Shown here: positions 1 to 64,000 of the stretch, in pieces | Layout of the letters: each line of letters opens with the position of its first letter | Numbering within the stretch: the first letter of the stretch is position 1 | DNA from: Trichuris trichiura | Taxonomy: Eukaryota; Nematoda; Enoplea; Trichinellida; Trichuridae | NCBI GenBank assembly: GCA_037903355.1 | Contig: JBAJFE010000018.1 | Coordinates: 744,001-808,000 of the forward strand | DNA: 64,000 nt | Direction: 5' to 3' | The notes under the pieces: model-generated | Told to the model about the DNA's origin: nothing | Seen by the model: only the letters and a program-made list of their open reading frames with translations | Database searches by the model: none | Translations under genes and position numbers: made by a program

Positions 1-3000
1 AAGTCGGATGCGCCTGATTTTTTGGCCGAAAGTTTAGTCATGTGTAGCGGAGGCAGCACCTGTGCAACGCCGCAAGGAGTCGAGATGCGGTAAAACCCCG
101 ATGGCCCAAAGTGGCGTGTCTTCCTTTTCATCCCATCAACTTGCCGAAACTTTAGGTGTCCAACGGAGGGATGCGATGGTTCTGGGCACATAACAGGCAA
201 CTACTCTTCGCACAGAAGTCTCTCCGGTTGTCCAAGGGCCGGTCGTCCGAAACGTCCCAAAGACGAGACCGAATTGCTCAGGTAGGACTTGTTTAGATGA
301 GAATGAATTGGGCAAAGCCGTACGGCATTTAAGTGACTGACAACTCTTTGACCCTTTGCCCATTTGTAGACGCTTATTAATATTAATTTTCGAAATGCTA
401 ACTCTATTATTAATAATAAGTTTTAATATTTTAAACACCTTCATAATATGGAACTACAAGCTGATATCCTAACTCTAGCTGGAGTCTCGCTGTCCGCCGC
501 GCTACTTGGTTAAAGCGTTGGGCGGTTACGCAGATATAGTCGCTTTCCTAGTGCGACCATAACACTAAGTGAAACGAGCATCTTCCATAAGAGTATAAAT
601 CAGTTTTCTTGTTCTCTGCGTCGTCATCTATCATCAGTAAATTAAACTCTGTTTTCTGCGCTTGTCAGCTGTGCAAATTCTTTTCAGGTGTCCAGTGCCA
701 GGCTGCGACGGATCTGGTCACATTACGGGAAAATATTTAACCCACAGAAGGTGCGTTGCTAGCGCACTCTTTCGTTTGGGTTTTGCATTCTTGACGCGCC
801 TGCTGTTTGTTTCAGCGTTTCTGGATGTCCCTTGCCGACGCGTCGCACCAAAATGCTACTGCAAGCTGCTCAGAAGCGACACGAGAATAGGTGAGCGATG
901 CTTTCTGCATTTTCGCGCTTCAATGACATGTCCGGATTAATACACGCTCGTTGCTGTCCAAATACTGGTATTCAACATGAAAACTAAATTATTAATATAA
1001 TATCCGCCTCAAATACTGATGTATCAATTTACTCGGCGGATAATTTCTGTTAGCATCAAGCCAAACTGTTGCTGCATGATAATTATACATTCGCACCTCC
1101 AACGCTGATCACTTTTAGATATGCAGCTTAACATTAACTAGTAAGGTTAAGCAGCAGTCGCATGTTATGACGACTATTGTCTTTAATATCATTTTAGCAA
1201 TGCGCGTAGTCAATTCTGAAGAACTCTTTACTCACTTCATTGGATACGCTGAATTCTGCTTGTTTTTCTTATGAATAATTAATAATTTTATGTTGTAATC
1301 ACAGACTTAATGAGTACGAAAAATGAAAATCAAGTAGCGCGGTTTAGAGAACATGATCTACAGACATTCAACGTTGGCCATGATACATAACGTGTAAAGG
1401 GAGTGCTTGATGCGGAGTCCAGACATCATGCACCGCCCATAACTGATAAAGTTGAATTCTTGTAGAAATTTGATAGCGGATTATCTATGAGGAGCATGTG
1501 TGAACTGTGCAACATTGGTCCGTGAGCACTGTATGACAGAAAGTGTTGGAAAGAAAAGCTGCTCTCATGAGTCAGGGCTTTGCTCGCGGAAGCAGTTGGA
1601 ACAGTTGTCACTTTACTAAACAGCATTACAAAGCTGCGAGCGTCTTTGTTCAGCGGAATCATTTTCACATTGAAAAAAGTTGAACTGACTTGTTCTGAAT
1701 GGGTTTTCTGTTACTCTTCGTAGAGAAGACGCACGGTTCTTTTCCATTTCTATTGACTTCTTTTCACCCGTTCCGCTTTTGACTTTAATCTACGTATGGT
1801 GGTTTGGAAGTGCTCTTGATCTCTGCTCAATCCGTTAATGTAAGGAATCGATGGATGAGCCAGTGGAGCTTCCTTCCTTATCGCGGTTTCCCTTCTTGCG
1901 AATAGCGCTGTACCAGTGTCATGGACTCCACTCATTTAACCGTACAATGACTGCTGCTTCGGGTGCATTATCCTTCAAGCTTCTTGGGCAGCCTTTTTTT
2001 GAATAGTTTTCCTACTTTCAGGCTATATTCGGAAAATCCGTTCTGCTGGGCCCCGCGGCCACTTAGTCTTCCCTAGTAATATGCATATAACATTTAACTT
2101 TAATTTGCTTATTTCCGTTGCTGTCACTTTCGTTTGACGCTAGCACACTTCAAAATTTAACTCTTTTTTGTATAGAATTCAAAAAAATGAGCAAAGCACT
2201 TATCAACAGTTTCTTTCATGTAACAGGCGTCAGTCTCAGGGGACTCTGACTGATTGCTTTAAAAATATTGAAGGCAGTCGAAGAAAGCGTTGCTTCATTT
2301 GAAAATGTTCAGCTTTTTTGTTGTTATGTAAAACTGTAGAACCATAATCACGTCTGTCGCGTCTCCTGCGAACCCTCCTTGGCTAATTGTAGCATAGGTA
2401 GTTTACATATTGCGTGTGTTCGCTTCTCCTTTCAGTCAGCATTGTAAATACGTTCCAGGCGCGGGCGAACGATAAAAACTGACCTGCGGCTAAGCATATG
2501 ACGTATTAAGCTGTAATTTCAATATTTTTATCTCATTTTTTTTTCACAAGGCTTTTTAGGTTAGTTTAAGTAGGACAGTAAAAGTCACTATTGCAAATGA
2601 TCCGTATGTTAAAAAGAGCTGATTGATTTTCCAGATAAAAAAGCACATCCCAGCTCTTGCATTTTCGCTTGGAAGCGAAGGCCGCTTAGGCTTAATTACG
2701 CGGTCAAGAGCATTTCACGCGGCTTCGAAACTTACGCCGCTTTTGAGGCAACAGTTCTATTGAGCGAACGTCTGCCAAAAGCTACTTAACCGCGTATGAT
2801 TCTACCGGAATGAAGCTTTCCATTGATGGCACGGAAAAAAGCACACTTCGTAAGGTCGTATTCGGTCTTGCTGTTTTCCAGCAGTCTTTGCGGGTGCCAC
2901 AATAATGCTGATGAATTTCATGCAATTTACTAAACTATTAATCAAATGGCAGCGTGGCCTCGAGCGTCCCTTAGGAGCAGTATATGTTTTCAAAATGTAT

Positions 3001-4022
3001 TAGCTAATAATAGCTTCACGTGATAGCCTGACTTCAACGCTTACTGTCCGCGCTGTGGGAAACGCTGTCTCAAAGTTTTGCTTCTTTGATTTTCCAAAGT
3101 TTTAGGCGAAAAATTCTGCCTCATCACGATACTGGATGTAGTTCGCCAAACGAAAGTTTAAAGTCAAACGATAAGCAGCCGCATCATGTTGCGCAGCCAG
3201 ACGAACCGCCGATTATGAATCCAAGGTCAGAAAAGGAGACTATCAATTTCTTGCAAGGTTAGCTGTGGGTGCAGCCGTCATTTATTACCCGTTCATCCTT
3301 TTTTGCCTTCTCTCTTTTCAGAATGCCAGACCGCAATGCCTGCCCAACTGCTGCAAGCAATGCGAATCAATCAGCTATTCTTGCCTAGCATGTTTGGCGT
3401 TAACTTGAACATATTCCAAGAACAAACGGCTGCTGCCTTTCTCAATCATTACAGGCAGATGCTGATGGCTGCCCATCTGCAAAATCCCATTTTTACTCAG
3501 TTGTTAGCTGCCGCTGCGGCGACAAGTGGTTCATCGTCAAATCGTCACGACAGAAATGCTGGTCAACATCACAGTAGCACGGACAATATTCAAGGAAGGG
3601 AAAGATGCGAACAAGATGACATCAGTCGTTCGAAGCGCACTCGCAAATCTAGTCCAAACGTCACGTCCATTCAGACGGATGACGACACACCGGTGGGCTT
3701 TCAAGCGGTCAATGACGAAGAGAACGGCGATTATAGCGACACGATGGATGATGATGACGACGACGATGGTGCGGAAGGGGGAGGAGAGGAAGAAGAAGGA
3801 GAAAGTCTGAATGGTATAGACAATGAAAATGCTGAGGATGACATGGAGCAGATCGAAAATGACGTTGAAGCTGAGATGGCTGCCCGCGAGATAATGGATC
3901 CTCGTGATAGTCCTAGCAGTGCTCGCTCGATCCACGCTTCCAGGAATAGCCCTCCTACCACATGCGCAACTAATCACGTTACTACAAGCGGTATGGACAA
4001 CAACAGTGTATTTTCAGCTTGA
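1..4022 (+). CDS. MYT1-family C2HC zinc-finger transcription factor, 3' part (5' end outside window)
   Basis: Exons read as 1-89, 156-281, 688-750, 816-890, 3106-3257 and 3322-4022; phases agree at every junction and the stop is TGA at 4020-4022. Two C2HC fingers are plain: [16 protein letters not shown] followed by SHRSLSGCP, then [16 protein letters not shown] followed by THRSVSGCP, each split by an intron in the same place just before the first Cys. That spacing is the signature of the MYT1/NZF family (C. elegans has one member, ztf-11), DNA-binding regulators of neuronal differentiation. The last exon encodes a Met/Leu/Gln/Ala-rich stretch, a basic patch, then a very acidic Asp/Glu tract around 3740-3880 and a Ser/Thr-rich tail. 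The donor of the exon ending at 3257 is GTTAGC; a closer donor at 3222 would break the frame. The intron 891-3105 is 2.2 kb and looks empty. Family call sure; exact last-exon splice inferred. Confidence 0.9.
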
Positions 4023-6179
4023 CCAACTGAGCCGAGTAATAATTGTAAGCAGTGGCGATCTCTAGAAAAAAGAATAGCTGCATTCGTAAGTCGAAGTTCA
4101 AACCGTTGTCAGTTGACTGGTGTTTACGTGGTATGGCAAAAAGCAAGCATCCGCGCGTAAGAATACATGGCTGGCTTCAATTTCACGCATCATGACATTC
4201 CGCTTGTCTATTCATTTGCCCATTTGCTTATTGTTGCGAGACATACATTTTATGTTGACTAATGTTTTTTGCACTCTGCTCTGTCGAAGAAGGCTCCTCA
4301 TTTTTCTATGCTCTCTTATTGTTGCGGTCTGATTGTCCGTTTCTTTACGTAACTTGCCTTAGCGACTAGATGGGTTCCGTCGCTAAGGCTTTTGCCTTTA
4401 TTGTGTCAAAAAAAGGAATATCCTAAGCAGCACGTTATGCGCTGCCTTTTAAAAAGTATAAGGTTGGAAGGCGACTATCTCATACCTTCTGTTCCACTGT
4501 CGGGTGCCCATCGTTCTGAAGCCGCTAAAGGCTCGGCTTGATTGCTCTACTGTTTTGCTGCCAGTTGTTCAGAGACGGATCGACTTTGTCCACTGGTGCC
4601 TAATACGCGACGTTTATTTTCCGGAATGGCAGGCAGCAGTGCCGGAGCAAATGGCCTATAACAGTAGTCAACATGTTAATATGTTGCTGGTCTTTCTTGG
4701 ACGAGAAAGTTGCTCACACATGAGTTTTAATTGCTCATTGCCTTTTTTCAATAAGTCACCTTCGCAACTGGTCTTCTCCGTCTGCCTTTCTTGCTCCCTT
4801 TCTGTCATTACCTACCCAGTCGATTTTGTCGTTCCTTTTCCAGCGCAGAAATTATGCACTCGCTCTTTCTTCGCCTCCTATCATGTACTCATCTTGTTCA
4901 TGTTCAAAGTTTCGGAGTAAAAAAATAATAACACGTTATTTACGCTTGATGAACTGCGCATATTTATACAGTTATGCCGAAACCGCAACGCGCTTCAACT
5001 TCTTACGCTGACGACTTATTGACAAAACTTCTAAAAGCTTCATGTTCAGAATAATGTTTTCATAACGGGCAAACCAGCTGTAAATGCATACACTGAAATG
5101 ACACATATTCATTCCTGGCCACTCCGCCTACAATAACATTGATACGCGTTTTTTAAGTGGTACAGTGCAGAGGAAGCACACTGACGACTTCAAACGCCAA
5201 GCTGCATTCCAGCGTCATTCTAATGTAAGCGCGAAAGTAACCTGTCAAGAATAAAGCACTTAAAGAAAAGGAGCAACAAAAACACTACGACGCAAATACT
5301 TTTGAGTTTTATTGGGAATAGCAACTTTTCCTTCACTTTAATTATGTATAGCAGTTGGAAGAACAGGTAACTGAGAAATCGGAATAAATATCATTATTCG
5401 AAGGCTAATTGGGAAAATTATGCGTTCATGCGATGTTCTACGGAGGGTCAAATCGAGTAAGCCAATTAGAACATTAATCTGTTAGCGAAAGTGTCTGCCG
5501 CCACGCTTTCACGGTTCGTCTTGCCGATAGCTGCTTTGACCATATCTTCTGACTGTAAGACTCTTGGAATTTCCAGCTCCCTCTATTTCACACATACCAA
5601 CCTGCTGCCTGTCGTTGATAGCAACATGGAAGCCGCGAAGGCATTGTATCTTTGATATGAGCCCCTTTTCTCGGCCTTTTATTAATAAATTCCATTTGGT
5701 TTGTACTGTTGAGATTCTCATGTTCCGCTGCTATGCCTTTCGCTCGCTTTCACCCCAGAGTATATCGTATTTGGGGCGAAGTAGTCAATAACGCAGGGAA
5801 TCTGCTCTCCTTGTTCCCTGCATCGAAATCGTACAACATAAATGAGTGATCCGCATTATGACAACGATAGGTCATCTTCGATCCGCCACTTCAAAAAATT
5901 CGTCATTGCTAGCCTTGCACTCGTTTAACTAACATGCTTTGAATGATATCTTTTCTTCTTCAACACACTGACTCGGTTGATTCGTATCTCTATTCAGGAG
6001 AAATTATCATGTCGGCCCACCTAAAAGTACATGTTGGAGGTACCGCTGTTGTTAGCCGGCGGAACTTCCTTATAATGACTTAGGATTGGTGGATGGAAGC
6101 GGCCAGCAGTGTCCCGGTATAAGTATTCCAAAGAAAACGCTGCAGCGATCATAATATCGTTATCTTGCTTTCCCTGAGC
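4023..6179. other. Intergenic / probable 3' UTR of the MYT1-like gene
   Basis: No supported gene. An open frame at 4504-4920 has no recognisable domain, no splice partners and probably belongs to the downstream flank of the zinc-finger gene. AATAAA-like strings occur, for example near 5252. Nothing else was seen. Confidence 0.4.
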
Positions 6180-6750
6180 ACATCTGACCTGCCTTCAGTT
6201 CACGGCAAGCAGGCAGTTTGCTATTTGCTTGGGCAGAGGTTGCGAGGGACCGACCCCGCCACGTTGAAAATATCGTTATTGCAGTTTCGCTCAAAACTTT
6301 TGGACTCGATTAATGGCATGAACAAGTAGATGGAAATTCCATTTTTTGCCCGCAATCGAGACCAACAGGTTATTGTGCTTGCCAGCGTGCCAGAGTTGTC
6401 AAAAAGGACCGATTGAGAAAGCGGAAAGTTGGCATAGAAGGAGGCCACTTTCTTCTATCAGTAACAAAGTAAAGGACGTGTCCCTCTTCACGCGAAGAAC
6501 TTGACATATCATTAGAAGTGCCGAAGAGCGCATGACTGATCAAATATTTTTGGAATGATTCGCTGCATCCTACGATTCGGCAACCACACCCAAAGCGTGC
6601 GAACTCATTGCCGATGCGGAACAACTAGCTGGCTTGGATCGGCTTGAATATCTTTTTCATAAGTACTACTCATGTAACGTCAACGTCGGCCACTTGAACA
6701 ACCACTTTACCAAGGCGATGAACAACAATTCGCAGGCGAGCATGAGGTGA
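6180..6750 (+). pseudogene. Decayed fragment resembling the C-terminal ARM repeat of importin-alpha
   Basis: The frame at 6580-6750 reads KACELIADAEQLAGLDRLEYL and stops at TGA 6748-6750. This resembles the last armadillo repeat of importin-alpha (pattern LIEEA-GLDKIE-L). A short upstream stretch near 6258-6310 (frame VENIVIAVSLKTFGLD) could match the preceding helix. The pieces lie in different frames with stops between them and no convincing splice sites, so if the resemblance is real this is a relic, not a gene. It rests on pattern memory only. Confidence 0.22.
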
Positions 6751-7386
6751 AATATCTTTACATTGATTGGAAGCACGCTTTAATCGGACAACATCGATAC
6801 TGCAAGCGCATTAACGTTCCAAGCAGGAAACAATATCGTTTTCGACTGCTGCTTCCACTGCCGTAACAACGAACACTGACAACAGCAAAGGACGCTGTAA
6901 ACGTAATGCTTTATGATGCGCAGGTTTACTACAACCTGAAGTACAACTGACGGAAGCATGGTGTTTTGACGCAGACTTTGAACCCTCACTAGTTAGTAAA
7001 AAAGAATGCTAATATTTGCTACATTTGTAGAAAACAATTTATCTGTCAAGCCGCTTACTTCACCTGATGAATGCTTTTGACCAAACGCACAGAAATTAAG
7101 GTCGCTTAACAGTTGCGGAACTGCTGCTAAAAGAAACAAATAGGATGTATTAATCCTTTGCTTAGGATTGACTTAGCGATAGCGAGTAAACTTGCCAAGG
7201 GTGGCAATTCCCTGATGGCAATGTTAACTGCTTCAAGCATGAACTTAAACATCACATTTAAAGCCGACTGTAGCGTTGAACGACAACTTTTGGCCTTAAT
7301 CCTGCAAACGAAGTTTGACAAATTCGTGCGTAGTTTCTACCGTTGCTGTTGTTGAATTTTTTGTCGATTAACTGCTTGTCGCAACG
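6751..7386. other. Intergenic stretch upstream of the WBP11-like gene
   Basis: No coding or repeat signal recognised. It presumably holds the promoter and 5' UTR of the gene starting at 7387. No motif decides a transcription start. Confidence 0.4.
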
Positions 7387-10300
7387 ATGGGACGTCGCAC
7401 CACTTCGACCAAGGGTGGCCGCTACATGAACCCGGCTGACCAAGCCCGCAAGATAGCGAGAAGGAAGGAACTGAAAAAAAATAAAAAACAGCGAATTATG
7501 GTCAGGCAAGCTGTTTTGAAGAACAAAGATCCCGAAGAGCTTCTCCGAAATATCGCCTCGCTTGACGAAATGGGTGCGTAGTCGTTTTCCTTCCTTTTAT
7601 TGCCATTTTGAACCTCCGGAACGCTTGCTTTCATGTTCAGACAAAAACGGGTAGTTGTATAAGCTGTTTTGACTATCCGAGCACGACAAGACGACTAAAT
7701 GCTTTCCACGTTGGCAAAGCACTTGTCTGCGCTTGTTTTTAAGCCATTAAGGAAACTTACATTATAACTTTACATTTTAACTGACCTTCCGAGCCAGTAA
7801 TAATGTACATTTCGCGTAGTTCGGATTTACCAGCGAATGATTATTTTTTCCATTTCAGAGTTCAACTACGAGAAGGCGCCCATGTTAAACTCGAAAGTCA
7901 TTTATGACAAACGCATCAAGTTGCGCGAAACGTTTTTCAGAATAATGAGTATGTACAAACGGGAAAATGACAATGCGAACGTGAACAAGATGAGAAGGTA
8001 ATAAAAGTACATAATTTTATCCGTACAAATCGTGCGCATTGTACTTTCAGGCTGTTAGAAGAGTACGAAATAAAGAGGGCCGAAATGGAGAAGTGCTACC
8101 GTAAGTTTAAAGTGAATTGAACGTTTTTTGCCATTATCTTAAATTTTTTTTTCGTTTACGGCCGTTTGTAATTTTACTGATGCTTGCTTACTGCGATCGC
8201 TCGCTTTAAAACTTGAAAACACTTGGAGTCCTACAGTATCACGGTTTAAAGCCTACAATTTATCATGGAAATAATAGTTAGTTTTGCTCGGCGTGCGATA
8301 GCTGATTAATGCGTTCATTTTCTCTCGTAAGCAGATTAGGCGCGCGCTTTAGCCTAGCATAAACGCTTAGTGAGCGATTTCGATTTCGTTTGAAATTTTT
8401 TAATGTATGCAACTTGTAAAATATACTACTGTTCGTATGCAAAAATATTGGTTGTCGTGTTTGTTTTAAGAGTTGTATTGTTCAATTATCATTTCGTATA
8501 GCTTACGAATGTTTGTCTTTAAAAACAGTGACGGCAAAGTTCGCAGCCGAAACTGATCCGTCAGAAATTCCATTGCCGACCAGTTTGCCTCCACCCGAGA
8601 ATGACTTCCGGAATTCTCGGTTCAGTCGTCCCAGTCCGGCACCGCCCAACGAACACAAAGCATTGCCGACTAGTTTACCTACTGCAGCTGGAGTTTCGGG
8701 AATTCTCAAAAATAAGTACGATCTGTTCCTTCGCTTAGCAACCGTCCACCAAAATGTAGCTTTGGAGAATAGTTTAACAAAAAAAAAAGTTTAGGTCGCA
8801 GGTCAATGTTCCTGGCGTTCCCGTTGGCCCTTTGCCAACTTTAAGCGACATTGATTCGGAAGGTGATGACGACGGCAACTTTTCCGAACTTGAAGAAGAA
8901 GGAGATGGACAACACGAAGCTGGCGAGATTACCGATGACGTTGTTGTTGTTAAGAAACAGAATACGGAGGCAAAACCTGCAAAGAAAGTTACCTTCGCTG
9001 AGCAGGACGAACCGAACACCGGAAGGGAAATGGGTAACCGCTTTTCTACAATGTCATCCTATGTTTTTCCGCGCGTTCATTTTTTTTTAGCAGAATATGC
9101 TTTTGTAAAACGTAATCGTAAACGCGTAAGCTTCCGAGTCATTACTTACAGTATTTGTCCCTTAATGGACTATACGTTTGATCCTCGGAAAAAATGCAGG
9201 TTCCATTCACTTAAGTGTGCGGCCATCTTGTCTTGCGTTTACCAGCGAGCATTGCCAACTACTCTGTTTTATCCTTGCCAAAGCCTAAACTAAAACGCAA
9301 GCCTTATCTTTAGGCTTAGGCTGAGAGAGGGGCAGAATAGGATGGCTGGCAGAGCTACAGTATGACGGTGAAGCGCAAAGCCGAAAAGACCCAGTTTACT
9401 CGCGAAGTTTCCTTTTTTAATGTTTTTATTTTTACAAAACGTTTAGAAGTTAAGTGCTGACTCCTTTGTTCTTATCTCGATTTACAGCGGCTATTAAGGA
9501 AGGGCTAATTTTTAAGAAGAAGAATTTTAAGGACAAACGTTTCTTGCTGTCGGGTTGATAAAGGATGGCTCTAAATGGTGGGTATGTTTTTTTCAGCAGA
9601 GAAATGGCCTCATATGTATCCACCTTATCAGTCACCGCATCCAAACGTAAGCCCGTATCCGATGGTTGCACCTATGCTTCAGTCGGCAAGTTTTATTAGC
9701 TCGCCTGCATTCCCTTCAGGTGAGAGCGGTTCATCGACTTTGCTTTTCACTGATGCTTTGCGTTTTTTGAAGTAGCTCCAAGCGAGCAGTCAAATACACC
9801 AGTGAGGATGCCGTTCATAGGGCCTCTGAACCCAGCCGTCGATCCTTCTCACGCTGCGTAAGCGTTTTTCGGGATTGGCCTTTCTGATAGAACAATTTTG
9901 AATTATATTTCAGTTACTTAGCGCTTCAGGCCAATGGGCCGGTCATAGAAGCGCAGCCTCAATTGCGCAACGTGCAGCAAGAAGTTACAAGATTGGTGCC
10001 TACTTCAGTTCGTATAAGGAAAACATCGAAACCCACTCGAACTTGGTCAGGTTCATCGGGTCTTGTGCCTACAGGTGACCGCATTTTCTTATTGAATAGT
10101 TCCGTTTAGCTAACATTGACGTGGCGGGAATCTATAGCCAGTTTTTTGTACGAGAGTAAGTGACGAGAATTAATTGTTTCCCCAACATTCCCATTCAAGA
10201 TGAGCCATATATGGCACATTATTCAAAGTAGAGGGAAGAGTGCCTGCAGGTGGCTTATTTAGGCGAACTGTCTGAAGGTTCCGTAAAACTTATGATGTCT

Positions 10301-10494
10301 CCTTGTTTTCCCATTTTCTCTCTATGCAGACGCTCATATGGATGGATTAACATACGAATTACGTTTTATTGCGTTTAGAATCGTCGGGCACGTTGTCTTA
10401 TTACAAGAAAAGAGAAATGCCTCAGAAGACGGCAGCAGTTTCAAGAGAGGAAGTCTATCAGCAATTCATGGCCGAATTGGATGGTCTCTTATAA
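7387..10494 (+). CDS. WBP11-like spliceosomal protein (WW-domain-binding protein 11)
   Basis: Ten exons: 7387-7573, 7859-7997, 8051-8100, 8529-8715, 8795-9033, 9488-9553, 9597-9719, 9776-9857, 9914-10074, 10379-10494; about 449 residues. The N-terminus, MGRRTTSTKGGRYMNPADQA, followed by a basic KKNKKQR stretch and DPEELLRNI, is the conserved WBP11 N-terminal domain. Further on come GVSGILKN, an acidic SDIDSEGDDDG region, KKVTFAEQDE, proline-rich segments, VTRLVPTSVRIRK and the typical C-terminus EEVYQQFMAELDGLL. WBP11 is a nuclear pre-mRNA splicing cofactor that binds WW domains and PP1 in vertebrates. The human protein has much longer Pro-Pro-Gly tracts; here that part is short. The small exon 9488-9553 is the weakest call, its next intron being only 43 bp. 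The stop overlaps an AATAAA at 10493. One dispersed repeat sits in the intron 9034-9487. Confidence 0.9.
9195..9405 (+). repeat. Dispersed ~200-bp repeat family, copy A
   Basis: Shares an ordered set of blocks with four other places in the window: ATGCAGGTTCC at one end, a CCTAAGCC/TTTAGGCTTAGG block in the middle, then a run like AGGGGCAGAATAGGATGGC, CAGTATGACGG and GTTTACTC. It lies in an intron of the WBP11-like gene. No tRNA-type promoter box or coding capacity seen. Confidence 0.6.
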
Positions 10495-12223
10495 TAAATG
10501 ACATATGTACTATGTTCCAACGAGCAAGTAACGGTTTTGCCGAGTTAATCCTTTAGAATCAGACCGAACCATTTTAAATGCTTTGCTTCCATGTTTGGGC
10601 TTCTTAACTGTGATCACACGCCTTTTTATTCTCCCTGAATGTGAGTACGCGTCAGCATAGGGCTGCCTTTTCTAGCCGTCGTTGCCAGAGTCAAATTGTT
10701 TTCGTTTGTTTTGTATAACTATGTAAGTTTTTCGAAATCGGTTAACCTGGTGCGTCCACTGCTTTCGTCCGTACTGCTCACTGCGAATGTTGCAGAAAGA
10801 ATAGACGTCGTATGTTGAGATATTGATGCGTCTCTAGCTAAGACAGCAACAAATGCGAAGGACTTTTTTTTGGCAAAATGGCCCTCTACATTCCAATACT
10901 AAATGAACCTGTATTGCACATGTGCAATAGACGACTTGCTACAAGATATATGCAAATATTGGAGTTGACCAGAACGTATTTTTTGTTGCACATGTATACG
11001 TTCACCTAATCGTCGCAGGAACGTTTTTTTTTGATTAGATAAAGAAAGGCATGCGACAATTGTGGTATGTTAAACATGAGGTCAGTAAATTTGCTTTGGC
11101 AATTTCGATCCACAGTCAAATGGTGTAACATGCTCGGCATTAGCTTAATAGCGCTTAGTAGAAGCCGCCAATATGTTTTATTGCTTACTGTAATGCCTCT
11201 ATAAAGATAGTCAAGTAACGTTGATTTTTGAATTTGAATTACGCAAAAGGCATGACGGACACGGTGTAAAAAAGGATCAAAACTTGCGTGTCAGTTTAAA
11301 TTTTTTGGCCGAGCTACGGTTGCGCAATATTTTTAAAATCGATTCCACTTGCTTGCTTACATGAATTACAAGCGAAGGTAAAAGTTATACGGTACCATAC
11401 GCAAAGAATTGTCAAGCTAATTCCCTCAGCCGGACGATAAACGTTTTTTCAAGATGCTGTTATTCCTTGCAAGCTTTTCATCCAGTAGGCGTTTAGATAG
11501 CTACGCAAAGGGGCTATTGGGAAAATATTTTGGTGCCTTGGCGGAAAGCATGCGTGAACAGCCACGGTTCGACTCACACGGTTTGACGCAAACTTGATTT
11601 GTCTAACTAAGCAGCGATTAAGCTTCTATTCAATCTTATACTTGCAACTCCAAGCTTTAGGAATCTGCGTAAACTCCAATTATCCCACTTACGAAGCATT
11701 CTGCAACTGCGCAGCAAAGAGTCGCGGTAATACAGAAAAGGCGGAGGTTTGCAGCTGATTTACTGATGTTAGATTTAGCTGCTCAATGTCGTTTTTGTTC
11801 GTTGGTAGAATGGCGCTGCCTTAAAAACTGCGCTATCCTGGAACTAAGTAAGGCAAAAATCAATTTTTTCCTGCCGACGTGTCTGCGTCAAAACTGCGCA
11901 CTTTTAAAAATATTTAAATACGTATACTTTAGCGACTAACGGCGCTTATTAATTTAAAATGATCAAGCGCTCCTTTAGACTGCGCAGCTGCAACAAATCG
12001 CCGTTAGTATTCAGCAGAAATGGTGCGATTTTGAAATTAAACATAGAGACATTTCCTCTGCTGGTTTTAGCAGATTGCCCCTATGAGAAGTCAAATGTTT
12101 ATATCAAGTTTAGGTAATGCTGCAAAGATATCTCAGCGCTGCGCGGTGGATGTTTTGAAATCGTACCTGCGCATTCTTTACCTACTGTTGTCAAATGAGT
12201 TAACTTTCGCTGAAGACCTACGG
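10495..12223. other. Intergenic stretch, nothing recognised
   Basis: About 1.7 kb between the WBP11-like and BSD genes. An in-frame upstream extension of the BSD gene opens near 12083 but lacks domain support. No repeat or RNA gene recognised. Confidence 0.4.
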
Positions 12224-13168
12224 ATGAAAAGCGATGGCAGCGAAATGGCGACTGCGGATGAAGATAAGCAGAGCGACTCTTCGCTTTTTAGCTCGTTTTA
12301 CCAAAAAGCAAAAGAAAAAGTAAGCGTCATTTTCCCCTGTGCATTGTCCATGCTCCTCTTTGTAAGACGCTCTCGACGTTGGCCTTAGTACGACAGGACT
12401 TGACAGAATTTGGCGAAGCTGTCCGCGACGAAGGTTCCAGCTTGATGTCCATGACGACTAATGCTCTACGCGATCAGGCCGGCAGCTTTGAGGCGGCCAG
12501 CAACATGATGAAGTCGTTTGTCGATACGGTCAGTTACGTACTATTCGAGGATACAACCAAAGGGGAGGAACTGTTCGAAGAACCTATCGTTGCCGACTCG
12601 TCTGTGGGTGCATTCAATTTTGAAACGCTTGATTTGGAACCTGCCGGAAATCCGGAAACGTACGCCCTTTGGCAGAGCACTTTCAACCTGCGCGAACGGG
12701 AGGCGGAGTGCGAGCGGTTACTGCAAAGCCAACCGGAGTTGCTGGAAGTTTATCAGAATTTGGTAACTAGCGAAACTGTAGTGTCAATTGCCTTTTTCAG
12801 CTTGCCCATTGCGTTCAGGTTCCTCGAGAAATCGATCGCCTTACATTTTGGCAACGGTTCTTTTACAGAATGTACCAAATTGACCAGGCAAAGGAGGAAA
12901 GCCGAGGTAGTTTGCCCTTTGAGGGGGCTCGTTTCGTATTTTTTCCAATTGAAAATTATTTGCAGACGATAAAAGCGCCTGTGACGATGTGAATCTATCA
13001 GCCCAAACTGTTCAAAGTTCATCCACTGCTCATAGTCCGAAAGATGCTGGAAAGAAATGCTTCGGTGGTTCGTCTAATGATTCAACACTCGAAGTTAGAG
13101 ATGACGACGACGAGGGAGCGGTGATTGTTAGTCATAGAGCAGTGAATGATCAATTCGAACCCCAATAA
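12224..13168 (+). CDS. BSD-domain protein, BSDC1-like
   Basis: Exons 12224-12319, 12367-12762, 12819-12906 and 12966-13168, all in phase, giving about 260 residues and ending at TAA 13166-13168. The N-terminal part reads FSSFYQKAKEK then LVRQDLTEFGEAV, matching the BSDC1 helix (KEK...MKRDLTEF). The BSD domain spans roughly residues 105-175: YALWQSTFNLRE, LLEVYQNLVPRE, and the diagnostic aromatic pair in TFWQRFFYRMYQID. The tail is acidic and Ser-rich. The first intron is 47 bp. An in-frame upstream Met extension (from about 12083) is possible; the start chosen puts a hydrophilic N-terminus directly before the conserved helix. BSD domains occur in TFIIH p62 and synapse-associated proteins; the job of BSDC1 itself is poorly known, so no pathway is assigned. 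Confidence 0.85.
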
Positions 13169-13574
13169 TTTCTTCCTTTTGACAATTTTCTTTCATTTTA
13201 ACACATGTACACTCGCTCAGGAATAGCAATTCCATTTGCCTCTGCATGAAACAGCGGAACAGCATGAAAGTTCCTAATTCCTTTTTTTCCTGTTGCGATT
13301 AAATGATTTTTCCTTTGACCTTACTTTCTTCCTTTTTTCTTTGGCGAACGCGCTTCACTCACTGTTCAGCGCACAGCTGATTTTTTGCATACGTCGTATA
13401 TTTCAACGTTCAGTAAAGTGCATATTGCTTATCATTATTCGCAGGTATCGTCGCTACTTCTTTATTCGAGAAACGCCCATACAAGAAAGAGCAACGACTG
13501 ACTGACGGCATTCTGCTTGCCTTTTAGCATACGTGAAAACACCCGACTTTAAACGATAGAGGTGCCTACGGTAA
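13169..13574. other. Gap between convergent genes
   Basis: About 400 bp between the stops of the BSD gene (+) and the SAYSvFN gene (-), so both 3' ends share it. A short open frame (13293-13505) has no similarity I recognise. Confidence 0.5.
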
Positions 13575-14024
13575 TCAAATTAGTCCACCACCTCTGCGAT
13601 ACATATCTTCGAAATGTTCGGCCGTTATTTGTCCCGGTAGACGTTCACAGTTTGGATTGAATACGGAGTATGCGCTTAGCTGCTGCTGCTGCTGAGCTTC
13701 ATTTTGTTTTTTTCTTCGAGAGGTATTCAACCAAAGAATTACAAATGCCGACGACAAAGCGTAGACGCACCCGAATTCCACGTAGATGGCAACGGACAAT
13801 AGCAATAGCCACAGAAGGGTAAACAGAAGAATTTTCTGAAGCCGATCGACAACAGTTGCTTTAACTTCCGCGCTGTCGCTTTCCTCGACGACCTCTTCAA
13901 TCTGCTTTACCGGTTCTTCGCAGTTTTCCTTAACAACTGCTTTTTCTATCGGCTTTTCCTGCTGCTGGCATAAAATTGTCTTTTTTCTACGATATTCTTC
14001 CAATTCCGCCCTAACGCTCTCCAT
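13575..14024 (-). CDS. SAYSvFN-domain protein (SAYSD1-like), ER membrane
   Basis: A single-exon 149-residue protein. Residues 117-127 are SAYSVFNPNCE, the name-giving motif of the SAYSvFN domain, followed by LPGQITAEHFE. Before it lie two hydrophobic segments (about residues 64-82 and 84-100) and a charged, Glu-rich N-terminal half likely to be coiled. The order membrane hairpin, basic RRKK stop, SAYSVFN, short tail matches human SAYSD1 (about 180 residues). SAYSD1 is reported to act at the ER translocon, recognising UFMylated stalled ribosomes in translocation-coupled quality control; applying that here is inference from the family. The gene converges on the BSD gene. Confidence 0.9.
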   Translation of the reverse strand: MESVRAELEEYRRKKTILCQQQEKPIEKAVVKENCEEPVKQIEEVVEESDSAEVKATVVDRLQKILLFTLLWLLLLSVAIYVEFGCVYALSSAFVILWLNTSRRKKQNEAQQQQQLSAYSVFNPNCERLPGQITAEHFEDMYRRGGGLI

Positions 14025-15433
14025 TGCATTTTTAGTGCTACAGTACAGTACAGAAGAACAATGAAGTATGCGCAGGTTAGAATATTTACTACTTTTCCAG
14101 TGAGCCGCTATTTCTACGCTGCTATAAGTCTTTGTGAAATCATCAAAAAGGCTTATCGCCTTTTAGCAATAGAGCGTTACGCCTTTTCCATAAAAATGCG
14201 AACTATTTAAAGTTGCTTACTGCCAAAAAAAATGAACACAAAGAGGGATTAGGCTTCTCGTGAAAACGTTTGCTACGGGAAATGCGCAATAGGCAGCTTG
14301 TCGATTTCGAAAGCAACGTGCGTTTCGTTACGATTTCTTCTAAAACTTTAAATTCCTTCAGCGCATGCAATAGGCTTGGCGCGATGTGTTTCTTTGTTTA
14401 GTAGGAATATCGGCCGTTTTGTAACGGGTAGGTATAGCTTCGTTTCTGTACTTAAACGGTCTCTGATTATTAGGTGACGTGGTATGGTATAAATGGGACC
14501 CTAAAAATGTTCTCCTTCCTTTTTTGTCTAACTTTTCGTGCTGCATTTCGCAGAAAAGACTTTCGGTATAAAAGACGCCTTTATAAGTAAACCATGATGC
14601 TCCAAACGTTTCTGACGACTTATTTCGGTTGAAAACTTGGGTTAGGAGAACCTAACCCTTCAGCGTCTTTAAAAACCCTTCCCCGTTTTTATTTAATTTG
14701 CAAATGCGAAAAAAAGAGCCGTCAGCTACGTTTTCCTTAGGACGTTCGTCATCAGGTCTGCTAGGGGATCACGGCAAGGCGGGAAAAAGGCAGACCAAAG
14801 GTCAGCTGCCTACATATCTTTTCTTACTGACTTTCCGAACGTTCATCTTGACCTAGTACAGACTTAAGCCGGTTTAATCCATTTAAGGAGTAAGAGTAAA
14901 TTTAAATTTGTTACATCGGTTATTTTCCACTCTCTTTTCTTACAGTTCTTCAGAAAGTATTCAAGCTATAAAATAACTGGAATACAGCTATAATACCCTC
15001 GAAAAGCCGTGCGCTATTTACACGCCATAAGGAAGTAAGCTATCCGAACAAGTATAGTACGAGCTAGATATTGATTAACTTCCAAGGCATCAAAGACGAA
15101 AGTGTTTAAAATAAGTCGCAGAAAAATAAGGACGTTCTATTAGTATTCACGGAAGCTGCAAATTCCACCGAGCTTCTCAAGCAGCTATTTCTGCATTTTG
15201 GCCAAATATGGATTTCCTTATTCTCGGCAGGAATGTACAACTCCTTTACATTATTTTTTCTGAAACGGTGAGCTTTTTAGTCATCATTTCAAGTTCGTTG
15301 AGGTGGTTTAAAGAAGTAAGTTGTCCAAGAAGTATTTGTTTTAAAGTTTAAAACATGCTCGTAGAGTAGCTTGGCATCACTTTCTCTTCTGTCATTTATT
15401 TTAACTGAACTCAGCCTTGCCTTCACCCTCAAT
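14025..15433. other. Intergenic stretch with a small perfect hairpin
   Basis: No gene recognised. At about 14640-14660 there is a tight palindrome: GGGTTAGG, loop AGAA, CCTAACCC. Its function is unknown. Confidence 0.4.
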
Positions 15434-16807
15434 ATGTTAACCAACAATATAGGGTGTTTGGCAAGCTTGAGGGAAGAGGACTTGGAATCTTTAGACTTGG
15501 AAGCTTTCGTTAATTCGCTTCGCGATGGTATGCACGGGGGTCCTAAAAAACGCAAATCCATTTGCTGCTTCCTTATGCGCCTAATAGCTTCGATCACTTG
15601 GATTTACTGCTGCCCACCGTTTCCCGTGTGCATTGCTAATAAGATGGCATTTGCGTAAGTCAATGGCATAAAATGCAATGCGTTAAAAATAAATTGCCAA
15701 ACTGCTTCTAGGCCACCAAAACCTGCACTGTACTCGCTCAGAGAGGTCAAGGATAAAAACAATAACAATAAATTAGAATTAGTTCTTTGTCCGGCAATGG
15801 TAAAAGTCTGGCGTATCGAAGTGGAGGATCCATTCGAGTTTCTGTCTCGATCAACTGTATATTTTATGAAAGCATCCAATGGCAAACATGTCGTCTGCCT
15901 GCACGCCCGAAACAGTTTGAGACAGCCTTCGCCGTATACCATTCTATACTCGCAGGTAACCTCCCGGAAAATAGATAGTAGCATGTGTATTTCCTAATAA
16001 AAATACTTTAGGGAAACGCCAGCGATCTTGGTTGGATACTGTTCGAAGTCCAAGAAATTGCAGAAAGTCTAAACCTGGATATTTTATGCTACGACTACTT
16101 GGGATACGGGTGCAGTGAAGGAAAACCAAGCGAGGCTAACTTGTGCAGAAGTGCGGATGCTGCTATGGAGTGCCTGCTGAAGGAAGTGAAACTTGACGTG
16201 AGCAAAATCATTTTATGGGGTATGTCGCTGGGAACTGTTGGCACTACGCATCTGGGTGCAAAGCACAAAGTGGCTGGTGTTATTTTGCAATCGTCGTTTC
16301 TATCTTCCTATCGTTACTGCTGGCCTAAACTGAAATGGGATATATGCTTCGACACGTTCTGCAAGTACGATTGCCAATGTTAATAACGTTTCAAAGCTAA
16401 TTTAACATTTCAGCTACAAGCGCGCTCGTAAGATAACCAGCCCAACATTGATCTTGCATGGCAATATGGATCAAATGTTCAGCGTAGACCACGCATATAT
16501 TATGGCCAAGGAATGTCCAGGATCGGGACCACCAGTAATCATTGCTGGAGCCGACCACGATTCTCTGCACACGAAATACTATTTCTGGTTGGCTGTTGAA
16601 AAGTTTCTAGCGCAGCATATGGGCTTGCTACCTGTCTGCGATTTAGAAAAGAACAATCTGAGTCATCGCGAAGGTGGATTAATTAAGTTTCCACTAACCG
16701 AAGCAGATTTCGATGAAGAAGAGTATCCGTTATTTTCGAGTTCCCGCCCGTTGCGTACTTCTCCTGCCAAAGAACGCCATCAGGGCACGAAGAAAAAAAC
16801 TCTCTGA
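15434..16807 (+). CDS. ABHD17-like alpha/beta-hydrolase (depalmitoylase family)
   Basis: Exons 15434-15654, 15712-15955, 16012-16364, 16414-16807, in phase, up to 403 residues. CCPPFPVCIANKMAF near the N-terminus matches the Cys-rich membrane anchor of ABHD17 (CCPPCPGRIAAKLAF). The core follows: GNASDLG, ILCYDYLGYGCSEGKPSEAN, the nucleophile elbow GMSLGT (Ser), ITSPTLILHGNMD (acid Asp), and GADHDSLH (His), so the Ser-Asp-His triad is present. ABHD17 enzymes remove palmitate from membrane proteins such as N-Ras. Two oddities: the usual HG before the oxyanion loop is QG (SQGNASDLG), and the C-terminus runs about 60 residues beyond the family end. The Met at 15575 would give a start spaced like human ABHD17; the Met at 15434 adds 47 residues. 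Donor 16365 is GTACGA. AATAAA lies about 20 bp after the stop. Confidence 0.88.
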
Positions 16808-19529
16808 TATGCGAATAACAGTAATAATAATAAATGGTAATTAACTAGTCGACTCTGTATGACTATTTCAAAATTGCCTCACTGGAAGGATCCCGCGATC
16901 ACTTGCCCACGAAAACAAGAAAAATAAGGGGATAGAAAAATGCTAATTTCAGCTTTCTTCAAAAACAAACCATCTGCTCGTTTTAAAATCTGTGCTACAA
17001 CGTCTGTGTCAGCAAAATTTCACGCAAGCACAATTCTAGTAATGTTAGTAAGTCATAGCATTGCTAGTACATTGACTAAACTTCTGCTGCTTGCATGATT
17101 TTGAGTTGTAATCGCAACATAAGCTTTAAAAAGTTTCCGAAAAAGATTTTGATGGACAATAGATAGGCGAATAGGCAGAAAGTGAAAAGTTAATGCAGCG
17201 GCATTTTTCAACTGCCTCTAAGGCTTATCTTTCACCAGTCACAAAAGCAGGTAGCAACACACAGAATCTCTAGTTGCTTTAGGAAAGTATCAACTGGTGT
17301 TTTTCATTTTAAATTAGGTATGCTTATTTTCGAACAGACTTTTGTTGCTTAATAACTGTGCCACTGAATCTCACCAAACAATATGAAAGAGAATAAAATT
17401 TTTAATCAATCTTCACGAATTGCATATTCAGGCATGAAGTGCGCTGAGTCGATTTGCATGCCTTATTTTTTCTGGTTTAGTATTGTTTATTTCAACTGAA
17501 GAAGAGCTCTGGTAACCTTCTCAGCTCAAGGTTCCTGTGCTCATAAAATCGGTTTTGTATTTTGGCAGTAGCTTGGATTCTTCGCTCTGCATGCACAGCA
17601 AAATCTCTTGCATTCTTTCCTTCTTATTCTTAACCTTAGTGTTAAAACAAAGAGCACTTTACTAGAACCTGCACACCCTGTTATTGCTTACTGTCTAGTT
17701 GGCATGCGTTTAGTTCGGCCTTTTTTCGTAGATCTCCTCGGTTTTGCGTACCGTCACTGTCTCGTTTGCATTATTGGCCGAGAAGTCAATTTGGCATCCA
17801 AAAATAAATGAGAATAAACGTCGAAAAGAAATTCAACTGCATAAAGCGGTTGAACATCTGGCATCCTTTAAAAAGTACATTTACGTAAACGCGGTTGAAA
17901 CATCATGTAAAAATGTGCATCGCAGTTAGACAAAATAAAAGCAGCTATTATTTCAGCGTAAACTTAAGCGGAACACTGCAGCCTGTGTTAACAAGCTTGA
18001 CTTAATGTGACTTTAAGCAACTAGCCCTGTTCCCTTGTAAGGGTGACATACAAAGCCAAAACACCAAACGCATCTTGTACATGCTGCTCGCACATGTGGT
18101 ATTTTTGCTTACCAGGATTTCCACAGCATACATGTATTACAAAGAAGCTGCATATATTTTATATAGACAAGGCATTCATGATTTGTATGGCATTCACATA
18201 CTATCCTTCACCTAGTAGCAAAATACCTGAGATATCTAGGCTTTCTATGGCATGTGGTTTGTATGTTCTGTATGATTGTATACGGGCGATGTTTATGCCA
18301 TATAAGCCTTACACGGGGTGTAAATTGCTTATAAGTAAAGCATCTGTGATACTTAAGGTGTCTTTGGCCCGCATGTAGTTAGTCAGCTCGGACAGGACAG
18401 TATGGGACCCCTTTTTCCTTTACGGCATAAAGGGACAATCCTATAAAGCGTTACAGATAACACACAGTTTGCGATTGGCTTAAAGCGCGAAAGGAAAACG
18501 GGTATCCATTTGATATCGTTCTTATTGCGATAAGGCAATAGCTGCTTTACCGCAGTGTTTATCTATGCGTTACTAAGTCATTTTATAAGAGCGTAGGTTG
18601 CTTTATGCTAATATTAAGCGTGATCGTCAAGAGAAACGTAGCAGAAACGTGAAAACTTTCAGCACACGTTGCGCTATGATTGAAGGTAAGTTTTTAAGCC
18701 AGCATGAAAATTTACCTTTACCCAGTGCCTAACTACCTTGTGGTGCTTCATTTTAAAATTTACAGCTAACAGCCAACGATTCACTGAAGCGCATGTTTCC
18801 GTCTTCATATTACAAATCTATTAACAGAAGCGATTGGTATACCTCTGCCTTCTTGCCTCTTTCTGTTTGCTTGATTTCAGTCTTACACTGCATACGTTCC
18901 GGTAAACGTTTCGCGAATATCTTTATTGTTATGATGTTACGTAGCGCTCAGCGTTACAAAAACATATGTTAACTAACCGGTAAGGTAATGTATGCAGACG
19001 ATTAATCTGTGCCAGAAGTCCTCGTAGTATACGAACCTTTTTTCTGCAGCTAAACCGAAGGTTGGCTTTTTGGCTTTAGGCTAAGTAATTAACCCTCAAC
19101 TGCAGCGTCAGCTTTATTATGTTTGTAGGAAGAAGTGTTCAAACTGACGCCTACCAATCGCACTGCTTTCACGCGGTGGTCGTCAATCAGAATTTCTAAA
19201 ATTCTGTACGTGATCACCTATGCTAAACCGCAGTTGCCGCTCTTGATTTCAAAATACAGTGACTCTTTTCTTTGTGTAAGACAGTTTTTTATTTTTTGAA
19301 TGGTCACTCTTCTTATCAGTGTGCAAACAACGGGCAATTAATTCAACCACAATGCCGCGATGTCACGGAGGCAGTGGTATTAATATTTACTTTCTTGCTG
19401 GCCCAGAAGAACGATGGTAAATAAGAAGACGGCGCAGCAGCTGCAAAATAATTAGAAGAGGCGAAATGTGAAATAAAATATATTTCTCCGGTGTCGCATA
19501 ACCAGTTTCGTTAGATCTGCTTCAACATT
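16808..19529. other. Intergenic stretch, nothing recognised
   Basis: About 2.7 kb. Open frames at 17608-17811 and 18043-18378 have no domain, no signal peptide with splice partners and odd composition; I treat them as chance. No repeat or RNA gene was identified. Confidence 0.4.
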
Positions 19530-21241
19530 ATGAAGTCATCCTTCCTTGTTCTCCTCCAATTCGGCTTATTTTGTGCTAGTTTCTCATTTTCACTGCCTGG
19601 CTTTTCCTCGCCACCTAAGAAGGTGATCCAAAGGATAGATCAGTACTTTATCTTTAATAATTTAATGGCATAAGCTTTGCGTAATCTCATTTTTATGATA
19701 TAGTCAGAAATAAGTTGCCGAATTCGTGATAAACAGTTTGTTTTTTAATTTCACGATAAAGAGTTCTGATTTTGGGAGTTAAAACAGCTACTGATTCAAG
19801 TATTCGGCTCAAACTGTTTACACTGCCTTATCCGTTGTCAAAATCCGTAACTTGTAAACTGACAATGCAGTGGATACAAGAAACGTTGCTAGTGAAATAA
19901 CAAGACATGAAGATTACTGGGAATCAATAATCTTTGCAGCGAACTTGTTTTGCCAACAGATGACGAAGAAATAGTCTAGCAACCCACAAAGTATTCGCTG
20001 CTTTTACCTTTCTAATGCAAAGATTCTAGTAAGTTCGAACAGTACAGATCCTTTAAGTACTCAGTGTTTAGCCAGTACTAATTTATCATTGAAATAATTG
20101 TTGCATACTTTTTTATAGGCACAGAATGATACTGAGTTCATGGAATGGTACGTACATTGCTTCCCACTTGGTAACAACTTACATTTAAAATAACTGAGAG
20201 AGGAGTTAATAGCGACCCGTTTTATGTATTCTCTTTTGCTTTGGACAAAACCTGCTAGATCACGCAATTCTTTCATAAAATTGTTCGCACTCATGCACTC
20301 GTCTCCTGTGCTTACTTCTGTTGTAATGAAAAGATTCTTGTGGTATTTGTTTTTACTAATAGCAAGCAGTGAAGTTTCTTCGGAGAAAATGACAGCACAA
20401 CTTTAATGTTTACAGGCGAACAGCTATCTTCTAACGCCTAAGACAATACAAACAGTGCAAGCGTTCACTGTTTGCAAGAATAAAGACTAAATTAAAAGCG
20501 TTAATTATCGCCGCATTTTTAATTAGAAATCGCTGTGACTTTAACAAGACGAGTTTCTTAGTTTTTAAAACTGCAGTCCTTTTTATAATGTAAATATTAA
20601 CTGATCTGAGCGGTTAGCAAAGTATGCTAGTGGCAGATGTACTGAGTTGCATGTAAAAGGCTTAACTTACACTCTTCCTTCTAGGACAGAAGAAGATTCC
20701 TATCTTTATGATGGTTGGGTAAACGATTGGTCATAATTCTACAAGCTAGAGCTTACAGGTTCAACATTTCTTCAGACGACGCAAAGTGCCATGAGGCATT
20801 ACATAGCAGTATACTGCGAAACCTTCAGATGCCGAGATCAAATCCGAAACGTTATGACAACTATGGCTGATAATGAAAAGTATACGCTGGCACTCTTAGA
20901 TGCTGCAAATTGTCAGGGCAACTGCCGTGAAGAGTAAGTTAATATTTCTGATCTATTCCCCGTAAAGGTAAATAGCTTATCTGTCTACCTAATGATGGCA
21001 TACAGCCAAATAAATTCAAAAGCAATTTTATATCACGGGATTATCGCGTAATGAATTTTTAAAACCGCGAAATTGCCGTGGTTTGGCTACATGAATCAAA
21101 ATGCGCTGCAACTAATGTTCGTCCGCTGCTTACAGATTCTCGGGATCAAACACTACTAGACGGATTGCTTTCCTTTACGTAAAGGAAGTGTACCTGCCAA
21201 AGAAGAAAGCGTATCTTCAAAAAGCGGGATTAAAAGCTTGA
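19530..21241 (+). CDS. Small secreted protein, unknown family
   Basis: Three exons joined on phase: 19530-19622, 20776-20933, 21136-21241 (stop TGA 21239-21241), about 118 residues. Exon 1 is an almost textbook signal peptide: MKSSFLVLLQFGLFCASFSF. The mature part contains four cysteines (VYCETFRCRDQ and ANCQGNCRE), a possible N-glycosylation site NTT at residue 89, and a Lys-rich end (LPKKKAYLQKAGLKA). Acceptors end in CAG and the second donor is GTAAGT. No exon reaches 60 codons, so a size filter would miss the gene. I do not recognise a family. In a parasite such proteins are often excretory-secretory products, but that is speculation here. The first intron is over 1.1 kb and could hide another exon. 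Confidence 0.6.
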
Positions 21242-22582
21242 CTTTAGACCTACCCTGGTAGTCAACCGCTTAAAGTGGACGAATTAAAAGATAGTGCAGA
21301 TCATGGAATTTTCACTTTTACAAACGAGTTTGCTGTTGCGCATGTGAAACATATTTATCGGAAGGCCTTTAAAGGCTTACTTGAGTCTTTTTGGTTATGA
21401 GCCCCACTTTCTGAGAAATGCAGGCTCCTTTCTGTTAAGTATGCAGCCACTGTGTTCTGCCTTTTGTATGGCGCAGGCTAGTCATCCTCTTCTGCTTTCA
21501 CTTAAGCCAAATCCAAAATATAGGCTTTATGTTTAAGTTTAGGCTTGGGGAAAGACAGAACAGGTTAGCCGACAAAGGTAGCGTATGACGGTAGAGCGCA
21601 TAACAGGGAAAGCCGGTTTACTCTTCAGTATGTAAATAACTTACGGAGCATACTGAACTTTTTGAAAAAGTAAAATTCCTACTGAGTGGATAGTGACTTA
21701 GCAAGCTTCTTCTTCTTCTCACTTGCAAGTACTACCGATTATCAGAATTGCGCAAGAGCGACAATGTGTTAATACTATTAGTTTATAAAAGCAGGGCAAC
21801 TGGCTGCCAAAAGTTTCTAGGACTTTTGTTTCAATTATGATTTCGTTTACTAGTGGTACCTCGATATAGTGATCATAAGTTACTGCTCATAGATGCAACC
21901 TGAACAGACACTTCGAATTGGAATGATGAGGGAAAAACGACGACCGAAACAGTTACCATGAAGCATTCAGTCTACTACATATGTAATGCAGTTCGAAAAG
22001 CATGCAAAGGAAACAGCCGCAGAAACCTAATCGAAGGGCATTACATTGCACCAGTTTTATTCTTGCGAAGAAATTCAAAGCGTTCAAAACATTTTTGCTC
22101 CTTTACTCAATGTCTCGGAAACAGACGTGTCGATAAATAGTGAAAATAATAAAGCGTTTGAAATTGCTGGAGATCGAGTGGAGAAAACTGCTGGTTCTAA
22201 GAGCTTTGCTCTAAATTGCCGGCGAGAAACCAGTGTCAGTCAAACCGCCTCTGCCTCTTCGTGCTTTCTCGTATATCATTTGAAGCGTCGACCCACGAGA
22301 TATCATAGTCAGCACCTTTAATAATAATCCAATCCTTAGGTGCTATAGGCCCTGCAACGGCCTTTCAGACAAGCGGACAATGATGGGTGCACACAGTAAG
22401 CGATCATTCACTCTGAATTGCCACGGCGAATGTCTGCTGCATATCTTTTAGGCAATGGGTAAACCGCATAGGCTAAGGATCATCTTTATCATATCGTTTA
22501 TCAAGGCTTAATTGTCCTTTACCAATCAATGAGTCGATGACGTAAGGACTTGACCTTTACCGCGCGGGAGCGAAAATATCAT
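21242..22582. other. Intergenic stretch containing repeat copy B
   Basis: Apart from the dispersed repeat at 21413-21625 nothing is recognised. An open frame at 22046-22321 has no domain or splice support. Confidence 0.4.
21413..21625 (+). repeat. Dispersed ~200-bp repeat family, copy B
   Basis: Same ordered blocks as at 9195: GAAATGCAGGCTCCTT, TAGGCTTTATGTTTAAG, GGGGAAAGACAGAACAGG, GTATGACGG and CGGTTTACTC. Orientation plus. Confidence 0.6.
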
Positions 22583-23750
22583 GAGGGTCGCACGGTGAAA
22601 TCGTCTTCTGAAACAGCACCGTCTGGGGAACTGTTTTGGCAATATCTTTATTCAAAAATAGAGAACAGCTTCACTGGTATCTCGAATTGGAACCAGGTCA
22701 GCTGTCCTCCATTTTTCATCGGAATATTGCGGACGGGAAATCAAGCAACTGGATATTCCAAGGCGTTACTGAGTTGCAAAGAACGCCACTCTTCTTCTGG
22801 ACATATCTTTTTTGTACAGCACATAATCATGCTGGATTCTTAAGTGCACAAGTAGCGTATCAAACATTTCGCCGAATACGGATAAACGCCTATTGACAAA
22901 CTGCGTTTCCACAACTGCAGTCATTTAAGGAAGATTACACAAAATCCGACGACATATCATTATACACCAGCAAAACCAGGAGGGCTGCACAGTAAAATCG
23001 TCTTCTGAAACAGCACGGTCCGGAGAACTGTTTTGGCAATATCTTTATTCAGGAATAGAGAACAGTTTCACTGGTATCTGGAATTGGAACCATTGGGACC
23101 AGGTCAGCTGTCCTCCATTTTTCATCGGAATATTGCGGAAGGGAAATCAAGCAAATTAAGATTTCAAGGCGACTGGGTTGCGAATAACGCCACTCTTCTT
23201 CTGGACATATCTTTCTTGTACAGCGCACAATCATGCTGGATTCTTAAGCGCACAACTAGCGGATCAACGCCTATCGACAAACTGCGTTTCCACAACCGCA
23301 ACCACTTAAGGAAGATTACACAAAATCCGACGTCATATCGTTATTGACCAACAACACCAGGAGGGCTGCACGGTAAAATCGTGTTCTGAAACAGCACCGT
23401 CCGGAGAACTGTTTTGGCAATATCTTTATTCAGGAATAGAGAACAGCTTCAATGGTATCTAGAGTTGGAACCATTGGGACCAGGTCAGCTGTTCTCCATT
23501 TTTCATCGAAATATTGCGGACGGGATATCAAGCAAATTGAGATTCCAAGGCGACTGGGTTGGAAATAACGCCACTCTTCTCCTGGACATATCTTTCTTGT
23601 ACAGCGCACAATCATGCTGGATTCTTAAGCGCACAACTAGCGGATCAACGCCTATTGACAAACTGCGTTTCCACAACTGCAGCCATTTAAGGAAGATTAC
23701 ATATCATAATCTGACATATCGTTTCAGATCAACAAAACCAGACAGCACTC
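22583..23750 (+). repeat. Three tandem copies of a ~380-400 bp unit
   Basis: The string ending in CTGAAACAGCAC after AAATCGT recurs at about 22583, 22982 and 23363, giving periods near 399 and 381 bp. Copies 2 and 3 are closest. Each keeps an open plus-strand frame with the common core WYLELEP, GQLSSIFHRNIA (LF in copy 3), and in copies 2 and 3 NNATLLLDISFLYSAQSC. Copy 1 lacks 9 bases within the frame, which keeps it open. No protein family recognised; it may be a plain tandem repeat. Confidence 0.75.
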
Positions 23751-24850
23751 AGCGTTTCACAGCTCTAACATATCATGCGTGCAAATAGGACGTGTAAGCA
23801 AGACGGTTTTATCCAAATGACGCCAATAACGCTAACTCACCGTTCCAACCGTGTAAGAAGGTCAGCCGGCAGTTCGTACAAGGTGTGCATTGCGCAGACG
23901 AGAGACTATTTACAGTTTGCACCGCACGCCAACGCAACCGCATTGAAAAATAACAAACCATCAATTGCTAACCACATCCACTAGCAAAAATACACGTCAG
24001 TTCAATCCTACCGTAGCCATTGTAGTGCGCAGGTTACGCAGTTTCAAGGACGATTAAAATTGCAACAGGGACTAAAATTTACTGCCTTCGTGACGTCGCA
24101 AGCCTTGAAAAAATGCAGTTTTGTTTTTTGTTGCGCTTTTAAACTTCAAGTTGTATTTTTAGTTAATTTGCAGGTTCTACTTCTATCAGTCCTACATGTA
24201 CAATATGCCAAAAGAAAAGTTAAGTTCACTTAACTGAACAATCAGCTGGCGGCGCTTTAACTTGACGCCCGTCATGTCCCGCGCTAATCGAATCACCGAT
24301 TTATGGTGATGGATCAGCTTACGACGTTGATCATGCGCTGTCTTATTTTCAAAATCTCCTGGCTAATTTACTTTTCCTTTCGCTCGACTATACAGTTCGC
24401 CAATAGTTAGTCCCGTCTCATCGCCTACAAAAGGGAAATACTCATCTCATTCTTGTGTGTGTTCACATGTAAGCCAGTTCTCTGCTACCTTTCCTCTGCC
24501 GCCATTTCGGTGCTGCGAGCGGTTTTTGACGTTAGACAGCAAACGCCTATACTAAAACCTAAACATAAACGTAAAGACTAAACCCAATAAAGTGGCATCC
24601 AAACTTTATCTGGCAAAGAAGAACCTGCACCAAAATGTCCCGCCTAGAAGCACTTATTCTCTCGTTCTGTAGCCTGCCTGGTCAAAACGGTAAAAGCACG
24701 CTTTCTGAATTTGCTCATGGTGTGATTAAATATCAATATTTTGCTCATGCGCTCCATGTAACGCATATATGCTCAGGAAATCCTGAGTTAGAGAGCTTTC
24801 CAATGCCCTGACTTCTTATATATTAAAGAAATAAATTTTAATGTCCATAC
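23751..24850. other. Intergenic stretch with repeat copy C
   Basis: No gene recognised. Contains a minus-strand copy of the dispersed ~200-bp repeat at about 24480-24640. Confidence 0.4.
24480..24640 (-). repeat. Dispersed ~200-bp repeat family, copy C
   Basis: Reverse-strand match to the family: on the minus strand GTGCAGGTTCTTCTTTGCC, then TATGTTTAGGTTTTAG. The copy looks truncated. Confidence 0.45.
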
Positions 24851-27800
24851 TTACTGCGAATGGGAGGGCCTATGTTCGACCGCAAGTACAGCTTTACCGT
24901 AGAAAGGGTAATAAACAACTGAATTGTTGCGAATGGACAAATACAAAAGTAGAAAACGGGCGGTAAGAAAATTTCTCTCACTAATAAGAAGATCATCCAT
25001 ACTCGAAGAAGAAATGGACGATACGTACAAGTTAGAATTTGAAATTAAGCGTAACAACAAACTGTAGTAGGAAAAAAATTCCGCAGCCGCGTTACTGGTA
25101 CGGACGAGAGAAGAAGCATCACCAGGAATAACCAAAACCAACAATATCAGCAACCAGAAAAAAAAAGTGGAAGCGCGGAAGCTGCTTCTTTCATGGCGAA
25201 CACTGGGATCACACTGGAAAGAACGAGTGAGGCGAAGAAGCTGGTCGCCTTGCCATGAACTTAGTAGAATTTCATCTTGTCGCTACGAGATCTGTAAAAC
25301 AAATTCAGTTAAAGAAATTGTAAATTCTTAAAACGGCATACCTAAAATAAATCATGGCTATCAATAAGAAACTTTGTACTGTTAAGGCGATGCCAAATAG
25401 CGTAGGGTTGAGGCAATGGCTTTCACTATTCGTTAACGGCAGAGCCTGGAGAAGGATGTATGGAAATTGAATCTACTGATAAGCGAAGTGCGATTTTGCA
25501 AAACCTTTGCCCTTTGAGCTGTATTCAAATGCTCAATATCCTGTTTGAGGGCTTCCAGGTAGGGTTTTATTGCGTTAAGCGTAAAGCTTTCCACACCATG
25601 CTGGCCTCCACCGGCTGGACCAGCTGCAGATAAAGCTTGAACGGTGATTTCCATACCACCTAATTTAGACATCAATTGTTGCAAGGAGAGCCTGAAAACT
25701 CGGAATGAAGGCGGCACCATAAGAGAAAGCATACTTACTGCTGCTGTTGAAAAATAGCTCTCGCGGAATTAATAAAGTCCATGATTTTGTCAACTTCCAC
25801 CCGCGAGATGGTTTGCCCGGAAGCCAATGCACTTCCTGCACCAGGGGCAACCGCGGGTCCTCCGGGTGGACGACTCGACAATATAGTACTTAACGATGCT
25901 GAAAAGAGCAATATTTTAAGCAAAGGAGCATTTATGCCTCAAAAAATAATAGTGTTCACTTTGCTGTTCAGATATATGGTTTAGCATGTTTCCAAAGCGC
26001 TCAATTGCCAATCGCATATTATTTTGACTTTCCAGAATTAAACGAAGATGACGGACCGATTGATCCTCCTCCTGACGCTAAGCAAAAATGAACAGATCAG
26101 CTAACAACCCCTTCATCCTACTTCAGCGGATTCGTCCTCTTCGTCCGACGAAATCTCGTGTTTCGCCTGCGGGTGTTCCGCCTTGAATCTTAAAAGGCTA
26201 TGCAAAGGGCGAATGAGTAAAAAGAAAGTCTACTTTTCTTTGGCCGTCTCAAATTCTTTGACTTTGCGTTCAAACTCTTCCAGCTGCTTCCTTCGCTGCT
26301 CGTCAGTTATTTGAGTTTTGGCTGTCTAAAGTCTGCGAAATAGTAAGCAGGAAATCGACAACAAAGTATTGTTCCAACCGTTGTAGCAGATTCGGGAATG
26401 AGAGCGAAAACCATAAAGCTAAACACGTCATGGTCATCTAAAGGGAAAACAAAAAAAGTGTACTGAAACACAGCGGCATAAAAACCAACCTGCCATTCCT
26501 CCTGTAGCTGCTGAAAGGCCGAAATAGCCATTTACAGGCAAAAAAACGTTAGAGGCAGACAAGCATGCTTGGAAAGGTGACTGGGGAGAGAGCCCGTCGG
26601 TTACGGAAACCTGCAAACACGACTACTTAGTACCAGCAAATTACCAAGCAGTTAGCAAACATACAAACAAATTGTTCTCACGATATTCCACACGAACTTT
26701 TACCGGAAACGGACGGTTGCGATAGTCATTCTTGCAGCTGGCAAACAGCTGCTGACTTCCGTCACTGAAAACGTCAGTTCAAAGTTGCGAATCCCTAACA
26801 CGCATAAGTGTGACTAACAGAAAACTAAAAATCAAAACTACCTATAAGGCAGCTAAATAAACTTACAAAACACCTAAAATGTAAACATAAAACAAGCAGA
26901 CGAGGTTGCAATTCAAGCGGAAGAAAACGTAACCAAAATTAAGGTTCAGACAACCTGCGCATCAAAGTAGTCTAACAGTACGAATAAAGTTGCAGGAAAG
27001 CTTAAAAAGTCAAACAAAATGTTTTGCTGCGCGTTGTTAAACTATTAGGATAGATCTTAATGAACTCCAATTGGCACGCAAAAAAATATGACTAGCCTTT
27101 CCTGGATGCTACTAATTATCTGGCGCACACTGGTATACAAAAGAGTGAACGGCTTCAATTTTGCAACAATATGAAGCTGCAGCTTCGTTTAAAAATTTGC
27201 TTGAGCATAAAATGCTTTTTCTACCCCATTTATGCATTTAAAACTAAACAGAGCATACCTGGAGTGATCGAAAGTCTTTGTTCCATCATTCAACATCGCC
27301 CCAATTAGGGGATTGTCTCCCTGGTTGGAATAAAAATGTAAACTGATACAAGCTTGGGTGAATCAGATGTTTACTTTTCCGTCATTGTCATACGAATCCA
27401 GAAATATGGCTAAACCATTCCACTGGTCATTGCAGCCAAAAACTTTTCCCAGTCTTCCCTTATACGCCGTATACCAGAAAGCCTGTAAAAGGGATAAAAA
27501 TAAAATATTTCTTATACACAACCCTTGCTTGTGGACATCTACAAATGTAAATTGAATATCAGAGAAGAAAGGGTTTCAAATGATGCCAACCAGAAGCGAC
27601 AGAGCATTGATTTGGAACAGAACAAAAAATCCAAATCGAATTTTCCGATCAGAAAACTCCCATTCGACTTGACGAATTTAAACAGTGTCCTACCATTCCA
27701 TCGGCGCCGATCTTTCCTGGCCCTTTTATTTGAAATGAGAATTCAACAATCCACCACTGGGATTCAATCAAAGGCCTGACGTTCCACGCAATACCTTGAA

Positions 27801-28213
27801 AAGGCAATTGGAAAAAAAATGAGCACCTTTCCGCTTCTAGCTTCAAGTTACCATTCTTGCTCTTCACGGAGGGTACCAAGCGAAGAAGTTCGGGCCCGGC
27901 AATGGCATCTGAAGTTAAAACCTTGAAGCACAATGACCAGGAAAACAAATACGAATGTGTTTTGCCAACAAAAGTTAATACAAGCAATAGCCAACCAGTA
28001 TAATGAGACGAGCATTGAATCACTGCAAAGGTTAGCAGAAAATAACGTGAACAGACCTCCTTCCAATTCCCAAAATGGAATGCGTCCAGTCCGGAGATTG
28101 AGCTTCGGGGCGTAAAAGCTGTGCTTATACAAGTATTTTTGGACGAACTTTTGTTGCGCCAACACTGGCAACACAAAACTGAGGAAAACCTCTAACACAC
28201 AGATCACTAACAT
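24851..28213 (-). CDS. ERGIC-53 / LMAN1-like mannose-binding cargo lectin
   Basis: Fourteen exons, phase-checked: 28213-28057, 27908-27852, 27794-27694, 27482-27375, 27320-27259, 26764-26665, 26610-26490, 26437-26379, 26325-26234, 26188-26122, 26077-25960, 25898-25739, 25691-25505, 25213-24851. A signal peptide (MLVICVLEVFLSFVLPVLAQ) precedes the L-type lectin domain: YKHSFYAPKL, IPFWELEGDAI, GPGKIGADGM, FLDSYDNDGK, GYFGLSAATGGMADDHDVFSF. Then come a charged coiled-coil stalk (QITDEQRRKQLEEFERKVKEF, AEHPQA) and a C-terminal membrane helix near residue 480. The family cycles between ER and Golgi, carrying glycoproteins out of the ER with its partner MCFD2. The canonical tail ends in Phe-Phe; here AAAEFF appears at about residue 510, human length, yet the frame stays open for 73 more codons. 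The last splice (donor 25504, GTTTTG) is the least certain. Confidence 0.9.
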
Positions 28214-30289
28214 TTTTCTTATGACTATGTACAGATTTACAAACACACGTGTAAAGCGTACGGTGAAATACAGTGGTTTTCAAGTGAATATAACTACTGC
28301 CGGAAAAGTTTCCTTATCACAAATGCGCTGGTAAAGTTGCTCACTACCAAAGTCATTCACTTTGCTAGTCATGCAGGACTTTCCTCCAAACCTAAAGGCA
28401 GAGTTTGGGATATTCAATCTGTATGCAAAAATCGAAATAATTATTTTGCCTGTATTTTTTACTTCCGCACCTTTCTGCAGCTCGCAAACAAATCGAACAG
28501 CGGAACTTAACCTGCCATAAAAGGCGAATAAGTCAAAATATATTTATTTTTTTAAGAGAGTTCGTGCAACTACATGCGGAAGCTATGCCCAACAGTCTTG
28601 TTTGTCTGTTCGCTCGTTTGTTCGGCGGGAGAACATTTTAATTTGCCTAAAACTTTACGCACGTCACCCTTGACGTAAATTCATGTACGGTGAAGTCAAT
28701 TTCTGAAATAATATCGTCCTCACTAAACGCAGGTGAATACTACTAAAAAGTGATTCAGCAGAGTGTATTAGCTCTCCGTGACATTCAAAATCATAAGCTG
28801 AATATTTAAAAATTCCAGGTCATTCGAAATTAATTATATTTAAGTCAAAAAAAGATTACGAGCGTTATTTTGAACGACTCTTTTGGACAAAAGATCAGTA
28901 TGCTTAACGAACCACAAAGTTATGCCATGGACGCGTAAGCTTTTTATTACTTTTATACTTCGCAGAGGCTTTTTTGGGTCTCCGTCTTTTAACCGCCTCG
29001 TCGGCATACTGTAAGTTTACCGGCCATCCAGTTCTGTCTTTGCGTAAGCCCAAGCCAAAAAATAAGACAAGTATTTTAGCTTACATCTAGTCCATGGCAA
29101 AGCAAGGTGGTCGGTATGTTCCCCAGTAAAGGCCGAAAAAAAGTGGCGACATGTTCGCCAGAAAAGAACCTGCATTTTCTAGACTGTAGGGCGGTTAAAA
29201 CACAAAACCACTCTAATGATTTGTTGTTCTCTGATGCGTCGTGGTGGTCAAAGTTCATTTAGGCTAAAACAAAATGTTCAACGAGTTATAAGGACAAAGT
29301 TTTACTTTTGAATGTTAGCCAGCGCAAACCATATATGCAAGAACGACGGAGATCCAATGACACGCGAAACTAATTCACAAATAGGTAAACCATACTGGAC
29401 TACAATTATTAATGCTCAGACGTCGGTTTACAGCTGCGTGAAGGTCATTAATGATTACGTATCGAATTACAATGGGAAGTGAAAGTTCGCTTCTAAACGT
29501 ACAACCTAAAAATGCGTAGACTGTTTCGTAAAATTTATTTATTTGAGTTCTTTAAGTTGAACAAATGCTGCCGATTGCTGGCAACAATAAGCCAGTTCCG
29601 ATGTCAAGACGACGTGGTTTTCCGTGAACCTGATTTATAGTCGTACTGTAACTTACGCAATCAGTTTGTTCTCTGCGCAATAATGAGCTAGTTGAGCCTG
29701 CTAAACTTTTCTCGCCTCGCGAAATTACTAAAAATTGCTAGCATTGTTCAGCTCTCAGTTTAAAAGTTGGGTTGTCCAATATGCGTTTCCGGAATAATAA
29801 AGCAGAGTGCTTAAAATACGGACGGGGCTTGTGCATTCCTTTATGAGAAGTCATTGCCAAACAATTTTTGTTCGTACGACTAATTTAGAGCGAACAAAAA
29901 AATAAAGATATTATTGGAAAAAAAGAGCTACAGCCGAGTGTAATTGTACAGCCATAGAATAGAATGCAGGTACAACTGCTTTGAATGAATTACTGCTTAA
30001 AATTGGCTCTGTATGCCTTCGTACGTTCTATTAATTATACTTAGCAAGGGAACCATTGCAAGCTGTTAATATTTTGTATTGTCCTGCAATTTCTTTTTGT
30101 ACCCAATTATTTTAAAAGCATAACTGTCGTTTTCAAGGAGAATATAAGTTGTTTTGCTGTCACCTCCTACAACTAACGACAGTATATGTTATACCGAACA
30201 TAGAAGGCGAGAAGTTTTGTAACTGGGTTGAGTAGTTCAATTTCAAGGCTTTTGCCCGACTTTAGCCGTTTTCTCTTGTAAGGTGTATT
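28214..30289. other. Intergenic stretch with repeat copy D
   Basis: No gene recognised. It holds a minus-strand copy of the dispersed repeat and presumably the promoter of the ERGIC-53-like gene. Confidence 0.4.
28975..29185 (-). repeat. Dispersed ~200-bp repeat family, copy D
   Basis: On the minus strand: AAAATGCAGGTTCTTTTC, GGCTTGGGCTTACGCAAAG, ACAGAACTGGATGGCCGG, TTACAGTATGCCGACG. Same order of blocks as the other copies. Confidence 0.55.
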
Positions 30290-30326
30290 TTGAAAGACAG
30301 GATGTCTTTTAACAGGCTTGAAAAGT

Positions 30327-30374
30327 TTCATAGTAGATCTTCAGATTCACGGGTTTGGCCTGTTGGATGTATCC
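30327..30374 (+). repeat. Left inverted repeat of the Penelope-like element
   Basis: Begins TTTCATAGTAGATCTTCAG and is the reverse complement of 32717-32764 with about two mismatches. Confidence 0.85.
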
Positions 30375-32600
30375 TAATAAAAATAAACCAAACAGCCCTT
30401 CTTGACAGAAAGTTCCAATCCCTATACTGTTCCCACTCCTGGGAGTTCCGTAGGTCCAACAATAAGCAAGCGCGTCCATCATCTTCACTCAATAACACAG
30501 ATAAAACTATCGTTAACCTCAGCTCCCTTGTTCTAAATGACAATGAGAAAACAGTTTTAGGCAAAGGTTTAAATTTCGTTCCCACTCCTAAGAACCCCCC
30601 GATTTTAGATATAATTGCCTCCACAGAGTACGGTCTCGCGCAAACCGATCCTAAAGTGGCTAAAGAAATTAAAGGTCACATCTCCAGCCTAGTATTGCGC
30701 AACAACAACAACAATCGTCCGACCCCAAACCTAAGCAGTTCAGAACGGGGGGTCATTAAAAGTCTAAAATCTAGAACGGACATTGTGATTACGAAGGCTG
30801 ACAAAGGTAATACGGTTGTTATACTGGATAGGAACATCTACACACAAAAGATAAATGAGCTCCTCAACAACCCCGTTTACCGTCCCATAAAACAAGACCC
30901 GAAAACTTTTGCAAAATATGTTAGACTCCTTCGCCAATGAACCCCAAGACCCAATTATTTCTAAAATAAACCGTAGTCTCTCATACATCAGTAACACTAG
31001 GTGCCCTGAACTCTACGGCCTTCCGAAAATCCACAAACCAGGGGTCCCTCTAAGACCAGTTGTCTCCAGCATTAATAGTGTCACCTCAAAACTTTGTTCA
31101 TATCTAAAAACTATAATCCAACCCTAACCGGTAAACGCGAGTCCAATGTTAAAAATTGTAAAGAATTTTGTTCCACACTAAAAGACATAAAAATGCAGCC
31201 CGGTGACATCATGGTCAGTTACGATGTAAAAGACCTTTTCACAAGCGTTCCCATAAAATATACCATCAAATTGCTTCAAACTCTGTTAGATGCGGACGAC
31301 ACCATCTTGCAGAGGACGAAATTAAACCCCACCCACATAGTTAAATTAGTTTCGTTCTGCATGCGCGAGGGCAACTACTTCAGATTCCAGGATAGTTTCT
31401 TCTCACAAAAGGACGGTGCGCCTATGGGCAGTCCACTCTCTCCCATACTTGCGGAGATCTTCATGAAACATCTCGAAGAAAAAGCCTTTAGCACTCTGCA
31501 AGACTGTGCCCCTCCTATCATTTTTAAAAGATATGTAGACGACATCTTTGCCATCATAAAATCAGGCAGTGAAGAAACTCTCTTGGAACACCTGAATAGT
31601 CTCTTCCCCAACCAGATAACGCTAACCATTGAGAAGGAAAATAATTGTAAACTCCCTTTTCTAGATGTCCTAGTCATTAAACAAGGGAATAAGCTAGAAA
31701 CAACAGTTTATAGGAAACCCATCCACTCGGACCGGCACCTAAACTTTTCTTCTCATCACCCTATTTCAGTTAAAAGAGGTATAGTTAAAGGGATGGTTGA
31801 CAGGGCCCTAACGGTTTGTGACCCCGAATATTTAAATACAGAATTAAGACACATTTATAACACATTATGCAGTAACGGATACCCCAGTAAATTCATCGAT
31901 TCCATTACTAAACAGTGCCAACAAAATAAACCTTCATCACCGTCCCCGCCTGATAACCAACAACGCCCAGTGCTGCTCCTTCCCTGCTACAGTGGTTTAA
32001 GTGAAAGGATCAGGAGACTGGGGCGCTCCTTAAATTTCAACGTAAGATTTAAAAGTTCATGTAATCTTCGTTCGATTGTGAGAAATGACAAGATCAAGGT
32101 TCCTTTTGACAGCAGACTCGGTGTCATTTACCAAATAAAATGTTGTTGCTACGCCGCCTACATAGGAGAAACGGGCAACACTTTACTTAAGAGATTCGGG
32201 CAACACATGAAGAATGTGTTGACATACAAGAACGCCGAACGAAGACTCAATGGGGTACAGGCCACCGGCCGAAGGCGTCCACCGACAACGGACCCTCGAA
32301 AAGCCATGGAGAACGCGATAAGTGCCTCAGTGATGGTTGAGCACCCATCTCAGTGCACACTCGACCAGCACCCGAAGATCATATGCCACGAAAACTTATT
32401 ACATCTTAGGCGTATTAAGGAGGCTCTGTACATCCGGAGTAACTCCACTATCAATCGTGACAATGGCGTGGAGGTTAGTGAAGTATGGGCTGCGCCGATT
32501 AATAAAAAATTCCAATGCTGCGCCCTACCCAACTAATCAAACACCCATTGTACTCATGCGCTATATAAACCCCTTACCGAATAAACACCTTCTCCCCAAC

Positions 32601-32641
32601 ACTGCTGACGACGGAACACGAGCAGTTCCGAAACGTACGGT
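32601..32641 (+). ncRNA. Hammerhead-ribozyme-like motif in the retroelement 3' flank
   Basis: CTGACGA (32605-32611) is followed by stem II CGGAAC/GTTCCG (32612-32617 with 32625-32630), GAAA (32630-32633), CGT, then A. The next bases CGGT (32638-32641) pair back with ACTG (32601-32604), one pair being G-T, to close stem I. This is the layout of minimal hammerheads known from Penelope-like elements, where stem III is almost absent. Cleavage would fall after A32637. Activity is not shown by sequence. Confidence 0.6.
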
Positions 32642-32716
32642 ATACAAATTGTTCTGTACTTTCTCTTACAATTTGCTCATCCATCCGTTGGTAGGGCATT
32701 TTGAAGTTTACTTACA

Positions 32717-32764
32717 GATACATCCAACAGGCCAAACAAGTGAATCTGAAGATCTACTATGAAA
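32717..32764 (-). repeat. Right inverted repeat of the Penelope-like element
   Basis: Begins GATACATCCAACAGGCC and ends in CTACTATGAAA; mirror of 30327-30374. Confidence 0.85.
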
Positions 32765-32771
32765 TTGTAAG

Positions 32772-32990
32772 GTGTAATAGTAATTGAATGAAGCAAATGC
32801 TCTACCAATGAATAGACGAGCGATTGCCGGCAAAAAGTAGAGAACGAAACTAACTTTATTCAAAGCTTTCTGAAAGCTTCGAAAAAAGTAAGTCGCATTC
32901 TGCACTTTCTCCTAATGATCGCTTATCCACCGAGTTGAGCAGCTGTTTTATTTACAGATACTAAGCGGAAAACGGGAAAAGCTTCGGGAA
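32772..32990. repeat. Degenerate fold-back repeat related to 34972-35288
   Basis: The left half carries GCTCTACCAATGAAT and the right half CGCTTATCCACCGAGTTGAG plus TTTACAGATACT, which are inverted, diverged versions of blocks in the better preserved palindrome at 34972-35288. The same block (GCTCATCCATCCGTTGGTAG) also lies in the Penelope-like 3' flank at about 32677. Confidence 0.5.
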
Positions 32991-33344
32991 GATCTTTAGC
33001 GGAGAGGTTGTCCGGAACAGTTCGGTTAAGCTTTCTTACCTTCTATAGCAGAAAGGCTTATACGAAGGAAGCAGTTTGCCTTGACAGGAGACATTTCAAG
33101 CCAAAATTAGCCATCGCTAAACGTTTTGCCATGACCAATGGAAGTATCTGCACTTTCGTGATACGGAGTAAAGAGCTGCATATTATGACTTTAAACTTGG
33201 TTTGACTTCGACGCTCTGCCCTGCTAGCAGATTATATTAGTATAAAAGCTGATGGCGGGGAAGCTTTTCATTGAAAGTTCTGTTTCTTTAAAGGATTCCA
33301 ACAAGCGGATAGAGACAGGGGATATAAAGAATATTTACACTGGG

Positions 33345-34376
33345 TCATTTATTAATTTCGAGAGCGCACACATACAAGAAGTTATCTGGATAACTCATGT
33401 TTAAGTATAGCCAAAGCAGAGGAGCTTCCGCCGGGACGGTGACGCCCTGGCAAAGCAGTGTAACATTGTCAATAGGCAGTTGTCCAAGTCGGTCTCCTGC
33501 TAGCTTTAATAGATCGCTTGCCTTTGTCAATTCACCGTCCTTTCCATCGGATTTGTATGCAGGCCAAAGGCGCTGCACGAAGGCGTAGTCCTTCTAAATA
33601 AGGCAAGCAAAGTATTAATGCAACGCTAGCGCCCTCTGCTGCTACATTAAACAGTTTGATTGGCAGATGTCTAATAGGCTCATCTTCAGAGTTTTGCATC
33701 AGCAAGCGATTCACTTCCCAGAACTGATCGAATCGAGCTGCAATAGAATAAAAACAAAATTGTACACGTAATGCCCCTATGCGTCTATTCGTCGTACACG
33801 TAACCATGGCATTCCAAAGCTGCTTCTGTCCGTGCTTTTGTATGCTGTTCATTACGCGACTTCGGTGCTTTATTTGGTCAGCTTGTTTTACAGTTTGAAT
33901 AAAATGAGCTTCAACGACTTGCAAAGATGAACAGGCAAAAAGCTCGTCGCGAGGATAATCCTAAGATTCGTACGCTTTATTTCATAATAATGAAAAGATG
34001 GCACCGACCTTCACGTGGACAGTAATTTGCCAGAGATCACTGGAACCTTGTTTCATTAAATCGAATAGAAGCCCAACGGGATAATACCAGCGCAACGGTA
34101 TTCCATTGTATTCTAACCAAAATTCAGTCTCAAAGGGCGGTTCTACAAAGGTGGCTATGTATTTGAAAACTTTTCCCGTTACCAGTGGGAAGTAGCTGTT
34201 GCGAGGGACAAGCATCTGAAGACATTAATATTATCGTACAACAAAAGGCAAAACGCAACTCTACGTACGTATATGTTTTTCGGCCGCTCAATGCATGTAA
34301 ATTCGTTCGAGGAGGCGCAAAAGCACACAGGTACTCGGCCCTCCCATACTTGCCTTCGAACGGCGCTATCTTCCAT
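33345..34376 (-). CDS. atg5: ATG5 autophagy protein
   Basis: Five exons: 34376-34269, 34215-34009, 33960-33798, 33737-33646, 33593-33345; 272 residues (human 275). Motifs in order: VWEGRVPVCF; NSYFPLVTGKV; FWLEYNGIPLRWYYPVGLLF; LWQITVHVK; VEAHFIQTVKQADQIKHRS; ARFDQFWEVNRLLM (first residue from the splice is Ser); LPIKLFN; APLLWLYLNMSYPDNFLYV. The lysine aligned with the ATG12 acceptor of human ATG5 is present, also at position 130. ATG5 is conjugated to ATG12 and with ATG16 acts as the E3-like enzyme lipidating ATG8 on the growing autophagosome. Two donors are unusual (GTACGT at 34268 and GTACGA at 33797); the second is forced by the frame into RFDQFW. Start Met is the first before the conserved block. 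Confidence 0.95.
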
Positions 34377-34971
34377 AGCAACGAATAGTCACTTTGAGTA
34401 CTTGCGGCTGTTCGATAGAATCCTGTAGCTTAACAAGTCATTTTACTGTTCGTCTTAAAGCACGGGCAGCGCAAAAATATGGACGAAAGCCTTGTACCAT
34501 TACGAGAGGCATAATGCAGTAACTGTTTGCAGGAATTTTAAATACAATGTTTTGCGGCTAACGTAATTCAACTTTGCCTGCTGGGATACGTCCACAGCCA
34601 GTTTGCATCTTTAAAAATAAGTTCCGCGCGAGAAATAACTCTGAAAACTCTAAAAATTAGAAAAAGTTTACGCAGAGCATTATTTCCTTGCTACGTTTGC
34701 AAAACGCAGTGCCTTCAAGGGCTTTCCCAAAGTAGATAATATTGCTTTTCCCCCGGTCTCCGGCTGTGGTTGAACTTAAAAATTTGGTTAATTTTCGCAA
34801 AGCAAACATAGCGTATGCGCTTGTGTCATACGATAGAAAATACAGTATAGCAAACAGTTAGTTTATAAAATTTTGTTTCGTTTTTCTATCTTTGTGCAAC
34901 AACGCAGGTATGAATTTTTTCCGAGTAGTAATATTCTTGAAAACAGGATGTTGCGTGACGGGCTGATGTTT
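34377..34971. other. Intergenic stretch upstream of ATG5
   Basis: No coding or repeat signal recognised; likely holds the ATG5 promoter (minus strand). Confidence 0.4.
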
Positions 34972-35288
34972 CATGGTTTGTTAGATCTTCTACGGCTTTT
35001 CCTGTTCTTGTCTGCGTTGGTATCTGTAAATTAAACGAAACAATTGCTCTACCAACGGATGGATGAACGATTATTAGGAAAAATTGTACAGGACTGATAC
35101 ACTCAACTTTTATTTTCATAAAATTGACTGAAAACTGAAACTGAAAATAAAAGTTGAGCGTATTGGTCCTGTACAATTTTTCCTAATAATCGCTCATCCA
35201 CCCGTTGGTAGAGCAATTGTTTCATTTAAATTACAGATACCAACGCAGACAAGAACGGGAAAAACCGTAGAGGATCTAACAAACCATG
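34972..35288. repeat. Long fold-back palindrome, two ~146-bp arms
   Basis: The left arm 34972-35117 and right arm 35143-35288 are reverse complements with few mismatches, separated by 25 bp. Outer ends are CATGGTTTGTTAGATC and GATCTAACAAACCATG. The block with GCTCTACCAACGGATGGATGA also occurs in the Penelope-like 3' flank and at 55110-55140, so it is probably a head-to-head pair of retroelement ends. Confidence 0.85.
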
Positions 35289-35376
35289 AATAGTAATATT
35301 AAGCTTAACGAAACTTGCTAAAGATCAGTAGGTGGTCAGTTACTTTACTCTCTTTGGTAATCCCTAATTCCTTGTA

Positions 35377-38300
35377 TAGTAGGCCCTCGTTATCCGTGGT
35401 ATTTCGTTCCAGGACTTCCCGCGTATAGTCAAGTCCCCTGCGCAAAATCTAGAATCATTTGTAAACAACCTACGCACTTTCTCGTATACACTACAAATAA
35501 ACATGAAATTTCTTATAGTTACTAATATCAATCAGTGCTAAATAAATAGTTTAATGAAGAACATATTAAAGGCAATAATGATGTACGATAATCCCAGAAT
35601 ATATTGGAATGCGAATTACTTTCAGAATACACTTTTTTAGCTGTAAGCAAAGTATACTGGTTTTTATTGTTCCGGTATTGCTCCGTTATTTCAGTAAATA
35701 CAAAGTTTGTACGAAACTAAGGACAACACTGTAACAATGAAAACTGCATACTCCACAAGAACTACTACAATCCCGTAAAAAGAAACTCGTTTCAACGCTG
35801 TAAGCGAAAGGTAAAAGCGCTGAACCTCAGCTGACAGCATTGACTCTAGTTCATCTTTAGTAACAATCGTTGCCTGTGCGTTGCCTTCACGTTAGCTAAT
35901 GTTGGTGAGGTAGAAGATCTTTTCGATCCTACGGCCCACTTCAGCACATGACATGCCGCTATTCAAAATATCCAATATCTTTATTTTCTCTTAGAGAAAT
36001 AACACTTTAGGGTCCCCCTCTTTGCGTGTGAAGAATTGCTTCGATCACTCACGTCTTTCCTGTCAGTCATCTCTTATAAATAACTAATGAAAATGAGCAA
36101 ATGGGTTAATTTTGCTATTTGTGATAAACCGAACTGCTCACAACGTTTTTAGAACACTTTCTCATTGCCTGTAATAGCCTGCCAATGGCGGGCTACATTT
36201 GTCAACAGTCTAACACGGTGTCTCTCAAGGCCAGGGTCGCCAGGGCTTCCCTGTGAACGTTTCTGAGCGTTTTGGCCCCCCAATTCTGATTAGTTGATTT
36301 TCAGTGCGCTGATTGGCCGGATGGGAGGACGGAGGGTAGCCAGGACGTCATAATGTGGGTGCTGCACAAAGTTCTACGGGGAAAGCGTTTCCCGGACAGT
36401 GTGACGAACACTTACTTTTTCACCTCCGAGCTAGCTGCCCCCTCCTCCCGGTCCTCCCTTCCAGTCAATCAGAATTACGGGGCGCAGCGAAGAGAAAAAA
36501 GCGCGAGCTGCTAGACACCGAACGGCGTGTTACACAGGTGGCAGTCCGCCAAACGTGAATCATCCTGATACGCGTAGTTGATACGCTCATACTGACGAGT
36601 GCCAGTTTGCGTTCTTCAACAGTAGGTTATACAGTAAAACTTCCCTAATCCGAACGCTTCGGGGCGGGAGGTAGTTCGGATTACGGAAAAATCCAGATTA
36701 TGGAGGAGGCTTACAGTAGGCCACAGAAAAGCAGGTAATGCAATTTTAGATGCATACTCCTGTCGTCTACAGCGTGATGTCAGTCTCTGCAAGCGGTGAA
36801 AAGCTTAACGAGGGCAGCGAAGTCCGTCTGACCAAGGAAAACGACTGTCCAGCAGAAACCAGTTTCTTACATGGCGTGGACGCTGTACCGCGAAGCGACA
36901 TGGAAATAGTTCCCATGAACTTACTTTTGCATACTCGCAGTTGCCGGCCGGCTCTGTTGGCTCGAAAATAAATTGAGTTAGCGGCAGATTATTGCGTTAT
37001 ATGAGAAAAGATTGTAGTTTTATACGACTGAAAAACATCAAGTTTTTTATCCACATTTCTGTTTATTTGGGGAAGCGTAGGTCTCTGTGTGCCTTGCTGC
37101 AGTCAACTTATTGGTCGAGATTGGTTCGGCAGAGCCGTGGCTGGTCTGCGCCTATGCTAACGTATACCGAAAGGATCGTTGGCTGGTTGTTTGTTGCCCT
37201 TATAGCCGTTGCCGCCAAGTGACTGCGCGTTTTGCACAAGTAGCCTAATTATTCTTAATGCGGACGGTCGTTCGATTGTTCTCTTTCACGGGTTGGGATT
37301 ATGGAGGTTCGGATTAGGGAGGTTTTATCGTAATTGTGATGTGTGGTCTGTCATTTTGCTCAAACAAACCACAGGTACCCAGTTGCACAACTCTTTCCAT
37401 ATTCATAATTAACTTTAACGTCTCTGTCCCAGTTAATGGAAGGACTATGGCATACCAAGGCACTTCTGGGTTTTCATAGGGTAAAATGCTCCCGCGACAT
37501 ATGATCTTCAGTGGGCGGACAAGAGAACATTCAGACAAAGATGCAGAGGCGTAAAACTCAGTGAAGCATGAGCTGTTCTGATCAGTAAAACCTTTTACCC
37601 CTTCGTCCGTATCTTGCTCTTAAAGACAGTTACGGGCAACCAGATGTTGCATCTGTTTAATGAACTTCTGCTGGCTGCAGAAGCAGAAGCGTTCCGAAAG
37701 CTTTGATGCAATCATCTTCTGTTATCGCCTAAGCATAAAATTCTTCCCTCAGCCTTTTCAATCTTCAACGATAAACACCCAGGTCGTTTAGCAGTTGTCA
37801 GCATTGAGCAACGACCATCTTGGGTGAACATAATGGAGTGACGGTTCTGACATCGATTTGCACTTTTCACTAATAGAAGTGCTTAAACTATGGTGTAAAT
37901 TGCATTTTTTTTCTACTTGAAATTATTGCACACCAAACGACATTTCAACTTCAGTAGACTGAGCTGTGCTGTTACTTTTTTCAACCTTTGCTGTTGTTAA
38001 CGGACCTCCTAATCTATCAAACAGGCAATAGCTTAAATAAATTTAAAATTTTGCTGCATCAAGCGATCTTACAGGGTTTCTTCAGAAAAGTTATGCAGCC
38101 TTTCTGAGACAGCCAACATTCAAACTTAACTGCTTCTATGGATAAGGATATTTATTACTATTCATAAGCCATTATGACTTAAGAAACTGACTTACAATAG
38201 TATGAGGTACCTAAGCCTAATTTTAGGAAATGAGAAACTAAAAGCATCAGGTGAGTGATAGCTCGTCATAGTAACACGAGATATTAGCATTATGCGCAGG

Positions 38301-38481
38301 TTGAGAAGACATAAGAATAAAAAAAACCATTTTCTCAAGTCACATGATGGAATCCTACCACTACATACACAAAAAAGGATTTATGTTCAGTAGCGATTTG
38401 TTAATCCCTGGTGAAATAAAGTCATTGTTTTCTAAAGACAAATCGCGTTCAATCAAATCCGTGGATAACGAGGGCCTACTG
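35377..38481. mobile_element. Tigger/pogo-type DNA element, non-autonomous, ~3.1 kb
   Basis: The left end TAGTAGGCCCTCGTTATCC and right end GGATAACGAGGGCCTACTG are inverted copies, each next to TA, as expected for pogo/Tigger transposons (TA target site; ends of the CAGTAGNCCC...TTATCC type). No transposase was recognised inside. A second element is nested at 36632-37330. Confidence 0.75.
36632..37330. mobile_element. Nested DNA element with TA-flanked inverted ends
   Basis: The left end CAGTAAAACTTCCCTAATCC and the right end GGATTAGGGAGGTTTTATCG are near-inverted copies next to TA dinucleotides. Length about 700 bp, no transposase recognised. It sits inside the 35377-38481 element, so it is the younger insertion. 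Confidence 0.7.
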
Positions 38482-39011
38482 TATTTCCTTCAGATCTTAA
38501 AAGAATGGATACGTTAAGGATCCAGCCGGAATTCTATTGAAAATTGGCATGAAACGAACTTCCGTTTGCTATTCAGTTGTAGTCTTGGTTTGCTTAGTGC
38601 ACTGTTTATTGAAATGTAGTGATTCTGTGGGTAGTTCATGTACCATGTTTGCTTCAATTTTGCACGCATAGTAAGAATAAGACATCACGATATTATGTTG
38701 GTTTAAGCTCCTTGTTTTTCTGGCGTGAATTTGATCAGTCGAGAAATTCCATTTATCGCTTCCTAAATAGCGCCGTGTGAAGTAGGATTGCTTGAATCAG
38801 TGACGTACAATGAAGGTGGGAAGCTGTTTGCTTTAAATTCTTGCTTTATTTTACACGGCTTTCGTTAGTTGGCGAATACAATTGTCCCAAAGTGAGACGA
38901 ATCCGCTCAAGTAGTATATCTGACGTTGCGTTGAACAAATAGATCCTAGAGAGTCCTAAAGCTGCAGAAATTTTATTTAAGCCTTGTAGTCAAGTCAGAA
39001 CGGTGACAGAA

Positions 39012-42000
39012 ATGCACGCGTTCTTGGTGGTTGCCTTTCTTGTTTTATGCGTAAGAGCAAAAGCTGACAATGTTTAGCATGATCGACTGTGCGAATTGCA
39101 GGAATTACGTGCGGTGCACTCGGAAGATGGTTCTCCGTATACACTTGCGCAGCTAGCAAGTAAGCCAAAACCTCGCGTGAATTTTCCCTGGACTGTTCTG
39201 GTTAAAACGCCGAAAACAAAATGTGTTGGAACTATTGTACGAGCCGAAGACCGCAACAACACTCCGCTAGTGCTAGCGCCATCACAGTGCTTGCTAAGAG
39301 AGGATGACAGGTGCGTTATATTATGTGTATACTCTAATTTCGGAAACTCAAATCTCGCGGCTATTTTGCGAAAGCATTAAACAATTCCCATTGGGTTCAC
39401 TTATGTCTGCTGTATTGGAAACGGCGACAAGCCTGTTTAATGTACCAACAGATACTAATAATACAGTGCTTTCAGGCCCATTTCGACCCGTCATTAGTGT
39501 ACGGATGAAAAGAACTTTTTTCATTATTATTAATGGGTTCAGGTCTTAAGACCGAAGTCGGAAGATCGAAATGACAAAATACTGAAAGTCACAACACAGG
39601 TAGCGGAAATATCGAAAGTCAAATTACCGAAAGTCGTATTATAACCTTCGATATTTTGACTTTCGATATTCCTACCATTCTACATTTCGAGCGTTCAGTA
39701 TTTTGACCATTGGTCCTTTTAACTGTTCAGTGTTTCGACTTGCTGTCTTCGGACTTTCGTCTTTGTGACCTCCGCTGATTATTAGTACATCAATCAGGCT
39801 CGCTATGTTTTCAAATACATTACCTATATATTGGTCGCAAAAGTTTTCTATTGGATTGTATCTTTACTTCGTCCTATAAGAAGAGGGAAAGTCCTTCAGA
39901 ATAAATTTTCTTGTCAGTTGCCCATGTCAGACATATTAGACGATTCCTCCATTTCAAGCCAAATGAATGGCAGGCTATAGGTTGTGTTCAAACAGACGCG
40001 CGTATTACGAATTGGATGGATTACAGGTTAACGACTTTCAATTTTCATTAATCAAATGTAGAATTTTTTGCAATTGGTGTGCAGGTTTCGTATTTGGGAT
40101 CACGGTAAACCCCGCCTTAATTTCAGGGTTAATTTTGAGCGCAGACGTTTTGCTAATCTTTGTGGATCAGCATGTTTGTTGATCAACTGCATTTACTGAA
40201 TGAAAGCTGAATTCTTTATTTTTTGTCGTTCTGAAAAATAGAACAGGGGCAATTTTATAAGCTTTTCGAGAAAAATTAAAACCACGTTGTTCATTAAACG
40301 CTTTATGTGCCTTATCAACTTTTCATTTGTTGTCTGACGCTTTAAAAGTGATTACCTTAGTGCTTAACATGTGAGCACAATGAAGCTAAAATAATGGCAT
40401 TTTTAATTTAGCAGGAATGAAACCCGCCTGGAAATTCCCAGTCTGGTGAAAATTGTTGGCAGTAATTTTTCGTCTGCGGCAAAGAACGTGTACTTATCCG
40501 TGAAAACCGGATATCCAGTGGTTTTTATTAAATTGGAAAATGAATACAAAGGTCCAGCTATCAAAGTAGACAGGGCTGTCTACCCCACTGACAACGTAAA
40601 GAAGTGCTTACTGGTGGGCTTCTCTCCTCGAGGTACACGTTTACCAATAAGCTTTACAGTGAATAGCTTTTAAAACCTAAGGATACGTAAAGCAACTATC
40701 CTTTTTGTCGAATGTATACGTTAATTCTACGCCTAAGGTCCTTTTAAAACGAATGCGCATTCTGGCTACGAAAAGGTGTTTCGTAACAAGAACAATTTCG
40801 TTGAAGCTATCAGTCAGGTATTTTGCTTTGCTGTAGTTCAGCAAGAGACTACTTGTAATCAACCGGGTTAAGAATAGGTTCATTCTTCATAGCTGAATTG
40901 TCCACGCTCAACGCTCTGCTATTGTGGCTTGCCTTGGTTGCAGAATACGTATTATTCCCTACCCAGTTTATGTATACATTGGCAGGCTGGGAAATAGGCG
41001 CACACAAGGCAACGTTTCTACCTTCTAAGTCAAAACATTTAACTGATGGCCTTTTTCAATAGCAGCCTTTTAGTTGGCGTTCATATCGCTGCTGCTTGCT
41101 GCTCGAACTGACTTGGCTCCCGCTGGAGCCAATTTGGTCGCTTTCTAACACGGAGTCGTCGTCGAACTGGTGGGCCAATTTTCCTTCGGTTGTCCTTCAC
41201 TTGTATTCTCATTTGTACGAACTGAATAAAATGCTCCATCCTGGCCACTTAAAAACGACGGTTTATGGTGTTGCCTGACGTAAAAACAGTATACAACTGT
41301 ATGTCTATTTCCCAGCATTTTGCGTAGCAGTGGGTAGTTCCAAAGGCTGAATTGTTTTTCAGTTTTGGTCCTGACTTTAGGTGGCGTAGACTGCTTGTTA
41401 GTAACAGTATAATAGTTTGCAACGCAGTAGCATTTAATCTACGCCAACCTGGCAGCCGATTCAGTCTGAACAGCGAGCAGCAGTGACATCACCATATTGG
41501 GAGCCAGTGAACTTCCCAACCTGATGTAATCACAATTTCTCGCGCTGACAGCCAGTCCTATTGGACCTGTAAGCTGCATGCCGACCGAAGGTCCATTTTT
41601 CACGACATCAGAGTCACTTTCTGTTTGGTTGTTATTGGGAGAGACCCTTTTGTCCAGTTCAATTTATTCAGGCATCTCCGCTACATCATGTAGTAACAAA
41701 GTATTTGCAGGCCTTGGCATGAACCAGCCAAAAGGTTCCTGAAAACAGTTTTGCTAATGCCATACTAAACAAGACTAACAAGATCAAAGTTTCGATTCAG
41801 AACTTGTCGCAACAGTGTGGGTCACGAAACTGATTTAACCCAGATGTTTCAGAGCATAAAATTCCGAATGAACTAAGGTTTTGTAAATGTAACTTCTTGG
41901 TACTGGACCATGTAGTTTTATGTCGAGTTTCTTTTACGGAAAGTTAGTCCCGTTGACAATATTTTTATTCCGGAGCTTTCGGGTCAAAAGAGACCCGTCT

Positions 42001-44677
42001 TCAGCGGTCTCGTTTGACCCGAAAGCTCCGGAATAAAAATATTGCCAACAGGACTAACTTTCCGTAAAAGAAACTCGACATGAACTAAGGTTATGAGAAG
42101 AAAGAAGTAATTAAGAATGCAGGCAAAAGTAGTACTGTAGTTATTGAAGTCGCTCAAGATTTTTACTCGAGAAGTCCCTGAGCGTTTTATACGACGTTTT
42201 AACGATTTATAAATCCTCGAAATCAAGCTTAACAGAGAATATAAAGTGGTTGATTTTCACGCGTTTCAGCTTCCCCTTATAAATCAAAGGTGAACTGACG
42301 AGAATTGCGAAGCTTTCTCACTTCAACTCTGTTTGCAAGCGTGCTTAGCTTCCTTGCTTATCGAAGGTACTCACGGAGGGTTCAGGTCAATAGTTGTAAG
42401 CACGAACAGTGTAGCATCAAAATTTTGCTGCTGGTTATAAAGTACTAACACTATTTTGTATTGAGTTGTTGTCCATGGTTTCCGGACCCATCCACAACTG
42501 TTTGCCATTTTTTGAGCGTTAGAAGCTTCTTGCATGCCTAATGGGGGCACCAACCAGGAAGCATCAGAAAATGCCTTTCGTAGAACTTTCGATAGAAATC
42601 TAATATTACACATTCTCTTAAGGGGGAAGGATTTCCTTCATAAAAGATATTAATAGTAAATAATTCGGCAATGAGACCAAAAGTTTACATGCTAATCTTG
42701 TGCAGTCCTAGCTGATCTATTTGCTAGTATTTTGTGGCATGTAGGAAGGACGTTTCGGACGGAAAGTTAAGGTCGGAAGGATGATGATGGATCCTATTAG
42801 AACGTTATGTTCTATTGATCAAAATAAAGCTTTGATGTCCCACGTCTTTAATATGCATATTTTAGACAAAAAGTGCTGGGCACTTTTCGCAAGGCTGATT
42901 TGGTTCATGAGGTGTCTGTTTAATTTTTCAGAAGCCCAGAAACGGAAAGTGCTGAGCCCCGGCGATTCTGTTCTAAAACAGCGGCTGGAGGAAGAAGTTT
43001 GCAGAAACAGTACGGTTGATGGCGCAGGTGTAAGTTGTTTGCTTCACGTTTACCTTATTTGGCACTCAGTAGTAAGCTGAGAAGCATTAAGAGTATTTTA
43101 AAGACCAGCTGCTGACGCTACCTTATTTTTTATTCATCGGCCGTTAGAAGAAATAAGTGTGTTTGGTCAGCAAAAGTTTGGCCCGTTATTTGATCTTAGG
43201 TTAAATTCAGCGCACTGCATTTAGTCCTACTTCGAGGTACACATTTCTTCACATAATCTTTCGGAGTACGTGACTGATGTACGTCTAAGGTCAGCTGGTG
43301 GTCCAATCAGTCTCGAGTATGTGCAACAGCGCTCTGTGCACAGATTAGAAAAGTCAGACGTTCTGCATGATCTGAACGCTGCTTTTACTTTGTTAAACTT
43401 TCAAAAGAGGGAAAGCAAACACGTTACCGTCGGCAGTTGCTTTTTTTGAGAGTATAGATTGAAAACTAATTGAGTCGTCTGAAGGTTAGAATGACACAGT
43501 GGTTTTCAGTATGTATCGTTTATGTCTATAAGTCACATGCTTTGCGCAGTGAATTAAAGACTGTGACGAAGTGGGCGGTTTGGATTTGAAAAATTAGCCT
43601 CATCTTGTCCGTACTTCAAGAAACTGCTCGCACTTGATCTAATGCGGACGCACAAATTGTACAATGTATAGTTTCCGTCTCGCATTTAGCATTCATTTTC
43701 TATGTAATAGTGAGCCTTTTTAACCGCTTGTCAAACCGGGTAAACGTCAGACCTTTCAAACACGTACTGACAAAAGTTTTGTAAACAGTACCTCTGTTTA
43801 TACGTTGATTTATACGCAAGAAGTTAAGAATGCTTTGTTTTTCATTTCAGTGAGATAAGATTTCTGAAATTAAGAAGAAGCTCACATTGCATGTGAAAAA
43901 CTGGCTTACATTTCAAAAAAGGAATAACAAATTGCAGAGTGTTATGATTTTAAGGTGTGCTATTTATGCAAATGTCTAAGCACCAGTGAAACAGTGTTTA
44001 GGCCTATTCGACTTAAAATACGAAATCTCTTGAGCTTTTCACTGTTATGCTTTTCTGAATAGGTATTTTAAGTAGGAATAAGTATCACAGCGTCTAGCAA
44101 AATTTTTCGTTATGGTTAAGATAAGCAAAACTAGCTGGAATTCGGTATTCTGGCTGCGCAGCAGAAGAGTTGCGTTGGAATCCATCTGTTGAAAGTGAAA
44201 CTTCAACCATGTTTTCTGTTCTGAACAGAGTCCCAAAAACCCACACAACAAAGATGCGCGTCATTCAATACCCGTTTCATTCATGTCATTCCTTAAGCTG
44301 GATAGACGGTATGATACTAAGCGCTTAGTATAGCACCCGAACTTAGCTATATACTTTGTGAGCCTAAATCTGAACACTATGTTTTGAACATTTTTTAGAC
44401 ATTTGAGGGACAAGGCTTGACATGTAAGGCCGATGACGGTCTGTGGACTCTCTACGGTTTTTGCGGTAAAAAAGGGTCTGAGCCCATTCACGTGTCAATC
44501 GAGCCGCTTATCAAACTGATCACATACGCAGCTAGAGAGATGGAGTTGTACAAGAAAGATGAAGTTTTCAAAAGGCGAAAAACTGCTTATAAGAAATCTT
44601 TTCTTAATGGACAAGAAGTATGGGCCGTCACGCTGGGTCGTCGCACGAAAGTTTATTACAGGGAACCTGTTTTGTAA
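39012..44677 (+). CDS. Secreted trypsin-fold (S1A) protein with no catalytic triad
   Basis: Five exons, in phase: 39012-39050 (signal peptide MHAFLVVAFLVLC), 39102-39310, 40415-40632, 42932-43029, 44399-44677; about 280 residues. The fold is visible from PWTVLVKTPKTKCVGTIV, LVLAPSQCLL (where proteases have VLTAAHC), GYPVVFIKLEN (normally NDIALLKL), KKCLLVGFSPRG, VCRNSTVDGAG, then EGQGLTCKADDGLWTLYGFC (normally GDSGGPL-C, W-L-G) and PIHVSIEPLIKLI. His is Gln-75, Asp is Pro-117 or a neighbour, and Ser is Glu-191, so it cannot be a serine protease. A basic ~45-residue extension follows the domain. Homologues lacking the triad act as binding or regulatory proteins; large secreted S1A families are typical of whipworms (inference). 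Donor 43030 is GTAAGT. Confidence 0.8.
39545..39775. repeat. Imperfect inverted repeat with short subrepeats, in an intron
   Basis: Repeated blocks such as CCGAAAGTC, ATATCGAAAGTCAA and their complements (TTGACTTTCGATAT) alternate on both sides of about 39648. The whole can fold back on itself. It lies in the second intron of the trypsin-fold gene. Confidence 0.55.
41920..42081. repeat. Fold-back palindrome, ~70-bp arms
   Basis: The left arm 41920-41990 and right arm 42011-42081 are reverse complements with few differences (outer ends ATGTCGAGTTTCTTTTACGG and its mirror). The centre holds a hammerhead-like core on the minus strand. It lies in an intron of the trypsin-fold gene. Confidence 0.85.
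41971..42007 (-). ncRNA. Hammerhead-ribozyme-like core
   Basis: On the minus strand: CCG, CTGAAGA (42004-41998), stem II CGGGTC with GACCCG, GAAA (41980-41977), GCT, C, then CGG pairing with the leading CCG. Stem I is only 3 bp in this copy. The core matches the CUGANGA...GAAA consensus exactly. Confidence 0.55.
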
Positions 44678-46569
44678 TCTAAGAATGCTTACGCAGTAGT
44701 TTGGTGGCTTATTTATTCAACAAATACAAATACAAAATATTTTATGTTAACATGGTGTTTATTTAAGTAAAACTTCAATTGAAGCGAAATTCGTAGACTC
44801 GTTGCTACATTGCAGAACGCTCGAGAAAGGATTTGTCCGCTACTGCCGTTCAATTATATGAATATTAATATTTTATTTTTAAGCAATTCATTAGGTTAAT
44901 TTGCACGTTTAAATGCATAAAGATAATTTTATACGCGCAATATGAAGAGCATAGCAAGCTGAAAAAGACTTTCGAGCGGCGTTTGAAGTTTCAGCAGTAA
45001 ATGTTGCTTATACAAGCGAGCATTTGTAATCAAAGTAAGGTCGTTAGTCCTGACATTGAGAAAATAAATAATATTCGTATGCAGTCATTGTTAAAACAAT
45101 ATGTGCACTCAAACGATCATTGTTCTTGATCACTTATCCATCGTGACAAGAATTTTTACTCTTGTCTGAAATGCTCACAGTTGCTGAACGTTTGCAAGTG
45201 AATTAAAAGCAACCATCGTGAGCATGCTCGAGTTTTGTTGCGCAGTATGCGTATTGTTGTTATTCAAAGCGTTAACGTAATGAAGGTGTAAACTTTTAAG
45301 TTTTATAAGCAATGGTTAGTTAAAAATTATAAAAGAATGCGTAGTAGTAATAAAGCGCATTTTGTTAACGTGAACACTATTGCGCGATGCGCTAATTCAA
45401 TTGTTTAGTACTAAACCATATAGTCATGCATCTGTTGATCATCACTGTGTTAAAAAGGATTCGTTAAGATGTTAAGCGATTCGGTTAGAAAGCGTAAAAC
45501 CAAGGCAGTCTATTTCAAAGGGAGGACGAAATGGAAAGCAGCAATGTGGTTCGTATTATAATGTTATAACTCGTAACAGGTACTATTGGTCAATGTATAC
45601 TTTTAAAGAAACCAACAAGTTCTTTTTTTACAAAGATTTTCCTTTATTTGAGAAGCCTTCAGAAAGCACGTTGCCCCATCATCAGCGCGGAATACTAAGG
45701 CCACGTATCTGTTAAGTTCGGGGTATACTGAAAAACAGAATAGCCAGAAAAATGGAAAGAGAAACTAGAACTTAGAAGACAGCTAGTTTAATCTTTTTTA
45801 TTTTCATTTCTGTTTTTGACCCTTTGTTTTGTTTTATTTTTATGGTTTCATCACTTGGTTAGTTTTCATTTATATTTCTCATTATTTATTTGCTTAGTAT
45901 TATTTGTTGGAAAATTTAACTTATTTATCTTAGATTATTCGCTCATTCGTTGTTGTTTTTGCTCGTTATGGATGGAATGGAAACTATTTCCAAAAGGACG
46001 GCCTTCTGTTTGAATTCGCAAACTCTTTCGCCTTTAGACTGCAGCGTATTCTAAGCTTAGCATCAATGTGGCCTTATGATGACGGGCTGACGATGGAACA
46101 AAGTGCGCCCTGAAAGCCTCATAAGCAAACAAAAATCTTTAAGAGAAAACAGCGGATTGTTGTCCGTAAACATAAGCATAAAACAATGTTCAGGCTTAAC
46201 TACTCAGGAACAGAAAGGTCATTCTGCTATTGTTTTGTTTTAATGGAGGTCATATCCATGAGATACTTTCGTCCTCATTGCATTCCAATAATATATAGGC
46301 GCATGGAAGGTTGAATGATTTGTTTTCTTAAGCCATGGTTGCTAGTGTTTATCAGTGACCTGTCCCATTTCTGCTCGAACGCATTTCTTATTGAACTCTA
46401 GTTAGCAAAGTTCTTAAACTTGACACTTCCTCCTGGTTGACAAAATTTCAAAGACGTGGTCCGCTTGTGCGTAATTTGCGGGCGTTCATAACCACCCAGA
46501 ACTATTATCTCTACTAATACTTTTAAATACCTGCCTAAAAGTACCCTTGACTTGGTGGGAAAAATTTAT
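44678..46569. other. Gap with a degraded fold-back element at ~45640-46130
   Basis: No gene. Blocks near 45640-45700 (GAGAAGCCTTCAGAAAGCAC, CATCATCAGCGC) are a diverged reverse complement of 46060-46128 (GATGACGGGCTGACGATGG, CTGAAAGCCTCATAAG). Both carry remnants of a hammerhead-like CTGAYGA...GAAA arrangement. Confidence 0.35.
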
Positions 46570-48416
46570 TGTTGTTTCCCCTATTACAAGGTCGGGTCTT
46601 ATATTTATTTTTCCTTTAAAAAACATGGCAGGGCTTATTTTCCGGGGTGATGTATTATGATTTCAGGTACCGCACTCTACACTTGTTCATTTATTTATGT
46701 GCAGAAGCCCATACGAAGCTTAAACGTAAAGGACGAAAAATACCGAAACACCTAGAAGAAGAAGAACCATGAATGTAAGGCAAGAAAAATGTACAAATAC
46801 CCACCTACGTTTATTCGAACACAGTCATGTCATCATTTTCTAAGATAATTCTGAATTCCGGCTTGAATTTCTTGCGACTCCATTTCTTGCAGGACCTTTG
46901 AGCCCAGTCTCTCATGTCTTGCAGAAGAGCTCTCCTTAAACGAACATTCCTTGTCCATGCAGCCAGCTCGTAAAGCATTGGCAACACAGCTGTCAGTAAT
47001 TTTGTCCCATGAGTTCTTCACCCAAGTCAAAACGTCAGATTTCTGTCTATTTTATTTTCAATGTAGTAATTGATTTCATTGCGCAAACTGTCTTTGAATG
47101 GCTTTCTTATTCCAGTATCAAGAGTCTGGAAGTACGCAGTCATTCCTGCAGGAATCATTACCTGATCTATTCTTCTCTCTGAAAGAAAGTTCTTCATCTC
47201 TTTAGAGCGGTTAATGCTAGCTGAATCCAGACTATCATTCCTCTTTGGCCACCTCGCAAAATAAGTGGCAGCATTAAATCGACCCACTTACTTATAACTG
47301 ACTGTGTGCAGCAGGCGTTTTCGGTTTGAAGAACATAAATATCTGAAACGTGCACAATTTCGTTTTTCTTTCCCTTTGTAATGATTAGAGGAGGGACTTT
47401 CTTTCCGTCCAAACGAATTGCCAAAATGCAGGTGACGCGAGCACTTTCATAACCAGTAGAAAAAATGTAGATTAACGACGCTCCCCTACGGTCAATTGTT
47501 GTTTGAAGTCTTTAGCCCATAAACATTGCATTTTCATTTATAGCAATCATGTGGGACAGTTTGGATTTAAAAAAATTGATTCTGTCAACAAAAGACTTGA
47601 ACGCGAATGAAGGTTTAATAAGTTCAGTATCTTCAAGCTTGAACAATGTCAATCTCCTTAGTGACAGCTCATGTAGCTGAAGTTGGCTATCCAGCCAGTG
47701 CTTTGACGCTTTGAACTTTTCTGTGAATATCTCTACGCGTGATGCAGTTGCGAGGGTAAGTGCCTGAACGTCAAACCTGCGCACAATGTAAACCTGTGCT
47801 CACCTGTCAGTAATCCATTCACAAATGATGTCTTCAAGCTCGGGAAAAAATGGTTGCCTACTTGATCCACACTTACGCTTCTTTGCATTTCCCTCGTCCA
47901 TTTTTTGACGGAGTTTATCGTACTATGCTCACCATTTTCGAATTATTCGGAAATCAAGTTTTCTTTCTTTGCACAAAGCCGTCAGATTCTTGTCTTAGGA
48001 GTCTTGCACGATTGCTTCCGTGTGCTCAACACTGTAACTCTTTCTTGCCTAAAAGTGACAATATTATTCCTTTTTGCAAACAAAATTGCACTTTTGCACC
48101 AACCTGTTGCGCACAGAATTGCAAAAATCACTTGGAAAATTTGTTCGGGTGGATTGCGTCAAAGATCACTACAAACGCACACGTACCAAAGCACTTTGCT
48201 TTTAAAATCTACAGTACAATAATTCAACCATACACAAGTTGTATATTTCAAGATACAATACGCCCGTCACATTTTCAAGCGGGTTTGCTAAATACGCCTT
48301 TCTGGAGGACGATCGCAACTGGGGTTATTTGCAGGGTAGGGCTTATACTAAAGTGCATCCTAAAAGTAGTGCTAGGGCTCATTTTCAGGGGAGGTCTTAT
48401 TATCGAAGAAACACGG
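46570..48416 (-). mobile_element. Pogo-like DNA transposon with decayed transposase
   Basis: Minus-strand frames 47784-47512, 47424-47194, 47287-47027 and 47030-46833 read in order as one DDE transposase of the pogo/Tigger group: KASKHWLDSQLQLHELSLRR, MIAINENAMFMG, AIRLDGKKVPPLIITKGKK, WVDLMLPLILRGGQRGM, FLSERRIDQVMIPAGMTAYF, and TWVKNSWDKITDSCVANALR. The pieces are in different frames and the first catalytic Asp region reads AINENA (normally MDET), so it is dead. The ends are approximate. Confidence 0.8.
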
Positions 48417-48418
48417 TA

Positions 48419-49608
48419 CAGTCGGCCCTCGTTATCCGTGGGTTCTATACGACGCGGTTTGTCCGGCGTGAGATAGGGACGTCATCTTTTACACGCCAGT
48501 ATACGAGCTAGAGCCTAGAACAGTTTTTGGTTGCTGGAAAAGTTTTTGGGGAGAGGCAGTCTGTGAATGCGAGGACTTAGGTGCCATCGATGAGGAGGTC
48601 ATGGACATAGTGAATATTGCCAAGGAGTTGGGAGGTGAGGGTTTCACCGACATGATAGAAGACGATATCAGGAATCACATAGAAGATTGTGAAGAACCGT
48701 TCACCAACGAGGAATTCGAGGAACCGATGCAATCATCTACGGGCAGTGACGACGACGTTATGGAAGATACAGAAGCTCAAACACCCTCGGATTGGACGCT
48801 GCAAAAGCTTGCCAGTATTTTCCGGCCAGCGCAGGTCTTAAAGAATATGATTGCTGACTACGATCTATCCATGGAACATGGCATCATGGTTTTACGAGGA
48901 ATAGCGGCTTCGTTGAAGCCGCTACAGGATTTATTCGATGAAGCGAAGAAAAGGGAGAGACAGCTCCCTATAACAATGTTTTTAAATAAAGCTCGAGCAG
49001 CTGCAGAGTCTAACATTTTAAGGTGAAATGTTTCGCTACCAACAAGTTCAACAAACCGTAGGACTGGTTGGTCTGCAGGGGATGTGCACCCACCTACAGA
49101 AAATGGGTAAACTGATTCCTGGTGCGTCAAATGTTTCTGCCCTAAACGTCTCGTTCTGTGTGGATATGTTCCGTGTGATGTTCACTATTTCTGCTTAAGT
49201 GCGCCTATGTATTTTATATTTCCCTTGCTCTGTACCCATTCCGCGCACCAGTACATCGCTCAGCTCATTAAAGCAAAGCGATTCCCACTAGTTTAGAGAA
49301 AGGGAATCTTACTTTCATCTTTTCTTGTATCTAACGGCGTGGACTCTGATGTTTAAGCCCATTAGACAAGCGCAGTCTTATCGATATCTTTATCTCGTGG
49401 CTAGCTTCCGTAGTACCAAGCTTCGAAGGATTACTAGGTAGGATAACCGTTGCGGAGGGAATTCAAAGGGGGCAGGAAGAAATACGCGGCTAGAATATAA
49501 GCTATTTGGCCTTTTTCATAGGGTAACCTATATAACGCGGGGCCAGCTTAACGCGGTAAAACATTGTAAATTTTGGACGAATTAACCGCGGATAATGGGG
49601 GCCGATTG
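48419..49608 (+). mobile_element. Tigger-type element retaining a transposase C-terminus
   Basis: The left end CAGTCGGCCCTCGTTATCC and right end GGATAATGGGGGCCGATTG are inverted copies flanked by TA. Inside, the frame 48601-49026 encodes MDIVNIAKELGGEGFTDMI, an acidic stretch and LASIFRPAQVLKNMI, like the acidic C-terminal tail of Tigger/jerky transposases. The DDE core is missing, so it is a deletion derivative. It abuts the pogo-like element. Confidence 0.75.
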
Positions 49609-52341
49609 TATATATTTTTCGTAGCCTTAATGCCCAGTACTAGAATTTATTTCTAGCAGTTAAGTTAGAACTTCATTGCTTCTTTTTGTACATTCTTGCT
49701 TGAATGCCGCTTTTTGTGCACGCTACACCAGAGGCTGCATTAATTTATCGTTTAGAAAAGGGGCTATCTTTTAAGGAAGGTAGAATAGGTAAATATTTCC
49801 ACAAAATATTAATAGTTGCTATGTGCTGTGATTCGAATGCATTTTTGCAGCTGTCAGCTCAAGTTGGTGAAGTAAAATCCATTAGTGCTCATTTTACACG
49901 ATTGTCCATCAGCTTTGTTGTCATTTGAAAGCTAACAAGGTGAGGCAGATGGCAATCTAAACTCTTGGTAGGTCTTAAAGGTTCGCAGATGCACCCAACT
50001 GCTGGCAGATTATAAGGAACAAATAGAAAAACGATGTTTAACTAGTCTGCGCAGGATAGGCAAAATAAAAATATGTTTGCGCATGTAGCAGCCCTCTAGC
50101 GCCTTAACGTTGCGCCTTTGGGTAGTTTGCAATCGCAAGGAAAAAACACAGCGTATCTGGAGGACAGGTGGTATTCTCACAATTGCAGAAATGATGCAGC
50201 GTTAGAAGATCCACTGAACACCAATTTACTCTTTTCTCTCTTTAATGCGGCACGTTTGAAAAACGTGACATAATGGCATCTGCGCATACAAAACAACTAT
50301 TACGTCAAGAAGACGCGGGAAACTATTTATGGAAGCTCTGAGCTAAAGAAAAAAAGCAAAGCTGCTCATAACAGGATTTTCATTGCGGATAAAAGCTGCG
50401 ATGGCGAATTAGAATTCTTATCGTCAGGAATATGTTATATTCAAAGAGTAAGAGTAGCCTTTGCAAAATGTTTGAATTGGTCACATCTAATTCCGTATGG
50501 TCACGGCAGTCACACACCTCTCAATGCAATTAAGCTAAACACTTTTGCTTAACTCTCCGCTTGCATTCAACAAAGAATATGCGCATGCAATTGATAAATG
50601 GTCCATTGGTTAAAACGAACGTTAGTCGTTTTCTTTATTTTCAATCCGCTTGCCAGCCGGTTGGCATACGTTTGGCACGTAGAGCCGTTCCAAAATTACC
50701 AGCAGATTTTTATTTGCTTTTAAACATGCATAACAAAGCATTCGTTAGTTGGGCGGTTTCTACCTTTTCGTTCACGAGCATGAGTTCGGTAGGTTGGCGG
50801 CTGACAGAAATTTATTAATGAAACCGGTTGCATGGCCTTCCCAGTACTAGATAACAACGTGATTTGGCGCGATGCACCCAACAGGTTTCCCGATAGACGC
50901 GTATCTTGACTGCATGCACCCTTTATCAGCCTTCATTCATTGGCATAGCATACTGCTGTTGGTAATACTTGATAGGCATAATCAAATAGGGAGAGCTTTG
51001 GCTGTCAACTAGTGGATGACTACATAAACTGTTTTGTTTAATTTTATACTCAAATGACGTTTATTGACTTAAGTTTACAGCAGCGTGATTTCCCTCCCAC
51101 TTCTGTGTACAATGAGCTACTGTGCTCATGCATTTTACTTTAATATTATTTTCTCAAAGTGGGTTAATTAAAATTTCTTTAAACGTTGAAACTGGCATGT
51201 TTAAGCAGCTTCTTAGCAATGCTTCCACGACGAGACAGTGATTCGTAAATAACGTGGCTAAGCTATGTTTGCGTATTGTTGGCGTATAGCCGACAGCGGG
51301 AAACTAGGGCATTAGTATTAGTGCTTCGTTCGTATCCCGTTTTGATGTGTCAACTTTGAGGCTACTCTCAAATGCTTCTATCAGATAAAGTACTACGTGC
51401 CAGATTCCTACATAGCAACCAAAGGACGTTCTCATGGTAGTCTTGGTCAAGGCAACTGCAGCATGAATAATATGCATGTTTATTGTTTCGTCTGCACGAG
51501 ACAGCCGCTGATGTTCAAGATAATTGCACTTGCTTTCTACAGTCTGCTCCCAGAGTTCACTTACTGCCTCATTAAGTCAGTTGGAATGCTGGTCGTAGAT
51601 GGCCTTACATTTCTTTAGCCTTTTCTCACTAATCCTCACACTCTGATCCGACGAATTTTCCAATGGAATTTTCATGAGTAGTTAGGAATTTATGTATATG
51701 GAGAACTAAACGCCGGATCATTTTTGGTAGCGGTTTTTAGGTGACCTTGATGAGTACCTTTTAAACTTTATTTGGTTTTAATCTCTATCGCAGCAAAGAA
51801 AACTATTAATATGCCGAGGTGCTTGTCCATCGAGTGCATAACATACGATTAAATTTTGTGTCAAATGTTTACTAGACCATGTGCTTCTTTTGCCTTCCGG
51901 TTCATTGAATTTATGTGGTTTTGATATCGGAAGCATAAAATGTTAAAAATTCATGAATCGAATGAAAGTTATATGGTTGGAAAATTGGATTGAGTTTCTA
52001 AAGCCTTTTTTTATGCATAATGCCCCATGCAGAGAATCTAAGTTTTGCCTCATTTTAAGTACTGCTTATTATTTTTGCATGCTGAGTTGGAGGAAAATTC
52101 CCGAAGCGTTCAGAAGGCCGTCTCATTCATCATAGGAGTCATTAAATTACGTTTTCGTGCAATCGAAAATTTGAAGTACCACTCCTTTTGTTGAAGGAGC
52201 ATTCTGCCAACACGCGAGTTTGACGTCCAAGCCGTACGCTACGTTAAGTGGCACTTTACCGCCATATTCTCAAGTACAGTTTCGTTTGCAACAGGACTGG
52301 CAAGTACTACATTGTAAATATTTTTCAGCTGTTGCTTTCGT
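49609..52341. other. Intergenic stretch, nothing recognised
   Basis: About 2.7 kb. The open frames at 49704-49928, 50561-50818 and 51397-51618 show no domain and no plausible splice partners. Confidence 0.4.
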
Positions 52342-53459
52342 ATGATGGCTGAAATTAAGCTGGATGAATCCTCAGAAGAAAGTGGTAAGTCTTATCAAAA
52401 TGAAATTTTTTTCGAACATGATTACTGTCAAGTGAACTAAGCTAACTAGGACGTACAGCGGTCGAACGCTTCAGTCAGCTGGACCGTCATAGATCCAATG
52501 GATCCTTTCATTGATGATGGAATGCTACTTATTGCATGGATTTGTGCAAACATTCGCTGCGAGCGCTTAGTTCAACTGCAACCGAACGTAAACGTAAAAA
52601 TGTTCTATTTCAAACTGCACGTATGCCTGAGTTTTGTTCTCAGCGTTAGTAGTACGTTATTAATAATAAATAGACAGTAAGGAAATGAATTAAAGAATGA
52701 TTAAGTATAATTGGTGCTGGCAGCGAAGGAAAAAACATGTTCTATCTCAAATTGCCATTACTGGCACTCGAGGTGCAATTCCTTATGCATTTATTGCGTC
52801 GAGAGCATTTCGACCGTTCAGCGGGAAAAAAGATAATCAAAGCAAGTTTTCAGAGGATGAAAATTCAACCGTTCGATCTCTCAGCTGCAAAATGCAAAGA
52901 AAAGTATTCAGCATTCTATCGACAAAGAAATGGGCGCGCCACTTTCTCAGCGACGCACTGGTACAGTTTCTTGACCAACTTTACTCCCTTCTAAAGGTTC
53001 AGTATTCGGCGAAGGATTCCAAGAAGGTGATCATTTTTTGATGAATGGCCCAATTGATCAAACGCGCCTATACAGATTGTAAACAATATAATCAGAGTGT
53101 TCGGGAAGGTCTACTTGCTCAGTCGCAGCGAACAACTTTCTCCTGATGAAACGCAAGCGTTAAACGACGTCGAAAGGCAACTGCGCAGTTTCTTCTTAAC
53201 TATCATCAGCTTTCACGATATGGATTATACCTACGATCCTTCGTTTCTTTCTGACAAGCTGGACCGCATATGTGCTGGGCTGACAAGAGTGGTGGATCAC
53301 CATTTGACTGAAAAGTCCAAGGCTCGTATACTTATGGTAGGCAGGTCGTTAAGGAACAAAGAATTCTTGGACTCAATGTACAAGTCCGATTGTCGCTCTC
53401 CAAATGTTGATTCTTTTTTCCTATGTGCAAAGCAACTGATTGACAAATGGGAAACCTGA
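52342..53459 (+). CDS. TNFAIP8 (TIPE)-family protein
   Basis: Three exons in phase: 52342-52384, 52854-53026, 53076-53459, giving 199 residues against 198 for human TNFAIP8. Conserved points: an N-terminal acidic stretch (DESSEESEDE); KMQRKVFSILSTKKWARHFL, matching AQKKLLSKMASK; FLDQLYSLLK matching VLDELYRV; KKIVNNIIRVFGKVYLL; then FFLTIISFHDMDYTYD, close to VVSFHQVDYTFD of the family, and VVDHHLTEKSKARI matching IQRHLTAKSHGR. The family has an all-helical fold around a hydrophobic pocket that binds phosphoinositides or fatty acids and affects cell survival and immune signalling in mammals. The first exon is short, and another 5' exon cannot be excluded. Confidence 0.88.
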
Positions 53460-54077
53460 CGGCATGCTGTGAACGTTTCACTTATCGAATGTAAACCTAA
53501 GAGTAAACGTAACGCTTCCATTGTGATCTTATGCTGTTAATAATAAATATTATTGAAAAAGGGTTGAAAATCCAACGGATGACTGTGAAAGCCAAGGATA
53601 AGTCCTTCGGTGTTTTGTTATTGCTACACGTGCTGGACTACAGCATTGCCGAAATAATAATTTTGAATAATAATTGCAAGTAAGCTGTACTGTCTTTTTA
53701 TTGCCTCATAAAGTTTACAACGGAACTAAAAGATCCAGTCTGCTTGATAAATCTTTGAAACTAGAACCCGATGTATTTAACTAGAAGCGTTATCCAGCCG
53801 ATCGCACGCCAGCACAGGTGAGCTACTTTGCTACAATGAGGGTTCTATTCTCAGTCATAAAAGCTCCAAATGCCGCTTTCAAAATCAGCAGCAGTTGCTT
53901 AATTGGGCATTATTTTTCGTGATTCTTATCTTTATTTACCATAGACACATAGCTTTCTTTAGTTCACATACAAAGACGAAAAGCATAAATGATTATATAT
54001 ATAAATGCGTTTTTATTCTAAAATATTCGCGGGATTTTCTAACCCGTTGTTCATTAAACTTTTATTTAAAAAACGTT

Positions 54078-54118
54078 AACGGAGCTTTCGGGTCTCCGCT
54101 GGACCCGTCATCAGCGTT
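54078..54118 (-). ncRNA. Hammerhead-ribozyme-like core
   Basis: On the minus strand: AACG, CTGATGA (54114-54108), stem II CGGGTC with GACCCG, GAAA (54089-54086), GCT, C, then CGTT pairing with the leading AACG. All core positions match the hammerhead consensus; stem I is at least 4 bp. Confidence 0.65.
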
Positions 54119-54388
54119 TATAAATGCGTAGGTATTATCTTCAACTCCAACTGTTTGAAGATTATTTGCATGCATCTCACATGTAGCAAGCACATGAGAG
54201 CTGCGCATGGATCAAGGCGACTACTTTTGTATCAGCAAGATGCTGTCCTTATCAATGTTCGCAATTCTATTGCGCCTTATTCGAAAAAAGTGGGCATTAT
54301 TCTAAGCACAGTTCAGCTTTAGTAAAGGAGACCCTTATAATAGGTATCAACCGAAATATAGTTTCTTCGTACGGGACCGTATAATTTC

Positions 54389-54446
54389 ATTGGGTTGCTT
54401 CTTTTTCAACGGGGCTCAAAATCCGTATAAAAAGAAGCAACCCAAT
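54389..54446. repeat. Perfect 18-bp inverted repeat, 22-nt loop
   Basis: ATTGGGTTGCTTCTTTTT at 54389-54406 is mirrored exactly by AAAAAGAAGCAACCCAAT at 54429-54446. It may be the tip of a fold-back element or a small hairpin RNA; nothing else points to either. Confidence 0.8.
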
Positions 54447-54739
54447 CAACCGAAATAATAAATGCTCAAGCATACAGCTTATTTATCTATATAATACAAA
54501 TATAGCTTCAATAGCTAAATGCACTTGTAATTTTCAGACAAAAAATATACGTTGCAATAATCCTAATGATGTACAGGAAATATCGAAGGAAGCAGTTTAA
54601 CAGCTTGAAGAACTTGAAAAGATACAAATCTTCTCATATCATTCGGTCATGGTTACCGTTTATGCCAACATAATTCTCATTAAGGGTACGGCATAAATAA
54701 AAAGCTGGGCTTGTTGGTTATACGCTCCAGTGTTTGAGA

Positions 54740-54925
54740 AATGCAGGTTCCTTGCCGGCAGTTGGGCGACCACCCAGTTTTGCTTTTACTTTAGAGCATA
54801 CCGGTTATCTTATTCGGCGCTGACCTACGAAAACAAAAGTTTTATGTTTAGGCTAAGGCTAGAAAGGGCAGAACGGGATGATCGGCAAAATTACAGTACG
54901 ACAGCGGGGTCAATAACCAAAGAAA
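54740..54925 (+). repeat. Dispersed ~200-bp repeat family, copy E
   Basis: GAAATGCAGGTTCCTTGCC, TTTTATGTTTAGGCTAAGG, AAAGGGCAGAACGGGATG, and ACAGTACGACAGCGG, in the same order as the other copies. Confidence 0.6.
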
Positions 54926-55041
54926 CCAGAAAAAGTTGTTGAAAGCTTAACTGTAGCACTTATAGAAGCAAAAGCGTTCTGAATAAGGCAACTAGTTTTT
55001 TTAATCGAAAGAAAACGCAATAAGGGAGCCACCATCCCCTG

Positions 55042-55084
55042 CACCGCTGGCAACGGAACAAGAGCAGTTCTGAAACGTACGGTG
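55042..55084 (+). ncRNA. Decayed hammerhead-like motif next to retroelement-end sequence
   Basis: CACCG, CTGGCAA (normally CTGANGA), stem II CGGAAC with GTTCTG, GAAA, CGT, A, CGGTG. Stem I pairs fully (CACCG with CGGTG) but the core has changes that should kill it. The following sequence resembles the Penelope-like 3' flank at 32640-32720. Confidence 0.5.
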
Positions 55085-55481
55085 TAGAATTGTTTTGTTC
55101 TTCTCTCTAACAATTTGCTCATCCATTCGTTAGCAGGGCATTTTGAAGTTTACTCTCAAATACGCCAAAAAAGCTAAAGCCGTGAACCGAAGATAGTTTA
55201 TGAAACAACCGAAGCCTGTTCAAAGATACGCAGTTTTCCGAAGTGTGCAATTTTGGAAAAATGCTCCTGATCGACTACCTGAAGACGACTTGCATTCAAA
55301 CGAGTAAGAAGATCGCAAGCTTCAAAAGTTTGCAATTTTGCAAAATGAGAATCTAGTATAGGTCTTTCCCAAAGCTTACAAAAAGGAAAAGAAATTTCTC
55401 AAAATAGCAGCAAGCAGAAGAGCTACACCACGCTGCAAGAGGTGCGATGGCTGCAAAAAAGTTTATCGTTTATTCCTTTGG

Positions 55482-55559
55482 ATGAAGAAATTTATTACGG
55501 ATTAAATAATTCTAATAATTTTCTAATTCAATAAATTTCTTCGTAATAAATTTCTTCAT
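55482..55559. repeat. Perfect 18-bp inverted repeat in AT-rich DNA
   Basis: ATGAAGAAATTTATTACG at 55482-55499 is mirrored by CGTAATAAATTTCTTCAT at 55542-55559. Confidence 0.75.
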
Positions 55560-55787
55560 TATGAAAACATATTTCCCGTACCAAGAAACCATCGTTTATT
55601 CCTTTGGATAACCAAATCTTTAAATTACTTAAAACGTATAGCTTCCGTTAAGGTGCTAATTTGATGAGCAGGTGTGTTGAAGAAGTTGCTTTTGCACAAA
55701 CGGCACTTCCGTACTTGCATATCATCTTTCGCAGTGCCATATTTTTCGCAACCACTTGTCTTAAGTTGCACGTTGTTTGTCTGCACA

Positions 55788-56475
55788 ATGGCTCAATTAC
55801 TTGTTACCGGAGTGCGCATGTTTTCTCGCACCGCTGTGAACGTAAGGCCTTTGGATAGTAGCTTGTAAAATGGTGGCCAACAATTTTTTATCGTTCATTA
55901 AGGCGTCGAAGGATGTATTCAAGTTAGGCAAATTGAATCATGTTGCGATCGCATGCCCCGATTTGAAAAAAGCAAGCGAATTTTACAAGAACGCGTTGGG
56001 AGCGGACGTCAGTGCTCCTCAGGTGAGCAAGAAACTGGCTGCTATCCTTGTTGCCTTATTTGTTGTTCTTTTCTTCAGGATCTCCCAAGTCACGGCGTTA
56101 CTACCGTATTCGTCAATCTAGGAAACAGCAAGATTGAGGTGGCCAGCTTGCGCTCGTTAATTTTTCTCATTTTTGCTTCCTTCAGCTGCTTCACCCTTTG
56201 GGTGATAAGAGTCCCATTGCAGGGTTCTTGAAGAAAAATGCGGCTGGCGGAATGCATCACATTTGCATTGAAGTGCGTGACTGAGTTTGCGCCAAACGTT
56301 ATCTTGTTCGGCCTTTTATTAGGTTGACGACATAGAGAAGGCCGTCAGCGCCGTTAAGAGCAAAGGCGTTCAGTGCCTCGCAGAAAAGACGTCCATCGGC
56401 GCTCATGGAAAACCGGTTATGTTTCTGCACCCGAAAAGCTGCAACGGCGTTCTGATAGAGCTAGAGCAAGCTTAG
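55788..56475 (+). CDS. mcee: Methylmalonyl-CoA epimerase, mitochondrial
   Basis: Five exons in phase: 55788-55841, 55903-56022, 56079-56138, 56186-56272, 56323-56475; 157 residues. Exon 1 encodes a basic, Ser/Arg-containing presequence (MAQLLVTGVRMFSRTAVN), fitting mitochondrial import. The rest is a vicinal-oxygen-chelate fold: LGKLNHVAIACPDL (metal-ligand His-31), HGVTTVFVNLGNSKIE, LLHPLGDKSPIAGFL, GGMHHICIEVDDIEKAV (His ligand), IGAHGKPVMFLHP and VLIELEQA (Glu ligand at the C-terminus). The enzyme interconverts the (S) and (R) forms of methylmalonyl-CoA between propionyl-CoA carboxylase and methylmalonyl-CoA mutase. Introns are 47-61 bp. Acceptor 55902 was chosen as the in-phase one that joins the presequence to the domain; 55926 is an alternative. 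Confidence 0.95.
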
Positions 56476-56873
56476 GTAGCACCAAGTATATATCTTCTCA
56501 ATGTTACTTATACACTAATTGACTTTCCATTTAGCAACATTGAAGCTTCCAAAACCTATGCTGTGGCATAGTGTGTTCGTAGTGGTGATCATATTAGCCT
56601 TCATTTGTTACATGTCAGAAGCAAATGCTCACAGTAATGAATCCGCTGTCAGTTTTTGCTTCGTTAGTTAGCTGCGTTGAATGTCTTTCTAGTCTGAATG
56701 TTAGCATGTTTAGTAAAACTGTTCTGCTACATCGGTTTGCTAATTTTCCTGTGCGCACGTTAGAGATGTCACTTTAAAAATTTCAGCTGTTCAAAATGAA
56801 ACGAAATGAACAAGTTGCATCAGATGTATAGGAGTTAATAGCAGGCTATTAATTTCTTCACTTCACTCTAGAA

Positions 56874-57743
56874 CAGTGTTTCCCAACCTTTTTGGAGCCA
56901 GGTCCCCCTTTCGCGACCTTCAACTTGTCAGGGCCCCCCGTCATTCTCCCCAACGTAATTCTCCTGCTTCTGTTATCCTCAGGTGCGCCTACTGTGGTTA
57001 AGTTGTTGTGAATTTGTACAAGTAGATCAACACCTGAAACAACCTGCAGAATGTAGAATTGACTTCGCTGCCTACCGTGTATGCCAAAGCAAAAACAGTT
57101 AAACCGGGCTGTAATTAACAACCTTGTTCCCCTGAACACTGAATTTCTTTTCTACACTAGAGCGAAATGGCTAGTAAGGAAGTCGGCTGCCATATACGGC
57201 GAAAGCTCCTTAACGATATTCGAAACCGTTAACACCTTTAATTCTTTAGTTGGCACTGAAGGCGTTCTTTTCGTATTGCTGGACTTAAGCCGGCTAATTG
57301 CAGATCGGGGAGCCTTCAGAATACAAGCGCCGCACTGGGTTTCCTCTTCCTAAATTTTTTGGGCTATTAGCAATGGTAGCGCAATATGTAAGTCAGACTG
57401 CGATGCTGTTCTCAGGGCTGCGCAACACTGAATCTAAATTCAATATTTCCTCAGAGCAAGACGACAGTCGCTTGATCTTACCTCAGTGGGACGACTGGGT
57501 ATGGTGCAGTGCTACTAATTTATCTACGTCCGGCTTGATAGTCGTCAGGAGTAATCTCAGGTCGCCTCGCCTCACTATCCTGAACGGCAGGATCGTTCTC
57601 GTCCTGCGGCAACGACTACCAGGAATCCCCTGAAGCCCCCTAAATCTCCCAGGGACCCCCTAAATCCCCAATCCTTCCCAGGGCCCCCTTCAAGTTTTCC
57701 AGGGCCCCCAAGGGGTCCCTGGGGCCCCCGTTGGGAATCACTG
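56874..57743. mobile_element. hAT-type MITE, 870 bp, with 8-bp target duplication
   Basis: The ends are CAGTGTTTCCCAACC and GTTGGGAATCACTG, the classic hAT terminal repeats, flanked on both sides by CTCTAGAA (56866-56873 and 57744-57751), an exact 8-bp target-site duplication. Subterminal regions are C-rich (GGCCCCC runs). No transposase was recognised; open frames inside look accidental. Confidence 0.9.
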
Positions 57744-57751
57744 CTCTAGAA

Positions 57752-58172
57752 AGTGTTGCTCATATTGTTCCACCAAGCCAGAGTTTGTGTAGAATAGTAC
57801 TGGGGTAATGAATAGGCAATTATTGTGAGGAAGAAAACGGTTCTCATGCCTGGCAGTTGTTCTGATTTCAGAATGTCGGTAGGACCTCCGAACTTAGTAT
57901 TAACAGATTATTCAATGTGACTTCCTTTACATTCTGCCTTTACGCAACTGTAATGTACAGGCAACATTTTCCATGACAAGCTTGACGCAAATTTGCAAGC
58001 AGAATGCGCTGAATATTTTCACATAGTAGAATTTTTAAAACGGCATAATGCATTCGCATAGAACCGCCTATGTGGATTACACTAAGAACGTGCCTTCGAT
58101 TGATCATCCTGTACGTACTATTATTTTGGCAGCTCACTCAATTCGCACGCCAATCTGATGTCTTACACAACT
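57752..58172. other. Intergenic stretch, nothing recognised
   Basis: It separates the hAT MITE from the hammerhead-bearing insertion and ends with the left copy of that insertion's target duplication (58160-58172). Confidence 0.5.
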
Positions 58173-58363
58173 TAACATTATTGTACGGAAAAGCTACCCG
58201 TTTCTTTTCTCCCTTAGTTGCTCCCCTTCCGCCGTCCCCGTTTTCCGCCCCCCCCCTTTTTTTAAAATAATGTCGGATCCCCTTTAAAACGACCCAAGTC
58301 TCCCGTGGTTTAAAGCACCAGTTCCACATAAGGGGCGGGCCAGCAATCACTCTGTCAATTACC

Positions 58364-58404
58364 TGCGCTGAAGACGGGGACAGGTGATCCCCGAAAGCTT
58401 CGCA
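58364..58404 (+). ncRNA. Hammerhead-ribozyme-like core
   Basis: TGCG (58364-58367), CTGAAGA (58368-58374), stem II GGGGA with TCCCC (58376-58380 and 58388-58392), GAAA (58393-58396), GCT, T, then CGCA (58401-58404) pairing with TGCG. Every core base agrees with the consensus, and it sits centrally in an intact insertion. Confidence 0.68.
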
Positions 58405-58448
58405 ATTAAACGATTTTTTGAACGGGTAGCTTTTCCGTACAATAATGT

Positions 58449-58450
<2 letters not shown>

Positions 58451-58492
<42 letters not shown>
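58451..58492 (+). repeat. (AC)n microsatellite
   Basis: About 21 uninterrupted AC repeats directly after the inverted repeat of the 58173-58522 insertion. Confidence 0.95.
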
Positions 58493-58494
<2 letters not shown>

Positions 58495-58535
58495 GTTAAA
58501 AGGAGCTATGTTTTCAAAGCAAGTCTTACACAACT

Positions 58536-59352
58536 GTAAAATGCCGTCTAGCACGAACAGAAAAGACAAAAAAACTGTTCATATGGATAGCACAACAATT
58601 GACTGAAGCACAAAAACCTGTTTCATTTATTTAAACCTGATAGATCATGGGCATAAAAACCGTATTGTCGTGTTCGCCTCTTTAAGTGAGAGACGACGAA
58701 TAATATTCGTACGAAAAAAGTTTTCATATTGGCATCCCTGACGATAATTGAGCGACAAAATCTTATACCACGGATAAATGGTTTACAGTAAAGTGCTCAA
58801 TCCTACCTCGTCCACCAATATTACTTATGTAGGTAATAAAGGATAAGTCTAAGTGGTTCCACCACAAAACTATGAATCACATGCGCCTCCACTAGCCGCT
58901 GGACAGGCCTCTGCTGATCAACAACACGAAGTCGCTGATCCAGCACGGTTTTAACTTAGGACAACCCAAAAGGATGATCTCGACTGCCGTAGGAAAGCTG
59001 TTAATACGAAAATTACGTGTGTTGTTTAACCAATCAAAAATTACGGCTTGAGCTTCGAAAGCTAGCAAGCTTGACAATATTGAATGTCATCTTAGCAGGC
59101 ATAGTAGCAGAACAATTTACAGCTATTATAAGTAAGCTCCCAACGTTTTAATTTTCAGAATACACAGGCTTTAAAACAGCGTAAAACTTTAAACGTTCCT
59201 ATTGTTCGCTAACGGCTGAGATAGGTTACTCATTGCTGTCAGTCGTCTTGTTCGCTCTCGCTCGCAGTCACTCCTCCTAACCACCGATCCCAATTGTCCA
59301 CTTTATCGAAAGACATCCAAGTTTCACTGTTCTCCAGAAGAATAAGAAGAAA
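58536..59352. other. Intergenic stretch upstream of the SET gene
   Basis: No coding or repeat signal recognised; likely contains the promoter of the gene starting at 59353. Confidence 0.4.
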
Positions 59353-60569
59353 ATGCTCACGTTAATTATAAGTAATGAATTTCCCGCTTTATCATTGCCG
59401 CTTCACTTTACTACCGCCGGTTTAGTCGTTGACCAGGCGTTAGCATGTCTATACTCCTTTGTATCCGAATTCTTAACCTTTGGCAAAGAGGCAAAAGAAG
59501 AAGACATGCAACAACGCGCTGACAAAGAATCCAGCAGTGAAACAGATGTGTCATGTTACACTGGCTCGCTGGATACACAAAGCCCGGACGGAACGCAGGT
59601 ATGGTCCTCACTGAGCGCGCATTTCAACTACCCAATCGAAAATTTGAATATGCATCTAGCAGAGAACATCTTTAAGATATAACTTCAAAATCTTCACTCC
59701 GGCTATTGACAGCTGTCGCTTTTCTAAATGTGAATACATAATCTTAAGTTGTATGTAAGAACAATAAAAAGAGCACGTTGCGCGCGAGCCATCTTGCAGC
59801 GTTTCTTTGACCAGGCAAACTATAAAGGCGTCTTCTTAAAAAGGTTTTCATTGTAGTCTGTCACTACAAATGACACGATGTCCACAGCGACAGTGTTTTG
59901 CTGGCTGTGCGGTCCCTCCCAAATGACATGGACGAAAGGTGTCCAAGAAGCAATTTCTTCGCTGCCATTGGTACGTTTGACGTCTAACTGTGTGATATTC
60001 AAAGAGAGCTGACCGTCTTAACTGTTGCAGGCGGAAGAGGACTGCGAAAAATTCAAAGCAATGGCAGTTGGTAAGCCAAAATGCCACGCCATCAAAGGCA
60101 GCGATGGCGGGAAATTACTGTCTTCCTTGGAAACCATTCAGCCAGGGATGGCAGTAATGACTTGTGCAGGAAGAATAAAGTTGGCTTATCTTTCTCGTTG
60201 TCTCACAAAGAGCAACATGCCATTGAGGGGCCATTTCTTCCTGCACGAGACATACCCGCATTTGATGGAGTGGAAACCGTGCATCCTAATTCTTTCGAAG
60301 AGAAGCGTCTTGCGGCACGCACGGCTATCAAAAAATTCCAATGCAAAAGTACGTTTGACTATTGGAATCTTGTTGCTCACTGCTCACTCATTGTATTTCA
60401 GCTGGTCGTCGTTGTCCACAATCAAAACTTGCACGTTCTTCTTATCTCAACGGCGACCATTGAAGCGGGTATGGAAGTTACGCTGCCTTTGAGCTGTCGC
60501 TACCGGAAGCGGTATGTTTCCTCATCACCAAATGGCGAGCTGAAGGGGTCGTTGCGTTTGCCTTTGTAG
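59353..60569 (+). CDS. Divergent SET-domain protein (SETD5/KMT2E-like layout)
   Basis: Three exons, all phase 0: 59353-59598, 60031-60348, 60402-60569; 243 residues. The N-terminal third is low-complexity with an acidic, Gln/Ser-rich part. From about residue 95 the sequence follows a SET domain: LLSSLETIQPGMAVMTCAGR, where SETD5/KMT2E have a strand and IEYKG; GHFFLHETYPHLMEW; RHARLSKNSNAKL at the place of NEARFIRRSCTPNAEV; then HVLLISTATIEAGMEVTLPL, the typical end strand (AI-DI-GTEIT). The key RRSC-PNAEV segment is altered and no post-SET cysteines are visible, so methyltransferase activity is doubtful. The donor at 60349 is GTACGT. Another frame (60081-60380) is open and protein-like across the middle exon, but it lacks a domain and the SET reading explains more. 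A satellite array starts about 135 bp after the stop. Confidence 0.55.
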
Positions 60570-60704
60570 AACAGACGCCTTCCGACGATCATAAAATCCA
60601 GTTGAATTGGCGTGCTCGTATGGGAAAGAGTGATCAAATCATCTGAGCGGTCAATCGTGTCATAAACGAAGACAGGCAGGTAAAAGTTTGCTGCCATCAG
60701 CGTA

Positions 60705-63700
60705 CAAACATTTATTCCCGGGCGTAGAGGAGCGATTTTGTATTTTACCATTTTCGCGGTTTTCCTGGCGAGAACAGAAATATTTAGCTTCCGGCTAATG
60801 TGTGATGGGTAGTAAAAATTCTGCGCTACTAGAATACGTCTTGGGAGCGTTGGGATATAGAGCAATAATTTTCAAACGGACTCAACCTGCAAAGCACTTG
60901 TCTACTGTACCCATATCCAGAAAACGACGTTTTCGACTTGGAAACCGGCAACTTTTGACTGCAGTCGCCGGGGCATCGAATAACCTTTATTCCCTAAAAA
61001 TTTTCGCGACCGGCGCTGCGTAGATTTGGAGATCTCGACATATGCCCTCCGGGCATAGAGGATCGAAATTAAACGTAGAGCCTTGGGAACACGTGCAGTA
61101 TGTTGCCCATTCAAGGTGCATTACGCTCCTGAACAGCCAGCGTGCAAAGATTTATTCCAGGGTGTAGAGGAGCGATTTTGCATTTTACCATTTTCGCGGT
61201 TTTGCGGGCGAGAACGGAAATATTTAGCTTCCGGCAAACGTGTGATGGGTAGTAAAAATTGTGCGCTACTAGAATACGTCTTGCGATCGTTGGGATTTAG
61301 AGCAATAATTTTCAAACGGACTCAACCTGCAAAGCACTTGTCTACTGTACCCATATTCAGAAAACCACGTTTTCGACTTGGAAACCGGCAACTTTTGATT
61401 GCAGTCGACGGGGCATCGCATAACCTTTATTCCCTAAAAATTTTGGGACCGGCGCTGCGTAGATTTGGAGATCTCGAGATATGCCCTCCGCGCATAGAGG
61501 ATCGAATTTAAACGTAGAGCCTTGGTAACACGTGCAGTATGTTGCCCATTCAAGGAGCATTACGCTCCTGAACAGCCAACGTGCAAACATTTATTCCGGG
61601 GCGCAGAGGAGCGATTTTGTATTTTACCATTTTCGCGGTTTTGCGGGCGAGAACGGAAATATTTAGTTTCCGGCTAATGTGTGATGGGTAGTAAAAATCG
61701 TGCGCTACTAGAATACGTCTTGCGAGCGTTGGGATTTAGAGCAATAATTTTCAAACGGACTCAACCTGCAAAGCACTTGTCTACTGTACCCATATTCAGA
61801 AAACGACGTTTTCGACTTGAAAGCCGGCAACTTTTGACTGCAGTCGACGGGGCATCGCATAACCTTTATTGCCTAAAAATTTTGGCGACCGGCGCTGCGT
61901 AGATTTGGAGATCTCGAGATATGCCCTCCGGGCATAGAGGATCGCATTTAAACGTACAGCCTTGGGAACACGTGCAGTATGTTGCCCATTCAAGGTGCAT
62001 TACGCTCCTGAACAGCCAGCGTGCAAACATTTATTCCGGGGCGTAGAGGAGCGATTTTGTATTTTACCATTTTCGCGGTTTTGCGGGCGAGAACGGAAAT
62101 ATTTAGCTTCCGGCTAATCTGTGATGGGTAGTAAAAATTGTGCGCTACTAGAATACGTCTTGCGAGCGTTGGGATTTAGAGCAATAATTTTCAAACGGAC
62201 TCAACCTGCAAAGCACTTGTCTACTGTACCCATATTCAGAAAACGACGTTTTCGACTTGGAAGCCGGCAACTTTTGACTGCAGTCGACGGGGCATCGCAT
62301 AACCTTTATTCCTAAAGATTTTGGCGACCGGCGCTGCGTAGATTTGGAGATCTCGAGATATGCCCTCCGGGCATAGAGGATCGAATTTAAACGTAGAGCC
62401 TTGGGAACACGTGCAGTATGTTGCCCATTCAAGGAGCATTACGCTCCTGAACAGCCAGCGTGCAAAGATTTATTCCCGGGCGTAGAGGAGCGATTTTGTA
62501 TTTTACCATTTTCGCGGTTTTGCGGGCGAGAACGGAAATGTTTAGCTTCCGGCTAATGTGTGATGGGTAGTAAAAATTGTGCGCTACTAGAATACGTCTT
62601 GCGAGCGTTGGGATTTAGAGCAATAATTTTCAAACGGACTCAACCTGCAAAGCACTTGTCTACTGTACCCATACTCAGAAAACGAGGTTTTCGACTTGGA
62701 AGCCGGCAACTTTTGATTGCAGTCGACGGGGCATCGCATTACCTTTATTCTCTAAAAATTTTGGCGACCGGCGCTGCGCAGATTTGGAGATCTCGAGATA
62801 TGCCCTCCGGGCTTAGAGGATCGAATTTAAACGTAGAGCCTTGGGGACACGTGCAGTATGTTGCCCATTCAAGGAGCATGACGCTCCTGAAGAGCCAGCG
62901 TGCAAAGATTTATTCCCGGGCGTATAGGAGCGATTTTGTATTTTACCATTTTCGCGGTTTTGCGGGCGAGAACGGAAATGTTTAGCTTCCGGCTAATGTG
63001 TGATGGGTAGCAAAAATTGTGCGCTACTAGAATACGTCTTGCGAGAGTTGGGATTAAGAGCAATAATTTTCAAACGGACTCAACCTGCAAAGCACTTGTC
63101 TACTGTACCCATATTCAGAAAACAACGTTTTCCACTTGGAAGCCGGCAACTTTTCATTGCAGTCGACGGGGCATCGCATAGCCTTTATTCCCTAAAAATT
63201 TCGGCGACCGTCGCTGCGCAGATTTGGAGATCTCGAGATATGCCCTCCGGGCATAGAGGATCGAATTTAAACGTAGAGCCTTGGGAACACGTGCAGTATG
63301 TTGCCCATTCAAGGAGCACTACGCTCCTGAGCAGCCAGCGTGCAAACATTTACTCCGGGGCGTAGAGGAGCCATTTTGTATTTTACCACTTTCGCGGTTT
63401 TGCGAGCGAGAACGGAAATATTTAGCTTCGGGCTAATGTGTGATGGGTAGTAAAAATTGTGCGCTACTAGAATACGTCTTGCGAGCGTTGGGATTAAGAG
63501 CAATAATTTTCAAACGGACTCAACCTGCAAAGCACTTGTCTACCGTACCCATATTCAGAAAACGACGTTTTCGACTTGGAAGCCGGCAACTTTTGATTGC
63601 ACTCGACGGGGCATCGCAATACCTTTATTCCCTAAAAATTTTGGCGAACGGCGCTGCGCAGATTTGGAGATCTCGAGATATGCCCTCCGGGCATAGAGGA

Positions 63701-64000
63701 TCGAATTTAAACGTAGAGCCTTGGGAACACGTGCAGTATGTTGCCCATTCAACGAGCATTACGCTCCGGAACAGCCAGCGGGCAAACGCTTATTCCAGGG
63801 CGTAGAGGAGCGATTTTGTATTTTACATTTTTCGCGGTTTTGCGGGCGAGAACGGAAATATTTAGCTTCGGGCTATGTGTGATGGGTAGTAAAAATTCTG
63901 CGCTACTAGAATACGTCTTGCGAGCGTTGGGATTTAGAGCAATAATTTTCAAACGGACTCAACCTGCAAAGCACTTGTCTACTGTACCCATATTCAGAAA
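60705..64000 (+). repeat. Satellite array, 440-bp unit, ~7.5 copies, continuing past the window
   Basis: GTGATGGGTAGTAAAAAT-type strings recur at about 60801, 61241, 61681, 62120, 62560, 63000, 63440 and 63879, a steady 439-440 bp period. Copies differ by a few percent and by single-base indels. Recurrent small palindromes are ATGCCCTCCGGGCAT and AGGAGC-ATTAC-GCTCCT. Open frames in each unit (MGSKNCALLEYVLRALGF) are short and are not continuous through the array, because 440 is not a multiple of 3. No rRNA, tRNA or spliced-leader sequence recognised. Confidence 0.95.

Follow-up and report, generated by a model that had tools for sequence, protein, structure and literature searches.

Probable minimal type I hammerhead motifs in the 3' region of Penelope-like retroelements of a Trichuris genome

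During our analysis of a 64,000-nucleotide stretch of Trichuris trichiura DNA (the window) we found four well-formed hammerhead matches, with cores at 32605 (+), 42004 (-), 54114 (-), and 58368 (+). Judging from sequence, these are very likely minimal type I hammerheads that belong to the pseudo-LTR, the non-coding 3' region, of this genome's Penelope-like retroelements. Each of the four consists of a stem I of 3-4 bp, CTGANGA, one extra C, a stem II of 5 bp, GAAA, two bases followed by T, and a non-G base, with a self-complementary quartet, AGCT or ACGT, at the stem-III position. Site 1 (32600-32642, +) has the quartet ACGT and a predicted cleavage between 32637 and 32638, while sites 2 (41968-42009, -), 3 (54077-54119, -), and 4 (58363-58405, +) have AGCT, with cleavage predicted between 41973 and 41972, 54082 and 54081, and 58400 and 58401, respectively. 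Against our model, which itself includes these four as rows, sites 1-4 scored 56.8, 57.8, 56.5, and 53.3 bits, respectively. An earlier note on this DNA had placed four sites under one hammerhead rule; all four were recovered and fit, and its core layout stands, except for the extra C ahead of stem II, which the note had overlooked. The type I core (CUGANGA ... GAAA, with U-H at the cleavage site) was thus present, and in 29 distinct contexts gathered without selecting for H17 this base was C, A, or T in 28 and G in one. A closed stem III was absent, as only 2 nt separate A15.1 and U16.1, which is the known departure of minimal Penelope-type hammerheads in the accounts available to us (PMC7761336, PMC7229834).

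A core this short, matched by a degenerate descriptor, might fit anywhere by chance, and 6 of 400 simulated windows did contain at least one match. Those 400, however, held 7 matches in total (a mean of 0.02 per window, against 4 in the real one), a preceding set of 60 first-order Markov copies of the window held none, and the reversed window gave 0 matches to the rule. Genome-wide, the strict rule (CTGANGAC..CGAAANNT) had 4237 matches versus 70 for the reversed pattern, or about one per 17 kb in a genome of about 73 Mb; the commonest form, ending in GAAAGCT, had 3430 versus 2 and the GAAACGT form 406 versus 2. The excess over shuffled sequence that the earlier note had proposed to look for is therefore found in both window and genome. 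With all four sites in addition lying inside insertions that have target duplications, we regard chance matching as vanishingly improbable and as already refuted by the counts. A self-complementary quartet was present in at least 3836 of the 4237 genome matches, and the extra base was C in 3430 of 3819 AGCT matches (about 90%).

Site 1 shows most directly what carries these motifs. It lies within a 5'-shortened copy of a Penelope-like element of a family we call PLE1 (30288-32764, +), whose left end repeats its own 3' tail in inverted orientation (30326-30373 pairing with 32717-32764, 96%) and which is flanked by the target site duplication TTGTAAGGTGTA (30276-30287, partner at 32765-32776). 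An open frame for the N-terminal part of the protein (30266-30940, +) is given from stop to stop, and hence starts before the element; after an interruption between 30940 and 31079 a second frame (31079-32536, +) encodes the reverse transcriptase (RVT_1, E-value 1.1e-10) and the C-terminal part, in which we saw a GIY-YIG-like motif by eye. Other copies have longer open frames. The hammerhead is about 65 nt downstream of the end of the RT ORF and is followed by a short form of the 3' tail (32643-32764, +), tail forms among the PLE1 copies having been counted by eye. The motif occupied one fixed place after the ORF in 27 of 30 PLE1 loci (the best 30 of 93 matches by score, window copy included). 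In a second family, PLE2, an AGCT version was found 76 nt after the ORF, and in three further families the motif was placed downstream of the RT by coordinates. In the stretch of C1 shared by both sets of listed matches, all three plus-strand RT matches were followed on their own strand by an AGCT match, at a distance of 0.6-1.6 kb. The matches listed for the 73-Mb genome include many more RT matches that have long open frames.

A Pfam search with the PLE protein identified RVT_1, and GIY-YIG gave no match at E-values up to 10. There were 1308 relatives of the RT, of which 120 were listed; among those listed, the top-scoring named ones were Trichuris proteins, and two more distant relatives carried a GIY-YIG domain (P0055, PF01541) or a GIY-YIG name (P0075). 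Matches to solved structures were few, to bacterial-type RTs, and had weak scores. The proposed membership of this RT in the Penelope clade is based on architecture. The elements have an inverted pseudo-LTR at one end, an optional tail, and target duplications, and the carriers of the motif look like Penelope elements. The Penelope-associated, stem-III-poor style suggested by the earlier note is borne out by the fixed place after the RT ORF, the target duplications, and the inverted tail, directly so for site 1.

Short insertions devoid of an ORF hold sites 2-4 and are probably moved in trans by element-encoded enzymes. The site 2 insertion (41881-42079, -) is palindromic (arms 41917-41995 and 42006-42084, 95%) and is flanked by a duplication of ATGAACTAAGGTT (41868-41880 and 42080-42092), and the 3' half of the site itself has a partial inverted copy at 42005-42028 (+). 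The site 3 insertion (54011-54118, -) is flanked by TATAAATGCGT at 54000-54010 and 54119-54129. That of site 4 (58173-58522, +) is flanked by GTCTTACACAACT at 58160-58172 and 58523-58535, and part of its own tail recurs, inverted, at its left end. Two palindromic insertions had no hammerhead: one of a PLE2-like tail at 34936-35290, flanked by TAGTAATATT, and a tail-only insertion at 54359-54444, flanked by ATCAACCGAAATA. Target duplications of 10-13 bp were thus seen at six insertions in the window (11-13 bp at all four with hammerheads); they were picked by eye before comparison with controls, and one of these controls, an 11-mer at distance 110, has to be discounted, since the word itself falls within the zone that was searched. 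Neighboring motifs within 1 kb of each other faced outward in 21 pairs, inward in 1, and the same way in 1, among the matches listed in two sets of the first 100 sites each; a head-to-head arrangement has been described for Penelope elements in the available text of PMC3846280. The minus strand of sites 2 and 3 had not been given in the earlier note.

A rival reading is that a DNA transposon carries the hammerheads in its terminal inverted repeats, and one locus (L042) does have two hammerheads in 118-nt inverted repeats (99%) around a DDE_1/HTH_Tnp_Tc5 transposase ORF. The transposase element, however, ends inside the palindrome in termini of its own (TA + CAGTAGAACC), and what flanks the palindrome on the outside, read by eye, is not TA but a duplication of 10 bp in which one position differs (GTAGCCTAAT / GTAACCTAAT). 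In this one copy examined, the element's own TA-type ends and the non-TA outer duplication therefore indicate a nested insertion, and a second locus (L043) has the same palindrome without the transposase. We accordingly rejected a DNA-transposon origin, which we consider highly improbable.

If the motifs are hammerheads, their stems should be paired with compensatory changes, and this was found for both stems. Our covariation alignment comprised 21 of 30 distinct motifs, near-duplicates being left out; the 30 came from 95 copies (the same place being counted again in overlapping loci), with three readings off the extra-base rule set aside. In this alignment 98.8% of cells were paired, 26 cells were changed on both sides versus a shuffled mean of 7.6 (0 of 500 shuffles were as high), and the covariation score was 0.555 versus at most 0.163 in slid versions; five pairs had a change on both sides, a number reached by 13 of 500 shuffles. 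Among 60 distinct stem II strings, taken from the first 100 listed of 3430 matches without selecting for pairing, all five positions were paired in 42, and the mean of 4.6 pairs exceeded all 2000 partner swaps. For stem I, all 3 pairs were formed in 26 of 29 distinct contexts, and the mean observed over 14 distinct arm pairs was reached by none of 2000 swaps. Covariation across copies, on which the earlier note had staked its proposal, is thus present in both stems.

These results bear on whether the motif is today a passive repeat, a fossil of a former ribozyme that is idle and merely copied with its elements. An ORF-anchored comparison of 29 PLE1 loci gave divergences of 1.05% for the motif, 1.37% for the upstream spacer, about 3.6% downstream, and 0.92% for the ORF end. 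The motif had fewer differences than both flanks together (p 0.00014), which speaks against passive copying, but we claim no purifying selection from this because the difference arises downstream, where copies terminate or are misaligned as well. Since the motif and upstream spacer differ about equally little, as passive copying would have it, current purifying selection in PLE1 is not clearly shown. A first comparison (motif 1.3% versus flanks of 5.1% and 13.6%) was dropped as biased because its copies had been chosen for a motif. Also in keeping with idle copies, insertion 5' ends have no genome-wide peak at the cut, and palindromic insertions would be expected to fold the ribozyme into a long hairpin. 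Against this, families with different stems retain pairing and an invariant core (in rows chosen with the core as a condition), the extra base is predominantly C, and the motif lies downstream of the RT in the two families read and in the three placed by coordinates. The earlier note's view that there is selection on structure and not mere copying therefore holds between families, while within the family of site 1 the picture is mixed, and overall we think it unlikely that the motif is only a passive repeat.

On the reading as Penelope-borne hammerheads, the window motif is probably a self-cutting RNA, as far as its sequence can tell. The RNA would cut itself after the base following T16.1, and would do so as a dimer, with a 4-bp stem III formed jointly by two copies, whether these lie in tandem on a single transcript or on separate RNAs; dimer action is probable in view of the stem-III segment (A-GC-T or A-CG-T), which is self-complementary but not long enough for closing on itself. 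A plausible role would be to cut multimeric or read-through transcripts into element-length RNA. Predicted folds of six sequences count somewhat against the double hammerhead, which was favored neither over two monomers nor over a duplex: in all six, both the unconstrained dimer minimum and a pair of separate monomers had a better energy than it did. In all six predicted monomers the extra C paired with the G of GAAA. With regard to insertion ends, a local comparison of six insertions placed the BLAST boundaries of their seven distinct arms between -4 and +2 of the cut, many other such boundaries being ends of between-family similarity rather than of insertions, and junctions read directly fell at about -5 (L036) and about -2 (L065). 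In the palindromic insertion at 34936-35290 (arms 34970-35118 and 35142-35290), the similarity of both arms to the L001/L042 tail sets in immediately after the predicted cut. Genome-wide, three exact PLE1 patterns for 5' ends at neighboring positions, one excluding A at -1, one excluding T at -2, and one requiring A or G at +1, each matched 3 times, and there is therefore no genome-wide excess of 5' ends at the cut; an insertion starting at the cut is a lead for single insertions only. For an Anolis element, cleavage was unnecessary for insertion in vitro, according to the available text of PMC11167929.

A more speculative scheme, which we think quite unlikely to be correct, is that the self-complementary stem III (AGCU/ACGU) joins two element RNAs, the pair being bound by a Penelope protein dimer and copied from both nicks of one target, with the cut RNA itself serving as template in some events (such as 34936-35290). 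Were this true, outward-facing palindromic insertions would be common here as a result, and the ribozyme would be a pairing device besides a cutter. The outward-facing palindromes in any case bear on the mode of Penelope insertion.

The hammerhead of chrysanthemum chlorotic mottle viroid likewise has one more residue past A9, ahead of stem II; here the residue is C instead of A, and the host is an animal retroelement instead of a viroid. Minimal hammerhead variants of Penelope-like elements were reportedly the subject of work by Cervera and de la Pena in 2014 and by Lunse, Weinberg and Breaker in 2017 ('cleave RNA as dimers'). Stem-III-less Penelope hammerheads have already been described from other animals, and the whipworm set is a further case of them. 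In summary accounts the minimal Penelope hammerheads are of type I with a nearly absent stem III, reside in the pseudo-LTR, number thousands per genome, and are proposed to act as dimers (PMC7761336, PMC7229834). The whipworm motifs share this layout, near-absent stem III, pseudo-LTR place, and abundance of thousands in one genome, and, set against those summaries, differ in the nematode host and perhaps in the extra C after CTGANGA. With Penelope/Poseidon-type elements (Drosophila virilis Penelope, Adineta vaga Pen families, Anolis PAc), as far as these are covered by the available text of PMC3846280 and PMC11167929, the whipworm elements share the RT ORF, inverted 5' pseudo-LTR, optional tail at one end, short target duplications, and head-to-head palindromes. 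Here, in contrast, at least two families were read in one genome and ORF-less short insertions carry the ribozyme, and the Anolis motif overlaps the ORF start in the same account (PMC11167929), whereas ours lies about 65-75 nt after the ORF end. Metazoan retrozymes and newt satellites likewise have type I hammerheads in tandem units of a few hundred bp, the amphibian satellites being summarized as having a weak stem III and dimer action (PMC7229834). Tandem units also occur here (L044, 475 bp; L045, 218 bp), but the stretch of only 2 nt between A15.1 and U16.1 sets our motifs apart, and the four sites in the window occur as scattered insertions rather than in tandem.

The analysis documents a nematode genome with Penelope-type hammerhead matches at this density, of a kind missed by Rfam models in the window and found downstream of the RT in at least two protein-coding families. 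The function of these ribozymes is termed a mystery in the part of a review available to us (PMC7761336), and the whipworm, with its many similar copies, is a good place to ask what they do. The Rfam hammerhead models gave zero matches in the window, either at the gathering score or at E-values up to 10. At E-values up to 10 the same search returned a MIR6135 match over the palindrome of site 2 and a plastid match over the palindrome near 35 kb, each below its gathering score.

A fifth site (55042-55084, +; 35.0 bits) lies in a PLE1 remnant (55035-55186) that is 78% identical over 152 bp to the surroundings of site 1, and both sites belong to a protein-coding family. It had been called decayed in the earlier note, rightly so, as its core reads CTGGCAA in place of CTGANGA and it scores well below the 53-58 bits of sites 1-4. 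A sixth candidate, strongly decayed, was identified at 39461-39502 (-; 19.5 bits, E-value 0.0066).

All four hammerhead cores claimed in the earlier note are present in the sequence, at 32605 (+), 42004 (-), 54114 (-), and 58368 (+) (sites 1-4), each laid out as stem I (3-4 bp), CTGANGA, C, stem II, GAAA, NN-T, a non-G base, and stem I. Stem II had 5 bp and a 6-7 loop, and the quartet A-NN-T found in place of stem III was ACGT in site 1 and AGCT in sites 2, 3, and 4. A fifth site, at 55042, had been described as decayed, and its core is indeed gone (CTGGCAA); its surroundings are 78% identical to the site 1 stretch. With a covariance model made from 21 motifs the fifth site scored 35 bits and a weak sixth candidate at 39461-39502 (-) scored 19.5 bits; the scores of sites 1-4 (53-58 bits) are partly by construction, as these sites are rows of the model. 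Comparison with shuffled sequence also went in favor of the claim, as our descriptor matched four times in the window, versus seven times across 400 first-order Markov copies (6/400 with at least one match); a separate 60 such copies and the reversed window gave none.

Searching the genome (72,691,324 bases, 62 contigs) with the pattern CTGANGACNNNNN{3,16}CGAAANNT gave 4237 matches versus 70 for the pattern read backward. Matches ending in GCT numbered 3430 (2 backward) and those ending in CGT 406 (2 backward), with the other 14 dinucleotides together accounting for 401, where about 70 were expected by chance. Since the AGCT form with a non-C base after CTGANGA totaled 389 genome-wide (14 backward), about 90% of AGCT matches carry the extra C between CTGANGA and stem II; among 11 non-C matches with letters the base was T in 7, A in 3, and G in 1.

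The earlier note had also held that the stems differ between sites while pairing is kept, and this was borne out in both stems by compensatory changes above those in shuffles or swaps. Across the 21 distinct motifs 98.8% of cells were paired over both stems, with 26 cells changed on both sides (shuffled mean 7.6) and 15 further pair types, neither count reached in any of 500 shuffles; five pairs were changed on both sides, a value reached by 13/500 shuffles. Because the descriptor that supplied these rows demanded pairing, we redid the test without pairing selection, using 60 distinct stem II strings among the listed GCT-ending genome matches. Five positions were paired in 42 strings, four in 14, three in 2, and two in 2, and none of 2000 partner swaps came up to the mean of 4.6 (highest swap 4.23); for each of the 5' strands GGGTC, GGAAC, GGCTC, GGGAC, GGGCC, and GGGTG a matching partner strand was found. 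In stem I, 3/3 positions were paired in 26 of 29 distinct contexts, and the mean observed over 14 distinct arm pairs was reached by none of 2000 swaps.

Site 1 starts 64 nt 3' of an ORF in which RVT_1, a reverse transcriptase domain, was recognized (E 1.1e-10); the protein of this ORF had 93 matches in the genome (3293 first-look candidates, 88 scored). Among the 30 best loci of these 93 in PLE1, the protein-coding Penelope-like family that includes the site 1 element, 27 had the motif at one shared position downstream of the ORF, the window copy included, and 26 of the 27 had the extra C there (L016 reads differently). Outside the 27, locus L024 is truncated within stem II, the cleavage position is a G in L021, and the stems of L035 are defective. 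A second such family, PLE2, is 59% identical to PLE1 and has an AGCT motif 76 nt downstream of its ORF; among the matches listed, the best relatives of its protein outside this genome were in Trichuris muris and T. suis. By coordinates alone, same-strand AGCT motifs also follow reverse transcriptase matches on contig C1 at 484913-486430 (+; motif at 487071), 807711-808460 (+; 810019), and 2535916-2536665 (+; 2538176), these being all plus-strand C1 matches listed within the stretch covered by the listed AGCT motifs. Pfam searches with three copies (E up to 10) found RVT_1 and no GIY-YIG, one copy also showing three stray weak matches, and the solved structures matched were bacterial-type reverse transcriptases with weak E-values (0.0004 to 0.002). 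On sequence grounds the motifs are very probably minimal type I hammerheads of the non-coding 3' region of Penelope-like retroelements, our confidence being slightly reduced after the Pfam and structure check, with the reverse transcriptase itself a candidate member of the Penelope clade. As judged from one protein, the host is T. trichiura or a close relative: a 149-aa ORF of the window matches a Trichuris trichiura protein at 97% identity, whereas identity is 85% for the T. suis and 67% for the T. muris counterpart.

The window hammerheads belong to an already known type. Passages of PMC7761336 and PMC7229834 describe thousands of minimal type I hammerheads, with most of helix III missing, in many metazoan genomes, map some to Penelope pseudo-LTRs, and term their role a mystery. 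None of the titles and abstract starts listed in our limited literature search reported natural nematode hammerheads; "nematod" did not occur in those portions of the reviewed hammerhead and Penelope-like literature where it was sought, and matches for Trichuris or whipworm with hammerhead or Penelope were unrelated, on telomerase, or on epidemiology.

Target duplications flank the site 1 element (TTGTAAGGTGTA) and the insertions of sites 2 (ATGAACTAAGGTT), 3 (TATAAATGCGT), and 4 (GTCTTACACAACT), and two hammerhead-free insertions lie at 34936-35290 (flanks TAGTAATATT) and 54359-54444 (flanks ATCAACCGAAATA). The window PLE1 copy has a short tail at its right and its own tail, in the long form and inverted, as its left end; by eye, 27 PLE1 copies had the short tail in 14 cases, one about 36 nt longer in 11, and another form in 2. 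Neighbors less than 1 kb apart mostly faced outward, both among the first 100 ACGT sites (12 pairs outward, 1 inward, 1 same-strand) and among the first 100 of the AGCT sites that lack the extra C (9 outward, 0 inward). Penelope elements are described in parts of PMC3846280 and PMC11167929 as having an inverted pseudo-LTR, an optional tail, and a short duplication, and as forming mostly head-to-head palindromes; the inverted tail end, tail forms, duplications, and outward-facing pairs seen here correspond to these.

As a mechanism we propose that element transcripts would carry one or more motifs, that stems I and II may form in cis or between copies, and that multimeric or read-through RNA would be cut into element units. 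In a double hammerhead a 4-bp stem III could be formed jointly by two copies, because the quartet is self-complementary. Penelope hammerheads reportedly act as dimers, going by the title of Lunse et al. 2017. In our energy calculations, whose models do not include the hammerhead core, the evaluated dimer was poorer than two monomers in 6/6 sequences tried, leaving the dimer unsupported, and the monomers are predicted to pair the extra C to the G of GAAA. Double hammerheads have been described for newt and viroid RNAs (in part of PMC6155905). For an Anolis element, sections of PMC11167929 report that insertion in vitro did not require cleavage, that no reads started or ended at the cut, and that the ribozyme cut only with the protein. 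Genome-wide counts gave no excess of PLE1 insertion 5' ends at the predicted cut. By local comparison a few insertions have boundaries near it, including both arms of the palindrome at 34936-35290, where similarity starts at the base corresponding to the first one past the predicted cut of a related family and 23 bases separate the arms. Two inverted PLE1 tail pairs depart from the motif in both arms next to the predicted cut, at -1 in C27:720501-720646 and at +1 in C2:2790889-2791033, and may begin at these positions; about 109 bases lie between matched words in each.

Tandem hammerhead units with one motif each, resembling retrozyme arrays, occur at L044:4331-5572 (475 bp) and L045:3972-4407 (218 bp), both with an inverted copy upstream. 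By eye, short hammerhead insertions at window 41881-42079 and 58173-58522 and in L004, L043, and L044 have an ACGGG..CCGT tail motif (CCGC in L044) 3' of the hammerhead, and this shared motif may serve as a signal to the reverse transcriptase. The tail of the site 4 element also contains an AC dinucleotide run (58451-58492). Nested in the center of another hammerhead palindrome, at L042:603-3201, is a Tc5/pogo-like DNA transposon with a 537-aa ORF (DDE_1 E 3.1e-48) and ends TA + CAGTAGAACC.
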